From Nannobrachium achirus (lineage: Eukaryota > Chordata > Actinopteri > Myctophiformes > Myctophidae): a stretch of 64,000 nucleotides of DNA. How positions within the stretch are numbered: position 1 is the stretch's first letter; every line of letters begins with the position of its first letter. Position numbers and translations under genes: made by a program. This document shows positions 1 through 64,000 of this stretch, piece after piece. Location of the stretch: positions 42,072,466-42,136,465 of the forward strand of contig OY997661.1 in NCBI GenBank assembly GCA_963921795.1, given 5' to 3'. The notes below the pieces were generated by a model. It saw nothing but the letters and a program-made list of their open reading frames with translations. It was not told the origin of the DNA and ran no database searches.

Positions 1-119
1 ACTGTATGTGAGGGACCAGAGTTGGTCGGCAAGAGAAACGCAGTGAGAATTGTGTAGTTTTCTTAAAATGTATTTTCTTTCTTTATGGTGGTCAACATAG
101 ACAACTGCACAGCATGACA

Positions 120-580
120 ATAGAGGGTATGTGTGTGACATCACTGATGCTGGAACCCCTACTGAGTGGCAAAAAACTAATTTCTGCCATTGACAGCAAA
201 CAGAAAAGTCCTTTCTGAATAAACAAAGTTAAACTCACCAACATTGCGGCTGTGCTGAAAGCTTGAATTATCCTCTTTCTATCTGCAAAGTTTTTGTTTC
301 ATATAAAACCACCATAGGCATGTCATGAGCTACTTTTCTGTCAAGACATTCTGTGCAGGTTTTTATTTTTCCAAGTGTCAGAGTTTGGAAGCACTCGTTT
401 TCAACAACACAACATCCTGCTGCCTCCTGCATTATGTGCAATTTAGAAACAGGTGGTATGCAGGGCCGTTGAGTGATTTGCAACGAGCACTTCCAAAATC
501 CAATGCTCCATGCTGCTCAATGTTTTGCCACTCAGTCTAGATTACGGGGGCGAGTCCCAGTGGACGTGCATACCCTCTAT
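120..580. mobile_element. inverted-repeat element, ends ATAGAGGGTATG, copy 1
   Basis: Left end ATAGAGGGTATG (120-131) is matched inverted by CATACCCTCTAT (569-580). The interior shares ACTGAGTGGCAAAA and CACTCAGTCTAGAT with the copy at 9873-10414. No coding capacity. Here the CAGTCTAGAT site is uninterrupted; in the other copy it holds a hAT insertion. Confidence 0.7.
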
Positions 581-1514
581 ACCTAATCAAAATGAAACAT
601 GAGGGGAACATATATAGTGGATGATCAGACCACTCTTGACACACAGGGGGAAACCAAAAGAAAAACATTTAAACACTAGAAATCACTTCAACATAATCCA
701 TTACAACATTAACTCATATTAAACAAAGCCATTACCTACAACTGAAATATTCAAATATATCTCTTCACAATTGTAGTAAGTACTTGTAACTCATATAATA
801 ACCCCTGCCCCTCCCCATATGCACAGGGGACATGGTGCAGTCTGGTAAATATATTATTTGTAAACAACAACACCTTCTTATTCCCCTATGAGATACAATA
901 ATCCATCAGAAAGCAATAAGACAGGAGAGTGATTCAGAGTGAAAATGGAATGTTTACTATGGAGAGAGAGAATTCAAGACAGGTACAGTACAGAATAATG
1001 GTTCAATGGTTCGTGCTCTCTCTGACAAATTATGTTTTGACATGAGTTTATGTATGGTCATTTGGTCAGTCAATGGATGACGTTTCAACAGTTCATAGGA
1101 TGTTTCTTGTCCACAAGTGGGTTCCATATACGTGGCAAAGAGTTCATAGGTTCCTGAAGGGATGTCCTTCCCTGCAGTGTCTGCATGACACCAGGCTGAG
1201 CCTTATAACCCAAAACAATTCTCATTGTTTTAGTTACAGGCTCCATGGCAGCAGATAAGGCCTCATTTCTACCAGACAGAGACCTTGTGGGTACTGTACA
1301 TGACATTATAGCAGGACCCAGTCACGAGCAGTGCCTTCGGGTCAGGTGGTCAGTTGGTCATCAATATGAAATGATAAAAAGATGATATAAACCACAACAA
1401 AATACCTAACACAGTCCAATTGCCCAGCTCATCTGAAGCAGCTGGTTCTAATGCCACTAATGCCAACTTCAGTAACTGATAACTCAACAAACAACACAAC
1501 TTAAATGACTCCTG
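581..1514. other. non-coding stretch, no gene seen
   Basis: Unique-looking AT-rich DNA with a TACAGTA site at 984-990 and a TACTGTA site at 1292-1298. The short frames near 1073-1306 show no recognisable domain. Confidence 0.6.
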
Positions 1515-2050
1515 ACCAGTAAGACTCCCTAATCGGGAGATAAGCGACCGTCAGGTCACAGTATACACAAAGAGGCCTGTAAGTGGCATTGGTTCCACCT
1601 ACAAGTTTGTACGACAAACGGTTGATGAGTAAAGCCAAATAAAGTTTCGGCCAATCAGAGGAGGGGGTGGGGCAAAGTTAAAGCAATTAAGGTGAAGGAC
1701 TCTTAATCAAGTCAATTGACACCAGCCACAAGTTTGTAGGACAAACGGTTGATGAGTAAAGCCAAATAAAGTTTCGGCCAATCAGAGGAGGGGGCGGGGC
1801 AAAGTTAAACCAATTAAGGTTAAGGGCTCTTAATCAAGTCAATTGAGACCACCCACAGGTTTGTACGACAAACGGTTGATAAGTAAAGCCAAATTTCACA
1901 TGGATAGGGGCAACGATGGCGGAGATATGAGTAGGGCAAAAGTGTGACAGGACAGACAGACTGACGGACGGACGGACGGACGGACGGACGGACTGACTGA
2001 CAGACAGCCGGTGGAGGTTTTGATAGTAAATGCGACTTGACGGTCGCAAT
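1515..2050. mobile_element. dispersed repeat with GCGACCGTCAGGTC ends, copy 1; internal tandem array
   Basis: Starts with CCCTAATCGGGAGATAAGCG and GACCGTCAGGTC and ends near GACGGTCGCAATAAG (inverted). It contains about three tandem units of roughly 128 bp (1597-1880, anchor TTTGTACGACAAACGGTTGA) and a GACG tetranucleotide run at 1965-1996. Related sequence is at 35101-35639, 7886-8170 and 20410-20455. Element class not recognised. Confidence 0.6.
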
Positions 2051-3216
2051 AAGCACAGATGGCGTTGACAACAGAAACGTAATGGCAATATAAACCGTCC
2101 ATAACTTTGTCACCAAACTTGCATTAAACAGAATGTCAATTAACAGTTGAGTGTAGTCCTTTGCATGAAGTATGTAGATTTGAAAATAATAAATATAACT
2201 TAAATGAACAACTCAAACACTTATGTCCACCATTTCTTTACTCACTTTGTGGCTGCTGGTGATGGCCATCACATGTGTTGTGGCCATCACACTGTACTTA
2301 AGTACGCTTTTGAGTTGTTTGTACTTTACTTTAAGTCAGGTGACAGTAACAAGGCAAAACAGGAAACACTAGGACTACACAATAAAGATACACCAGAGTC
2401 AGTACATGACAAAGATACACTACACAATTAATGTGAAACTGGACCTTTTGCAATTATTCAGCGCTTGATAGTTCTGCTTCAATTAATGTGAGCCTTCGTG
2501 AATTGTTACAAATCCCATTCACTCTACATTTAAATGAATACATTAAATAAAACACTTGAATAATGCAAACCAGGCCTAAAATAGTCGCTAGGTGGCAGTA
2601 TTATCCCAGAGTCAATATCCCACTTCCACTCCCCCTTTGTCCATTATCTTCCATTATTACCAGTCAGGGGCATGAAAAAGGTGAGGAAACTTGGCAAGGA
2701 ATTATCAGTGTCATCTGTTCAAATCTAAACAGTCAAATAAAATAATCTAAACATCAAAATCAACGAACCATTGTAGTCACAAAAATATATTTATAATCAA
2801 TCAAAAGTTATGCCAGATCTATCAATTATAATCTTTTATAAATAAATATGTGTAATAGGTCTTCTTTTAATACCCTTACGTGCCCCATCATCATCATCAT
2901 CATCGTCATCATCATCATCATCATCATAACCTCAATAATAATAATACATATTATTATTACCCTTATAATAACATAACAAGTCAGACATTTTCAAACTGTT
3001 GCGTTTAATGGAATTGTACAACACAACACAACTGTATAAAACATTAGCTGGAAACAAAGGGGAAAATTTGGTCTTACTGTATGATAGAACGCTGTATATG
3101 TCCAAAATAAATGTATTTATCTTTCATCATTTGTTATGGATAACAATATCCAGCAGATAAAGCTTAAATAAATAATGATTTTAGAATAATATTTTATTAA
3201 ATATAGCATAAGCCAT
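2051..3216. other. non-coding stretch with an ATC microsatellite
   Basis: AT-rich DNA without a supported gene. An imperfect ATC trinucleotide array lies at about 2888-2927, followed by an ATA-rich run to 2960. Confidence 0.6.
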
Positions 3217-3603
3217 ACATGGGCAACTGGCGGCCCGGGGGCCACATGCGGCCCCAACCTTCACTTAATGCGGCCCGCAGGTTGATATTGGAGTACTGAT
3301 ATATTATTGATTTAGCTGTTACAATTCCAAACATGGAAAAAGTCATTACTTCCGACTATATCAGTTTCTTAATGACTAGTATTAATTTTCTTTTTTTTTT
3401 GTCCAAAGTATTTGTATTTAAGTTCATATACAGTAGTTAACATAAGAACATAAATGCAGTTGAAATCAAACAACAAAATAAATACATTTTTACTTTTCAG
3501 GATTCCAATTCAAAAATAGCAGATCTGCAAGCTCGTAGATCTGCTATTTTTGCTATGTATATCTGCATTGTGGCCCTCTCCATCATCGAAGTTGCCCACG
3601 CCT
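3217..3603. mobile_element. hAT/Charlie-like MITE carrying a shortened shared palindrome
   Basis: Left end CATGGGCAACTGGCGGCCC and right end AGTTGCCCACGCCTG are inverted to each other, and the GCGGCCC sub-terminal wording is typical of hAT non-autonomous elements. The target duplication is not clear. It contains the centre-deleted palindrome at 3511-3552. Confidence 0.6.
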
Positions 3604-3717
3604 GGCCTGGCCTATAGGCCATTTCTTTTAAAGACAGAATTGTAGGTTGATTTAGAGAATGACCAAATAAACCCATAGGTGGCAGCAACACACACCAAAG
3701 AGACAGAATCATAATCT

Positions 3718-3720
3718 GGA

Positions 3721-3768
<48 letters not shown>

Positions 3769-3770
3769 AA
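3718..3770. repeat. GAAA tetranucleotide microsatellite
   Basis: About thirteen perfect AAAG units. Confidence 0.97.
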
Positions 3771-3829
3771 TATGCATCCATTCTGATTGGGAAGTCTTAC
3801 CCCGGATGAAATTAAGCAATATTACAATA

Positions 3830-4133
3830 TTAAAGGAGTAGTTCATCCCCAAAATGACTTTTTTTCTATTGATTAGTCACGCCATGCATGGAGACTAGAG
3901 TTCAATAATATTTTTGGGTTTTTGTCACATTCCTAAGACAAAAATTTGATTCGAGTAAATTTACCCCCATTGATTCCGGATGGGGACTCGTTTCGAAACG
4001 GGTCCCCATCCGGAACGAATGGAGGTAAATTTATTGTTATCAAATTTATTGTTATCACATATTATTGAACGCTAGTCTCCATGGCATGACTAATCAATAG
4101 AAATGTAATTTTGGGGGTGAACTACTCCTTTAA
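3830..4133. mobile_element. palindromic MITE, ends TTAAAGGAGTAGTTCA, full length
   Basis: A near-complete 304-bp fold-back: TTAAAGGAGTAGTTCATCCC at one end and its inverse at the other, with arms converging on the GGATGGGGACTCGTTTCGAA centre. Ends are flush with TTAA. On the minus strand it carries two AATAAA hexamers (4035-4030, 4050-4045) about 840 bp downstream of the receptor stop. Confidence 0.8.
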
Positions 4134-4590
4134 GGCGTGTTTTCATTGCAGTTCCGGAACAAGAAGGTTGTGCATTATCGTGGTTATTGGCATGCCAGCC
4201 TTGCTGCAGCAACAAGCCGACAGGCGAGTTCCACAGGCAGGGCTGAAGTGGTATCAAGTGACCATGGTGCAATTGGAAATGAATTTTAAAAAAGGGAACA
4301 AAGATGTAAAGTTAATCATTTTAATTAGGAATTGTGAAGTCAAATTGTTTCACTTCTTCCGTGTGAAAGCGGAACCTGTCGAGAAAACCAGTCACTGATG
4401 TTTAGCAGGGGGTTTTCAAATAACCCCATAACTCTGAGAGTAGCCTACAAATTGTCCCCTCATTTGTACACTCTCAGTTATGTGTTTTTTTGTTTTTGTT
4501 TTTTTTTATAAAAAGTTTGAGAACCACTGTTCTAGAGTTACAGATCTGTAAGGGTCCATTTGGAACCTGAGGGTCCCTGGACCCCAATTT

Positions 4591-4851
4591 GGGGCCTTTT
4601 CCACAGGCAAAGAACCGGTTCCAGAACCAGTCCGGCACTGGTTCTGGTTCAACTTTCTTGGAACCTTGGTTCGTTCTTGCAAACCGGCGTGCGTTTCCAC
4701 CAGAAACGGATTTTGTGGTTCCCATTCGGAACCTATACTTTTACGGTTCGGAACCAACTCCGGTTCTCGGTGTTAAAGCTCACCTCTGGTTCATCCCATA
4801 GGCGGGAGAAAGAACCAGAACCGGTTCTTTGCCGGTGGAAAAGGCCCCTTT
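4591..4851. mobile_element. MITE, ends GGGGCCTTTTCCAC, next to the receptor stop codon
   Basis: GGGGCCTTTTCCACAGGCAA at the left is matched inverted by the right end, GCCGGTGGAAAAGGCCCC. It sits within a degraded hAT-like sequence (GTTTGAGAACCACTG at 4515 and TTTGAGAACCACTAGG at 4851). It ends 30 bases from the receptor stop, so the receptor 3'-UTR must run through it. Confidence 0.7.
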
Positions 4852-4881
4852 GAGAACCACTAGGGCCAGAGAGCCGTAGTT

Positions 4882-5964
4882 TCAGAAGATCGCCCCTTTT
4901 CCGTCAGAGGTCTGTGACGTAGACCTGCTATACCTGGATCCCCCCGAGAGCCTCTCGGTTTTGCGTGTCCTCTGAATAAAAAGCTTCAGTTTCTTCCGGA
5001 ATTTCTCTCCGACGAAGGCATACAACACGGGGTTGATGCAGCTGTGGAACAGGGCCAGGCTATGGGTGACGAACAGAGCCAAGTCAACCGACTTCCTCTT
5101 GGCGCAGGTGTACCGCACAGGGTCCGCCCTCATGAGCGTGTCCGTGATCACGGTCAAGTGGTACGGCGTCCAGCACAACAGGAACGCGATCACCACGGCC
5201 ACTATCACCCTCATCGCGCGGTGCTTGTGGAAGCCGCGCGTGTGCAGCAGCCGCGCGATGGTGATGCCGTAGCATGTCACCATGACGACCACCGGGACGA
5301 AGAAGCCCAGGATGTGGCGGAGCCACCGCGTCGCCAGTCTCCAGGAGGCGGCGTCGCCGACGTCAAAGTTCTCCGCGCAGATGATCTTATCTGAGGCCTT
5401 GTCTGGTTGAAAAGCGTCGTTGAAGAGCGCCGGAAGTGCCAGCACGCAACCAAACACCCACACCACAGCACAGGCCACGCGACTGCAAATCCAGTGGCGG
5501 TCCTTTCCGAACTCCGCGGCGTGCACAATGACCAGGTAGCGGTCGATGCTGATGCAAACCAGGAAGAGGATGCTGGTGTAGAAGTTTGCCTCCTTGACGA
5601 TGTTGAGGAACTTGCAAAGGAAGTCTCCAAAGACCCAGCTCTGAAGCGACGCCGTGGCCCAAAACGGCAGCGTCAGAGCCAGCAGACCGTCCGCCACCGT
5701 CAGGTGAAACAGGTACACGTCCGATGGGGTCAGAGACTGACGATTGGAGCCAATCACCAACGCCACTACTAAATTTCCTGGTATGGCTAAAAGGAAGATA
5801 CAGATGAGGACCACGAACAGGGCTACGGTTGCTACATGACCTACTCCGCTGGCCTCACAGCTTAAAGTCCTAGGGTCTGGATCGAAGGTGGTAATGTTGT
5901 AGTTGGTGTCATTTGGTCCATACAAATCAAAATCCCCATAGTCGAAGGGAAAGATGATGGACAT
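4882..5964 (-). CDS. cxcr1/2: CXC chemokine receptor, CXCR1/CXCR2 (IL-8 receptor) type, class A GPCR
   Basis: Intact 360-codon frame for a seven-helix plasma-membrane receptor; the family binds ELR+ CXC chemokines, couples to Gi and guides neutrophil migration. Seen directly: an acidic, tyrosine-containing N-terminus with two N-glycosylation sequons (N18, N23); TM1 with GN at 63-64; Cys117 at the start of TM3 and Cys196 in loop 2, the usual disulfide pair; Cys36 and Cys287, the second chemokine-receptor pair; DRY at 141-143; CWTPY at 264-268 in TM6; NPVLY at 311-315 in TM7; and a Ser/Thr-rich tail for kinase phosphorylation. The ADTLMR-like TM6/loop 3 segment (TDTLMR, 274-279) points to CXCR1/2 rather than CXCR3 or CXCR4. 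The start is the ATG two bases after a CAG acceptor, so the coding region is a single exon, as in mammalian CXCR1/2. Which of the two paralogues it is cannot be settled here. Confidence 0.95.
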   Translation of the reverse strand: MSIIFPFDYGDFDLYGPNDTNYNITTFDPDPRTLSCEASGVGHVATVALFVVLICIFLLAIPGNLVVALVIGSNRQSLTPSDVYLFHLTVADGLLALTLPFWATASLQSWVFGDFLCKFLNIVKEANFYTSILFLVCISIDRYLVIVHAAEFGKDRHWICSRVACAVVWVFGCVLALPALFNDAFQPDKASDKIICAENFDVGDAASWRLATRWLRHILGFFVPVVVMVTCYGITIARLLHTRGFHKHRAMRVIVAVVIAFLLCWTPYHLTVITDTLMRADPVRYTCAKRKSVDLALFVTHSLALFHSCINPVLYAFVGEKFRKKLKLFIQRTRKTERLSGGSRYSRSTSQTSDGKGAIF

Positions 5965-6253
5965 GGCTGGGGACAGAAGAGAGGTATACGATTATGGTTA
6001 TATGGACATAAGAAACATATCAACATATCAAATTAAAAGCCCCCCCAAAAATCATCTAATGTTCCTTTTGCCATGTGGACAAATAGACTTGGAAAAAAAA
6101 TGCCTAAGGATGTTAAGATGTTAAGTTAGCAAACATTTGAATTGCTTCTTTACTCTGGGGCAAACATTCAGACAAAATAGCAGATCTACAAGCTCCCAAC
6201 ATGACAAATTGTATTAAATATTTTGTGTAGACCTGGCGGCCCTGGGTATAACT

Positions 6254-6799
6254 TACTTTAACTACAATATCCAAAACCATTACTTTAACTACAATATCCA
6301 AAACCATTACTTTAACTACAATATCCAAAACCATTACTTTAACTACAATATCCAAAACCATTACTTTAACTACAATATCCAAAACCATTACTTTAACTAC
6401 AATATCCAAAACCATTACTTTAACTACAATATCCAAAACCATTACTTTAACTACAATATCCAAAACCATTACTTTAACTACAATATCCAAAACCATTACT
6501 TTAACTACAATATCCAAAACCATTACTTTAACTACAATATCCAAAACCATTACTTTAACCACAATATCCAAAACCATTACTTTAACTACAATATCCAAAA
6601 CCATTACTTTAACTACAATATCCAAAACCATTACTTTAACTACAATATCCAAAACCATTACTTTAACTACAATATCCAAAACCATTACTTTAACTACAAT
6701 ATCCAAAACCATTACTTTAACTACAATATCCAAAACCATTACTTTAACTACAATATCCAAAACCATTACTTTAACTACAATATCCAAAACCATTACTTT
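6254..6799. repeat. 27-bp minisatellite, about 20 near-identical units
   Basis: Unit ATTACTTTAACTACAATATC plus seven further bases, repeated with one visible variant (C for T near 6558). Because 27 is a multiple of three and the unit lacks a stop on the minus strand, it reads as MVLDIVVKV repeated 20 times. It lies inside the predicted receptor 5' intron, so it is not expected to be translated. The homogeneity suggests recent expansion. Confidence 0.97.
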
Positions 6800-7025
6800 T
6801 CAGGAAATTGGAAAAGTCACAAACTCTTGTTAATACTTTTCAATGTAGTCAGCTATTTTCATTACTTTCGGACGACAAAGTATAAAATAACAAATTGCAT
6901 TATTGTATGCAAAATTAAATATGGCGATAGATATGAGAGATGATATACTGTACTGTTTAAGTGGTTAAACACACTTAACACATTTATAGACTTGTTTAGA
7001 TTTTAATCCTATTTCATAATAGGCT

Positions 7026-7029
<4 letters not shown>

Positions 7030-7118
<89 letters not shown>
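7030..7118. repeat. TG dinucleotide microsatellite (about 44 units)
   Basis: Uninterrupted TG run inside the predicted receptor intron. Confidence 0.98.
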
Positions 7119-7119
<1 letters not shown>

Positions 7120-7409
7120 GTTCATTGTCTGAGACTGTTGTTCATTTTACAATTTACATACAATCAACTTCACTTTATCGTCACATCACAAATTTACAGA
7201 TGTAAATATAAATGAGAGGGCGAAATTCTTACACTAAAGAATTCGCTTCACACAAATTGCAGTTACCTTTAAAATTTGACAAAAAAATATCAGCGTGTAA
7301 TAACAAATCTCAAATAGCAGCATATCAAATACAGAAGCTATGATGCTTTGAATAAGTATCATTCTTGTGTTAATGTGTCAAATTTTAGAAGCTTACAAAG
7401 GTGACTAAC

Positions 7410-7462
7410 CTTTTACAGGGTAATGTTGGACTTGAGACGAGAAGAAGAGTTCACGTGAAGAG
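7410..7462 (-). other. predicted non-coding exon 1 of the chemokine receptor gene
   Basis: On the minus strand a TATAAAA box (7486-7492) is followed about 25-30 bases later by a short stretch ending in AAAAG|GTTAGT, a good splice donor. The stretch has no long frame. A non-coding leader exon before one coding exon fits the known CXCR1/2 gene layout. The transcription start is estimated from TATA spacing only. Confidence 0.5.
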
Positions 7463-7545
7463 AGATGCTGTTCAAATGGGCTGGATTTTATAGGCATCTT
7501 TACAAACATCATTGCCACAATGTAACTTCCCCATTGCAATCTCCC
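7463..7545 (-). promoter_or_regulatory. candidate receptor promoter: TATA box plus PU.1-like and C/EBP-like sites
   Basis: TATAAAA reads on the minus strand at 7486-7492. About 35-50 bp further upstream are GGGGAAGT (7524-7531), an Ets/PU.1-type site, and ATTGCAAT (7533-7540), a C/EBP half-site palindrome. PU.1 with C/EBP is the usual myeloid promoter pairing, which suits a neutrophil receptor. The motifs are seen in the sequence; their function is inferred. Confidence 0.45.
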
Positions 7546-7885
7546 TCCATCTACACATGCGTCATCAGGTTTCTCAACCAAAGGTGGCATTATCTCGTCC
7601 TGCATAATCTCCTGCCTGCTCTTCAATATTGATCATCTCAAAAGCTTGAGACATTTTATAATTTCATTTTTGTTAATTTGATTTTTTTGAATCCTTAAAT
7701 GTGGCATGCACATGTATGAGCAGATCAATATGATATTCTGCTTAAAAATATATATGATTTCAAGCTATTATCATCAAGGTAAACATTTTGAAACCAGTTT
7801 TCCCTTGATGATGAATGCATATATTGGGTCACATCTGGACCTACAGTATAATAGGCATGGGCCTAAGGTACAACAGTATACAGTA

Positions 7886-8260
7886 AGTCACATGGTAAAT
7901 GGTGCATTTACTATCAAAAGCTCCACTGGCTGTCCGTGCGTCAGTCACACGTCACACTTTTGCCCTGCTCATATCTCCGCAACCGTTGCCCCGATCCATG
8001 CCAGATTTTGCACACACACTCCTTGCCTGCCAAACTACAACCTCCAAGGACCCCCGGAGCTCCAGGGACCCCCAGGTGTAAAAAATGACCAAATGTGCAA
8101 AGATGACCAAATGACCACCCCAACGGGGCTGCTCACGGGGAATTCCCGGGGACCACCGACTCCTGGTGCTCCAGAACGGATGCAAAAGTGGTGGCGCCCC
8201 CAGTGGAGGACCCCCTGCCACTGCAGCGCACATAAAATGCCGTAACTTGGGCTAGGAGCG
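7886..8260. mobile_element. fragment of the GCGACC repeat family, reverse orientation
   Basis: TTTACTATCAAAAGCTCCAC, CATATCTCCGCAACCGTTGC and CACACACTCCTTGCCTGCCA match, inverted, parts of 35462-35620 and 1880-2040. The interior differs from those copies and is proline/glycine-rich by chance in frame; no domain is seen. Confidence 0.5.
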
Positions 8261-8293
8261 ACCGGGAGAGCCGGGGCCGGTACCTATTCGTCA

Positions 8294-8296
<3 letters not shown>

Positions 8297-8352
<56 letters not shown>
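8297..8352. repeat. TG microsatellite with adjoining repeat
   Basis: Perfect TG run directly joined to the dispersed repeat that follows. Confidence 0.97.
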
Positions 8353-8354
<2 letters not shown>

Positions 8355-8575
8355 CGCCCAGTAAATACAACCCCCGCCCCCCATACGCATTGTAGCCCAG
8401 TGCACTCCCCCCCAACATACAGGATATACACTCCCCTGCTGCCCCCCCCCCCCCCCCCAAGTGCAACATGCGAAGCCTATTTTTCTATGTATTGAAACTA
8501 CATGTTGACCACAGATATTCATGTTTCATGAGAACAAGGTCTTACTGCTCTACGTAGGTGTTGCATTGTGGTAGG
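8353..8575. repeat. microsatellite-linked dispersed repeat, copy 1
   Basis: AAGTGCAACATGCGAAGCCT and CATGTTTCATGAGAACAAGG recur at 10987-11205. Both copies follow a TG-type array and contain a long C run, so the array and repeat seem to have moved as one unit. Class unknown. Confidence 0.6.
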
Positions 8576-9209
8576 AGTAGCTTTGTGCAAAGATGATGTA
8601 TTATAAACATGCATGCAGAGACAGAGAGACAGCGTAGTGTCTCATTAAACTATAGGATCATAGAATGAGACAGTGTAGTGCAGGAGTAGGCAACCTTATA
8701 GGCACAGGTGCCAATATTGGCACAGGGGAGGGTGATCACTGGCACACTGGCAGTTGACCTTGTACCAGTGAAGTGTACTGTACAGTACCTTTACCCATGC
8801 AAACAAAAGCACCCAAGCCGCAAGGGGCGTGAACTTTGGCAACAGCCAGGTCCGATTCCACTCCTCGCAGACTGGGGAGCAGGCTTTTTAAAAGGGCATG
8901 AGCACCCGGGCCCAGGTACTCCACAAGTCCTAGGCACAAATAGAAACACAGCATTAGAAAGGCAAAGCAAACACACAGAGCCACAGAACCTAAGTGAAAC
9001 ATATTAACATCTATACTATAATTTTGCGAATGTCTGACTGAGTGAGTGAGTGAGTGAGTGTCTGTCTGTCCCAGCGTTTCTCCTCGGTGGCTCGAGCAAT
9101 TGATCTGAAATCGCATCACCATCAGCATATGAACACACCTGACATAACTGTGAAGCCCGTTTGTCACTTTCACAAATCGTATGCTGTATATTCGCATTTT
9201 TATGCTGTA

Positions 9210-9298
9210 TCTATATCTATTTAGCCTACAGTACCTTTTGTGACCACACATGTTAAGGGAGGGGCGCTGTTGTTCAGGCCATGCACAATCACACACAA

Positions 9299-9350
<52 letters not shown>

Positions 9351-9420
9351 GGGGGGGGGGGGGGAGTGTGTGTGTGTGCAGGCGGGCGGGCGGGCGGGCT
9401 GGGGGGGGGGGGGGGGGGGG
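9210..9420. repeat. CA-microsatellite-linked repeat and G-rich runs, copy 1
   Basis: AGCCTACAGTACCTTTT then CACACATGTTAAGGGAGGGG and GCTGTTGTTCAGGCCA lead into a CA array (9301-9348) and poly-G/GGCG runs. The same leader precedes the CA array at 17092-17266. Confidence 0.65.
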
Positions 9421-9872
9421 ACAGTATCTCTGTAGCCATTAAACCAGTTAAAGTTACTTTCCATCCCTCATATACTGTGTGCACAGTGCACATCCCATAA
9501 CCCACATACTGCACATCATTTTGGAGCTCATATCTTTGAACGGGTAAGGGCTAGTATAAACAAATACACATAACAATAGAACCTAAGTCAATCATATGAA
9601 CATAGACAACAATATACAATCTTCATAAGTGAAACATATGAAGCTGAAATACATAAGCAACTACGCACAGTATAGGGAACCGTCACAATACACACAATGT
9701 ACACAACTATACAGTAAATGCTGGTGGCTTTTAACTAAATATTGAGGGTTCACTCACCAGCCTGGTTTACATAAAGGAGAACAGTTGTATTCAGCTAATT
9801 TTTAACAACTAATAATAAAAGCTTCAATTACAAGTTGTGTATTTAACAGATAGTCAGTGCAGAAAGGTCAGA

Positions 9873-10414
9873 ATAGAGGGTATGCATGTGACATCATCGT
9901 ACCTGGAGGTTATGCACGAACGCCTACTGAGTGGCAAAATCAGAGTCAGTAGGAGTCATGAGGAGTTTCCCAACGAGCCCTTCCAAACTGCAATGTTTCA
10001 TCATGCTGTTTTATGTTTTGTCAGTCTAGATCAGTGGTCCTCAACCCCCAAGAGAATCATATTTTAACTACCCACCCTGACGAGCACTAAGAGTTGAGGC
10101 ATTACATTTTTTTTCACGATTTCTGCTCTAATATTTGGCCAATGTTCATTTGTCATTTTAGAAGTATTAAAAAGTTGTTAAATTGTCACTTTAGAAATGT
10201 GCAGATACCTTCTATACACTTAAACTGTATGTTGGTTTGTTTGCTGTTGAGTGAGAAAACAATGTCGCACATTAAATTAATCATTTGCCCCCCCCCCCCC
10301 AAAGAAAATAATAATAATAATAATAATAATAATTTGGAGACCCCTCTGGGGGTCCTGGCCCACAGGTTGAGAACCACTGGTCTAGATGAGTGGCATATGA
10401 TGCATACCCTCTGT
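9873..10414. mobile_element. inverted-repeat element, ends ATAGAGGGTATG, copy 2, interrupted
   Basis: ATAGAGGGTATGCATGTGAC at the left and TGCATACCCTCTGT at the right bound a copy of the element at 120-580. It is split by the hAT MITE at 10032-10379, whose 8-bp duplication GTCTAGAT falls at the site that is intact in copy 1. Confidence 0.75.
10032..10379. mobile_element. hAT MITE, ends CAGTGGTCCTCAACC, TSD GTCTAGAT
   Basis: 348 bp with inverted ends CAGTGGTCCTCAAC and GTTGAGAACCACTG and a perfect 8-bp duplication (10024-10031, 10380-10387). No coding capacity. It holds a poly-C run and an ATA array. Confidence 0.92.
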
Positions 10415-10435
10415 AGAGGAAACATGCTTCCTGTT

Positions 10436-10811
10436 CGCGAGTTTCTAAATTCTAGGAGAGCAAAGGCAAAACCACGCCCCGGACTCATTTTTGAAGCTTG
10501 TGATTGGCTGAACCGGACGTAGGGAGCGCTCCGTTGTAGTCACTTGGACCGCGCGAGGTGCACCAAACGTTGCGTTTATCGTGCGCTTGCCCAGGCCTGG
10601 GCATAAATATAACGATTGCATTCACCACGGCTTCGTAACTCGCGCGGCCCTGGCCCGCTCTTCGCGGCCACTCGCGCCTGCGGCGCTCGGGGGCGAAGAG
10701 CAGGACCAAGGTCCGCTGGCCTTCGCGCCGCTTGCAATGTCGTGGACAATAACTGAATGTCGTTGAAAACGAGCGCTCCTTGCCTGCGCTCTCCTAGAAT
10801 TTAGAAACTCG
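10436..10811. mobile_element. GC-rich inverted-repeat element with 9-11 bp direct flanks (Mutator-like?)
   Basis: GCGAGTTTCTAAATTCTAGG at the left is inverted at the right (CCTAGAATTTAGAAACTCG). The element is flanked by CTTCCTGTT at 10427-10435 and 10812-10820. The interior is GC-rich, unlike the surrounding DNA. A 9-11 bp duplication fits Mutator-like elements better than hAT. No transposase. Confidence 0.65.
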
Positions 10812-10845
10812 CTTCCTGTTCATAGCATCAGTCAGTCTAGCTGCT

Positions 10846-10877
10846 GTGTGCGTGTGTGTGTGTGTGTGCGTGTGTGC

Positions 10878-10968
<91 letters not shown>

Positions 10969-10985
10969 TGTGTGTGTGTGTGTGT
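10846..10985. repeat. TG / TGCG compound microsatellite
   Basis: TG-rich ends around about 17 TGCG units. Confidence 0.97.
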
Positions 10986-10986
10986 C

Positions 10987-11205
10987 AGGAAATACAACAC
11001 CTCTGCCTTAACACCTCTTAAGCTATGTGGCCCAAACACCCCCGCCCAGGATATACCCCCCCCCCCCATAAGTGCAACATGCAAGGCCTATTTTTCTAGG
11101 TATTGAAACTAAATGTTGACCACAGATTGACCATATATAGTCATGTTTCATGAGAACAAGGTGTTACTGCCAGTAAGTTGGCTGTTCTACGTAGGTGTTT
11201 GTTTG
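10987..11205. repeat. microsatellite-linked dispersed repeat, copy 2
   Basis: Matches 8353-8575 (AAGTGCAACATGCAAGGCCT, CATGTTTCATGAGAACAAGG, CTACGTAGGTGTT), again directly after a TG-type array. Confidence 0.6.
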
Positions 11206-11334
11206 TCCCTCCTGGCAATACTACTTTCAAAATGTTGATATGGGTGTCTCAGTAAACAGCGTGAGGTGTCCATACCCATACCAATACGATTTTAGATGAA
11301 TCCATATCCACATACGTACACATACACATACAAA

Positions 11335-11530
11335 AATTTGTTTCGAGTAAATGTACCCCCATTGATTCCGGATGGGGACCCGTTTCTAAACGAATGGGGG
11401 TACATTTATTGTTATCAAATTTTTGTCTTAGGAATGCGACAAAAAACAAAAAATATTATTGAACTCTAGTCTCCATGGCGTGACTAATCAATAGAAAAAA
11501 AGTCATTTTGGGGGTGAACTACTCCTTTAT
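11335..11530. mobile_element. truncated TTAAAGGAGTAGTTCA-family MITE
   Basis: Only the centre and right arm remain: TTGATTCCGGATGGGGACCC then GACTAATCAATAG and GTGAACTACTCCTTTA. Compare the full copy at 3830-4133. Confidence 0.75.
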
Positions 11531-11588
11531 GGCCGGGAGCAACCTGTGTGTCACATTAGTATTTGCTCTACATATAGGAACATAATTT

Positions 11589-11625
<37 letters not shown>

Positions 11626-11783
11626 GTGTAAAATTGTGTGTTGTGTGTGTTATTGCGTAACATCTATCACAATCTATATCACAGTTACAACACAACACAA
11701 TAAAATAACAATAAAAAAAATATATTAAAAAAAAGAAGCAAAATGCACCACGCCCAAATGCTCAGTTTCTGACATACAGACAT

Positions 11784-12128
11784 GTGCGCCAATGGTTCCA
11801 CAGTCTAGATGAGAACCTGACAGAACTGCATGTAGGGTCCGTTATAACAGTGATGTTAACTGACTCAGATTCCCTACACATAAACCTGTACATTAGGTTG
11901 CGTAGCAAAGCAGAGCAGGTGGGCACCGACACTGACAAACATCTGGCTTGTACTGCAGCTTCTCTGAGCTCTCAGCAGCAGCCTCATACAGTCATTATAG
12001 GCCACTGTGAGTCGTCTGATGCTACCTTGCCTGTGGTGACACCAAAGGGTGGCAAAGGAGATATATCTTTGGAGGTGTGTAACATTGTGTGTTGTGTTGG
12101 TTATTGTGTTACAGATGGAGGTGTTTGA
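11784..12128 (+). other. unrecognised 114-codon open frame
   Basis: A frame of ordinary composition without repeats or a known motif. It is followed by GTGTAACATTG-type sequence like the region at 11600-11660. I do not recognise it. It could be a decayed exon or chance; no splice partners are evident. Confidence 0.2.
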
Positions 12129-12256
12129 GCGGGGAAGAGAAGAAGAATTCATGGTAACAACTTCAAGTTCACAGCTAGCAGACTCACAATTAATGTATTA
12201 TAAGCAGTCAGTAATGAGATAAGTCTGGTTTTCCGAGGCTAGTATACCGGTACCAC

Positions 12257-12303
12257 TTTATTCCAAAGCGCTTTATATACGTAGATTGTGCATTACATTC
12301 ACC

Positions 12304-12361
<58 letters not shown>

Positions 12362-12410
12362 TTCATACGCCGATGGCGGAGGAAACCATGCAAGGAGCAA
12401 TTAGGGGGGG
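12257..12410. mobile_element. dispersed fish repeat with internal CA array
   Basis: CCAAAGCGCTTTATATACG, ACATTCACCCATTCACACAC and CGCCGATGGCGGAGGAAACC with GCAAGGAGCAATTAG are wordings I recall from a common teleost interspersed repeat. The CA run is at 12308-12356. The class is not certain. Confidence 0.55.
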
Positions 12411-12581
12411 CCTACAGACACTAGACTGCAAAAGCTTTGACGACCATGCAGTCTTATGCAAAGGTTAAATGTAATTTAAATTGCATGTTATTTAGACAGA
12501 TGCCAGTTTGATTTGGCATTCAATAATTTGTATAGTTTCAATGTATTGTACACATATTACATATTTTTGATATGTTTAGAC

Positions 12582-13038
12582 CAGGGCTACTCAACTTAAG
12601 ATGGCTCAGGGGCCACTCAGCAAAATACCAAAAGTCTAAGGGCCTCAAGCTTAAAATGATTGTCTACTAGACAATCATTTGTCTAGAACAATGTCTAGAC
12701 AATGATTTTGCAACACACAACATAAGTAGTCAAAGAATTTAGGAAACACACAGAAAACAGACACATTTACTATCTATAAGATAAGGCCAAACCTCATTGA
12801 ACAAAAATATTGTCATGATGAACAAACAAAATAGCAAAAAAAAAGAAAGAAAAAAGGCCTTGTCTTTAAAACAAGACAAAAATTGTTTCCTAGTGGCTTT
12901 GGAGAGAAATGTATTCAAAATAATTTGTCCACACTGAAAGTAGACTAAATATATTTTTATTGGTATAACCATGACGGGCCGCATAGACATGCTGCAGGGG
13001 CCGAATGCGGCCCATGGGCCTCAGGTTGAATAGCACTG
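12582..13038. mobile_element. hAT MITE, ends CAGGGCTACTCAAC, TSD GTTTAGAC
   Basis: 457 bp, CAGGGCTACTCAACTTAAG to GGTTGAATAGCACTG, with a perfect 8-bp duplication at 12574-12581 and 13039-13046. Contains GGGCCGCATAG/GCGGCCCATGG wording typical of hAT non-autonomous elements. Confidence 0.92.
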
Positions 13039-13063
13039 GTTTAGACTGATGATAGGCTCTTGG

Positions 13064-13338
13064 TTTACCTATCGTCATTGTCGGGTGGAAACCTCGTATC
13101 TCCAAGTTTCAAATGTGTAAGTTATTTCTCAAAGTAAAGCCCTGCTTCGTCATACAAGGCCGTCGCACAAAGGTAGTGAAAACAGCAGATCTACAAGCAC
13201 ACAACGCCTCACACCGCGAGGCGTTGTGTGCTTGTAGATTGGCTGTTTTCACTAGTTTAAATCATTTTTAAAATGATAAATGCAAAACGAATGGTTTTGG
13301 ACATACAAGGTTTTCACCCGACAACGACGCTATCCTAG
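13064..13338. mobile_element. solo copy of the TCGTC-ended palindromic module
   Basis: ATCGTCATTGTCGGGTGGAA at the left is matched inverted at the right (CACCCGACAACGACG). In the middle is the shared palindrome (13175-13253, arms with GAAAACAGCAGATCTACAAG). The same module is nested in the CAGGGACGTGCTGG family and in the element at 41222-41790. Confidence 0.7.
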
Positions 13339-13452
13339 ATTACCGAGGCACTAAACTGTCTCTATGCATTTGATGTATTACATTTATCCCGCTTACTGTA
13401 AGTATCTTACAGTAGACTTCCAACAGGCCACATGGACTTAAGGTACAGTAGG

Positions 13453-13845
13453 CTAGGGATGGGACGATAAGCGATGTTATCGTTTATCGTGATAAAAAAA
13501 ACACTCACGATAATCGTATCGTGGAGATTTAATTTATCGTGATATCGTCCTCCGTCATGCACTGGGATCAATTCACCTTTTATTTGCTGAGCTGCATATC
13601 TGGTACGATTTAAACCCACTGTAATTGGTAAAAGGTACTTTCTCTCTTCTACTTTCTTTTTTCACTCTCTGTCAGATGTCTTTGGCAAAAAATAGCCCAT
13701 CTACAAGCTCACTAGGCGTCGCATTGCAACGCGTTGTGAGCTTGTAGATCGGCTATTTTTTGGCAAATGTTCCGCCCCAGGACAATGGGTTTCGATGATC
13801 ACGATAATATCGTAAATCGCGATTTCTTTTGTGGTTTTTCTGGTT
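13453..13845. mobile_element. AT-rich element with ATCGTGATA motifs and the shared palindrome
   Basis: Starts GGGATGGGACGATAAGCGAT and carries repeated TATCGTGATA motifs. The palindrome sits at 13681-13767. The right boundary is near AATATCGTAAATCGCGATTT. Ends resemble hAT elements, but the target duplication is not visible. Confidence 0.5.
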
Positions 13846-13976
13846 TTTCTTTTCAAAGAGATACAATAATCATTCCCTGTGCGACAGGTCGCGGAGATAA
13901 CGTTTCAATGGACAAAATGGTTATTAGAGGGCTACGCTTTTCTCAAAGATCATTCTGCACGTCATACTACATACAG

Positions 13977-14423
13977 CAAGGGTCTTCAACAGGGGGTCTG
14001 GGACCCCTAGGGAGTCCTCAGAGTTACTACAGGGGGTCCTCCAAATCTTCCAATCACTTGAACCCTAGTGTCCATATTCTGAGAACTGTAGCCAAAAATA
14101 GCAGATCTACAAGCTCACAACGCCTCACGCTGCAAGGCGTTGTGAGCTTGTAGATTGGCTATTTTCAGCAAAGGTTTGGTGTAGAGGGGGAAAAGAGCAG
14201 ACTAAGTACAGAGTAAAAGGTCAAGTTTATTAGGTTATGACGGCTCAAGTGGTTAAAAATCTGAAAACACAAATTGACATTAATCCAAAATACACTGATG
14301 ATTGTGCTGTCAAATGATCATGAAACTCTATGGAATCCATGACTATGAAAAGGTTGCGGGGGTCCCTGCTTCATCTCTCACTCAACTAAGGGGTCCTTGG
14401 CCTGAAAACGTTGAAGACCCCTG
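13977..14423. mobile_element. hAT MITE, CAGGGGTCTTCAAC family, TSD ACATACAG
   Basis: 447 bp. Left end CAAGGGTCTTCAACAGG, right end GTTGAAGACCCCTG, with a perfect duplication at 13969-13976 and 14424-14431. Shared palindrome at 14091-14169. Confidence 0.93.
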
Positions 14424-14824
14424 ACATACAGTATATGGTGGTGTAACACGGTAGAACACACCACTGAATAAAACCATGAAAAAGCCCTTAGAGCGGATTG
14501 CATGGGCCTACAGTAGGTCACATCTCACAAGGTGAAAATCACGTAAGTCTATAATCTTTGCATCAAGCGTGCACTGCACAAGCAGAAGTCATGACCCAGG
14601 CAGAATACTGTACACCGCAGTGATGTCTCCATGTTGCAAATCATTTGGCAATCGATTGATGTTTTACAAAACCCAAGTTCCTACACTTCAGGATGTCACG
14701 GTGGCATTTGTGGAACATACATGACATGTGTCCTCGTTCTGATGTTGTAATCTATAATACAGTAAACGGGTTGTTTTTGCTACTAGTCCAAAACCAAATG
14801 ATATTTATTTTTTCTAAACAAACA

Positions 14825-15208
14825 TTTAAAGGAGCTGTGGTCAACTTTTTCTTGACTAAAGACGGACGCTAAAATAAAAATAATGTTTAGAAAATATTGT
14901 ATATGTGTTTCAATTCAAAAATGACCACAAAAACGTAAAATAATGATAAAATAATCATTTTGGCCATTATCAGGCTGACTTTGTTTATATCCCTCTTCTA
15001 TTCTTTTATATGGATTGATAAGGGATGTAAACAAAGTCAGCCTCACAACGGCCAAAATGATTATTTTATCATTATTTTACGCTTTTTGTGGTAATTTTTT
15101 TAAATTGACACATATATGAAGCTTAAACTTTTTTATAAAATATTTTCGACATTATCTTTGTTTTAGCTTTTTTCAAGAAAAAGTTGACTACAGTATAGCT
15201 CCTTTAAA
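14825..15208. mobile_element. palindromic MITE, ends TTTAAAGGAGCTGTGGTC
   Basis: A 384-bp fold-back: AAAATAATGATAAAATAATC and GGCTGACTTTGTTTA appear inverted in the right half. The right end reads GACTACAGTATAGCTCC where the left arm predicts GACCACAGCTCC, a 5-base insertion making TACAGTA. Confidence 0.8.
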
Positions 15209-15710
15209 TAAGGAATGAATTACTCATTTGAAGGTTTTTGGAATCTACATAGTGCCTTGTTATTCAGTCCAAGGTGAAAACCAAAATTATAAATTCACTG
15301 AAAACAACAAACAACGTTTGACGTATGTTTGATTTTCAGCATGTGTTGGGACATGCTGGTGTGCAAGACTCCCCAAAAATGATTGCACACAGAACGTGAG
15401 ATGAAGTAAGAACTCGCATGTGTCCATACATCTGTGAAAAAGATCACAGCACTCAAGGAAGTGATTTGATCAAACGGAAATGCACAATGGGGAGAGGATG
15501 TGGTGATTGTGGCCAGTTAAGTGCCGCCCTTTGGGCACCTCACCAAAACTCACCAAGCAGCTTCAAGAATAACCATGCGAGAGATCTATTCAAACATACA
15601 GGTCAACCAAGACAATAAATCATCACTACAAAAGTAGTAAAGGCAACAGAAACACTTTACAATACAAATCTACATTTTACTGTAGCAGTTCCAGGTAGTG
15701 TATTGTTAGC

Positions 15711-15895
15711 CTATAGGGTGTGCCAAATGTAGTTCTAAGAGCGGCCATTTCTTGGGTAAACACAGCCTTACACAGGTGTTCTGATTGGAGTAAAGCATTA
15801 GTTCTATGCAATCAAACAACTGAAACACCTGTGTTTTTACCCAAGAAATGGCCGCTAAGGACTACAATGACGTAGCCGCTGGCACACACTATAGG
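15711..15895. mobile_element. short palindromic MITE, ends CTATAGGGTGTGCC
   Basis: GCGGCCATTTCTTGGGTAAA and its inverse frame a roughly 60-base centre. Outer ends CTATAGGGTGTGCC and GGCACACACTATAG. About 185 bp. Confidence 0.7.
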
Positions 15896-15944
15896 GCTGT
15901 ATTTTGGTACCAGCTCCCGGGCTTCGCTGTTACTACATGTCATC

Positions 15945-16060
15945 TGTTCGACACCCAACCCTAACCCTTACCCTAAACCTAACCTCCGTGGGGTGAGTCG
16001 CTAACCCTCCCGACGCTCCTTTGTCGAACTGGCGGTCGTTCGAAAGAGCGAGATTCCCCC
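15945..16060. repeat. telomere-like CCCTAA-bearing repeat, copy 1
   Basis: AACCCTAACCCTTACCCTAA between GTTCGACACC and TGTCGAACTGG motifs. Comparable cores occur at 34855-35040, 47625-47800, 60665-60810 and 63000-63200. Confidence 0.6.
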
Positions 16061-16070
16061 CCAGCTCCTA

Positions 16071-16254
16071 TTCCTTAACTTAAAGGCCTGTCCATAATGT
16101 CTCCAACCAACAAACCTTTCGTCGGAGAGTTCCGTCTTTCCGACGTGCAGCTTTCCGAACTCTAATTCGGGGTAATGCTTTTCAGAGGATGCGAGTGACG
16201 CCATTTTGTAACCGGTAGTCGGAGACAGTTCGGACCGGCCTTTAAGTTAAGGCA
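16071..16254. mobile_element. short inverted-repeat element, ends CCTTAACTTAAAGGCC
   Basis: CCTTAACTTAAAGGCCTGTC at the left and GGCCTTTAAGTTAAGG at the right, about 184 bp. The internal short frame is not recognised. Confidence 0.6.
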
Positions 16255-16449
16255 TAAGTCAAAAATAGAGCCCTCGAATGTCTAACATTTAAAGCTATGG
16301 CCTATTTGCAGGAAAGAAACTGAGGCAATCCAGGTACTCAAGGTTAAAAAGAGGAACAAGCCTTTCTGATTTAATAAAGAATTGTTCCTCTTTTTGGCAG
16401 TTGCCTTTTTAATTTAATAAAGGCTTCTTCCTCTTTCTGACCTCGAGTG

Positions 16450-16968
16450 CAGGGGCGTCAATTGGGTATGGCAGGGGTATGCAGCTGCCATACCCTGTGT
16501 CCAGGGGGGGAAATAAAAGTAACTTTTAAATATAAATCCACGATTGTCTCTTTGTCTATCTGTTCTGGTTATTATGTTGTTAAATTACAGTAAAATAACC
16601 ACAAATGCAAAATTTTACAAAATGGTCACTTTAAAAAGGTATAATTATATTCTCCACACTTGTATTCTCCCCATCTTGACAGAATGGTATATTCCCAGGT
16701 TCCGCAGGTCAGCTGCACAGGTGCAATTCATAAATGTTAATTGTGGCACGTTTACTAACATGCCAAGTTTAGCTACACTTGAACAACTGTTCCAGGCTGC
16801 CATATCCAGCCCAAGAAACCATAGAAACAGGGGAAAATTAGAATGTACTTCTTAAAATAAATGTATCATGCCTGTTGCTAAGGTATGGCAACATGACTGG
16901 TGTCTTGCGCGTGTGCAAGACACCAGTCATGTTGCCATACCTTAGCTTTTTCTGAACTGGCGCCACTG
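16450..16968. mobile_element. hAT MITE, CAGGGGCGTCAATTGGG family, TSD CTCGAGTG
   Basis: 519 bp, CAGGGGCGTCAATTGGG to CTGAACTGGCGCCACTG, perfect duplication at 16442-16449 and 16969-16976. It has its own sub-terminal hairpin (AAGGTATGGCAACATGACTG, inverted) rather than the shared palindrome. Confidence 0.93.
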
Positions 16969-17091
16969 CTCGAGTGCCTGGCTGGATCTCCTCAGTTTTT
17001 GAGCGGTGGTGACACCGTCTCCTATACGTGGCCGTGTGTGTGGGTATGTGTGTGTGTGTGTGCGTGTCTGTCTGTCTGTCTGTATGTAGCC

Positions 17092-17180
17092 TGCAGTACC
17101 TTTTCTGACCACACATGTTAAGGGAGGGGCGCTGTTGTTCAGGCCAGGCCAGGCAAGGCACACTCATTCACGCTCGCATG

Positions 17181-17267
<87 letters not shown>

Positions 17268-17270
17268 GCG
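17092..17270. repeat. CA-microsatellite-linked repeat, copy 2
   Basis: Leader GACCACACATGTTAAGGGAG and GCGCTGTTGTTCAGGCCA as at 9240-9280, then about 41 CA units (17184-17266). Confidence 0.7.
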
Positions 17271-17576
17271 CAGCCTCCACCGCTCAGTTCACACAAGTGT
17301 GATTTTTTTTCTTATGCATTGATCCTGTCTGATCAGTGAGCACCATCTACTCCCTTCACTATTTTTACCTCCTGTGAGCAACTGGTTTCCCTTGTTCTCT
17401 CTGACATATGGCCTATTTGTGTTGGATGGTAAAGTTCTATCGAGGCTGACAAGTCATTTCCTCTCTATAATTCTCTCTTCCATATTATTTCTTAAACTTC
17501 AATATTGAGAGCTCGCACATTTTTTTAAATCATTTTACACACATTATAATTGTTGTTGACCACAACAGTTTTGCTA

Positions 17577-18114
17577 TAGGGGTGTGTAACAATACATTTT
17601 AACAGCAATACGATACGCATCACGATACATGGTTGATGAAACGATACATGGACGATATTGGTTCATTCATAGCGATACCATATACCATTCAATGATTTAG
17701 CAAAAAAAAAAAAAAAAAAGAAAAGAAAATTAAATCTATGTGAAATGTATGGAGAGTGCAGCTTCTTTAAGGGAAAATATATTATGGATATGTAAATATG
17801 TAAACACTGATTATCTGGCAAATGCATGGATATTGTTGAACACATGTACAAACCTGCACCTTGACATGAACACAGAGATAAAATAAATGTTTATCTAACA
17901 TGTATTGATAAACTAAATGTAGCAACATGTAATGGAAAGGTAATTAAACCCCTCTCTCTCTCTCTCTTTTAAATTGCTAAATAACAAGTATAGAATTGAA
18001 ACAATCGATTATTTGCATTTCAAAATGATTCCATACGATAAAGTCAAGCGATATGATATTTTGCTGTTTGCAATGATATCGCAGATTTTTGCTGTAGTTA
18101 TCGTTACACGTCTA
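17577..18114. mobile_element. hAT-like element, ends TAGGGGTGTGTAAC
   Basis: 538 bp, TAGGGGTGTGTAACAATAC to ATCGTTACACGTCTA, flanked by TTTTGCTA and GTTTGCTA (7 of 8). The interior has repeated ACGATA-type motifs. Confidence 0.75.
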
Positions 18115-18929
18115 GTTTGCTACACGTTCTTTGCCTAAACATAATGGGGTATTGAGAGATTCATTAATTTGAAAGAATCTATACTGTTCCATAATGGTAT
18201 TTTGTTGTGCACATTTCTTATCTCTCTGTATGCATTTGACATAATCCTGATTACTTAATGGCAAAGCTGACATTTGTGTGTACCAGAGGCCTACACGAAG
18301 AAAAGGGGAGACCTGGTTAATCCCATGGGAGAAATGTATTTCTACCTTCACCCAGCTTATGGCTGCACAGATGTTCTGATAAGTGCTCAGAGTTTGGGGT
18401 TAGCTACCCATTCAGCTATGGCCACCCATACATGTTTCACTCAATAATTTTTGTCAATAATATAAGTTTTGTCAATAATATGAATCCTCAAGTACAATTA
18501 CTATTAAGCTAGGGAAAGGGAATTCTTCATGCTAGAATACATAAACTATTGTTGTCATTACAAATGTATTTTGGTTGGTTTACTTGCCCCATATTACATT
18601 ATCATAGAAAAAGTGCAACTTCCATATGCTGTAATAACCACCTCATTATGCAATGACTTATTACATAACGCATTGTTACACACATTGTAGGAACAGAACA
18701 CTTGATGGGAACAGAGAGAAAAGAAAGTAAACTGATGCTAGCCCATAGGTGGCGCTGTGGCATCACGACTAATTGAGCAACACAATCATCTGCTTGTCCT
18801 GTGAGCTCAACATTGCATCACATAAAAGACGAGATGTGTGACAGACATTACTGGCAATTAGACACATGTTTGCTTGCTTAACTTTCGACCATAAAGTGGG
18901 GGCCTGAACTCCACACAACCTGAATTACA

Positions 18930-19530
18930 GCCACATTGTTGTGTTTTGCTCACTTGAACATTCCTTCTGTTGGCGTGAGAAACACACAAGCAAAGAGAGA
19001 TAAATGATATCCTCCTATCCAAGGGTGTCGCACCAAATTCTGGGCCCTGGGTACGAGGATTCACTCACTTTTTGTGCTTTAACCATTGAATAAATAGCAG
19101 ATATACTTGCAGATCTGCTATTTTTGACAAATCGTGAAAGTTTGTGCGGCGTCTGAATATTTCAAATCCTTTCTATGTCGGTGGTGCTCAAATATTTTCA
19201 TGTGAAGGAGCCCCAAATTGATATGTATATTTGGCCACGGACCCCCATCTCAAAATATTTAGTTCCAGGGAACCCTCAAGAAGCAAAATTTGAGTTACAA
19301 ATGTTCGCTTAAAAAATACATATATTCAAACATTTGCACACATTTTCAAGACTTTAAAAAAATTGCAGATCTACAAGCTGGCAGTGCGGCCCTCGGTGCC
19401 GCGCTGTGAGCTTGTCAGCTTGTAGATCTGTGTGACGCCTGAATATCAACCACATTGTTGTGTTTTGCTCACTTGAACATTCCTCGTTGGCGTGAGAAAA
19501 ACGCAAGCAAAGAGAGATGAAATGATAACC
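18930..19530. repeat. direct duplication flanking a hAT element
   Basis: CACATTGTTGTGTTTTGCTC and the next ~65 bases (18930-19010) recur at 19450-19530. Between them is a reversed CAGGGGCGTC-family element beginning CAAGGGTGTCGCACCAAATT at 19020. It has a centre-deleted palindrome (19092-19125) and a second palindrome (19362-19430). Confidence 0.6.
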
Positions 19531-21194
19531 TTAACATCGGTATCAATAATGACAGGGGGGAGGACCAAACAGACTTGCCATAGCCTAGAGACAACGAAGA
19601 GACAACCTTCTTCCTGCATGGGTAGGCAGGGGCGTCACAAGGGGGGGGGGAGTGGGACTGAGTTACTAGGGCCCAAGGTGGAGGGGGCCTTCATTATTTT
19701 ATACTTTAGCAATTGAAAAATAGCAGATATACAAGCTCACAGCGCGGCACTCGGTGCCGCGCTGCGAGCTTGTAGATCTGCTATTTTTGAAAAGTCATGA
19801 AAATGCGTGCAAATCTTTGAATATGTGTTTTTTTTTAAGCGAACATTTGTAACTCAGATTTTGCTTCTGGGGGGTCCCTGGAACTAAATGTTTTGAGATG
19901 GGGGTCCGTGGCCAAATACATATCATTTTGGGGGTCCTTCACATGAAAAAGTTTGAGCACCACTGACATAGAAACATTGTTTTATCAAAAAGCCTTGGAA
20001 GCAGGGCCGGATGTAAGCTCTAGTAGTAGGTGGGGCGAGAGGAAATGCCAGGGGGGCAACCTTTTTAGGGGGTCATAACGCCAGAAATGCATAAAAACCT
20101 ATGCATTTTGGCACACTTAAGCCCCTTTTCGACTGCAGCTTTAGCACCACACCACACCACACTACACCACACCACACCGCACCACATAAAAATATCTACA
20201 TTTTCCATTACACAAAAGTACCCCTATTGGTAAGAAACAAATGGACCCTTTTAACTGTGATTATAATACCAGCTACATATTACACGTTTTCTGCCCACAT
20301 AAACGCAACCATGTCACAGCTCACCCCACATTTTCTCTGCCAACCTAAACTATACCTTGCCCACACAACTAGGAAGCAATGGCAGTTACAGCCCTCTTTG
20401 TGTATACATGTGACCTGACGGTCGCTTATCTCCCGATTAGGGAGTCTTACTGGTTATAATACAATATAAATTAGTATTACAACTATCCTAAATTATACAG
20501 TAATACACTATAATGGATTATAACTGAGATTATAATACACTATAAAGTATTAATGTATTACTATGAGAATTATAATACACTATAGATTATAATAGTGGTT
20601 ATAACACAATAGAATCTATTATCATGTATTACAACTATATCCTGGTGGTCTAAATGAAAAGTCAGAGAGTGATCAGTCATTATGAAGTGTTTGGCCCTGT
20701 TTGGCCTAGCTCAGACCTACTCTAGAGTGGATACTTTTTAGTACCACGTTTAGTACCACCTTCACACCACTCTACCCAGGTCCTTGTAGTGGAAAACCTG
20801 GCACAAGTGGGTGGTGTGGTGTGGAGTGGTGTGGTGTTGGGCCTGTGGAAAATGGGCTTTATACCAATGACACACCATGCTGTGTACAGTACAAGTCACA
20901 GAACTTAAGAAATAAAATACACAAAAAAGTAAAAAAAAACAAAAAAACAACAAAAGGTTAAAGAAATGATAAATAATGTGATAGACAAAAGGCAGACATG
21001 TTACTGGTGTGATAGCTATATAAACTGATGTGATTGACAAATGATACTATAAACTGATATAGATATAGATTGATACACTGATATGACACTTGATAGATGA
21101 TAAATATGATACTGGATAGATTGAGACACTGAGATGACACTAGATGGATGATAGATATGATACTGGAAGGATAGATTGATATGACACTAGATAG

Positions 21195-21195
<1 letters not shown>

Positions 21196-21230
<35 letters not shown>

Positions 21231-21232
21231 TG
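21196..21232. repeat. GACA microsatellite
   Basis: About nine ACAG units directly after the transposase remnant. Confidence 0.95.
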
Positions 21233-21261
21233 ACACTAGACAGACAATGACATTGTCATTA

Positions 21262-21905
21262 TTTCCTCCAAATTTGCGACAAGGAAAACAAAAGCACGCA
21301 TCTACTGTAGCTTCACTGAATATTCCAGCCATGGTCTTCCACGGTACCAGCCCGGGCTGAATGCGCGTGCCGTCTTGCCAAAATGACGTTTTGGAAACAC
21401 AAGATTAGCGGGCTGTGATGGTGCTGTTGTGCTTAAGCCAGTGCTGTTAGCAGCGGCCACTGCTGCGTCGTGTACGGCGAAGCTTTCAGGCTGTGTTGCG
21501 GTGGTTGTGGAACTCAATGGATCGGGTCGAGGAGCAGCAGGTCTACCCTCCTGCGTGCTGCTATCGGCGGCCGCTGCTGCGTTGCGAACGGCGACGCTTT
21601 CAGCTTGTGTTGCCGTGCTTGTGGAACTCAATTGGGGGTTAGGGTTTGGGTCGGGTCGAGGAGCAGCAGCTCTACCTCCTGCTCCCTGTGTGCTGTTATC
21701 GGCGGCCGCTGCTGCGTTGCGAACGGCGACGCTTTCAGCTTGTTGCCGTGCTTGTGGAACTCAATTGGGGGTTAGGGTTTGGGTCGGGTTGAGGAGCAGC
21801 TGTACCCCGAGTCGACGACGGCTCGGAGCCTGCCTCTGGACTGACTGGAGCCGTAGCAGCAGTGCTACTCGCGTCGCGAGGTTTAGAAACCAGAAATCGA
21901 CGCAT
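21262..21905 (-). pseudogene. hAT transposase N-terminal fragment (TTF-type zinc finger), frameshifted
   Basis: A probable start MRRFLVSKP (21905) is followed by an Ala/Pro/Thr-rich region made of about three tandem 113-134 bp units. Then comes the zf-TTF signature FPKRHFGKTARAFSPGW, then PWLEYSVKL, and, in another frame, DACFCFPCRKFG. Breaks seen: a 2-bp deletion near 21742 and a 5-bp insertion (TACAGTA on the minus strand) at 21303-21309 between the two zinc-finger halves. Beyond it lies a GACA repeat and no further transposase. Confidence 0.7.
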
Positions 21906-22916
21906 ATTGACCGAAAGAGCCAGAGAAAGAGAACAGAAGTTAAAGTGAAACAAGCTGCAAGCACAACTAAAAAACAAACTGTTCCTTCTCTCGATTAGTT
22001 CCTTAATGCGCTGGACAAAACTGAAGTTAGTTGGCAACCAGAAGTGGTGCGTGTACTTGTCTGTCGAGACGAGACTGACTGCTGTTCCCTCCTACGCATT
22101 CAACGCATATCGGGGGCGGAGCTGCTGGCCTGGCTGGAACATTATTATTTGTTTTACTTATTTTGAGGTGCAGAGAGGGAGAGAGATGGCATTGGCGATC
22201 GGAGTTTTTAAAATGTATATATAATGAAATGGTGTTGGTTTTGGTGGTGCGACAGCTGTAGCATAATATTAAAAAATATATATATATATATATATTTTTA
22301 TTTTTATTTTTTCATGCCATCTTGTTTGGTGGGGCAGACAGGGCATTTAGGGGGGCAATGCCCCCCCTTGCCTATGGGGAGATCCGGCCCTGCTTGGAAG
22401 GATTTGAAATATTCAAAGACTTGCAAAAAATGTCATGATTTTTCCAAAATAGCACATCTACTGTACAAGCTTGCAGCACGGCACCGCTATTTTTCAGCGC
22501 GGCACCGCTATTTTTCAATAGTTAAAGCACAAAATAATGTGTAATAATGCGTTCCCAGTCTAAATGGAGAACATTCATGGGGGGGCCCACAGTGAATTCT
22601 TGTACCCAGGGCCCAGAATTTGGTGCGACACCCCTGAGGGATAGGTGGCGACGCCTAATAGCCTGTTACCACTGTTTGTATTTGGTTGAGCAGGCAATAA
22701 TACATGCATCCCTCCCACGCATAACCCATAAAACACATAGTTGTGCTCTCATGCCAATGTGTTGCGTCACTTATACGGTCATCCCATATGGTGTTAAAAT
22801 GTAATTATAGGCCACCACTGAGTGATTCATAGCCGTGTCTGTTTTCCTCCTCCTGCCAAACTTGATAATCACAGAAACCCAACCAGAATCGCTTGTTCTT
22901 GGACACTGCAAGGTAT

Positions 22917-22920
<4 letters not shown>

Positions 22921-23000
<80 letters not shown>
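22921..23000. repeat. TG microsatellite
   Basis: About 39 TG units with one GG break. Confidence 0.97.
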
Positions 23001-23007
<7 letters not shown>

Positions 23008-23063
23008 AATGTATTCTTTTGTTGTGAAATGGTAGGGGGTTAATATCCAATACCTATCCATAT

Positions 23064-23605
23064 CAGGGACGTGCTGGCCATTGGGAAAAGCGGGACAACT
23101 CCCGAACGGCCGGTTCATTCTCAGCCGGTCCAGGCCGGCCATTAGGAAAAAATAAAATAAAATAAAATGTCGGCCTTCGTTCCATTTTGGGGGCTGGGCG
23201 GCCAACAAAGTACATCGTCACTGTCGGGCAGAAACCTTGTATCTCCAAGTTTCAAATTTGTAATTTTTTTCGCAAAGTAAAGCCCTGCTTCATTATACAA
23301 GGCCGTCGCACAAAAGTAGTGAAAACAGCCAATCTACAAGCACACTTGTAGATCGTCTGTTTTCACTAGTTTAAATCATTTTTAAAATGATAAATACAAA
23401 ACAAACGGTTTTGGACATTAAGGTTTCCACCCGACAACTACGAAATATAACTCATGTAATTGGCCCACTGGCTTGTCACTTGTCATGATCTGAAATGGCA
23501 AATCTTAGCAGCAGCGCTATAGAGACAGATCTCTCTCTATAGCGCGCAATGAAGGCCTCTCCAACTAATTTTCCCGGGCTGAATCAGGGGCCTAGCATGT
23601 CCCTG
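23064..23605. mobile_element. hAT MITE, CAGGGACGTGCTGGCC family, copy 1, TSD ATCCATAT
   Basis: 542 bp with perfect duplication (23056-23063, 23606-23613). It contains the TCGTC-ended module with a centre-shortened palindrome (23318-23367). Confidence 0.95.
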
Positions 23606-23707
23606 ATCCATATATCCATATCCTCATATCCCAGGCACAAGATCTTGATTTCTCATAAATTAGTGTTTCACTTGACCCTTTTGGAATATGTATTCAATGG
23701 CTTTAAA

Positions 23708-24200
23708 CCATAGACTGTGAAAAAAAAATATGGACGGTGCGAAGCCATTGGTTTCTATGCAGCGAAAATGACGCTTTTTTTGTCCCTTATATGGGTGTCG
23801 CCATCATTGTTTGAATGGTACCCCAGGAATCATAAGGAATGCTATTGGCTGCCAACGGTCACGTGCAACCGCAGGGATACATGGGAGAATGTGGTCGGAG
23901 CCTCCCGAAGCACACGAAGAAGAACACAGCCGGCTGGTATCAGCTTAGTTGGCCTCGGCCCCCGCAACTTTATCATACATTTTAACATAAATGTGACCAT
24001 ATTTGCACAAAACGCATATCATGGTAATTGAAAGGCAGTTTTTCACTAGCGACAGGAACCATAAAGTATTTATGACGATGTTTATTAAGGTTAGAAAATC
24101 AAAGGGGGAAATGAATGGAGTCCAGGGGAGAAAACATCTTTTTGGTACCTCGCGGGGGGTACCAAAAATCTCTTCTGGGAAAGCTTCATGAATAATCCAG
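23708..24200. repeat. dispersed fish repeat beginning CATAGACTGTGAAA
   Basis: CCATAGACTGTGAAAAAAAA followed by ATATGGACGG resembles a very common teleost interspersed repeat start. The right boundary is not visible. No supported gene; the short frames at 23717-24191 show no domain. Confidence 0.4.
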
Positions 24201-24488
24201 CCAACAACACCCCTGTTTTAAAAGGCACATATCTCCGTCTAACCATTTGACTTCAAACTTTTGAGATCCCTGATGTCATCATTCATCTAAATATGTCGTC
24301 ATTGTACTGACGTCATAGACAGGTCTCCAAGTGCCGGTAGCTATGAAAATGAGTACTCTGACAATGGGTACAACGGGTATTGCATAACCAGAGGTGCATG
24401 GCATGCCCTAGTTACAATTATACACTATATAATATATATATATAGGCCAATATCAATATAGATGCACTAGCTGACAACCAGTGCCATC

Positions 24489-24836
24489 ATGACTACATCT
24501 GCATTTAGGGGTTCGCATTGGGTTCGCTTGGTCCAAGAGATCATTCTCTCAAAATTACTTTCTGGTGAGCCGTACACCAAATATAATAGTTTATCATTGA
24601 ATTTAAACAGGTATACAGCACACAGTTCTGTTAAGTTATGGGGCGGCCATGATAGATTAGTGAGCCCACCTGGGGAGCCAGGGGCCCTGGTTGTCCCAGG
24701 CCAGGGAAGCAATATGTGTCAAAGGGCAAGACATTTAAACCCTCGCTGGCTGCTGCGCCCTGTTCTACTGAAAACTGCATTTCAGCAAGAAGGTCTAATT
24801 ATCATTTTTATGTTAAGTAAACTATTACCATTTTAA
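24489..24836 (+). other. unrecognised 115-codon open frame
   Basis: No motif, signal or repeat seen. Likely chance, in intergenic DNA. Confidence 0.15.
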
Positions 24837-24940
24837 ATGTTGACACCGTTTAGTGCGGGACTACTTTCTTTTCTTTTTTTGACAATTGAAATTCCATAGA
24901 CAATTTAATTGTTTTGATGACAACCAGTGGTGGAAAAAAG

Positions 24941-25478
24941 CAGGGGCGTCAATTGGGTATGGCAGGGGTATGCAGCTGCCATACCCAGGGTCCAGGGGGG
25001 AAAATAAAGGTTACTTTTAAATATAAATCCATGAATGTCTCTTTGTCTATCTGTTCTGGTTATTATGTTGTTAAATAAATTACAGTAAAATAACTACAAA
25101 TGCAAAATTTAACAAAATGGTCACTTTAACAAGGCATTATATTCTCCACACTTGTATTCTTCCTATCTTGACAAAATGGTATATTCCCACATTTCCCAGG
25201 TTCCGCAAGTCAGCTGCACAGGTGCAATTCATTATTGTTAATTGTGGCACGTTTACTAACAAGTTTAGCTGCACTGAACAACCATTCCAGGCTGCCATAT
25301 CTAGCCCAAGAAACCGTAGAAACGAGGGAAAAATAGAATGTACTTCTTAAAATAAATGTATCATGCCTGTTGCTAAGGTATGGCAACATGACTGGTGTCT
25401 TGCACACGCGACTTTGCGCGCGTTCAAGACACCAGTCATGTTGCCATACCTTGGCTTTTTTCTGAACTGACACTACTG
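24941..25478. mobile_element. hAT MITE, CAGGGGCGTCAATTGGG family, copy 2
   Basis: Same ends and interior as 16450-16968 and the same sub-terminal hairpin (25377-25450). The duplication is not recognisable, and the right end is mutated (GACACTACTG). Confidence 0.85.
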
Positions 25479-25652
25479 CATGGCCTTGTGGATGCTTTGC
25501 ACAGAATACCACAAGGTTGTAATCTGGACATGGCATATATACAGTAAGCAGGGAACCAGTGACACACAGTCCATATTAACATGGTAGGCCTTCCGGGTGA
25601 AGGTGGCAGGGGGCATGGCAAAATATATATTTATAAATCAAACAATATGATA

Positions 25653-25966
25653 TTAAAGGGGAAGACCACCCATTTTCAATATTGAACTACGTCATTAATA
25701 CAACTTAGAGGAGTTGTGTGGAAATAGAAAAAAAGTTCCCCCCCTTCTGTGTTGCCTAGAACAGGAGAATTGATTTTGGGGTTTGTATTGTAAAGTACAA
25801 TGTGTGATGTCATCAAGTTGTACTTTACAATACAAACCCCCAAAATCAATCCTCCAGTTCTAGGCAACACAGAAGAGGGGGAACTTTTTTTCTATTTCCA
25901 CACAACTCCTCTAAGGTATATTAATGACATAGTTCAATATTGAAAATGGGTGGTCTTCCCCTTTAA
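25653..25966. mobile_element. palindromic MITE, ends TTAAAGGGGAAGACCACCC
   Basis: A 314-bp fold-back with about 130-bp arms, nearly perfect (TTTTCAATATTGAACTACGT and CACACAACTCCTCTAAG mirror each other). TTAA at both ends. Confidence 0.88.
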
Positions 25967-26396
25967 CTACAAACAAAATTATCCATCATTTTAGCTGAGG
26001 GTGGATTTTGTATGTATTGTTTTATTGTAGGCTACAGAGTCAATATTTGGTTCGGGGCATGGTTACGCACTCTTCAATGGGAAGTGTTTTTTGGCAGAAA
26101 TCTGCAAATGACAACTACCGCTCCGTTCCCATTTAAAAGCATTAATCCACCCCCATACTGTAGGTAGAATTAAACTTCGGTGTGACTGACATAGAGTCAG
26201 TTGACATTTTATCTATTTCACATTACACCTGAATAGGACAATTTATCACTAGTAAGACGCCCTGAGGGCGAGAAGCGACCTAGGGCGTGGTCGTGCACAA
26301 CATGGGCGCATGCAAGCATCCGCCTGAGTGACGGCAGACAGTCTGCCGTCACCCAGACAGTCTGCCTTCACTCAAGGGCTTAGGGGGCTGTTAGCT

Positions 26397-26595
26397 TAAT
26401 GCTGCATTCACACTACAGATATATAGTTGAACGTTTTGCTTGCTTGGTCAATGTTATCTCAATGGAAACCAGCTTTAAAGATACAGGACACACCAAACGA
26501 AGGTTTGGAAGCTTTAAAGCTGGTTTCCATTGAGATAACATTGACCAAGCAAGCTAAACGTTCAACTATATATCTGCAGTGTGAATGCAGCTTAA
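26397..26595. mobile_element. near-perfect palindromic MITE, about 199 bp
   Basis: GCTGCATTCACACTACAGAT through GGAAACCAGCTTTAAA returns inverted after a ~26-base loop. Arms of about 80 bp differ at few positions, which suggests youth or conversion between arms. Confidence 0.85.
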
Positions 26596-27073
26596 GCCTT
26601 AAGTGAAGGTTGCAACCATATTATGCAAATGTATGTTTCAAGCAAGTCGCCTTTGTTTTAGAGTATTCGCAACTCGGTAAACCGGTAAAACCGGTTTCAC
26701 GGATGAGCGGAGGAAGGGGCAAGGTGGTCTGCGTGAGGGGGCCCGGCCCACTCTTGCACCCCCAGGCAGACTGCTAGGCGAGCGCTGGCGCTTTGGCATG
26801 GGATCAACTTTGACCCAAAAAAATGCACAGACCTTGTTGGTTGTTTAAGTTGGACAAAATGTGGCCAAATTTTCCCTAATAGGGAGATAACTGAAGTCTG
26901 ACATCATAGATGTCTGACACGAGACTGACACAATATGTCCATATATGGGCATTCCCAGATATGGGATGACATATTGATGACATCAGTGCTCTCCATATAT
27001 GGGCATCAAAGGGAAAAGGATGTGTATTGATGACATCAGGGATCAGATGTCATCAAGACATCAGATCATGCCT

Positions 27074-27139
27074 GTAGTGTATGTATTGCGTTGTGTGAAA
27101 AAAAATAATCAATAAACATAAATAAATAAAAAATAAAAA
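27074..27139 (+). mobile_element. 66-bp A-tailed insertion with 22-bp direct repeats (retroposed fragment)
   Basis: A 22-base sequence at 27052-27073 is repeated exactly at 27140-27161. Between them is a short unique piece ending in an A-rich tail with AATAAA motifs. Long duplications plus an A-tail are the mark of LINE-mediated retroposition, here extremely 5'-truncated. Confidence 0.75.
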
Positions 27140-27569
27140 ATCAAGACATCAGATCATGCCTCAGCGTGACGTGACAGACGGACGGACAGACGTGATCTGC
27201 AGGTTTTCATATAAATACAAAAAGTAGGCTAATATTTAGTAAATCAAATTATTTAAAGTTGCCTCTAGGTAAGATATTAATGAGATACGGTCTGCCTGGT
27301 ATCCAGGTGGATAATGAATGAATAAAATTACTCGTGAAATCATCATTTGTAGTTGGGAAAATAAAGCTTTCGTTGTAGAATAATATCTCATTGGAAACCC
27401 AGGATGAGACTCTGAAGGGCCATGGCTCATGGGGGTTTACTTTCTAAACACCTTTTAAAACACTTTGGCTCACATAGCTTACCACAAGCTGCTGAATGGC
27501 TCATCAAGAACCGCAAACATCTCCGATATAGTATACACATCATCAGATAGTCTCTGTCAGGGTAGAGTA

Positions 27570-28047
27570 CAAGGGGGTCACAAAAGGGGGGAAAGTGGGA
27601 CTGAGTTACTAGGGCCCAAGGTGGAGGGACCTTAATTATTTTATACTTTAGCTATTGAAAAATAGCAGATACAAGCTCACAGCGCGGCTGTACTTTTTAA
27701 GCGAACATTTGTAACTCAAATTTTGCTTCTGGGGATCCCTGGAACTAAATATTTTGAAATGGGGGTCCGTGGCCAAATACATATCATTTTGGGGGTCCTT
27801 CACATGAAAATATTTGAGCACCACTGACATAGAAACATAGGTTTTTCAAAAAACCTTAGAAGGATTTGAAATATTCAGACTCCGAACAAATTTTCACGAT
27901 TTTTCAAAAATAGCAGATCTACAAGCTTGCAGCACGGCACTCTGTGCTGCACTGTGAGCTTGTATATCTGCTATTTTTCAATAATTAAAGCACAAAATGT
28001 GCGTGAATCCTTGTACCCAGGGGCCAGAATTTGGTGTGACACACCTG
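27570..28047. mobile_element. hAT MITE, CAGGGGCGTC family, TSD GTAGAGTA
   Basis: 478 bp with perfect duplication (27562-27569, 28048-28055). Contains a half palindrome (27657-27690) and a full one (27906-27978). Confidence 0.92.
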
Positions 28048-28055
28048 GTAGAGTA

Positions 28056-29200
28056 ATAGTGCACTGATCTGTGATAATAGTGGCATCTGATTAAAATAAC
28101 CTGTCGCGTGGATTTGCCATTATCTCTTCGAGATCAAATAAAGAGCACAAGACATCATTCATTGCGCTGTCAACAACAGCAGTAATGAGATCGGCGTTCT
28201 GCTACTGTAGGCACTGCAGTATGGGAGTCACTTTATTGTATTTGCCAAGGTGTGCAGAAATTGTAATTGTTGACATTGTTGCACAAGCATAAGAAAACCT
28301 GTTTCATGTTGTTGAATAAGGAAGTAAATAGACACACAGGACATGACATTTAGTTGCCTACAACCAACACCCTACACCTTATAGTTTACCTTATATTTCA
28401 CTTTAATATTATTGTGCAGTAGCACAACCCAACTCCCAAGGATGGATATTAATTATCAGTGATCAGTGTGTGAAAAAAGGCATTTTAACTAAGCTAAACA
28501 GTACACTGGATTGTGAATTCATCAGTCTAATGGAATATCATACTGTAAGAAATGAAATCCAGAATAACAGTGTTCACATAAAAAGTAAATACTTTTTTGG
28601 CTATTTTGGAATATATATCCTATGATGGAAAATGTACACAAAGAGTAGGCTTACTGATAACCTTTTGATTGATTGATTGAATACTTTATTAAACCGTTTG
28701 CAGAGACAAGTACAGGGAAGTACAGTAAAATATAGGTCTGCTAAAATGATTTTTCTCCATTTAAGCGAATATCACTCAATGTCAAATCAAATGCTGTCAA
28801 TCAGCTTTCTTGCCGCAAATGTTCATCCAGTGATTTGGATTTAGTCGTCAAACAGTCACAATATACCGTATTTTAATTATCTATCTGTCCACAATGATCT
28901 CACGTAGGCTAAGTTTTGACTGTCAGTATCAAAAAGCAAGACATATTATGTTTTACAAAAAACGTTGTCAGGGGGGTAAGTTGTACCTATACATCCGGAA
29001 ACCACATGTGGTTCGGTTGTGCCGGAAATGCACACCTCCTTTGTGATATAAATTAATACGATTTAGAGGGATTCAAATACTTTGTTTACATCAAGTTAAA
29101 GAAAACATGTCTCTGAACACTTTCTATGAGTTTGAAATGTGTATAGGCCTATAAATTATTTACCTTGACATAGCGGAAGAACTGACCCATATAGTAGGCC
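28056..29200. other. non-coding stretch, no gene seen
   Basis: AT-rich DNA with a short TTGA run at 28666-28680 and three TACAGTA/TACTGTA sites (28203, 28551, 28731). No element ends were recognised. Confidence 0.55.
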
Positions 29201-29201
29201 A

Positions 29202-29470
29202 GGGGTCTTCAACAGGGGTCCAGGACCCATAGGGCACGTGGTTCTCAAAGTGGATTCCAGGGACTCTGTGGGTTCCTCTAGGGGGGTCTAAATTGACCCA
29301 TACAAGTCTGTAACTCTGACAGTGTACAAATGGAACCACCTGTCAGGGTTCATTTGGTTCCATTTGTACACTGTCAGAGTTAAGGGGAGACCTTGAAATT
29401 TAAAAGTTTGAGAAACACTGCCGGTCCCCCTGTAGAGTTACAGGGGGTCCTCCAAATCTTTGTGTGAAGG
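29202..29470. mobile_element. CAGGGGTCTTCAAC-family fragment holding a CAGTGGTTCTCAAAG-type hAT
   Basis: The outer fragment begins CAGGGGTCTTCAACAGGGG. The inner element (about 29235-29420) carries the TCTGACAGTGTACAAATGG hairpin and ends TTGAGAAACACTG. Confidence 0.65.
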
Positions 29471-30988
29471 CTATTTATTTAGTAGGCCTAATAGAGTAGG
29501 CTAAAAAGCAAAAAAGGGTCACAACAGTCCCCGAATTTGTGTGACTAACTTTCAGCCCACGGTACTAGGACTCACCAGGTGTTCCTGATAGGCTCACACA
29601 CCTCCCAGTCTTTGGTTCTTTAGGCTTATGGGGATGCAGAGTCTAGACATGTTTTAGGCTATTTAATACTATACTATGTATGAACTTACTTTTGTTTCTG
29701 TGTTATTGTGCTTGCGTAAACACACCGGGAGTCACACACGAACGAGTCGACAGTATTTAATCAGTGATTATGTTAGTGACCCAGCTGGGCCATTTCTGGA
29801 CCAGAGCTGGTGACCCACCACCAATACACGGGCCACGAACTGCCCTCTTGTGGCCTGGTATCGTAATAACACCAAAAATACAAATAATATTTTCAAAGGA
29901 ATATTTTCAGCCTGCAACATTTATGTTTTGCTGTCATTTCGCAGACCACTAGATGTGTGACTTGTTAAATGTATTACTCCATTTACAAAATGCACAATGG
30001 TATGACACAATGACATTCTCCTTGACAAGCTTTTGCTGAAAGTGGACCAAGTTCTTGGAAGACAGTTGAAATGGCTGGAATGTCCTGCAGTGGCTTAAAA
30101 CTGAATTATCTTGTCCCCCCAGGGTGCTTCGGGGTTAGGTCATCACCAATCATCATCTGACTGTTTTACTCATCTGACTGTTTTACACACGTTTGTGTTG
30201 GTGTGATATTTTGTTGCATAATAGTGAAACCATTGCAAATGAAATGAGGGCTTCCCTCTATCAATTAGGCTATTCGTGATTAAATGTAGATTTAATGAAT
30301 GCATGAAGGGTATCAAAACTTGTTTTGAACTTATTTGCTTTGAACTTATTTTTTAATCCTATCCCTTCCTGTATTTTATGTTATGTTCTTATTTATTATC
30401 CCTTAAGTGTATGCCTTGTATAAAGGATTTTGAAATAGGCCTACATTTCCTGGCTAACTCTTTCAGACAAAATGTTATTCCGATTGGGTTTGCTGCCTTT
30501 CTCACAATCAGAATTTCTTTTCAGTAATGTACGTGACATCTACCAAAGCACAGGTCTATATAAAGCTTATTGAGCACAAAAAATCACCAACTGACTCAAA
30601 ATATAGGCTACAGAGGATGAAACTAACAGGCATTAGTAGAGGGAGACAATCCGTATGATCCAGATCAACGGAAGTCAAAATTAATTTTATACTATTTTCA
30701 CTGTTTGAGAATAAAAAAAGAAAAGAAAAGTAAAACAATTTTATGTCACAAATGGGGACACTAGGCTGAAAGTGGTTAAAAAAAATCGTTGCATGTATTG
30801 CAATAATAACGTGTGGTTCCAGGGCACACCAGGACTTGTCTCAAGGTAAACTGTTTTTTAACCACCATGAAGTGGTGAACTGATAAGGAGCTGGTTCTGC
30901 TGAGGTCGCTGTTGCATTCTGGTTAAAGAATTGTAATGTTGTCACCTGAAAGTAAATATCTTACAGCTGTGCCCACATTACTGTCATT
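29471..30988. other. non-coding stretch, no gene seen
   Basis: AT-rich DNA. The short frames at 29764-29952 and 30556-30738 carry no recognisable domain, and no element boundaries were found. Confidence 0.5.
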
Positions 30989-31508
30989 CAGGGACGTGCT
31001 GGCCATTGGGAAAAGCGGGACAACTCCCGAACGGCCGGTTCATTCCAGGCCGGTCCAGGCTGGCCATTAGGAAAAAAATAAAAATATAATGTCGGCCTTC
31101 GTTCCATTTTGGGGGCTGGGCGGCCAACAAAGTAAATCGTCACTGTCGGGCAGAAACCTCGTATCTCCAAGTATCTCCACAAAAGTAGTGAAAACAGCAG
31201 ATCTACAAGCACACAACGCCTCGCACCGCGAGGCGTTGTGTGCTTGTAGATCGTCTGTTTTCACTAGTTTAAATCATTTTTAAAATGATAAATACAAAAC
31301 AAACGGTTTTGGACATACAAGATTTCACCCGACAACGACGAAATATAACTCATGTAATTGGACCACTGGCTTGTCACTTGTCATGATCTGAAATGGCAAA
31401 TCTTTGAGTAGCAGCAGCGCTATAGAGAGAGATCTCTCTCTCTATAGCGCGCAATGAGGGCCTCCACAACTCTTTTTCCCGGGCTGAATCAGGGCCAGCA
31501 CGTCCCTG
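30989..31508. mobile_element. hAT MITE, CAGGGACGTGCTGGCC family, copy 2, TSD CTGTCATT
   Basis: 520 bp with perfect duplication (30981-30988, 31509-31516). Full shared palindrome at 31187-31265. Confidence 0.95.
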
Positions 31509-31566
31509 CTGTCATTAGCCTTAGATTAAGATGATTGTAGATGGACAAAAAAACATAGGAGTGCCT

Positions 31567-31948
31567 TAGGCCAAGGCTACACGGAGGATATTTGTGAATC
31601 TAGACATTTTTTGGTGCTGTTGGGGCTTGTAGCCACACAAAGCTGGATATTTTGGCAGTGAATCTGGATATTTTTCAATCCGGATAAATAAGTGGAGACA
31701 CTGAAAAATATCCGCTTCACTGGATCCGTGTAGTCATGATACCCGGATATTTCTGAAGACTTTACTGTGTGTTTGCTTGTTAGACCTAGATATCTTTGTC
31801 GTGTGGACCTAGATATTTTTCTATGTGGATATCTGAAAAACCGGGATATATGAAATATCCAGCTCCGTGTGGACCTAGATATTTTTCTATGTGGATATCT
31901 GAAAAACCTGGATATATGAAATATCCAGCTCCGTGTAGCCATGGCCTA
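31567..31948. mobile_element. inverted-repeat element, ends TAGGCCAAGGCTACACGG, with tandem 66-bp unit
   Basis: TAGGCCAAGGCTACACGGAG at the left, CCGTGTAGCCATGGCCTA at the right. The interior has GGATATTT motifs and two tandem 66-base units (31798-31930). Confidence 0.7.
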
Positions 31949-32261
31949 AATCTAAGGCTATAGTGCCATATGAAGTCAACCTAAGATCTGTTGTCTCCCA
32001 GTCTGCGTCTTGCAGAATCATGCACTGATGGGGTCAGGGAAAGAACGTTTTTCTGACCTGCACTCCACTTGTCATGTACATTGGAGCTCCAATCTAGTTC
32101 CACAAAATTGGTAGGAAGTATTCAGGATTTTGAAACCTCCATGAAATGCCTTGAGTCAACAGGCTGAGGTTTGTTTCTGACCTTTGCGTGCGCAGTGGGG
32201 AGGGAAAAGGAGATAAGGAGGCTGCATCACAGTATTGGAGGTTGCCACAGATTCTGTAGTG

Positions 32262-32872
32262 CAGGGGTCTTCAACAGGGGGTCCGGGACCCCTAGGGGGT
32301 CCTCAGAGTTACTACAGGGACCCCCTATCTTTGTGTGATAGATTCTTTTTTTTATATTAACCACTTGAACCATAGCAGATCTACAAGCTCACAAAGCCTT
32401 GCGCTGCGAGGCGTTATGTGCTTGTAGATCGACTATAGAGGTTTGGTGTAGAGGGGAAAAAGAGCAGAGTAAGTACAGAGTAAAAGGTCGAGGTCGTTAA
32501 TCATGTTTTATACATTAATCACTGGAAGCCTAGCATCCCTATTATATGGAACAATTGCCAAAAAATAGCAGATCTACAAGCTCACATCGCCTAGCACTGC
32601 GAGGCGTTGTGAGCTTTTAGATCGGCTATTTTTTGGCAAGGAGGATTGGTGTAGATTGGTGCAGACTAGTAGGTATTGACAGTTCAAGTGGTTGAATGTA
32701 TGACAATACACATTAATCCAACCTAGACAAACTTGTTTGCTGTCAAACAAGTCTAAGTTGTATAAGAAATTCATGAACATCGCAACACAATTTTATACGA
32801 TATGTAGTGGGGGTCCCTGCTTCATCTCTCTCAGCTAAGGGGTCCTTGGCCTGAAAACTTTGAAGACCCCTG
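32262..32872. mobile_element. CAGGGGTCTTCAAC-family hAT MITE with two palindromes
   Basis: 611 bp. Standard ends, but the interior is duplicated so that two palindromes (32372-32436, 32555-32639) are present. The target duplication is not visible. Confidence 0.8.
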
Positions 32873-32889
32873 TCCCAAATGAGAGACGT

Positions 32890-32958
32890 GCTTCTTTTTA
32901 CAAGATCGATTTATTAATTATTATTTTTTTCCAATGACAATGGTACAGACAACATGAA

Positions 32959-32995
<37 letters not shown>

Positions 32996-34068
32996 ACGGA
33001 GAGGGAAAGAGGGGACGTTGGTACAGTATGTTGACTTGAGCAAAATGCACGGTTACTACTGGATGAATGGGGCGGAGGGATGATAGTCTGGGCGTTTCGG
33101 GCAGTAATTTCATGGAATCGTGCACTTTACGAAAAAAGCATGACATTTGGCACACAGAACATTGTTGGCGAAAGGGACATTGCAGATTTGTCTTGGGGAA
33201 AAAAAAGAAAAAAGCTTTAAGGGGTCAAACTAGGGGTTTTACGTGATTCTGAATCCAGTGCAAGCATTTGTTTTGCATGAAAAACATTCCTTGGGCTAAA
33301 AACGGCACCCCATAAAACGTTGGTTTATGAGTCATCACTTTTCACAGTTTTGTGGGGACCGTTTTTTGGAAAGGAATGTTTTTCGTTCAAAATGGATTCG
33401 GAATCAGTTATTTTTACTGTATAGTAAAGTCTATGAGACAGCAACTTTAATAGGCTCCCACAAGTTTCCCCAAGATAAATCTGGGATGTCCCTATAGCCA
33501 AAAATGTTCCATATGGCATGTTCTAACTGTGTGCCAAATGTCATGCTTTTATCGTAAAGTGCACGATTTTTGCCCGAAATGCTCGGACTATAAGGAACAC
33601 CAGAGGTTGGGTCACGGTACATGATGGACAGAACAGGCAAGGCAAGAGTACCAAATGGAGTAAAAGATATCGTATCAAAAAATTCTTTTTTTTTCATAAT
33701 ATATATATATTTATATAGGACTAATAATTCTCTTTTTAACTACCGTATGCAAAGCAAAGGAATGCCCTTTTTCATGTTTTTTTTTTCTCAAGCCTCGGGC
33801 CTTCCCTAAGTAGAGCCAACTTTGTTTTTTAAAGAAGAGCAAACTTTATCATTATTTTTAGCTTGGAAATAAAACAAAAAAAACAAACAAAAATGAAAAA
33901 AAAACAAAAAAACAGACTGGACACAATTTGTGGGGGCGGAGCATAAGAGCATCCTGGAATCCTGTCCGATGTGGCGTGGAGTCTCGGCGGGGTGCGGGCG
34001 CTTTTAGGGCGTGTCCAGGTGCAAAACATCAGATCGGATTGCGCGTCATGGAGGGGGGGGGCGTGGCC
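32890..34068 (-). other. arpc2 3'-UTR and candidate poly(A) region
   Basis: After the stop the minus strand runs through T-rich sequence and then a long fold-back repeat. The first clear AATAAA on the minus strand is at 32915-32910, about 1.15 kb past the stop. No AATAAA is seen nearer the stop, although an ATTAAA near 33445 could serve. The 3' end is therefore uncertain. Confidence 0.45.
33072..33610. repeat. long imperfect fold-back element beside or in the arpc2 3'-UTR
   Basis: Sequence at 33072-33300 returns inverted at 33355-33610: for example CGTGCACTTTACG, AAGCATGACATTTGGCACAC, and AAGGAATGTTTTTC near the centre. Arms are about 200 bp with several gaps. The structure fits an old palindromic MITE. 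If the distal poly(A) site is used, it would fold in the arpc2 mRNA. Confidence 0.7.
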
Positions 34069-34090
34069 TCAGCGGGAGAATGTCTTTCCC
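34069..34090 (-). CDS. arpc2: arpc2 terminal coding exon 10 (residues 293-299 and stop)
   Basis: Only 22 coding bases: completion of Ser293, then GKTFSR and TGA at 34071-34069, after acceptor CTTTACAG|. The family ends GKTFSSR, so one Ser is missing here. A CAGGGGTCTTC-type MITE with its target duplication begins 38 bases upstream of the acceptor. Confidence 0.93.
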
Positions 34091-37000
34091 CTGTAAAGAA
34101 TGAACAGTTTACTATAATATAGCATTAACGTTAAAACAAGGTCTTCAACAGGGGGTCCGGGACCCCTCAGAGTTACTACAGGGGGTCCTCTTTTTTTCTC
34201 CTTTTTTCTATTTAACCACTTGAACCCTAGCGTCCATATACTGAACTTTAGCCAAAAATAGCCGATCTACAAGCTCACAACGCCGCGTTGTGAGCTTGTA
34301 GATCAGCTATTTTCGGCAAAGAGGTTGGTGTATAGGGTAAAAAGAGCAGACTAAGTACAGAGTGAAACGACAAGCTTATTATGTATTGACGGTTCAAGTG
34401 GTTAAATATCTGTTACAAATTGTCATGAATACAAAATACATTGATGATCGTGTTGTCAAACGATGAAACTATATGGAATCTATGAACAGGTTGTGGGGGT
34501 CCCTGCTTCATCTCTCTCTCTCAACTAAGGGGTCCTTGGCCTGAAAACGTTGAAGACCCCTGCATTAAAATAACACGATCTGCTTGAGTGTAAATGTAGA
34601 AGTTGGCAGAGGGACAACAGAGGGAAATATGTTTGTATGACCTTAGATTATGATAGACCACCCCAGTTTAATGATCTTGCACTTTAAGTATTTATATATA
34701 AAATATATTATTTATATTATTTTTTTTCCCCCAACAACAACAAAATAAAAAGCTAAACGTTTCTTAACTGGACATGATAGAATCATTTTAAAGACTTCCT
34801 GTATCCTTTTTCTTTTAGTTGGTGATTTACTGTGTGGTTTTAATGTGATTTTATGGGGGACTGCCCCATACTCCCGTTGGGTCGAACAGCGAGCGTCGAC
34901 AGGTTAGATAATCACCCGCGTCACGGTTACTGAGGTTAAGTTCAGGGTTAGAGTTAGGCATAGTTTTACTGAGGTTAGGGTTAGGGTTTGGGTTAGAGTT
35001 TGGTGGTAAAGGGTGTTCGACCTAATGACATGTTACCAATTTTATGCCTGTAATTTCATCTACTGTACAGTAGTAAGCGTACAGTATTATGGCAATATAA
35101 CCAGTAATGCTCCCTAATTGGGAGATAAGCGCCGCCAGGTCGCATGTAAAAATCGGCCTGATGGTGGCGCTAAATGGGACAGATCCATGTTGATGACATG
35201 ACTCTAGACATACTGTGTAGCAATTTGCATGATTTTAGGGCAAAATCTGTAGGAGCAGTGTCCAAAAATGTGTTTTGCAAGAAAATGCCTCATGGTGGTG
35301 CTAGAAGAGGGCCATGTGAGAAATGATGGGGTCGAGGTTGTGGTTTGGCAGACAAGGAGTGTGTGTAGCAATTTGCGTGATTTTAGGGCAAAATCTGTAG
35401 GAGCAGTGTCCAAAAATGTGTTTTGCAAGAATCAGCCTCATGGTGGCACTAGAAGAGGGCCATGTGAGAAATGATGGGGTGGAGGTTGTGGTTTGGCAGC
35501 CAAGGAGTGTGTGTGCAAAGTTTGCCATGGATAGGGGCAACGGTGACCGAGATATGAGAAGGGGAAAAGTGTGACGTGACGTGATGTGACAGACAGCCGG
35601 TGGAGGTTTTGATTGTAACTGCGACCTGACGGTCGCAATAGAAACACCATTGAAATAGGCCTACATGTCTAGATGACACGCCGGTACAAGTTTAACAAAA
35701 GGCATCAAAACTCAACAATGAGGAAATATGAGTTCTAATTACATACAGTGAGTGTACACTGTGCCAACTTGATCAACACACCGAAATCCTTTCATTCCTA
35801 GTGGCCATAAGTCATGAGCAGAGAGATGTAGCAACACGTCAAACACATGCGTGAGAAGACAGGTGAAGCTATCAACTGTATTAAGCTACACCTGATAGTA
35901 TCTAGCATTGAAACAATACGGGGCTTTTAAGGTCACACACTGGCCAATGTTTGTTACTTGATCTCCTGTCGTCCCTAAATGTAACTACACCAAATACTTG
36001 GATGGAATTAAAGCTGTCACAATTATTACATAATCGTCTAATCGCAATTATTTGACATAATCGTCTTAATTGTTTACATGTTGAAAAATGTTTATATATG
36101 TTCAAACATTTAAAAAAATTGTGGAAATGGCAGATCTACAAGCTCACAACGCGTCGCGACTCGTTGTGAGCTTGTAGATCGGCTATTTCAACAATCAATG
36201 TTCTTTTTAAAGTGTGAAGTTGTTAAATATGTCAGTAATTTCTTTGTATATTTAAGCTATGTTTCATATCTGCCATGTGCAACTTCAAAGCCTAAAAGCC
36301 AAACAGAAATGTAATTGTCAACGACAAAAACACAATTAAATCGTTAATCGCAATTATGTGAGTGACAATTAATCGTCATGTAAAATGTCATAATCGTGAC
36401 AGCCCTACATACAATACCAACACTGTCAGTTGTGGTTTATTGGACTATGGTAATTATTAGTGGACCAGATTATTTGACAATCTTCAATGTACATTATTTA
36501 ATACTCCTGCAGGAAAGAAAACACGGAAAATAAACCTTTTTGCTTTTGTTAACCACGCAGAAATGAATACAACAAGCAGGAATTCCCCACCACCAGGCAG
36601 TTATGTTTTTTTCTTTTTTTTTTTTATCTCTTATAGCTAAGCAAAAATGTAACCAAAACAAAACGTTGACAACCCCTGTCATTGCTGCCAGTTTGGGATT
36701 CTTTTTTTACCAGAAACATAATTCCTTGAGTTTCATTATTTCAACCTGAAACCCGGGCAGCTAATGGTTACTGTAGTAGAACCGTATTACTATATAAACA
36801 GTTCTCACCCAGCAACATTGTTGATGCACAGGAACAAAGCCACTGTTAGGTGATACTGTTCCGGTTAAACATTAACATCTGAGCAAAGGGATTGCAATGT
36901 TCTCAGACACCATGGGGGCTGGAAACACCGATTGTTATGAACTCCTAAAGGATTAACCCATTTAGGCCTAGAATTATTGAATGCTTTAGCTATAGAAAAA

Positions 37001-39910
37001 TAGCAGATATACAAGCTCACAGCGCGGCACCGAGTGCCGCGCTGCGAGCTTGTAGATCTGCTATTTTTGAAAAAGTCGTGAAAATGTGTGCAAATCTTTG
37101 AATATATGTATTTTTAAAGTGAACGTTTGTAACTCAAATTTTGCTTCTGGGTGGTCTCTGGAACTAAATGTTTTGAGATGGGGGTCCGTGGCCAAATAAA
37201 TATCAGTTTGGGCGTCCTTCACATGAAAAGGTTTGAGAACCACTGACATAGTAGTCTCTCAAGAACAGACTAGCTGAGCTCCAGTTAAGTGAAAAGGACC
37301 TTTTCTTTGACGATGGCCGGCCAGATTGCTGACATAGAAACATAGGTTTTTAAAAAAAAAACCTTAGAAGGATTCAAAAGACACTTATAGAATCGGGTCA
37401 AAATTCTAATTTTCACGATTTTTCAAAAATAGCAGATATACAAGCCCACAGCGCGGCACCGAGTGCCGCGCTGTGGGCTTGTATATCTGCTATTTTTCAA
37501 TAGTTAAAGCCCGTTCTAAATGGGTTAAATGGGGTATGTGTGTGTGGCCCCGACCCGACTCGCCCTGTGTCCCAGCTTTGCATGTCGTCTGTGCAAAGTG
37601 CCTATAAAAATTCCAATCAGCCCCACTTCAAACAGTGCAACAAGTCATGCCTAGCTATAAAACACCCAAAACTCCCACACCTCCAAAGCAAAGATTGCTC
37701 CCAAGACCGCAGCTGGGTTCAGAGAAGCCAGAATGTGTATTTGACACTGACTTCACCGACTTCTTACAATCCTTGTAAGAAAACAAATTAAAACAAAGCA
37801 CCTGACTGCTTTATCAGTGAGGTTATCTGAAAAATGAAAATCAAGCTGCGGTTTACTTCACAGTACAGCTAAAAACTGAAGTCAGATGTTTACGTAGATA
37901 TGGATATGGAGCCATAACTTGAAATAACAAACAAGTGGTAATATAAAAGGGAGGTAAGCATTTGAGTTATGGAGACAGACTGGAACCCATCACATACACA
38001 CGCCCTATACCTTTGTTCGGTGGTTGGTTGGAGTGTGTTCAAAACTACAAACCTTGGCTTTAATTGCATGGATGACAACCAGGGCAGGGCTGGGCAATTA
38101 ACCACAGATATATTGAAACCGGAATGTAGAATCTCTAACAGACTTGATCATGTAGGTTAATTGAGAAGCAGGGTTTTTAGTGATTATTTATTATAAACTC
38201 AGCACAAAAAGAAAGGAAACTTGACTTTGGTCCATTATAGCTCCCCTTAATGTTATATGAGATACTTCAATGGTTTCCAGTGGAAATAAGCTTAGTCTTT
38301 TCATGGATCTCCTTGTACCAGTGAACTGTACCGTCATGAAACTGTACCTTTTCCTATGCAAACTTCTAATAAAGTCTTCAATCAATCAAACCAAAATGTA
38401 TTGTATTTATCATTTTTATCGTTGATTCATCACCTTTACGAGGTGGTACAGTATGTAAGCATCAGGCATTCCTGGAATGAGCACCACAGCCAAACGTGTG
38501 GGTAGCACCGACCCAAAACTTGCCAACATTCGGTCCATTATATCTCCCCTTTAATTATGCCAAATGGTATTGTGTGTTTGATATCATTGTTATCGTTGAT
38601 TTGTCACCTTTACAACAAAGTACAGACTGTAAGGATCTGGCATTCGTGGAATGAGCAACACAGCCAAACGTGAGGGTAGCGCCCCTCCAAAAATGGTCAA
38701 ACTGGCCTGGCAGGCCTGCAATAACCTTCTTTAGATGTTCACTTTTGTTGCTTGGTGCATTGAATGATTGCACTCTCGCACAGTAATAAGGAAAAGAGAA
38801 AACCACACATATTGGCCATTTTTAGACTTTGTCAATTTTAAGTTCAGTGTCAGGGAAGCTCAAAACGAAAGTAAATGCCAGCAGAACAGTATATTGACCC
38901 TTTCAAGTATGTAACTCTGACAGTATACAAATGAAACCAAATGAACCCTTACGGATCCATTTGGTTTCATTTGTACACTGTCAGAGGTTTAAATTAATCA
39001 GAAGGCAGGAGGAGTCTAGTTAACTAGGCTAGGTTTAAATGGATTCTGCAATGAATCTCTGTATTAACATTTCAACAGGATTGTATCACGATATATACGA
39101 TATCTCTGAAAAGGAATATCGTGGAGTACATTGTATCGTCTCAACGATTTGTATCAGCATATCGCCCACCCCTAATTTGAAGTCCTGCTCCTACCGCCCG
39201 ACCATATAACACCCACGTTTATCGTATTTAAAATGAGGTTCCAAAGTGTAAATGAGTTCCTCATTTCGATGAACAGAAACAAGATGGCAGGGTGCAGGGT
39301 AGGGCGGACTCGGCGGCTACTTACGACATCGTCTTCATCTCCTTCTTCTCTGCGTCGGGTCGGGCTCGGTTCAGAACCTTAAGGAAATCTGAGGTCTTGG
39401 CCCTCATACGTGTGTGAATGTAGGCCTGTGGAAGGGACATGCAAACCAAAACTAGTTTAGTCCATTTAGGCCTAGAATTATTTAATGATTTAACTGTTGA
39501 AAAATAGCAGATATACAAGCTCACAGCGGCACTGAAAGCTTCTAGATCTGCTATTTTTGAAGAAAGACAACACATCTTTTTTTACAACACATCTTTTTAA
39601 AAGCGAACATTTGTAACTCAAATATTTGCTTCTGGGTGGTCCCTGGAACAACATACTTTGAGATGGGGGTCCACGGCCAAATACATGTAATTTTGGGGGT
39701 CCTTGACATGAAATGGTTTGAGAACCAACGACATAGAAACATGCGTTTTTCAAAAAAAACATTAGAAGGATTTAGAAGAGACGATTTTTCTAAAACAGCA
39801 TATCTACAAGCTTACAGCGTGGCACTCGGTGCCGTGCTGTGAGCTTGTAGATCTGCTATTTTTTAATAGTTAAAGCATAAAATAATAATACGCAATAATG
39901 TACCCGGTCT

Positions 39911-39954
<44 letters not shown>

Positions 39955-42900
39955 GTGTGGGATAAAACGCACACTCAAAATCGTATACTTAACACACGCC
40001 CCAATAGACCGTTTGTCAGCCTTCTGATTGGTCCCTGAGACTCCCTGACTGGCCAACCAGAAAAAAACATTCACTTTTTGCTATCGGGGGTGGAGTTTGT
40101 GCAGTGGAGAATGTTGCTTCAGCCTTTCAAAAACTGTCCGCAGTGCGCGACACGGAGATCGGCCGGTACGGTGATAGCGACGGCAAGCGTCAAGCGATCT
40201 CGCTCATCATAACGAATAAGCTTCAACAAACTAGTTCACATGTACCTTATCAATGGTCTAAGAGTCACGATTGGGTACATATAATTTAAATGGGCAGAAT
40301 TACGAAAAGCCAGCCTATTATGTGAGGAGAAACATTCTCTCTGTCCTCTTCCTAGTACCCAAGATGCAATGCGCTTCTATTTCTATCTCTGATCCAGAGG
40401 ATTAAACTAATTAAAACATTTATTTTTCGGGGGAAAACTACTGTTTTGCTATGTAATTACTGTACCTTTTTCTTCCCTTTTTATTAATATCACGTAGATG
40501 TGTTTTTTGTGGTACTTTATATAGCTGTAATGAGGCTATGAAGGGAAAAAAAATCGCATCCACTACCACTATAAAAGAATCTGCAAAGAGGATTCTGTCC
40601 CACTGGGATTAAACAAATTAAAACATATATTTTCGGGTAAATCCCCTGTTTTGCAATGTAACTACTGTACCTTTGTCTTCCCTTTTTATTAATATCACCT
40701 AGGTGTTTTACCTTTGGTACTTTATATAGCTGTAATGAGGCTATGAAGGGAAAAAAAATCCCATCCACTTCCACTATAAAAACAATCTGCCCAGGGTTAA
40801 TGTCCCATCATAGTAACAGGGCAGAATGGGGCGGGATTTGCAAAAGGGTTTATTGTTCCCTCGACACATTCATTCATCCGATAAATGCACACGCGACTAC
40901 TACACACACGCACACACAAACAAACAAGCGAGACAGACAAAAACAAACAAAAGGCCAGCGTACACTACACACTAGAGTAGACACTACACACCCAGTCGGA
41001 TAATTTCCTTGTATATTCCACACATACAGTAGTGAGTGATATGCTGATTTATAGTGTACAGTAGTATCTATGCAAATGATTTTCTTCAGTTAAAACCTAC
41101 ATTTAAGGTATAATCAATGTAAAAGCACATGATTAACGCTCTTAACCTCTTCAGACTCCACCTTAACCCATAGCACTACTTAACACTTCCCTTCCCTCAA
41201 TGACCACACATGAAGTTAGAACAGGGGTTCCCAAACTTTTTTGTCTCAGGGCACCCCATACATATTTTTTTAATCCGAGGCACCCCTACATTATAATTCT
41301 CACTCCCAGCACCTTATATTTATAGCATATCGTCGTTGTCGGGTGGAAACCTTGTATGTCCAAAACCGTTCGTTTTGTATTTACCGGTATCATCTAAATA
41401 ATGTACTAAACTAGTGAAAACAGACGATCTACAAGCACACAATGCCTCGCGATGTGCTTGTAGATCGTCTGTTTTCACTAGTTTTGTGCAACGGTCTTGT
41501 ATGATGAAGCAGGGCTTTGCTTTACCAAAAGACATACACATTTGAAACTTGGAAATACGAGGTTTCTGCCCGACAGTGACGATATTTTAGTGATTATGTT
41601 GCGAGGAAAACGTTGAGATAATAGCCATTTTGGTTAGAACTGACTGAAAATAACTTTGTACTTCAAGTTTAAAATGATACTAAATATTTTATATATATAA
41701 GTGTCTAAATAATATAAGTGTCTAAATAAATTTCAAATATTATCAAATTATCTCGCGGCACCCTGGACTGCCGTCACCCACTTTGAAAAAAACCCTATTT
41801 TTTATGTTGTAGAAAAGTATTTCTATGAAGTTAGATAGCATTTTTTAGGCTTTAGAAAAGTATTTTTACTGCTTAAGTGAGTGGTCTACCAATGTTTTTA
41901 GAATTTCTAGATTGATATTCCTATGCATTTGTTGTGTTGCTGTTGATGTACTGACATATTATCTTGCATATTATATTGATGTATTACCTGTAAGTCGCTT
42001 TGGATTAAAAGTGTCTGCTAAATGCCTAACTGTAAACTGTTCTTTCTTCTCCTTACAGCTTCTTACTTACATATTTAACCCACATATACCATGCCATCCT
42101 AGATACTACAAACCACAAATAGTAAAAATAGCACAGCTACAAGTAGGGCATTCACCAAATATTCGAACATTCGAATATCAAAGTCACTATTCGACGTTGT
42201 TCACCGAAGTCGAATATTCGCTTGTTATTTTTTTTTATTTTATTGTTTTCTCTTTAAAAGAAATAATAGTTTATAAAGCGTGGCTAGATAGGAAGGAAGT
42301 CATGAAAATGAGTTGTCAATGTCAAAATAAACATATTTGAACTGGGGATCCCCACCCCGACAAGCACTTGGAATTGTAGGTATTACATTTAATGTGACTC
42401 AGTTGCGCAGATAAATATTGTGAAAATAGCCGATCTACATGCTCACAACGCCGTTGTGAGCATGTAGATCGGCTATTTTCGCAATGTTCGCCTCTTGCTT
42501 ACTTAATATTTGACAGGTTGGCCAGTCCTGTCGAATATTCGACTATTCGAATACTTTGCGGTCGAATCATTCGAACACTAAAAATCACTATTCGTGAATG
42601 CCCTAGCTACAAGTGAAAACTGCAAATCTAAACATTGTGAGCTTGCGGGTCCATTTTACGGCATTTTTAAAAAGAAAATGGCCCAAAACAGGGATGCCAG
42701 GGTTAACGTAGTGAAGCCTTTCATTGGAGACGATTTGTCTTCAGTGTCACATCGTAACATTTTTGACATACTAGGTTACTACTGACATAACTGCCTCTGA
42801 AATGCCAATCATGTAAGGGAACAGGTTTAATTAGAGGTTAAGGTCAAATTGGAAGCTCTTTCTCTCTCTCACCGGTACACCCACTCACCCCCACCCGCTC

Positions 42901-45900
42901 CACTGGACTTTCTATTGTGTACGAGTTTCAGTAACGCGGTGAATGTGGCATGGAACGTGTCATTACGTAAAGGCAAGGAATGGAGGCCGGCGACTCCTTT
43001 TGTTACGAGAGGAGTAGGAGGGCGGTCAGTAATGATAAACACCGGTTGCATGAAGCGTTCACTTCGCTATGTTTGATCTTAGAGACCATTAGCCGAATTT
43101 CACATACCGTACCCGTCAGCCTTGGGAATATTCTAACAACGCCTATAGACTTTCACACCGCTTTGAGCGCGGTAATTTAGTTAATAGTTATAGAACATTT
43201 TTTTTATTCTGATAAATAGAATTGTTGTTAACGATAACAATATTTGTGTTTCGTCAGAATCATGCAGCCCTAATACACATGTATGCCTATTGCCTTCATT
43301 TATACAACCGGGTACACGTGAACTAAGCTAGTGGTTCTCAAACTGAGGTCCGGGGCCCCCAGGGGTCCTTGAGGAGTTATGGTTCTGTAACTCTGGGAGT
43401 GCAAGAATGGGTCCATTTTAAGGCTGGGCGATTTTTGGACAGCCTTCGATATCATCGTTGAATACCTTGATATCGATATTACTCACGATATTAGTAAAAA
43501 CAATTGCATTAATAGTTTTTTGTTTTTCTGCTTTAGGTCCACTGCCTGCCTAACCCAGATAATGAATAGCATATCCATGCATGCAAACTGCACAGTACCC
43601 ATAGAATAAAGAAATGAAATGCCTTATTTCCATTTCCATTTATCACCAATACCTCATTTCAAGCCGTCTTCATTGATATGTATACTTCGCATGTTGATAC
43701 CTCGATATCGATATATTTTCAATATATTGCCCGGCCTTGGCCCATTTGGTTCCATTCAAAGTTTCGTACACTGCCAGAGTTAGGATTTTATCATGTAGAT
43801 TGGGGTCCGACTCAAATATAACATGCATATCAAACTGGGGGTTCCTGTATTTTTCTAAGTATGAGAACCGCTGAACTAAGCATTACCTTGGAGCACTTTA
43901 TATGGTAGTGCAGGTAGTCCCTGAAGGTGTGGATGAGGTTGATGGTGTTGTCTCTGGCATTGGCATTGGTGTGACGAGGGAACAGCACTGGACCAACAGA
44001 GAGAACGCCAGAGGTTAGCTCACATTAGGGTGTGTTAGATTCTGTGTATCTAAAATACTTGCAATTCAGGTAGTATAACATTAATGACAAGACAAGAAAA
44101 TAGTATACAGTTGCACAGTGGTTCTCAAAGTGGATTCCAGCAACTCTGTGGGTTCCTTTTAGCCTAGTAAACGACCAACTTCCGTTATCCAGGAATGAAA
44201 TGGTTTCCGGAAGAGGGCAGGTACGAGGCTAGGTTCCTTTAGGGGGGTCTAAATTGACCCATACAAGTCTGTAACTCTGACAGTATACAAATGGAACCAA
44301 ATGAACCCTTACGGGTTCATTTGGTTCCATTTGTACACTGTCAGAGTTATGGGGAGACTTTGACATTTGAACGTTTGGGAAACACTGCAGTAGCATATGA
44401 AATAAGAGCCTGTTTACAGGAGAATTAAAATAAACGCTACTTAAAGGAGTAGTTCACCACTTTTCAACCTGTCTTCATATAATAGGTCCTCACTAATGTT
44501 CATAATAAAATAGCAAAAAAAAAATCTATTCAGTCTGGGTCTCATAGGAGAGCTGTCAACTCCTTCTACCGTTTGACAAAAAAAAATAATAATAATGTTT
44601 TTGAAAAAAAATATTTAGATTTTTATTATCACGAGAACAATGGCTTCCACTTTAACATTGCAACTTTTTCAGGAATAGAAAGCCTGCAGTTTCTATTAGC
44701 TTGCATTTCCCATTGATGATGTCACCGGTAGAAGGATTTGACCCACCCTCAGCTCTCCTATGAGACCCAAACTGAGTAGAAAAAAATTTTGATATTTTAT
44801 CATGAACATTAGTGAGTACCTATTATATGAAGATAGGTTGAAAAGTGGTGGAGTGCCCCTTTAAACAATTCAAATAAATGTGTTTTCCTTTTTTTCTTTT
44901 GTTAATGTAGGCCCTTTCTTTTGTTAACGTGGGATCTTTTGAGAGAGAACTCTTGACACAGAACGCACAGGACAGCATTGTGAGAATTTCACATATCCAC
45001 GCAAAATTAAAACATCAGGACTAATTTGCCTTTTAACGTTGGGTGGTTCTAAAAGCTACGACTGGCCTCTCCAATGTTAACTCTTTAAGGTTTGGTGGTT
45101 CTACCAGTTAGGTAAAGGACTGACCGAAGGTGATGTATCCAATGTTATCTCCCACGGCTGCGTCTGTGTCTTTGAGCTCCAAAGGAGGCTCCCGGTGGCT
45201 GAACAGCACCTGTGGGGCCGTGTGGCTGGCTCTCCGGCCCTCCTTGAACTCCTAAACACACACAAACATATATGCACACGTGTAAAAAGATATGCGCAAT
45301 GTTTGACATACAGAGAGAAGAATCTTTCACCCCCTGCCCCCAGTGGCGTCAGTTCAGCAAAAGCTAGGGTAGGGCAAAGATGGGGTCGGGTTTTGTCCGT
45401 TTTTACCCAAGTTTCTACGGTTTCTTGGGCTGGATATGGCAGCCTGGAACGGTTGTTCAAGTGCAGCTAAACTTGGCATGTTAGTAAACGTGCCACAATT
45501 AACAATAATGAAACTGACCTGCGGAACCTGTGAATATACCATGACCATACATGAAGCTAGTTAACATTTGTTTGTTAGGTTTCTTTAGAACTTGATTATA
45601 TTGTGTTTTTCTCTAGATAGATATCCATTTACATTGTTATATTGCTGTTAATGTACTGACCTATTATCTTGTTTATTATTGCGATGTTGTATCTGCTTAT
45701 TGTAAGTCGCTTTGGATTAAAAGCGTCTGCTAAATGCCTAAACTGTAAACTGTAAACTGTAATATACCATTTTATCAAGATGGGGAGAATACAAGTGTGG
45801 AGAATATAATTATAATACCTTGTTAAAGTGACCATTTTGTTACATTTAGCAATTGTAGTTATTTTACTGTAATTTAACAACATAATAACCAGCACAGATA

Positions 45901-48900
45901 GACAAAGAGACATTCATGGATTTATATTTAAAAGTAACTTATTTTCCCCACTGGACCCAGGGTATGGCAGCTGCATACCCCTGCCATACCCAATTGACGC
46001 CCCTGCCGGCCCCAAAATAAAATGGACCTTTATCTTGCAGGAGAAAACCTCGAAAGCCTCATTTTGTGATAGTACACAAGTTTCCATTCACCCTTTACAC
46101 CTGTACAAATTCAGACCAGTGTGAACCTAAACACAAGACCCTAAGCTTGGACAAATAAGGTGCGGTCGGGTTTCGCTCCCGTCCCGCCGACCCGACCATT
46201 AGACCAGGGGTCTTCAACAGGGGGTCCGGGACCCCTAGGGGGTCCTCAGAGTTAATGTAGGGCGTCCTCCAAATCTTTGTGTGATAGAAACTTTTTTTCT
46301 GTCTTTTTTTATATTAACCACTTGAGCCATAGTGTCCAAATGCTGAGAACTTTAGCCAAAAATAGCAGATCTACAAGCTCGCCTCGCAGTTGTTGTGAGC
46401 TTGTAGATCGGCTATTTTTGGCAAAGAGCTTTGGTGTAGAGGGGGAAAAAGAGCACACTAAGTACAGAGTGAAAGGTCAAGTTTATTAAGTATTGACGGT
46501 TTAAGTGGTTAAATATCTGAAAACACAAATTGACATGAATCCAAAATACACTGATGATTGTGCTGTCAAACGATTACACAATATGGAATCTATAAACAGG
46601 TTGTGGGGGTCCCTGCTTCATCTCTCTCTCAACTAAGGGGTCCTTGGCCTGAAAACGTTGAAGACCCCTGCATTCGACGACCCACTGACCTGCATGAAGA
46701 CTTTGCCGATGATGACGTCGTCGTCGTCTTTGAACACCGTGCTGAACACCACCGTCACCCGGTCTTTCTTGGCCTCCACATACCTGAGGACACAACGTGA
46801 CAAGTGACGAGGATTAACCCAATTAGGCCTAGAATTATTGAATGCTTTAACCAGTGAAAAATAGCAGATATACAAGCTCACAGCGCGGCTCCGAGTGCCG
46901 CGCTGCGAGCTTGTATATCTGCTATTTTTGAAAAAGTCGTGAAAATGTGTGCAAATCTTTGAATATAATGTATTTTCAAAGCAAACGTTTGTAACTCAAA
47001 TGTTGCTTCTGGGGGGTCCCCGGAACTAAATATTTTGAGATGGGGGTCGGCGGCCAAATACATATCATTTTGGGGGTCCTTCACATGAAAAGGTTTGAGC
47101 ACCACTGACATAGAAACATTCAAAAAACCTTGCACAAATTTTCAAGATTTTTCAAAAAAAGCAGATCTACAAGCTCGCAGCGCGGCACTCGGTGCCGCGC
47201 TGTGAGCTTGTAGAGCTGCTATTTTTCAATAGTTAAAGCACAAACTAACGTGTACTAATGTTTTTCCAGTCTAAATGGGTTAAACCCCCTACCCCTGTGA
47301 AGAACATTCACAGGGGGCCCGCAGTGAATCCTTGTACCCAGGGCCCAGAATTTGGTGCGACGCCCCTGCCTGAGGACACAACATGACAAGTGACGTGACC
47401 TCCATTTATACAAGGATTAAGGTAGGAATGAAAATAAGGGGAAAATAAAGCGTTTGGTTTAAGGTCACACCGCAATCTGGCGAGAATCTTAAGCAGGTCG
47501 GTCAGAGTCTTAACTGCACTTTGCCTTGAGCTGGTCGTGAATGTTTAGGTAGAAATTGCAAAGAATTTGACGTTTAGACATCCACCGGGTTATTGGGTTA
47601 AAAATTAAGAAACTAGAACAATTTTCTCGGGTGTCGCTCTCCATTCCGACATGTCGCCACTCCAAAATTGACTTCTTATTGTCGGAGTGGCGACACTTCC
47701 ATAGAGGTTAAGTTTAGGGTAAGGGTTAGAGATAGGGTTAGTGTCGGAATGGAGACATGTCGGAAAGGAGACATGTCGGAGTGGCGGGGTGTAACCAATT
47801 TTCTCAGTGGAGCACATGTCTTCACCGGGCCGGGTGGAACTCCATATTTGTGCAGTCTATGACATTACGTTAGTCATCAGTGATGTTATCTATGTTATAT
47901 GACTCCATATTAAAGGAGTAGATCACCCCCAAAATTACATTTTTTTCTATTGATTAGTCATGCCATGGAGACTTGAGTTCAATAATATTTTTTTTGTATT
48001 CGTCGCATTACAAAGACAAAGAAATTGATTATACTAAAATTACCCTCACCAAAGCAGAATCAATGGGGGTAAATTTAGGGTCAACGGCCTAGTAAATTTA
48101 CCCCCATTGATTCTCACCCAAAAGCATCTGGGTCCCCATCCAGGGCCTTGTATTTGGGTCCCCATTCAGAATCAATGTGGGTAAATTTACTATAATCAAT
48201 TTTCTGTCTTAGGAATGCAAATACAGTATTTTCTGGACTATAAGGCGCACCTGACTATAAGGCGCACTGTCAATGAATGGTCTATTTTCAAACTGTTTTC
48301 ATATATAAGGCGCACCTGACTATAAGGCGCACATAATAGACGCTTATGCATCCAACAGATGGAGCTGTGCTAAAGGGAATGTCAATGTCAATGAATGATC
48401 CATATATAAGGCGCACTGGACTATAAGGCGCACTGTCGTTTTTTGAGAAAATTAAAGGCTTTTAAGTGCGCCTTATAGTCCGGAAAATACGGTAATACTT
48501 TTTTTTTTTTATTGAACTCCAGTCTCCATGGCGTGAGTAATCATTAAAAAAAAAGATTTTGGGGGTGGACAAGGAGTCAGTCCATTATTAAAAAAAAAAA
48601 AAGAAAAAAAAAACACTTCAAAACACGACACACATGCATATCCCTTTGTATGGGCCTTTCTGTCCGTGACGTTAGACCTCCGTGCTCATATATATATATA
48701 TATACATACATACATACATACACACACAAAGCCAAACGTAGGAGCCGTTAGCACCACTCGATGAAAGATAATTTGGGTGTTGATTGGTAGACAGACAAAT
48801 GTGCCAAAACCAGGGTTCCCACACATCTTCTTTACCAATTAATTTCCAAAACTTTTCCAGAATATTTAACCCAATTTCCAGGACTATATAACAATAATTC

Positions 48901-51900
48901 AGCTCAATAACGAGTCGCTTACTCCTATGCGCAATGCCTAAAGACAGGTTAGTGTATTGCCAGTGGTTCTCAACCTTTTCAGGCCGTGAACCCGAAATAA
49001 TCATATTCTAACTGGGGACCCCCCCCCCCCCCCCCCCCCCCCACCCTGACGAGCACTAAGAGTTGAGGAATTTTGTATAACACGGTTTTATTGTGAAAAT
49101 AGCAGATCTACATGCTCACAACGCCTCGCATCGCGAGGCGTTGTGAGCATGTAGATCTGCTATTTTCAAAATTTCTGCCTCTAATTTTGACAATTTGGCC
49201 CATGTTTAATTTGTCATTTCAGAGGTATTAACACAATCAATAACCAAAGACAATGCATAGCTAGGGCTGGGTTCGGTAACCGCCGTACCGCCGTATCGCG
49301 GTATACCGCAGCCTACCGCGGTGTCAGGGTCCTTACCGCGGTCAAAAAAGACAAAAAATAGGCTATTTTTAATGAGAACGAGCGAGTTTTAAAACGGGGG
49401 AGAAGCGAGGACCGCATGCGCTTCATGCCGCTCTGCTCTGGGCCGCGCACCACATGTTTGGAACAATTGGAAACTTGACCCGTCACAGTCTCCGACAGAG
49501 AGTGAGACACAGTAGACACTGGAGAAGTGCAGTAGCCTCGGTCAGCAGCGTTAAACTTTCTCCATAATCCACACGACACAACTCACACAAGTATGTTTAT
49601 ACATACCTCGTGGCCGTTTCTTTTTTATTCATACGGGCGGAGCGCGACGCGAGGACTAAAACCGAAAATGGAATCAGCGCTAGTGAGTACTTTTACAGTA
49701 TAGCGCGTGTGCCCGTCATTGTTCGACTACAACCTTTTCTGTCAAGTCTGGTAACTAAAACCTGTTTACTATGTTTATATCACCACTCAATCAATGCGAT
49801 TTGAGACATGAGTTTGCATAATCACAGACCGTACACAATCACTATACCCGTCTCATCTGGTTTGTTCACAAACAGCGTGCAGTGAAGCCCCAGTAGCCTA
49901 CCAGTGGCGTCAGTTCAGAAAAAGCTAAGGTATGGCAACATGACAGACACCAGTCATGTTGCCATACCTTAGCAACAGGCACGATGAAAGTACATTTTAT
50001 TATTTCCCCCTGTAGCCTAGGTATGGCAGGTGCCATAGCTTGCCATACCCAATTGACGCCTCTGTAGCCTACGTTACTATAGTAACCCGACACTGCAAAG
50101 ATCTACAAGCTCAGAAAGCGTTGCGAACGCGACGCGTTGTGAGCTTGTAGATCTGCTACTTTCAAAAGCCAGACCCACTGTGCTGTACGGGGAACTCGAG
50201 CAGTCGTGCTTATAGGACCGTGGAGAGACGAATTTTGGGCAGATGATAGGAATATTTTGTCTTATCGCCGAACCTTAATTAATAGATACGGGGGTGCGGT
50301 AATTACCGCAATACCGGCGGTAAATGGGAGGACGGTAACCGCGATAACAAAATGTTGATACCGAGCCACCCCTATGCATAGCTATTTTTTCCCAGGACCT
50401 TCCAGGACCCTTGATACATTCCAAAACTTTTCCAGTACTGGAAAAATATTTTTCTAATTTCAAAATATTTCCAGGAATTTCATGACCGTGGGAACCCTGC
50501 AAAACATGATATCTCGCCGAGACAAACGTGCCAAAACATAACATTTCCCGAGTCAAACCATCTCAAATGAGCTTTCTCCCTTTTCGAAACGGGACCAGGA
50601 AGACTCTTACATGGATTCGTCGTCTCTGTAGTGGACCACGGCTCTGGACTCTCCCTCCTTGCCCTCCTCCTGGAACTGGAAGTACTTCTCGAAGACGGAG
50701 GCGAAGCAGTTCCTCTTCAGCATGCCCGCCTGGTGGATCACCTCCTCCTTGTTGGCCGGCACGGCGTCCAGGTCGTACAGCAGGGACACGTTGTAGCCTG
50801 AGAAAAATTATTATTAATTGGATAATTTTAGAGATGGACCGATTGCAAAAATCTTGGCCGATACCGATCCCCCGGTTTTATGAAGGTCTGACCTGCCAAA
50901 ACCGATTTTTCCGATACCGATTTCTACCGAACTAGAAAATAGGGTTGCTCCAATACCCTTTTTTTCAGGCCAAGTAGGCCTACAAGACTTCAATTTGAGT
51001 ACCAATAAGCTAGAAGAACACTAATGCCAAATCAATCACAATAGTACAATATCCAAAATCACAGACCATATCCAGTCTAATATGACCGTCTGGACTAGGC
51101 AGGAGGAAAGCAGGTGACGCATTTTTCCTATTCTTTTTGGAGACGACATTGACACAGGATTATTGCAAAGGTAATCAGCACCATCTGTATTCTGTAGGCT
51201 GCCACTAAGTAGACTGGCTGCTACTTGCTAATGTTTACTTTAGTCACAGGACCAGAGCATCATGCTGTGCAGTGCCATAGACACAATTGGCATAAAACTG
51301 GTATTTATGTCAGTGCTGCTGGTCACCGATTCGGCCGGTTTGATATCATACCTGCCGATTTTTTTATATTGTCCGATTCCGATTTCCATCCCTAGTTAAT
51401 TTAACTCTGAGTGTAAACCAGGGGTTACTACATAGGGTCCTCAAAATCTTTGAGTGATAGAAACTTTTTTTTCGCCTTTTTTATATTAACCACTTGAACC
51501 CTAGAGTCCACATTCTGAGAACTTTAGCCAAAAATAGCAGATCTACAAGCTCACAAGGCCTCGCGCTGCAAGGCCTTGTGAGCTTGTAGATGGGCTATTT
51601 TCGGCAAGGAGCTTTGGTGTGGAGGGGAAAAGGAGCAGAGTACAGAGTGAAAGGTCAAGTTTATTAAGTATTGATGGTTCAAGACAAGTGGTTAAATATT
51701 TTAAAACACAAATTGCCATGAATCCAAAATACGCTGACCTTACAGGTCCATTTGGTAACATTTGAACACTCTCAGAGATGCAAACACAAAGTTACTGTGT
51801 AGGGTTACTTTGAAGAGTTTGAACAGTTTATTTTGGTCCTTTTAGCAGAACATGAACAGATACTACGGTTTAATTTACAAGTACAAAATTGCACCGAAAA

Positions 51901-54900
51901 GGCTTATTATGCCTATCGTAATGTAACTTTTACGGTAGGCATTTGTATCAACACAAAACAAACAGTTTCAAATTGAGGAAGTCGGCTGATAAGATATCGA
52001 CAGTCACGTTTGGGGAAAAAGGAACTATGACGTCACAAAGCACTGCAATGGAAGCAGTGGATTTAATCTGCAACATATAGGTTTTAGAAGCCTACTGTTT
52101 CATATCTGCATGATACCACCATAGGGTATCACAATGATGTATTAGATTAGATTCCACTTCATTTATCCTTAGGATGGGGAATGCAGGTGCTACTTTGGCC
52201 ACTTGGGGGTGCGTATTGATCAGGTGGGGGAAATGCAGTTGTCATAAATAAGTATTTTTAAAGGAAGTCTTTACGTGTTTTCACTTTCTGCACATCTCTA
52301 TCATCAGATTCAAATCCATAATGTTGACATATTGGCACGGGTTTTATGTTCTTTGACACCAAGTTAGTCACTCTGTCAGGAGACATTTCTTGTCAAAACA
52401 CAATGAACGTTTTTTCTGATTGACCAACTGAAGCTTACTTGACAAAGACGAGCTTTTGATCTTATGGACACTGGATAAGATAACCCTTGACGATTTAGAC
52501 AGCAGGTAATGGGGTCAAATGTTTAGATATTCACACTTTGTAAACTTAATCAACAAACTTTGTGTGACCATGTGATCTCCTCCTTGACTCCTTGATACCG
52601 GTCAGCTCAGTCATTCCCTCGCTGATCGCTCTTTTTGTATGTTTTTTTTGTGTGTTCAATGTGTACAACTATGGCAACCACTAGCTGCTGCGTAATACGG
52701 GCGCGTGGTGATTTTCCGATTGCCTTAAAGTCCGAAAGGCTGTTCAATTTAGTAGCCTATGAGAGCGGAGACACACACCGGAGGAGGAGAGAAAGAGGAA
52801 GAGAGGCGGCCGGGCTGACTGAGGTTGCCGACGCTTGCAGCATGTGATGTTTAAGATGTTAAACTTGGTTACACTCACACAGGTTGAGTGATTACTTTGT
52901 TTGATGTGAAAGCATAATGGATAAAAACCTGAATGTTACCTCTTATTCTGTGACCAAGGTTGGATCCAGTCAATTTGAAGAAATAATAATCCAGCTTTTA
53001 CTTGAGGCGAGGACACTAACAAAGCACAGGCCTACGTTTTCATTCACAACTTCTTGGCTGAAAATCCATTCTATATAGCCTATGTGTCATTTTATAGCCT
53101 ATAGTTTAAACTAGAGCTGCTCGACTCTTTTCAGACTAGCGCTGACAGTGAGTGAGAGAGCTTAATTGAAATGACCAACATAATATGCGCAGTGAACTGG
53201 AATTAGGCTATATAATTAATTATTTGGAAACAGGTGTGTAAAGATTCTAATCTATAAACATCTCAAATAGCTTTTATACTTTTTTTTAATGAGATTTGGC
53301 CTTATATATTGATATGTTCTCAGATTTGGCTATTTATTTGCTGGCTTTTAGGCTAATTAATAAATTATTTGAATCATGCCAACCTCTGCGCATGGGGGGG
53401 GGGGGGACCTCTCTCTCTGGGACATCGGATTCGGATCTCCATGCCGTCGGACGTTCAGGCCGTCGGAATATCGAGATTTTGCCGCGTAATACATGCTTGT
53501 TGTACTGTGCAACCGCAATGTCCGGTTTGCCTACAGAACCCTCCACAGTGCAACGCTACGCATCGTTGATTCCCATCTAAGCCCAGTGCATAACTCCATA
53601 TGTAAACAAGCATTATGTAAATCACATGAAACAGGGCTTATTATTAATGCAATATATGGCTTAATGATATATGGAATATGGCTTATTAAAAATGCAGACT
53701 GCTGATTTAGCACTGTCACGTAAGCAAACGCGACAATATTGACATTGGTTGCTGTAGGCTATTTTTTTTATTTGCCAGCGCGTCTCGTAATGATAGTGTA
53801 CATGTTCAGTCGATCCTCATGAATTCAAACCGGTTTTAACCCATTTAGAACGGGTACACATTTTGTGTTTCATTATTTTATGCTTTAACTATTGAAAAAT
53901 AGCAGATATACAAGCTCACAGCGCGGCACTCGGTGCCGCGCTGCGAGCTTGTAGATCTGCTATTTTTTTTAAATCGTGAAAATTAGAATTTTGACCCGAT
54001 TCTATAAGTGTCTTTTGAATCCTTCTAAGGTTTTTTGAAAACCCTATGTTTCTATGTCAGCAATCTGGCCAGCCATCGTCAAAGAAAAAGTCCTTTTCAC
54101 TTAAATGGAGCTCAGTTTGTCTGTTCTTGAGAGACTACTATGTCAGTGGTTCTCAAACGTTTTCATGTCAAGGTCCGCCAAAATGATATTTATTTGGCCA
54201 CACGGACCCCCATTTCAAAATATCTAGTTCCGGGGACCCCCCAGAAGCAAAATTTGAGTTACAAACGTTCGCTTTGAAAATACATATATTCAAAGATTTG
54301 CACACATTTTCGTTACTTTTTCAAAAACAGCAGATCTACAAGCTCGCAGCGCGGCACTCGGTGCCGCGCTGTGAGCTTGTATATCTGCTATTTTTCACTG
54401 GTTAAAGCATTCAATAATTTCTAGGCCTAAATGGGTTAAGATCGTACACCGGACCGGATAAACCGGAAATCAAAACTAGACGTCTTTGATGACAAGGTGA
54501 CAAAGGCTTCACTGGGTGAACGCACAGGCTCAAAGGCACCAACTCTGACAGGCTGTCAATCAACCAATTAAGCCATGATTTAAGCCATGGACGGTCAAAT
54601 ACCTTTGAGGACAAAAGCTTCAATGGATGAACTTGCGGATAGGTTCAAGGGAATCTCTTTCATGCAACACAAGCCATGTCAGGCTGAATGCTTTGTCTGC
54701 ACCAGTGTTGTTTTAGTCAGTCTTTTGAAGAAATGTCATTTATTGGACACGTTGTGAGCTTGTAGATCAGCTATTTTCAGCACAAAACACCTGAGAGCAA
54801 CCAAACATAAAATGACTCTTCTCCACTAGTCCCTCCCTAAAGTTTTAGTCTAGTTTTTATTTTGTTGACGAAATTGTCAATATATTTAGTCTTAGTTTTA

Positions 54901-57900
54901 GTAAGTGAAAAAAAAAAACAGTCGACAATCATTTTTCTACATAGTTTTAGTCGACGAAATCAACACTGGTCTGCACTGCAACTTACTCGACTCTGCAGCA
55001 ACAAGGTATGTCCCATAGATCCTTTTCAGCAGCTGAAATGACAGGAATCACACGATTAACACATTTTATTTCGTCTCGATGAACAATGAAACCGAGGCAA
55101 ATAGGAATACACAGCCGTTAGACGAAACATTACAAAATAAAAGGAACATTAAAGGGAAAGCTTGCCTATTTCTAACCTGAATCCTATCATGAAACTGAGG
55201 AGAAAATGTGAACAAAACATTTCCCAAAGCGTTCTGTGACTTGAGAGCTCGCTCATATGAAAACGGCGATGGGCAACTCCGCCAGCCTAATGATGTATTG
55301 GCTGATGTTAGGGCTGTCACAATTATTACATAATCGTCTAATCGCAATTATTTGAGGTAATCACAATTATTTTGCCTAATCGTCATAATCGTTTCCATGT
55401 TGAGAAATGTTAAAATAATTTCAAACACTTTCAAAAAGTAGTGGAAATAGCAGATCTACACAACGCGTCGCATCGCGGCGCGTTCTGAGCTTGTAGATTG
55501 GCTATTTCCACAATCAATGTTCTTTTTTATAAAGTTGTCAAATATGTCAGTCATTTCTTTGTACATTTAGGTTATGTGTCATAACTGCCATGTGCAACTT
55601 CAAAGCCTACAAAGCCAAACAGAAATGTAATTGTCAACGACAAATACACAATTAAAACGCTAACCGCAATTATTTGAGTGACAATTAATCGTCAAGTAAA
55701 ATGTCATAATTGTGACAGCCCTAGCTGATGTATTTAGTCTGTAGAAGTCATTTTCATGAGAAAGGTCTCTCGCCTCCCTGGAACTCTGGCTCGTATGGGG
55801 CTGAGGTGGCTCTGTGAGGTTTTGCTGGACAAAAGTTGGATAAAAAAAAATCTAATCCAACCTACAGTAGTATTAGTAGCAAGTGTATTTCATCATTGTG
55901 TTACTGTTGTGGTACTGTCAACTGTATATGGATTAGTACAAATTAGGTGATATAGACAATCTCCTTTTAAAGAGAGAAGTGTGGTGGATTGAATATCTGA
56001 AAACAATGGCGCCTATAGGTCTAAACGAGGACTTTGATATTAGACCGTTTTTGTAAAAGAAAATAACAGGTGGTTTACTTTTTGTGAGAGTCTACTTATA
56101 TTGCTGTGATTTGATAAACATAAGGGTTGAATCGAGTTAGGATCTGATCTCCTTTGAAAAGTTTTTAATTTTAGAATTGTTTATTTTTATAAAAAAGAAA
56201 AAAACATAAAAAAATATTACTAGAAAATCATGTACAGTTATTTGTAATTATACAACTGCTGTGAATCTTGTTATACTACGAAATCATGTCTAACTTATCA
56301 CTGATATGCGCCCACACACCAGGTGGGGCTAATGACTATCAGTGTCACAAATGTACTTAAAGACATGGGTTTCCTGTTTCCTGTCATACTGAAGAAGACC
56401 TTACGGGTCGAAACGTATATTTTTTTGCTGTTTGCTAAATAAAAGAATTGGAGCTACAGAGAAAGTGAGTGCGAGCTATTTTGTTTCTTTTTAGTACAAA
56501 TTAGGATCACAACATCCGGTTATCCCGCTGGCTCTCAACATGGTTAAATGACTGATAAGTTAGGAGCCAAATGGACCCTTAAAGATCTGTAGCTTTTATA
56601 TTATAGACATTTCTGCAACTTCTATATTAGACATTTCAGTAATGCCTTTGAATGTGACATCAACATTCAAATGAACACTTACGGGCCCATTTGGTTACAG
56701 TTATTAAATTATCACTGTGGATTTTAGAGTGTAGATTGGGGTCCCTCAGACAAGAGATGTCAAGCCTTTGAATTTAAAAAGGGTTGAGAAACAATGTGTG
56801 TATCATATATATATCGGTATCAACGGGAAAAACATACATACTGTACACTACGGTAGGTCAAGTAAGGTTGGTAGACTATCAACTTTCACATGAGATAGTT
56901 TATTGTCATCTGTCAGCATCTTTGAAAGCCAAAAAGCCAGCAAGACAAACTTGCCCTACCACAAACAGGGTTTGTCTATTAGTGACAAACCAGAGGCGGC
57001 TTGTGTTGAGCAGATAATTGCAGCTCGGCTAGGATGAAAATAGACACGGAGCTCCGGTCCCAAATCGCTACCTGTCACTGCGGAATGGACAGCGCTAAGC
57101 TAGGTGGTATCATGCAAATCAGGCGGAGGTATGGAAGACACGCAGCTCAGGGGCGTCAATTGGGTATGGCAGGGGTATGCAGCTGCCATACCCAGGGTCC
57201 AGGGGGGGGGGGGAATAATAGTTACTTTTAAATATAAATCCATGAATGTGTCTTTGTCTATCTGTGCTGGTTTATTATGTTGTTAAACAACATGGTCACT
57301 TTAACAAAGTATTATAATTATATTCTCCACACTTGTATTCTCCCCCGTCTTGACAGAATGCTATATTCCCAGGTTCCGCAGGTCAGCTGCACAGGTGCAA
57401 TGCATTATTGTTAATTGTGGCACGTTTAGCTGCACTTGAACAACTGTTCCAGCCTGCCATATCCAGCCCAAGAAACAGTAGAAACGGGGAGATTTTTTTT
57501 TTACTTAAAATAAATGTATCATGCCTGTTTGCTAAGATATGGCAACATGACTGGTATCATGTTGCCATACCTTAGCTTTTTCTGAACTGACGCCACTGAC
57601 GCAGCTCTTGTGGGGTTTCAGGTGAAAGAGGATTCACTCTTGCTCCAGCCTGCCCACGCAGAACGCTAGCTAGCATTCAAGTTCACAGAAAAGCTGTGGC
57701 GAAGCCCATGGTTTGGTAACACAACACAGATAACACAATGCTTGATATGCATCGGTTGCAAGATTAGCCTCATTGGCAACATGCTGGATTACCAGGCAGG
57801 AACTCTTCTAGTTCTTTACAACAGACAACACCAGTAGCGCTTTGGAGGCCGGACGCGACCGGACGCCGTGTGGTCGGAAAAATTCCCTCACGGACGCACG

Positions 57901-60136
57901 GACGGCACCGAACGGTGCACGACTGTGTAAACGCGTGCATAAATAAATGACCGTCCGCCCGGAAAAGAAAATCCCAAAGCACCACTGGATAACACAATGC
58001 TTGATATATGCATCGGTTGCAAGATTAGCCTTCATTGGAAACATGCTGGATTTACCAGGCAGGAACCCTTCTAGTTCTTGGAACAGTGGACAGTAAAAGT
58101 ACCTTTATTTGAATACTGTACTTAAAACTTTTTTTGAATATCTATACTTAAATTAGTATTTGTATTTTTGGATACTTTCACTCCACTACATTTCCAAGAC
58201 AAATAGTGTTCTCTCACACAACTACATTTCTAAAAGGGGAAAAGGTACATCATGAAATAACCAACCACTTAAGCCATATATAGTGAAAAAGATATCTGGA
58301 CTTTCATATCTGCATTTCAATACAGTATGCATTCATATACAAAACCAAAATGCACTCTGTTTTAGGGCATTCACGAATAGTGATTTTTAGTATTCTAATT
58401 ATTCAACCTCTAAGTATTCGAATAGTCAAATATTCGACAGGACTGGCCAAACTGTCAAATATTAAGTAAGCAAGAGGCGAACATTGTGAAAATAGCCGAT
58501 CTACTAGATCTGCTATTTTCAAAATATTTATCTGCGAAACAGAGTCAAATTAAATGTAATACCTACAATTCCAAGTGCTTGTCAGGGTGGGGGTCCCCAG
58601 TTCAAATATGATTCTTTTGGGGGTCACAGCCTAAAAAGGTTTGAGAATCCCTCGTTATAGAGCATTAACAAATTCATCCACCAGGGACATTGACAACTCA
58701 TTATTATGACTTCCTATCTAGCCAAGCTTTATAATCTATATATTTTTTTAAAGAGAAAATAATAAAATAAGCGAATATTCGACTTTGGTGAACAACGTTG
58801 AATAGTGACTTTTGATATTCGATTGTTAGAATATTCGAATATTTGGTGAATGCCCTACTCTGTTTGTGATTTGTACTTTTTCACTTTGTGTTGTGGAATG
58901 ATATTTGACCAGTAGCATCGATACTTTTGACTTGAACTGGGGTCTGGGGATGAGCTGCTGCCTACTTGTCCACCACTGCTAAGTGCTAACTCTGCATCCC
59001 GTCTGGTCAACGGCTTCCTTTTCATGTGGGCCTCATGGTGCTGCTGAACCCCAGTGCCTCCCTGCGTCTGCACTCGTAGAATCTGAGCGAAAGAGGAGGG
59101 CAGACGTCAGGGACGTGCTGGCCATTGGGAAAAGCAGGACAACTCCCGAACGGCTGGTTCATTCCCGGCCGGTCCAGGCCGGCCGTTAGGAAAAAAATAC
59201 AAATAAAATGTCTGCCTTCGTTCCATTTTGGGGGCTGGGCGGCCGACAAAGTAAATAGTCACTGTCGGGCAGAAACCTCGTATCTCAAAGTTTAAAATGT
59301 GTACATTTTTTTCGCAAAGCAAAGCCCTGCTTCATCATACAAGGCCGTTGCACAAAAGTAGTGAAAACAGCAGATCTACAAGCACACAACGCCTCGCGGT
59401 GCGAGGCGTTGTGTGCTTGTAGATCGGCTGTTTTCACTAGTTTAAATCATTTTTTAAATGATGAATACAAAACAAACGGTTTTGGACGTACAAGGTTTCC
59501 ACCCGACAACGACAAAATATAACTCATGTAATTGGCCCACTGGCTTGTCACTTGTCATGATCTGAAATGTCAAATCTTTGAGTAGCAGCAGCAGCGCTAT
59601 GGAGAGATATGCCGCGCAATGAGGGCCTCTACAACTCTTTTTCCCGGGCTGAATCAGGGGCCCAGCACGTCCCTGGCAGACGTCCACTGGAAGCCGGCCA
59701 AGGCACTTCATTCAGCAGCGGCGGGCGGCGCTCCGGCACAGTCAGCACTTCCTCACTCGGGCTGACTCACAGAGCAAGCTTCCTGTTTTCAGCAGAGGCC
59801 TCTTGCAGAGGCTTTATCTCCATACAAGGAGAAGGAGTGTGTGTGTGTGTCTGTAAGAGGGTGTTGTGTGCCGACATATTCAGCTTTTCTGTAGCTTTAC
59901 TCATGTTGAGGTTTTACATTTATTAGTCGACAGCGGGGGTTCTGCCTTTAGGCCGGTTTGAGCAGCGAAAACCCAACTACATTCTCTCATGAAACCATCA
60001 CGTGACAGACGGATTTGAATCACAGTAGTTGATGCACAGAAACAGGACTGTGCGTAAGCATGTATGTGTGAATAAGAAAGAGCACGTGCACACACGTGTG
60101 TGTGAGAGAGGAAGAGTGTAAATTATGTCTGTATGA

Positions 60137-60233
<97 letters not shown>

Positions 60234-62100
60234 AGGTTTGTAATCACTTCCAACAAGATTCATCTGTGTGTGTGACTTTTTCTTTTAAATAAACACATAT
60301 GCACAGATAAATCTTGTGGTAAGTGATTGCAAGAGCAGCCTGGCTCAAACATGTCAGCTTCTGTCTTAACTTGTTAAAAAGAAAAACAAGTCTATGAGGA
60401 ACAAGACCCTACAGACACAGCCTATTTGGGAAATAGACCTCAGGGTGTGTAAAAAATATATAAAAAGAAGAAAAAAAGCCACCCTCGTTGTGTGTGTAGG
60501 TGTACTTCTCTCACCTCGTCAGCCCCATGCTCCTGCAGCTCCTTGTAGAACTTTAGGGAGATGCTGACCATCACCTTGGTCTTGTCCCCGTTGGGGTTGG
60601 AGATGTGGTACAGGACGCCATCGAAATCTACGGCCAGCAGAGAAATGCTTAGGGTCTACCGTCATATAAGGCTGGTTACACCCCGCCACTCTGACACTAA
60701 CCCTATCTCTAACCCTTACCCTAAACTTAACCCCTATGGAAGTGTTGCCACTCCGACAATAAGAAGTCAATTTCGGAGCGGCGACATGTCGTAATGGAGA
60801 GCGACACCCTATAGGGCATCTATCAGAATCAGCTTTGTCACATAAGGTCTACTGGTCATCTATAAGGCTGAGCCAAGGGCAGTAACTACAGTATGTATCT
60901 TTTTTTAACCACGTAATCCCTATATACTTAGTTAAACGGAGTCCCCCAAGACTCTATACTAGGCTCTGTCCTCCTTTCCCTATACACCCAATCTCTTTGC
61001 CGAAATAGCCTATCAACAAGCTCACAAGAACGCTCACAATGCAATTTTGGCAGACCACACAATAGGGACGCAAGCGTTCCAAGAGGTTAAATATCACAGT
61101 CAGTAATGCTTCTGCAAATCTCTTATCGGTTGGGTTAATTTCATTTTATTCTATTAGTAGACATTTTTCTCTTATTGAGCACTTCTACACCTAATTTAAG
61201 TCCCAAAGTTGACCCATAAGGATACATTTTGACACTTGAGTTAACTCTTTTACTGTGCTGATAATCCCGACATGGAAGTAAACGGTTAATGACAATGCCA
61301 CATTTTTTTCTTAATGCATATTAAGAAAAAAATGAAACGGATGTTTCACATTAATAACATACAACTACATATGACCTCACCTGCAAAGGTCACCTCCACA
61401 GCCTCTGGTTTGGTTCTGCCAAGAAGAAAACACAGTTTGACGTAAAGATTGAGAACAAACACTGTCATAGGTGACAGATGCACACTGTAGTATTTGAAGC
61501 AACTTGAATGCACTAGGTCTGTACTTGTTTGTTCGTGTTTCTACTGCACCATAATTGTACAGTGGTGGTAACAGTACATATTTTTTTATGTGGCAGCTGG
61601 CATGTCCAAGAGAACTTTCCCTAAGGGGTAAATAAAGTAACCTTGAACCTCAAGAAACCCACTGTTATTTTGAAGGCATGTATGTTATTGAGCTATTGCT
61701 TAACAACTCTTAACCTGGCGTCCCAATTTGGGCTCATGATTGTAGGTGAAAATGTCCCCAGACTCCCCACATTAAAAAGAAATAGCACAACAAGCTCTGT
61801 GATAAGCATTGTGAGCTTGTAGATTGCTAAGGCTATTTGTCAGTATACAATAGGGTTACTATCCTGAATTCCTGATAAATATTTAAACTAACTTACATGC
61901 ATATACTTACATGCATATACAATTCAATTCAAATGAGCTTTAATGGCATGAGAAACACAAGTTTACATTGCCAAAGCAAGTGTCACAAATACAATAAAAA
62001 CTGTTGAAAATGGGGAACATATATAGCCTACAGTTGGAGGGGGTACAGCATTGTGTAAACTATGTCGCATTGTGACATTTTATACAAGGTAGCACGCACG

Positions 62101-62185
<85 letters not shown>

Positions 62186-63522
62186 ATATAAGCCAACCTT
62201 TTAGATATTCTATATCTGCTATTCATAACTCTGAAAAACTGCAAAACTCTCTGCAAAACAGCACTGTTGAGACTTGCCCAGGTTGCAGGGCTACAGTATT
62301 AAGCCTTGGCTTGCAATGACTTGACCCAGGAATGCGGAAGAAACGCCGCCGGGGGAAAGGGCGATGTCTTGGGCTAGGTTTATGGTCTGGCCACCGTGGC
62401 ACACACAAACACCCACACTGGTGCATTACTGCATTTACAGTGCTTTTTAACGTTACACGGATGAATGGCATGCATAATTATCATGCATAATCACTGGCCA
62501 AATGAGAAATGACATGTAGTATGTCAGTGGTTCTCAAAAAGTGGATTCCAGGGACTCTTAGGTTCCTTTATGGGGGTCTAAATTGAACCGAATAGGTTCT
62601 GTAACTTTGACAGCGTACAAATGGAACCAAATGGACCCGGACGGGTCCATTTGGTTCCATTTGTACGCTGTCAAAGTTAAGGGGAAGACCTTCAAATTGC
62701 AATGTTTGAGAACCACTTCTCTGCTCATAACATGCAGTTCACCTGACAGTGGCTGCTGGCAGAACCACCACCACACCATCTCTCATTCAATGTGGAAATC
62801 AACCCGATCAACCTCCTAGCTGTTTAAACGCCGATTCGATCGATCGATTCTTAAATCACCAAGAGAGACATCATCATAGTGATCATATTATATAATAATA
62901 ACACAACTGATCACCGTCCAGGTCCCGTTTACAAAACCGCTAGCATGCTAATAGCTCGCTGTAATGTAGGTAGCCTGTTAGCATCAGCAGACAGGGGACT
63001 GCCCATAAGTCCGAAATCTCATTAGTCCGAATTTAGTTAGGGTTAGGTTTAGGCATTGTTTTGCTGAGGTTGGGGTTAGGCTTAGGCATAGTTTTACTGA
63101 GGTTAGTGTTAGGTTTAGGCATAGTCTTTTTCACCAGGTTAACATCACCTGATTCTGACTATAATGGGATGTAGGAACAATGCCATTTCGGACCAATGCC
63201 ATGGCACCCAGCAGCAGACACACCCCATCTAGGTGTGTCTGTGTGTTGGCTAGCGGTGCCCGATTGTCTACCTATTTTTTTTAAATGATCAATTATAAAC
63301 TGCAGCAAACATTTCAGACCCTGGATCGTGCACGCTTCGATCTCCTCCCCTTTCTTTGGCCGTCAGACGGGCTGATCGGCTAGCCCGTGCTGCTAGCCAG
63401 ACGTTTAGCATCGATGCTAAACTGGTCTGGATGGAACAAAAAACTCACCCATTGGAAGCGGCGTCAAACTTCAGCGTCAGCGTCTCTTCTATGATCCGGT
63501 TGTTGATTTCTAACAGAATCAT
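34069..63522 (-). CDS. arpc2: arpc2: actin-related protein 2/3 complex subunit 2 (p34-Arc), ten coding exons
   Basis: Joined coding exons (minus strand): 63522-63449, 61415-61381, 60627-60515, 55032-54987, 50797-50611, 46783-46690, 45251-45125, 43987-43887, 39425-39325, 34090-34069. They total 900 bases, all with GT-AG borders and matching phases, and give 299 residues plus stop. The product is the p34 subunit that, with ARPC4, forms the structural core of the Arp2/3 complex and contacts the mother actin filament, where branched actin is nucleated. Start [13 protein letters not shown] and end GKTFSR match the family; human ARPC2 has 300 residues. No frame damage is seen. The introns (about 28.5 kb) are packed with MITEs. 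The gene lies upstream of, and in the same orientation as, the chemokine receptor. Confidence 0.98.
34137..34562. mobile_element. CAGGGGTCTTCAAC-family hAT MITE in the last arpc2 intron
   Basis: 426 bp, flanked by CGTTAAAA and CATTAAAA (7 of 8). Palindrome at 34251-34317. It lies 38 bases from the terminal exon acceptor. Confidence 0.88.
34855..35040. repeat. telomere-like GGTTAG-bearing repeat, copy 2
   Basis: GGTTAGGGTTAGGGTTTGGG between GGGTCGAACAGCG and GGTGTTCGACCTAATGAC. Confidence 0.6.
35101..35639. mobile_element. GCGACC repeat family, copy 2, with a 148-bp tandem duplication
   Basis: Ends CTCCCTAATTGGGAGATAAG and GCGACCTGACGGTCGCAAT. Two 148-base units start at 35218 and 35366 (anchor CAAAATCTGTAGGAGCAGTG). 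Confidence 0.65.
36009..36407. mobile_element. hAT MITE, TAGGGCTGTCAC family, copy 1
   Basis: 399 bp, left end mutated (TAAAGCTGTCAC), right end GTGACAGCCCTA. Palindrome at 36124-36189 with AAATGG/CTATTT flanks. The duplication is degenerate. Confidence 0.82.
36953..37528. mobile_element. TTAA-flanked (piggyBac-like) MITE, long form
   Basis: TTAA (36953-36956) CCCATTTAG to CTAAATGGG TTAA (37525-37528). Two palindromes with the GCGCGGCAC centre (36996-37068, 37425-37497) and an extra ~86-base segment (37252-37337) bounded by CTGACATAG repeats. Confidence 0.85.
38225..38820. repeat. tandem duplication, two units of about 175 bp
   Basis: TATCGTTGATTCATCACCTT and GAGCACCACAGCCAAACGTG in the first unit recur at 38588-38700. 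The start AACTCAGCACAAAAAGAAAG (38197) resembles some fish Tc1-type ends, but no matching partner end is seen. Confidence 0.55.
38903..39180. repeat. fragments of two hAT families
   Basis: 38903-38990 is the TGACAGTATACAAATGAAAC hairpin of the CAGTGGTTCTCAAAG family. 39060-39180 has ATCACGATATATACGATATC ending TCGCCCACCCCTAATTTG. Confidence 0.5.
39325..39425 (-). CDS. arpc2: arpc2 coding exon 9 (residues 260-293)
   Basis: Encodes [20 protein letters not shown] and then [13 protein letters not shown] plus two bases of Ser293. Acceptor TCCACAG|, donor GTC|GTAAGT. A TTAA-family MITE starts about 30 bases upstream of the acceptor. Confidence 0.97.
39457..39914. mobile_element. TTAA-family (piggyBac-like) MITE, damaged ends
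   Basis: TCCATTTAGGCCTAGAATTA at the left; the right end is lost in a TG array (39913-39960). Palindromes at 39500-39558 and 39792-39862. It lies about 30 bases upstream of the arpc2 exon 9 acceptor. Confidence 0.75.
40395..40795. repeat. tandem duplication, two units of 205 bp
   Basis: GCTGTAATGAGGCTATGAAG occurs at 40524 and 40729. The units also share ATTACTGTACCTTTTTCTTC-type sequence. Confidence 0.75.
41222..41790. mobile_element. hAT-like element (CAGGGGTTCCCAAAC) holding the TCGTC module
   Basis: Left end CAGGGGTTCCCAAACTTTTT. A degenerate right end is near 41785. Inside at about 41331-41586 is an inverted copy of the TCGTC-ended module with the palindrome (41410-41482). Confidence 0.6.
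41925..42050. mobile_element. LINE/SINE 3' tail, copy 1
   Basis: GTAAGTCGCTTTGGATTAAA then GTGTCTGCTAAATGCCTAAC is a tail I recognise as common in fish retroelements. The upstream 60 bases match 45640-45705. It ends in ACTGTAA-type units. Confidence 0.6.
42144..42605. mobile_element. hAT MITE, TAGGGCATTCAC family, copy 1, TSD GCTACAAG
   Basis: 462 bp with perfect duplication (42136-42143, 42606-42613). A perfect 29-base-arm palindrome (42422-42450 with 42452-42480) is at its centre. The host site reads AAATAGCACAGCTACAAG, itself like a degenerate palindrome arm. Confidence 0.95.
43329..43873. mobile_element. hAT element at the arpc2 exon 8 donor, TSD AACTAAGC
   Basis: Ends TAGTGGTTCTCAAACTG and TGAGAACCGCTG, perfect duplication at 43321-43328 and 43874-43881. 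A second element (43419-43739) is nested in it. Confidence 0.93.
43419..43739. mobile_element. nested hAT-like element, ends TAAGGCTGGGCGAT
   Basis: 321 bp, TAAGGCTGGGCGAT to ATTGCCCGGCCTTG, flanked by GTCCATTT and GCCCATTT (7 of 8). The interior has CGATATCGATATA motifs at both ends. Confidence 0.8.
43887..43987 (-). CDS. arpc2: arpc2 coding exon 8 (residues 226-259)
   Basis: Encodes [20 protein letters not shown] and then [14 protein letters not shown]. Acceptor GTCCAG|, donor AAG|GTAAT. The donor directly abuts the target-site duplication of a hAT insertion (43874-43881), so intron bases from +6 onward are transposon-flank sequence. Confidence 0.97.
44116..44387. mobile_element. hAT MITE, CAGTGGTTCTCAAAG family, with a 70-bp inner insertion
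   Basis: 272 bp, flanked by CAGTTGCA and CAGTAGCA (7 of 8). A ~70-base piece (44160-44230) with ends AGCCTAGTA/TACGAGGCT sits between repeated GGTTCCTTT. The hairpin CTGACAGTATACAAATGGAA is at its centre. Confidence 0.8.
44441..44864. mobile_element. palindromic MITE, ends TTAAAGGAGTAGTTCACC
   Basis: 424 bp with arms matching from CACTTTTCAACCT through CACTAATGTTCATAATAAAA. TTAA at both ends; the centre differs from the 3830-4133 family. Confidence 0.82.
45125..45251 (-). CDS. arpc2: arpc2 coding exon 7 (residues 184-226)
   Basis: Encodes [20 protein letters not shown] and continues through [20 protein letters not shown] to ITF. Acceptor TGTTTAG|, donor TTCG|GTCAGT, phase 1 out. A 665-bp hAT MITE starts 90 bases upstream of it. 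Confidence 0.97.
45341..46005. mobile_element. hAT MITE, CAGGGGCGTCAATTGGG family, reversed, with a nested LINE tail
   Basis: 665 bp, CAGTGGCGTCAGTTCAG to CAATTGACGCCCCTG, flanked by CCTGCCCC and CCGGCCCC (7 of 8). A retroelement tail (45640-45765) lies inside it. Confidence 0.85.
45640..45765. mobile_element. LINE/SINE 3' tail, copy 2, with ACTGTAA repeats
   Basis: TGTAAGTCGCTTTGGATTAA and GCGTCTGCTAAATGCC, then three AAACTGT units. Matches 41925-42050. Confidence 0.6.
46205..46670. mobile_element. CAGGGGTCTTCAAC-family hAT MITE beside the arpc2 exon 6 donor
   Basis: 466 bp, flanked by CATTAGAC and CATTCGAC (7 of 8). Palindrome at 46355-46422. The right duplication lies 11-18 bases inside intron 6. 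Confidence 0.9.
46690..46783 (-). CDS. arpc2: arpc2 coding exon 6 (residues 152-183)
   Basis: Encodes [20 protein letters not shown] and on to GKVFMQ. Acceptor TCCTCAG|, donor CAG|GTCAGT. MITEs crowd it on both sides: a CAGGGGTCTTC-type element ends 19 bases inside the following intron, and a TTAA-flanked element starts 30 bases before the acceptor. Confidence 0.97.
46814..47283. mobile_element. TTAA-flanked (piggyBac-like) MITE, short form, upstream of arpc2 exon 6
   Basis: 470 bp with TTAA at 46814-46817 and 47280-47283. Palindromes at 46857-46929 and 47154-47226. It lacks the 86-base segment of the long form. A CAGGGGCGTC-family fragment follows (47284-47368). Confidence 0.88.
47625..47800. 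repeat. telomere-like repeat with GACATGTCG motifs, copy 3
   Basis: GTGTCGCTCTCCATTCCGAC and GGGTAAGGGTTAGAGATAGG. The same arrangement, inverted, is at 60665-60810. Confidence 0.7.
47910..48575. mobile_element. TTAAAGGAGTAG-family palindromic MITE split by a GGCGCAC-repeat MITE
   Basis: Outer arms ATTAAAGGAGTAGATCACCC and a degraded right end. The inner element (about 48222-48493) has ends TACAGTATTTTCTGGACTAT and ATAGTCCGGAAAATACGGTA and repeated ACTATAAGGCGCAC units, a wording I know as widespread in vertebrate genomes. Confidence 0.7.
48961..49261. mobile_element. CAGTGGTTCTCAACC-family hAT fragment with the longest palindrome
   Basis: Left end CAGTGGTTCTCAACCTTTTC, like 10032-10379 but with the palindrome added (49095-49167, 35-base perfect arms, 3-base loop). 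The right end is lost. Confidence 0.75.
49262..50374. mobile_element. 1.1-kb hAT element, ends TAGGGCTGGGTTCGG, TSD TGCATAGC
   Basis: Perfect duplication at 49254-49261 and 50375-50382. The ends carry GGTAACCGCCGTACCGC motifs. It contains a 163-bp MITE (49902-50064) and a degenerate palindrome (50094-50163). No transposase motif was recognised. Confidence 0.9.
49902..50064. mobile_element. 163-bp deletion derivative of the CAGGGGCGTCAATTGGG family, TSD TAGCCTAC
   Basis: Perfect duplication (49894-49901, 50065-50072). It keeps both ends and the sub-terminal hairpin only. Confidence 0.92.
50611..50797 (-). CDS. arpc2: arpc2 coding exon 5 (residues 90-152)
   Basis: The longest exon. It encodes [19 protein letters not shown] followed by [20 protein letters not shown] and the [19 protein letters not shown] stretch. 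Borders are TCTCAG| and CCAT|GTAAGAG. Very high similarity to the family centre. Confidence 0.98.
51418..51740. mobile_element. truncated CAGGGGTCTTCAAC-family MITE
   Basis: The interior matches 46205-46670; palindrome at 51527-51605. Both terminal inverted repeats are lost. Confidence 0.75.
51741..53830. other. arpc2 intron 4 interior, no gene seen
   Basis: Mostly unique AT-rich DNA with a short poly-G run at 53395-53406. The short frames around 52635-52847 and 53296-53705 show no domain and lack splice context. Confidence 0.5.
53836..54439. mobile_element. TTAA-flanked (piggyBac-like) MITE, long form, reversed
   Basis: 604 bp with TTAA at 53836-53839 and 54436-54439. Palindromes at 53895-53967 and 54322-54395; it carries the same extra segment as 36953-37528. 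Confidence 0.87.
54987..55032 (-). CDS. arpc2: arpc2 coding exon 4 (residues 75-90)
   Basis: A 46-base exon encoding [15 protein letters not shown] between TTTCAG| and |GTAAGT. It is the least conserved exon compared with the usual LLKRVYG-type segment, but length and phase fit exactly. Confidence 0.93.
55309..55723. mobile_element. hAT MITE, TAGGGCTGTCAC family, copy 2, TSD GCTGATGT
   Basis: 415 bp with perfect duplication (55301-55308, 55724-55731). The palindrome at 55441-55511 has lost part of its left arm. Confidence 0.94.
56270..56480. mobile_element. candidate retroelement tail
   Basis: CTGAAGAAGACCTTACGGGT then CGAAACGTATA, followed by AAATAAAAGAATTGGAGC, resembles a retroelement tail wording (GAAGAAG...CGAAACG). 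Class uncertain. Confidence 0.35.
57148..57598. mobile_element. hAT MITE, CAGGGGCGTCAATTGGG family, TSD ACGCAGCT
   Basis: 451 bp with perfect duplication (57140-57147, 57599-57606). The sub-terminal hairpin is shortened. Confidence 0.93.
57727..58084. repeat. 98-bp direct duplication with a hAT MITE at the junction
   Basis: AACACAATGCTTGATATGCA at 57731 recurs at 57991, continuing to TTCTAGTTCTT. Between the copies is a 156-bp MITE (57832-57987, ends CAGTAGCGCTTTGG/CCAAAGCACCACTG) flanked by GACAACAC and GATAACAC. Confidence 0.7.
58363..58857. mobile_element. hAT MITE, TAGGGCATTCAC family, copy 2, TSD CTCTGTTT
   Basis: 495 bp with perfect duplication (58355-58362, 58858-58865). The palindrome at 58488-58520 has lost its centre. 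Confidence 0.95.
59108..59675. mobile_element. hAT MITE, CAGGGACGTGCTGGCC family, copy 3, TSD GCAGACGT
   Basis: 568 bp with perfect duplication (59100-59107, 59676-59683). Full palindrome at 59360-59438. Confidence 0.95.
60138..60234. repeat. TG microsatellite in arpc2 intron 3
   Basis: About 43 TG units ending in GCGCGCG. Confidence 0.97.
60515..60627 (-). CDS. arpc2: arpc2 coding exon 3 (residues 37-74)
   Basis: Encodes [19 protein letters not shown] followed by the [18 protein letters not shown] segment. Acceptor is CGTAG|, donor GAG|GTGAGAG, ending in phase 0. A telomere-like repeat element begins about 40 bases upstream of the acceptor. Confidence 0.97.
60665..60810. repeat. telomere-like repeat with GACATGTCG motifs, copy 4
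   Basis: CACTAACCCTATCTCTAACC and GCGACATGTCG; inverted relative to 47625-47800. It starts about 40 bases from the exon 3 acceptor. Confidence 0.7.
60990..61840. repeat. decayed palindrome remnants around arpc2 exon 2
   Basis: Degenerate copies of the shared palindrome at 61000-61040 (one arm) and 61780-61838 (two arms), without recognisable host-element ends. Confidence 0.5.
61381..61415 (-). CDS. arpc2: arpc2 coding exon 2 (residues 25-37)
   Basis: A 35-base micro-exon encoding [11 protein letters not shown], flanked by TTGGCAG| and |GTGAGG. The phase (2 in, 1 out) joins exons 1 and 3 without a gap. It is too short to be seen as an isolated frame. Confidence 0.95.
62097..62182. repeat. 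CA microsatellite in arpc2 intron 1
   Basis: About 40 CA units. Confidence 0.97.
62525..62718. mobile_element. hAT MITE, CAGTGGTTCTCAAAG family
   Basis: 194 bp, CAGTGGTTCTCAAAAAGTGG to TTTGAGAACCACTT, with the GGACCCGGACGGGTCC centre of its hairpin. The duplication is not visible. Confidence 0.8.
63000..63200. repeat. telomere-like GGTTAGG-bearing repeat, copy 5
   Basis: AAGTCCGAAATCTCATTAGT and CATTTCGGACCAATGCCA flank a core of TTAGGTTTAGGCATAG units, resembling 34855-35040. Confidence 0.55.
63449..63522 (-). CDS. arpc2: arpc2 coding exon 1 (residues 1-25)
   Basis: Begins at ATG 63522-63520 and encodes [19 protein letters not shown] and on to the first two bases of codon 25. The donor is AATGG|GTGAGT. 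No upstream in-frame alternative start resembles the family, so this start is firm. The 5'-UTR extends into the GC-rich promoter side. Confidence 0.97.
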
Positions 63523-63559
63523 CGCGGCGGAGGGACGCACCGGGTCGGAAGGAGGACTT

Positions 63560-63740
63560 AGGAACGGGGTTTAGGATCTAAATCGTTTTGTAATGGTTTT
63601 ATTTGCGGCTTCTTTTGTGTCAAATTTCTCTGCCAAAGATCTCTTTTTCCTTCCTTGACAGCTGCCCGCTTCCGCCAAGGCTTCCTCTACCCTGACACTT
63701 CCGCGTATCTCACGGCGTCACGTGACCCAGAACGTCACCG
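63560..63740 (-). promoter_or_regulatory. arpc2 promoter region (TATA-less, Ets and E-box sites)
   Basis: Upstream of the ATG on the minus strand are CGGAAGTG (63696-63703), an Ets/GABP-type site, and the palindrome GTCACGTGAC (63717-63726), a USF/TFE3-type E-box, with a GACGTTC CRE-like site just beyond. There is no TATA box. This is typical of housekeeping promoters. The exact start site is unknown. Confidence 0.55.
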
Positions 63741-64000
63741 TCAAGCGGGCCTGGGGGTTCCTCAAAATACATTCGAAAATATTAAAATGTGAACACAAAA
63801 TATATAATAGTTTTCTCAGCCTTCTTATTTTTTGAGTCACGAATTGTTTGAATATACTGTTTGGCTTCCATCTCAAATAACATGAATAATGGCTGCCTAG
63901 TGCCTTTAGAGTGACTAAATTTAGACTTATGGCCTGGGTGTGAAATTTGGCCTGAATGATTATTAAATTAATTATAAATAGGCTACCTCGTGTCTTTTCT
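63741..64000. other. upstream of arpc2, nothing recognised
   Basis: AT-rich sequence without a supported frame, promoter motif or repeat end. Confidence 0.5.

Follow-up and report, generated by a model that had tools for sequence, protein, structure and literature searches.

Homologous palindromes inside unrelated DNA-transposon lineages of the fish Nannobrachium achirus

Palindromes and their host elements in the window

The window, the whole stretch of 64,000 nucleotides of Nannobrachium achirus DNA that was analyzed (contig OY997661.1, positions 42,072,466 to 42,136,465), contains many copies of a palindrome of 70-80 bp (about 77 bp) within DNA transposons. A preliminary description had listed 33 two-arm sites and four half copies. 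An automated search with a 15-base arm (at most 4 mismatches, arms paired within 75 bases) recovered 31 of the 33; the other two, at 22446-22530 (.; flank resembling lineage CD by eye) and 61780-61846 (.), are degenerate palindromes recognized by eye, and an extra match at 21665 was spurious and was removed. Here and below, features lie on the plus strand unless marked (-) or, where no strand was assigned, (.). The half copies listed at 6174, 27657, 54748, and 61000 are genuine. The first has an exact arm core (6178-6193), the second (27657-27690) belongs to lineage CD and by eye its flank resembles the CAGGGGCGTC element, the third (54748-54790, -) has a flank like L011:4263 of lineage J by eye, and the fourth (61000-61040) lies within a TTAACCACG..GAGGTTAA segment at 60905-61090.

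Two lineages displayed layered nesting: a hAT element encloses a small TA- or TTAA-ended MITE, which in turn holds the palindrome. They are lineage A, with CAGGGACGTGC hosts, and lineage B, with CAGGGGTCTTC hosts. Lineage A palindromes at 31196-31256 and 59369-59429 (A/C being the sole stem mismatch of the latter), and a shortened one at 23327-23358, lie in CAGGGACGTGC hosts with 8-bp TSDs at 30989-31508, 59108-59675, and 23064-23605 (hAT-like), the last two carrying the inner element, MITE-A. Outside a CAGGGACGTGC host, MITE-A encloses the palindrome at 13184-13244 as a TA MITE (13071-13331), and a further MITE-A copy (41329-41583, -) holds a palindrome of the C-type subfamily (41422-41470, -). 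Within lineage B, a CAGGGGTCTTC hAT-like host with an 8-bp TSD (13977-14423) carries the palindrome at 14100-14160, and a second host with no exact TSD (46205-46670) carries one at 46364-46413 within an inner TTAA-ended segment (46314-46512). Another TTAA-ended inner segment (34212-34405) holds the palindrome at 34260-34308, and one more lies at 51536-51596. A stretch between CAGGGGTCTTC ends (32262-32872, no TSD) contains two, one of lineage B (32374-32434) and one of a relative of that lineage (32567-32627).

The CAGGGGCGTC and TTAA elements have one common interior, lineage CD, with palindromes at 19364-19432, 19722-19782, 27912-27972 (.), 39506-39552, and 39797-39857 (-), and a remnant at 19096-19119. 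Three TTAA elements each hold two palindromes, one in the left arm and one, on the minus strand, in the right: the TTAACCCATTTA..TAAATGGGTTAA element at 36953-37528 (37002-37062 and 37431-37491), and those at 46814-47283 (46863-46923 and 47160-47220) and 53836-54439 (53901-53961 and 54329-54389). TTAA at both ends and matching TIRs identify this host as a piggyBac-like MITE, judged by its ends only. Four palindrome-bearing TTAA loci have TTAACCCA(T/A)TTA..TAAATGGGTTAA ends, and L021:5786 has the same ends with no palindrome.

Lineage E comprises palindromes at 36129-36184, in a TAGGGCTGTC-type host with no exact TSD (36009-36407), and 55449-55503, in a TAGGGCTGTC host with an 8-bp TSD (55309-55723). 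The lineage F1 palindrome (49101-49161) lies in a CAGTGGTTCTC host. The TAGGGCATTC host of lineage F2 encloses a fragment of the CAGTGGTTCTC element together with its palindrome, as at 42144-42605 (8-bp TSD; palindrome at 42428-42474), and a second TAGGGCATTC host (58363-58857, 8-bp TSD) retains a palindrome remnant (58494-58514, -). In the CATGGGCAAC host of lineage G (3218-3604, CATGGGCAACTG..TGCCCACGCCTG ends, no TSD there), the palindrome core is internally deleted (3518-3545,.). The site listed at 13681 is a lineage I palindrome (13694-13754) in a host with TAGGGACGGGACGAT-type ends, and the palindrome at 50096-50157 has no host assigned to it.

The host-end check covered eight of the nine ends named in the preliminary description, all except TAGGGCTGGG, and all eight were seen in the sequence. 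An 8-bp TSD was found at one or more loci for each of the CAGGGGTCTTC, CAGGGACGTGC, CAGGGGCGTC, CAGTGGTTCTC, TAGGGCTGTC, and TAGGGCATTC hosts and was absent at some other loci, while the TTAA family had its TTAA ends. At the ends used, lineage G had an 8-bp TSD at none of four loci, three of which are copies of one site. In lineage I, an exact 8-bp TSD was present in the palindrome-free copy L071 and absent from L013, L024, and L027. Hosts A, B, F1, F2, E, and CAGGGGCGTC have the 8-bp TSDs and CAG/TAG-type TIRs of non-autonomous hAT MITEs, and the TSD types across hosts are 8 bp, TTAA, and 2-bp AT. At least nine unrelated host families had been proposed. Many unrelated hosts are indeed present, but nine independent acquisitions are not upheld: some of the nine kinds of ends enclose one interior, which leaves about seven unrelated flank lineages and a few smaller ones.

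Abundance in the genome

The exact 16-base core occurred 91,746 + 92,186 = 183,932 times in the genome of 1,658,514,493 bases (1.66 Gb), versus 0 occurrences of the reversed 16-mer in the same sequence, and the folding energies of five palindrome copies, as ssDNA, ranged from -33.9 to -50 kcal/mol, with z values between -9 and -17. The recurrence is therefore not due to chance. An unbiased sample, consisting of twenty loci of 10 kb each from the 20.0-Mb position of C1-C20, contained 37 palindromes in 188,050 non-N bases, from which the genome-wide number extrapolates very roughly to 3x10^5; the density in the window is about 2.5-fold higher than in this sample. The palindromes reside in contigs of tens of Mb, not in an organelle genome. 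No related sequence was found in viral_contigs or genome_contigs (0 matches).

Homology and pairing of the arms

When complete, the palindromes share a scaffold of 61 bp, which 35 of 78 arm pairs have exactly; seed-picked loci supplied 10 of the 78. Fourteen chosen full-length palindromes aligned without gaps at a mean identity of 86%, with a variable loop at columns 38-40. One A/C mismatch between the arms is found again and again, in lineages A, B, E, F, and G as well as in L010:7391, the window palindrome at 32567, and the lineage I copies L076, L081, and L085; lineage CD is without it (0/12). This position was unpaired in 10 of the 14 aligned rows, and among 39 arm pairs it was A/C in 18, A/A in 15, C/C in 3, and otherwise in 3. 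The mismatch is by no means general. Since one scaffold is common to all and one A/C mismatch to most lineages, the palindromes are homologous across lineages. Together with the unrelated flanks and differing TSD types, this bears out the earlier claim of one core within numerous unrelated families of DNA transposons, some of which are not hAT.

Between lineages, both sides had changed in 17 of 37 stem pairs, amounting to 46 two-sided versus 5 one-sided cells. A-T for T-A and C-G for G-C are among these two-sided changes, and G-U intermediates are few, which points to pairing at the DNA level. Changes private to single copies, by contrast, were mostly one-sided (86 vs 5 paired). In lineages A and CD, the loop is inverted with respect to the arms. 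Copy-level support for template switching is thin. Arm or flank copying was seen in L080, L087, L093, and L094, 4 of 20 fetched loci, in a set that favored disturbed flanks. An enrichment of inverted host copies adjoining the palindromes was considered and rejected, with extra inverted repeats at 0 of 68 (window plus unbiased sample) versus 41 of 1000 controls, in a test of arms more than 14 bp from the palindrome. Recurrent arm copying beside lineage A was likewise rejected as evidence. The variable flank position there was G in 62, C in 36, T in 2, and A in 0 among the 100 matches listed out of 28,522, all from the start of C1, and the symmetric C variant is one subfamily with a single change on the tree (support 89/99; 20 rows fetched, of which four were unusable and two on very long branches, plus three window rows).

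With alignments anchored on the flanks, lineages A, B, E, F1, F2, and I had diverged by 108/2402 (4.5%) in the palindrome and by 467/6986 (6.7%) in the flanks, with no gradient by distance. In lineage B alone the values were nearly equal (4.9% and 5.4%). A first alignment had given 3.0% versus 15.4% outside CpG, as if the arms were much younger than their hosts through re-homing; that contrast was inflated because the flanks were misaligned, and the idea was rejected after flank anchoring.

Origin and spread of the palindrome

The reading that we favor, at a probability of roughly 0.6, is that of a near-perfect homologous hairpin which sits, at a position particular to each family, within at least seven otherwise unrelated lineages of non-autonomous DNA transposons, likely as a passenger of their transposases and likely with its arms kept matched by template switching. 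Each lineage carries one site and the palindrome has diverged to a similar degree as its flanks, so amplification by host transposition is inferred: host transposases would multiply the hairpin as a passenger, nesting of elements would spread it among hosts, and template switching during replication would keep the two arms matched. Template switching both creates and repairs hairpins, as outlined in PMC8794818. The weakest step is entry into a new small element, which the bare hairpin might make by hairpin-primed or microhomology-guided fork copying rather than by a transposase of its own; we put this forward tentatively, as possible rather than probable. Repeated invasion by a bare hairpin, one of the two suggestions in the preliminary description, fits the data and may have taken place. 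Bolder still, and in our view rather doubtful, is a hyperparasitic, transposase-free hairpin of about 77 bp in the vertebrate nucleus that hops by hairpin-guided template switching, uses transposases as vehicles, has reached hundreds of thousands of copies, and repairs its stem arm from arm.

The preliminary description had called for a check of whether hosts exist without the palindrome. They do, in all four lineages tested (A, B, F1, and I), but many are explicable by deletion. No trace of the palindrome remained in 13 of 16 fetched copies of lineage A (L041 has 6 extra bases nearby), the gap was 0 in 10 of 16 copies of lineage B and 10 of 15 of lineage I, and lineage F1 had an exact palindrome-free junction in 10 of 20 and remnant-bearing deletions in 7 of 20. 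These figures are not genome frequencies, as the searches were built to find such copies and the best 40 candidates were scored. On the lineage A tree, palindrome-free and filled copies were mixed; the state changed 10 times, and starred branches force no fewer than 2 of these changes. The trees of lineages B and I were also mixed, with 7 changes each and no starred branch. Copies with partial palindromes counted as filled on the A tree, whereas on those of B and I a few copies with remnants counted as empty. Given this mixing with filled copies, and the arm remnants in some of the other fetched candidates, many palindrome-free copies are likely deletions rather than pre-insertion sites. Direct repeats of 2-6 bp at the stem base would make slippage deletion possible. 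Palindromes have thus been lost internally as well as completely, and the existence of palindrome-free copies alone is no proof of insertion; we did not accept them as proven pre-insertion sites.

The palindrome might instead be a minimal MITE in its own right, its arms serving as TIRs for some transposase that makes a duplication of about 2 bp and perhaps prefers other transposons. We consider this unlikely. Palindrome-free junctions do retain a single TA (A), GC (B), or ATT (F1), one palindrome (L021:1072) lies in apparently single-copy DNA, an observation that also counts for the favored reading, and the target nucleotides AG of the yeast mitochondrial GC42 cluster are single at many absence sites (PMC4478555). 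Against it, the stem-base repeats (TA/TAGT, GC/TTTAGC, ATT, TTTG) vary in sequence and length where a constant TSD was sought and equal deletion leftovers, so that this check is confounded by deletion; remnant-bearing deletions are common, as in F1; and the outermost bases differ by lineage (GTGAAAA vs CAAAAA).

Also quite improbable is a cis-acting function of the palindrome in transposition, as a point of replication stalling, an enhancer of the transposase, or a shield against silencing, for which unrelated elements would have kept it as an aid to their multiplication. The maintenance of hairpin pairing between lineages and the presence of the palindrome in very abundant families (one lineage A 22-mer has 28,522 copies in the genome) would agree with such a role. 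However, private variants common to two palindrome-free copies (L029/L033 in A, L099/L100 in F1) suggest that forms lacking the palindrome are amplified as well, and the position of the palindrome differs from host to host.

Descent from the ancestral core of one element, with ends diverged or replaced, is very improbable: differing ends around a common interior are real for F1/F2 and for the CAGGGGCGTC/TTAA elements, but the other lineages share nothing beside the palindrome at E 1e-3, nested cases and short hAT end stretches aside, and TSD classes are unlike between hosts. The proposition that all hosts are one lineage with diverged ends is accordingly not supported. Copying of the passenger through RNA, with hairpin transcripts entering new sites by reverse transcription as proposed for GC42 (PMC4478555), is hardly credible given the DNA-level pairing changes and the 0 Rfam matches at gathering score across the whole window.

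Comparison with known systems

The nearest analogues are organellar mobile hairpins, which like this palindrome are short, with a variable loop and many dispersed sites. According to the available part of PMC4478555, GC42 clusters are likewise short mobile palindromes whose stem is conserved above the loop and whose units merge, with single-copy AG target nucleotides at absence sites; unlike the present nuclear palindrome, with an estimated 3x10^5 copies, they belong to an organelle genome, where 89 homologous positions were compared, and their carriage inside DNA transposons is not described there. The palindromic repeats of Volvox organelles (PMC2670323) and the RHE of sponge mitochondria (PMC2800124) are also short proliferating hairpins, those of Volvox often inserted one inside another. 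As far as the available parts of these accounts go, they are mainly organellar, with small amounts in Volvox nuclear DNA, and they lie in intergenic DNA, in introns, or in one another rather than in named families of transposons. The SINE V-domain spread by the MER6 DNA transposon (PMC6887750, available part) is similar as a conserved module in unrelated element types amplified by a DNA transposon, but it is a SINE domain with, going by the title, one DNA-transposon host.

The hosts here are hAT-, TTAA-, and TA-type MITEs with the expected TIRs and TSDs; unlike such elements in general, several of them have an internal palindrome in common. Palindromic DNA is familiar in fish genomes from the Angel MITEs and, inside a hAT element, from the internal inverted repeats of Tol2. 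Those palindromes are longer, about 300 bp. To our knowledge, they do not form one core in many families. A literature search of titles and abstract openings, with subscription journals and Repbase outside its scope, returned no paper on this palindrome or on one common to many fish transposons.

Significance

Transposon families are usually distinguished by their ends and interiors, which move as a unit. An interior module common to hAT, TTAA, and TA elements means that interiors are exchangeable on a large scale, and repeat libraries may wrongly merge or split families. Matched filled and palindrome-free host copies offer a natural assay of hairpin instability and template switching in the vertebrate germ line. 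If the passenger reading is true, the hairpin would be a parasite of the genome's own parasites, and mobile hairpins, known from organelles, may thrive in the vertebrate nucleus too.

Structure and abundance of the palindrome

In the consensus hairpin, each arm is about 36-37 bp long and the loop has 3-5 bases, in the order (g/c)(t/a)GAAAATAGC AGATCTACAAGC TCACAACGCCTCGC, then the loop, then the reverse complement. The AGC-to-GCT span was exactly 61 bp in 35 of 78 genuine arm pairs (68 from the window and unbiased loci, 10 from the seed-picked loci L001-L008), and most remaining pairs were shorter. Single-strand DNA folding of five copies gave -33.9 to -50 kcal/mol, and shuffles were never as good. 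Rfam yielded no match in the window at the gathering score. Repeated arm pieces (GATCTACAAG-like units) were observed in the palindromes L014:2319, L013:3086, and L023:8465.

A search with a 15-base arm, allowing at most four mismatches and pairing arms within 75 bases, recovered 31 of the 33 two-arm palindromes listed in the preliminary description; the two missed, at 22446 and 61780, are degenerate palindromes, and the four half copies are all real. An extra arm-search match at 21665 was dropped as spurious. The window corresponds to C24:42,072,466-42,136,465 of a 1.66-Gb genome that has 183,932 occurrences of the exact 16-mer core and none of the reversed 16-mer control. Twenty loci, taken at one coordinate identical on each of the contigs C1-C20, held 37 palindromes in 188,050 non-N bases; extrapolation from these 37 events gives a genome total of roughly 3x10^5, and the density in the window is 31 in 64 kb.

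Other features of the window included a 369-aa open frame at 4882-5991 on the minus strand, matching the chemokine receptors CXCR1/CXCR2 (E about 1e-75), and an array of a short AT-rich tandem unit at 6218-6943 that translates as repeated FNYNIQNHY. Given the CXCR1/CXCR2 match, the genome very likely belongs to a vertebrate. Long inverted repeats lie at 25653-25966 and 26401-26591 (132-nt arms, 95% complementary; 80-nt arms, 98% complementary). A second palindrome family of about 78 bp, TAACT(T/C)TGACAG..CTGTCA(A/G)AGTTA with CAAATGGAACCAAATG inside, has two similar copies (62602-62679 and 44272-44349) and is possibly another short palindromic MITE.

Homologous palindromes in separate host lineages

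Judged from their sequences, the palindromes of different hosts are homologous, having a constant scaffold, a common imperfection, and a mean identity of 86% in an ungapped alignment of 14 rows (13 copies picked to span lineages, one row being the reverse complement of another). The imperfection, an arm mismatch of AGCA versus AGCC, was found in full-length copies of lineages A (7/8), B (4/4), E (1/1), F (2/3), and G (3/3), as well as in L010:7391 and at window position 32567. It was absent from CD (0/12), L021:1072, and the single full-length lineage I copy of that set; the lineage I copies L076, L081, and L085 carry it. Over 39 pairs from a larger sequence set, the site was A/C in 18, A/A in 15, C/C in three, and other in three, and it was unpaired in 10 of the 14 alignment rows.

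Flank similarity grouped the loci into CD (21), A (12), B (11), F (10), G (4), E (3), H (3), I (2), and 12 singles. When host consensus or single-copy flanks were compared, similarity between hosts was limited to F1/F2, A/S1, B/B2/S5, and H1/H2, with short stretches of likeness at the hAT ends of CD, F1, F2, S3, and S5. Exact 8-bp target-site duplications (TSDs) were present in at least one locus each of the CAGGGACGTGC, CAGGGGTCTTC, CAGTGGTTCTC, TAGGGCATTC, TAGGGCTGTC, and CAGGGGCGTC hosts, other loci having none. The TTAA host has TTAA at its ends, and MITE-A, the small TA-flanked element holding the lineage A palindrome, has a 2-bp AT duplication at many copies and none at other loci. No TSD was found for lineage G at the ends used; since three of its four loci (L001-L003) lie within 8 kb on C1 and have flanks in common, this lineage counts as two independent loci.

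Several hosts proved to be nested. The TAGGGCATTC host surrounds a fragment of CAGTGGTTCTC type together with the fragment's palindrome, and the CAGGGACGTGC host contains a MITE, flanked by TA and about 183 bp in length (with the palindrome, about 250-262 bp), that is also found alone. In the CAGGGGTCTTC host an inner segment, TTAACCACTTGAACC..GGTTCAAGTGGTTAA, surrounds the palindrome; the 115-bp element L024:412-526 has similar ends and a palindrome, with no CAGGGGTCTTC host adjoining. The TTAACCCATTTA elements carry two palindromes each, in inverted arms; a CAGGGGCGTC element shares their interior, one palindrome being partly deleted. The view of many unrelated hosts is supported. With this nesting and enclosure taken into account, the nine end types first distinguished come down to independent flank lineages numbering about seven (A, B, CD, E, F, G, and I), beyond which are H (three loci), J, K, and unplaced singles.

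L021:5786-7044 has TTAACCCATTTA ends and no palindrome arm, and is a possible source of the TTAA ends; it is 1259 bp long and, by eye, has a long open start (MEDALSEGKPDPLELALLLLRDMFEND..). Each flank of the L021:1072 palindrome matched only itself in the genome in a loose search, so that this copy likely lies in single-copy DNA. In the chimera L122, a lineage A left palindrome arm directly joins lineage CD sequence bearing its own palindrome.

Palindrome-free host copies

Hosts lacking the palindrome had been proposed as a check, and joined-flank queries found contiguous copies in all four lineages tested (A, B, I, and F1). These fetches were biased by design towards palindrome-free copies: the gap was 0 in 10/16 for B and 10/15 for I, and for F1 10/20 were exact, seven kept the right-arm TTTTCACAAT, two had one extra T, and one was other. 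Among 16 lineage A candidates, 13 had no trace of the palindrome and three had remnants; of the lineage A copies reached via flanks (window and L001-L028), the ones lacking a full palindrome still had arm pieces.

Filled and palindrome-free copies were intermixed in the flank trees of A, B, and I, with 10 state changes versus 10.2 in shuffles for A (at least two forced), 7 versus 7.7 for B, and 7 versus 8.6 for I, the latter two trees having no starred branch. At the base of the stem lie short direct repeats (TAGT, TTTAGC or GC, ATT, and TTTG) that would allow exact removal of the palindrome by slippage. Because of the mixed trees, the arm remnants, and these repeats, many palindrome-free copies are read as probable deletions.

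Stem evolution

Between lineages, 17 of 37 stem pairs had changed on both sides, with 46 two-sided versus five one-sided cells, and G-U steps were few among the two-sided swaps. Four of five pairing measures exceeded all 500 shuffles, which ignore kinship although A, B, F, and CD each supply more than one row; the fifth, further pair types, was reached by 27/500, and all five exceeded every slid control. Copy-private changes were one-sided in 86 cases versus five paired, four of the latter in lineage B, where the consensus comes from four copies and is poor at its outer bases. Since changes are two-sided between lineages and one-sided within copies, pairing is renewed among the founders of lineages, and single copies lose it.

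The loop is inverted in lineages A (CACCG versus CGGTG) and CD (CCGAG versus CTCGG), with no change in the orientation of the arm difference, and arm or flank copying was found in L080, L087, L093, and L094 (4/20 fetched). The two-sided swaps, loop inversion, and arm or flank copies fit template switching, as described in PMC8794818, PMC8604942, and PMC3820800. In the same four loci, inverted host-flank copies adjoin the palindrome, as fold-back template switching predicts. Against template switching, in an unbiased set, extra inverted repeats next to palindromes showed no enrichment (0/68 versus 41/1000 controls). A further point against it is that the symmetric C variant forms one subfamily. 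It is also possible that a DNA hairpin is favored by selection in the course of transposition.

Proposed mechanism and known relatives

Inside a small element, the palindrome would be carried passively by its host, since each lineage has one site and divergence is similar in palindrome and flank (4.5% versus 6.7% in lineages A, B, E, F, and I). As read from structure, it would gain new hosts through the insertion of elements that carry it into other elements, or through enclosure of such elements by other ends. Because the lineages have nothing else in common, we infer that a bare hairpin first entered unrelated elements. An unknown transposase is disfavored for this entry relative to hairpin-guided template switching, because the junction bases vary in sequence and length between lineages.

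Angel and the internal repeats of Tol2 are further candidate relatives. The SINE V domain is described in PMC6887750 as a module moved with the DNA transposon MER6. Organellar mobile hairpins include yeast GC42, whose target nucleotides are AG and whose absence sites are single-copy (PMC4478555), Volvox repeats that nest within each other (PMC2670323), and the sponge RHE (PMC2800124). Although organellar mobile hairpins differ by location, placing the present palindrome outside that class, they are by analogy its nearest relatives in function.
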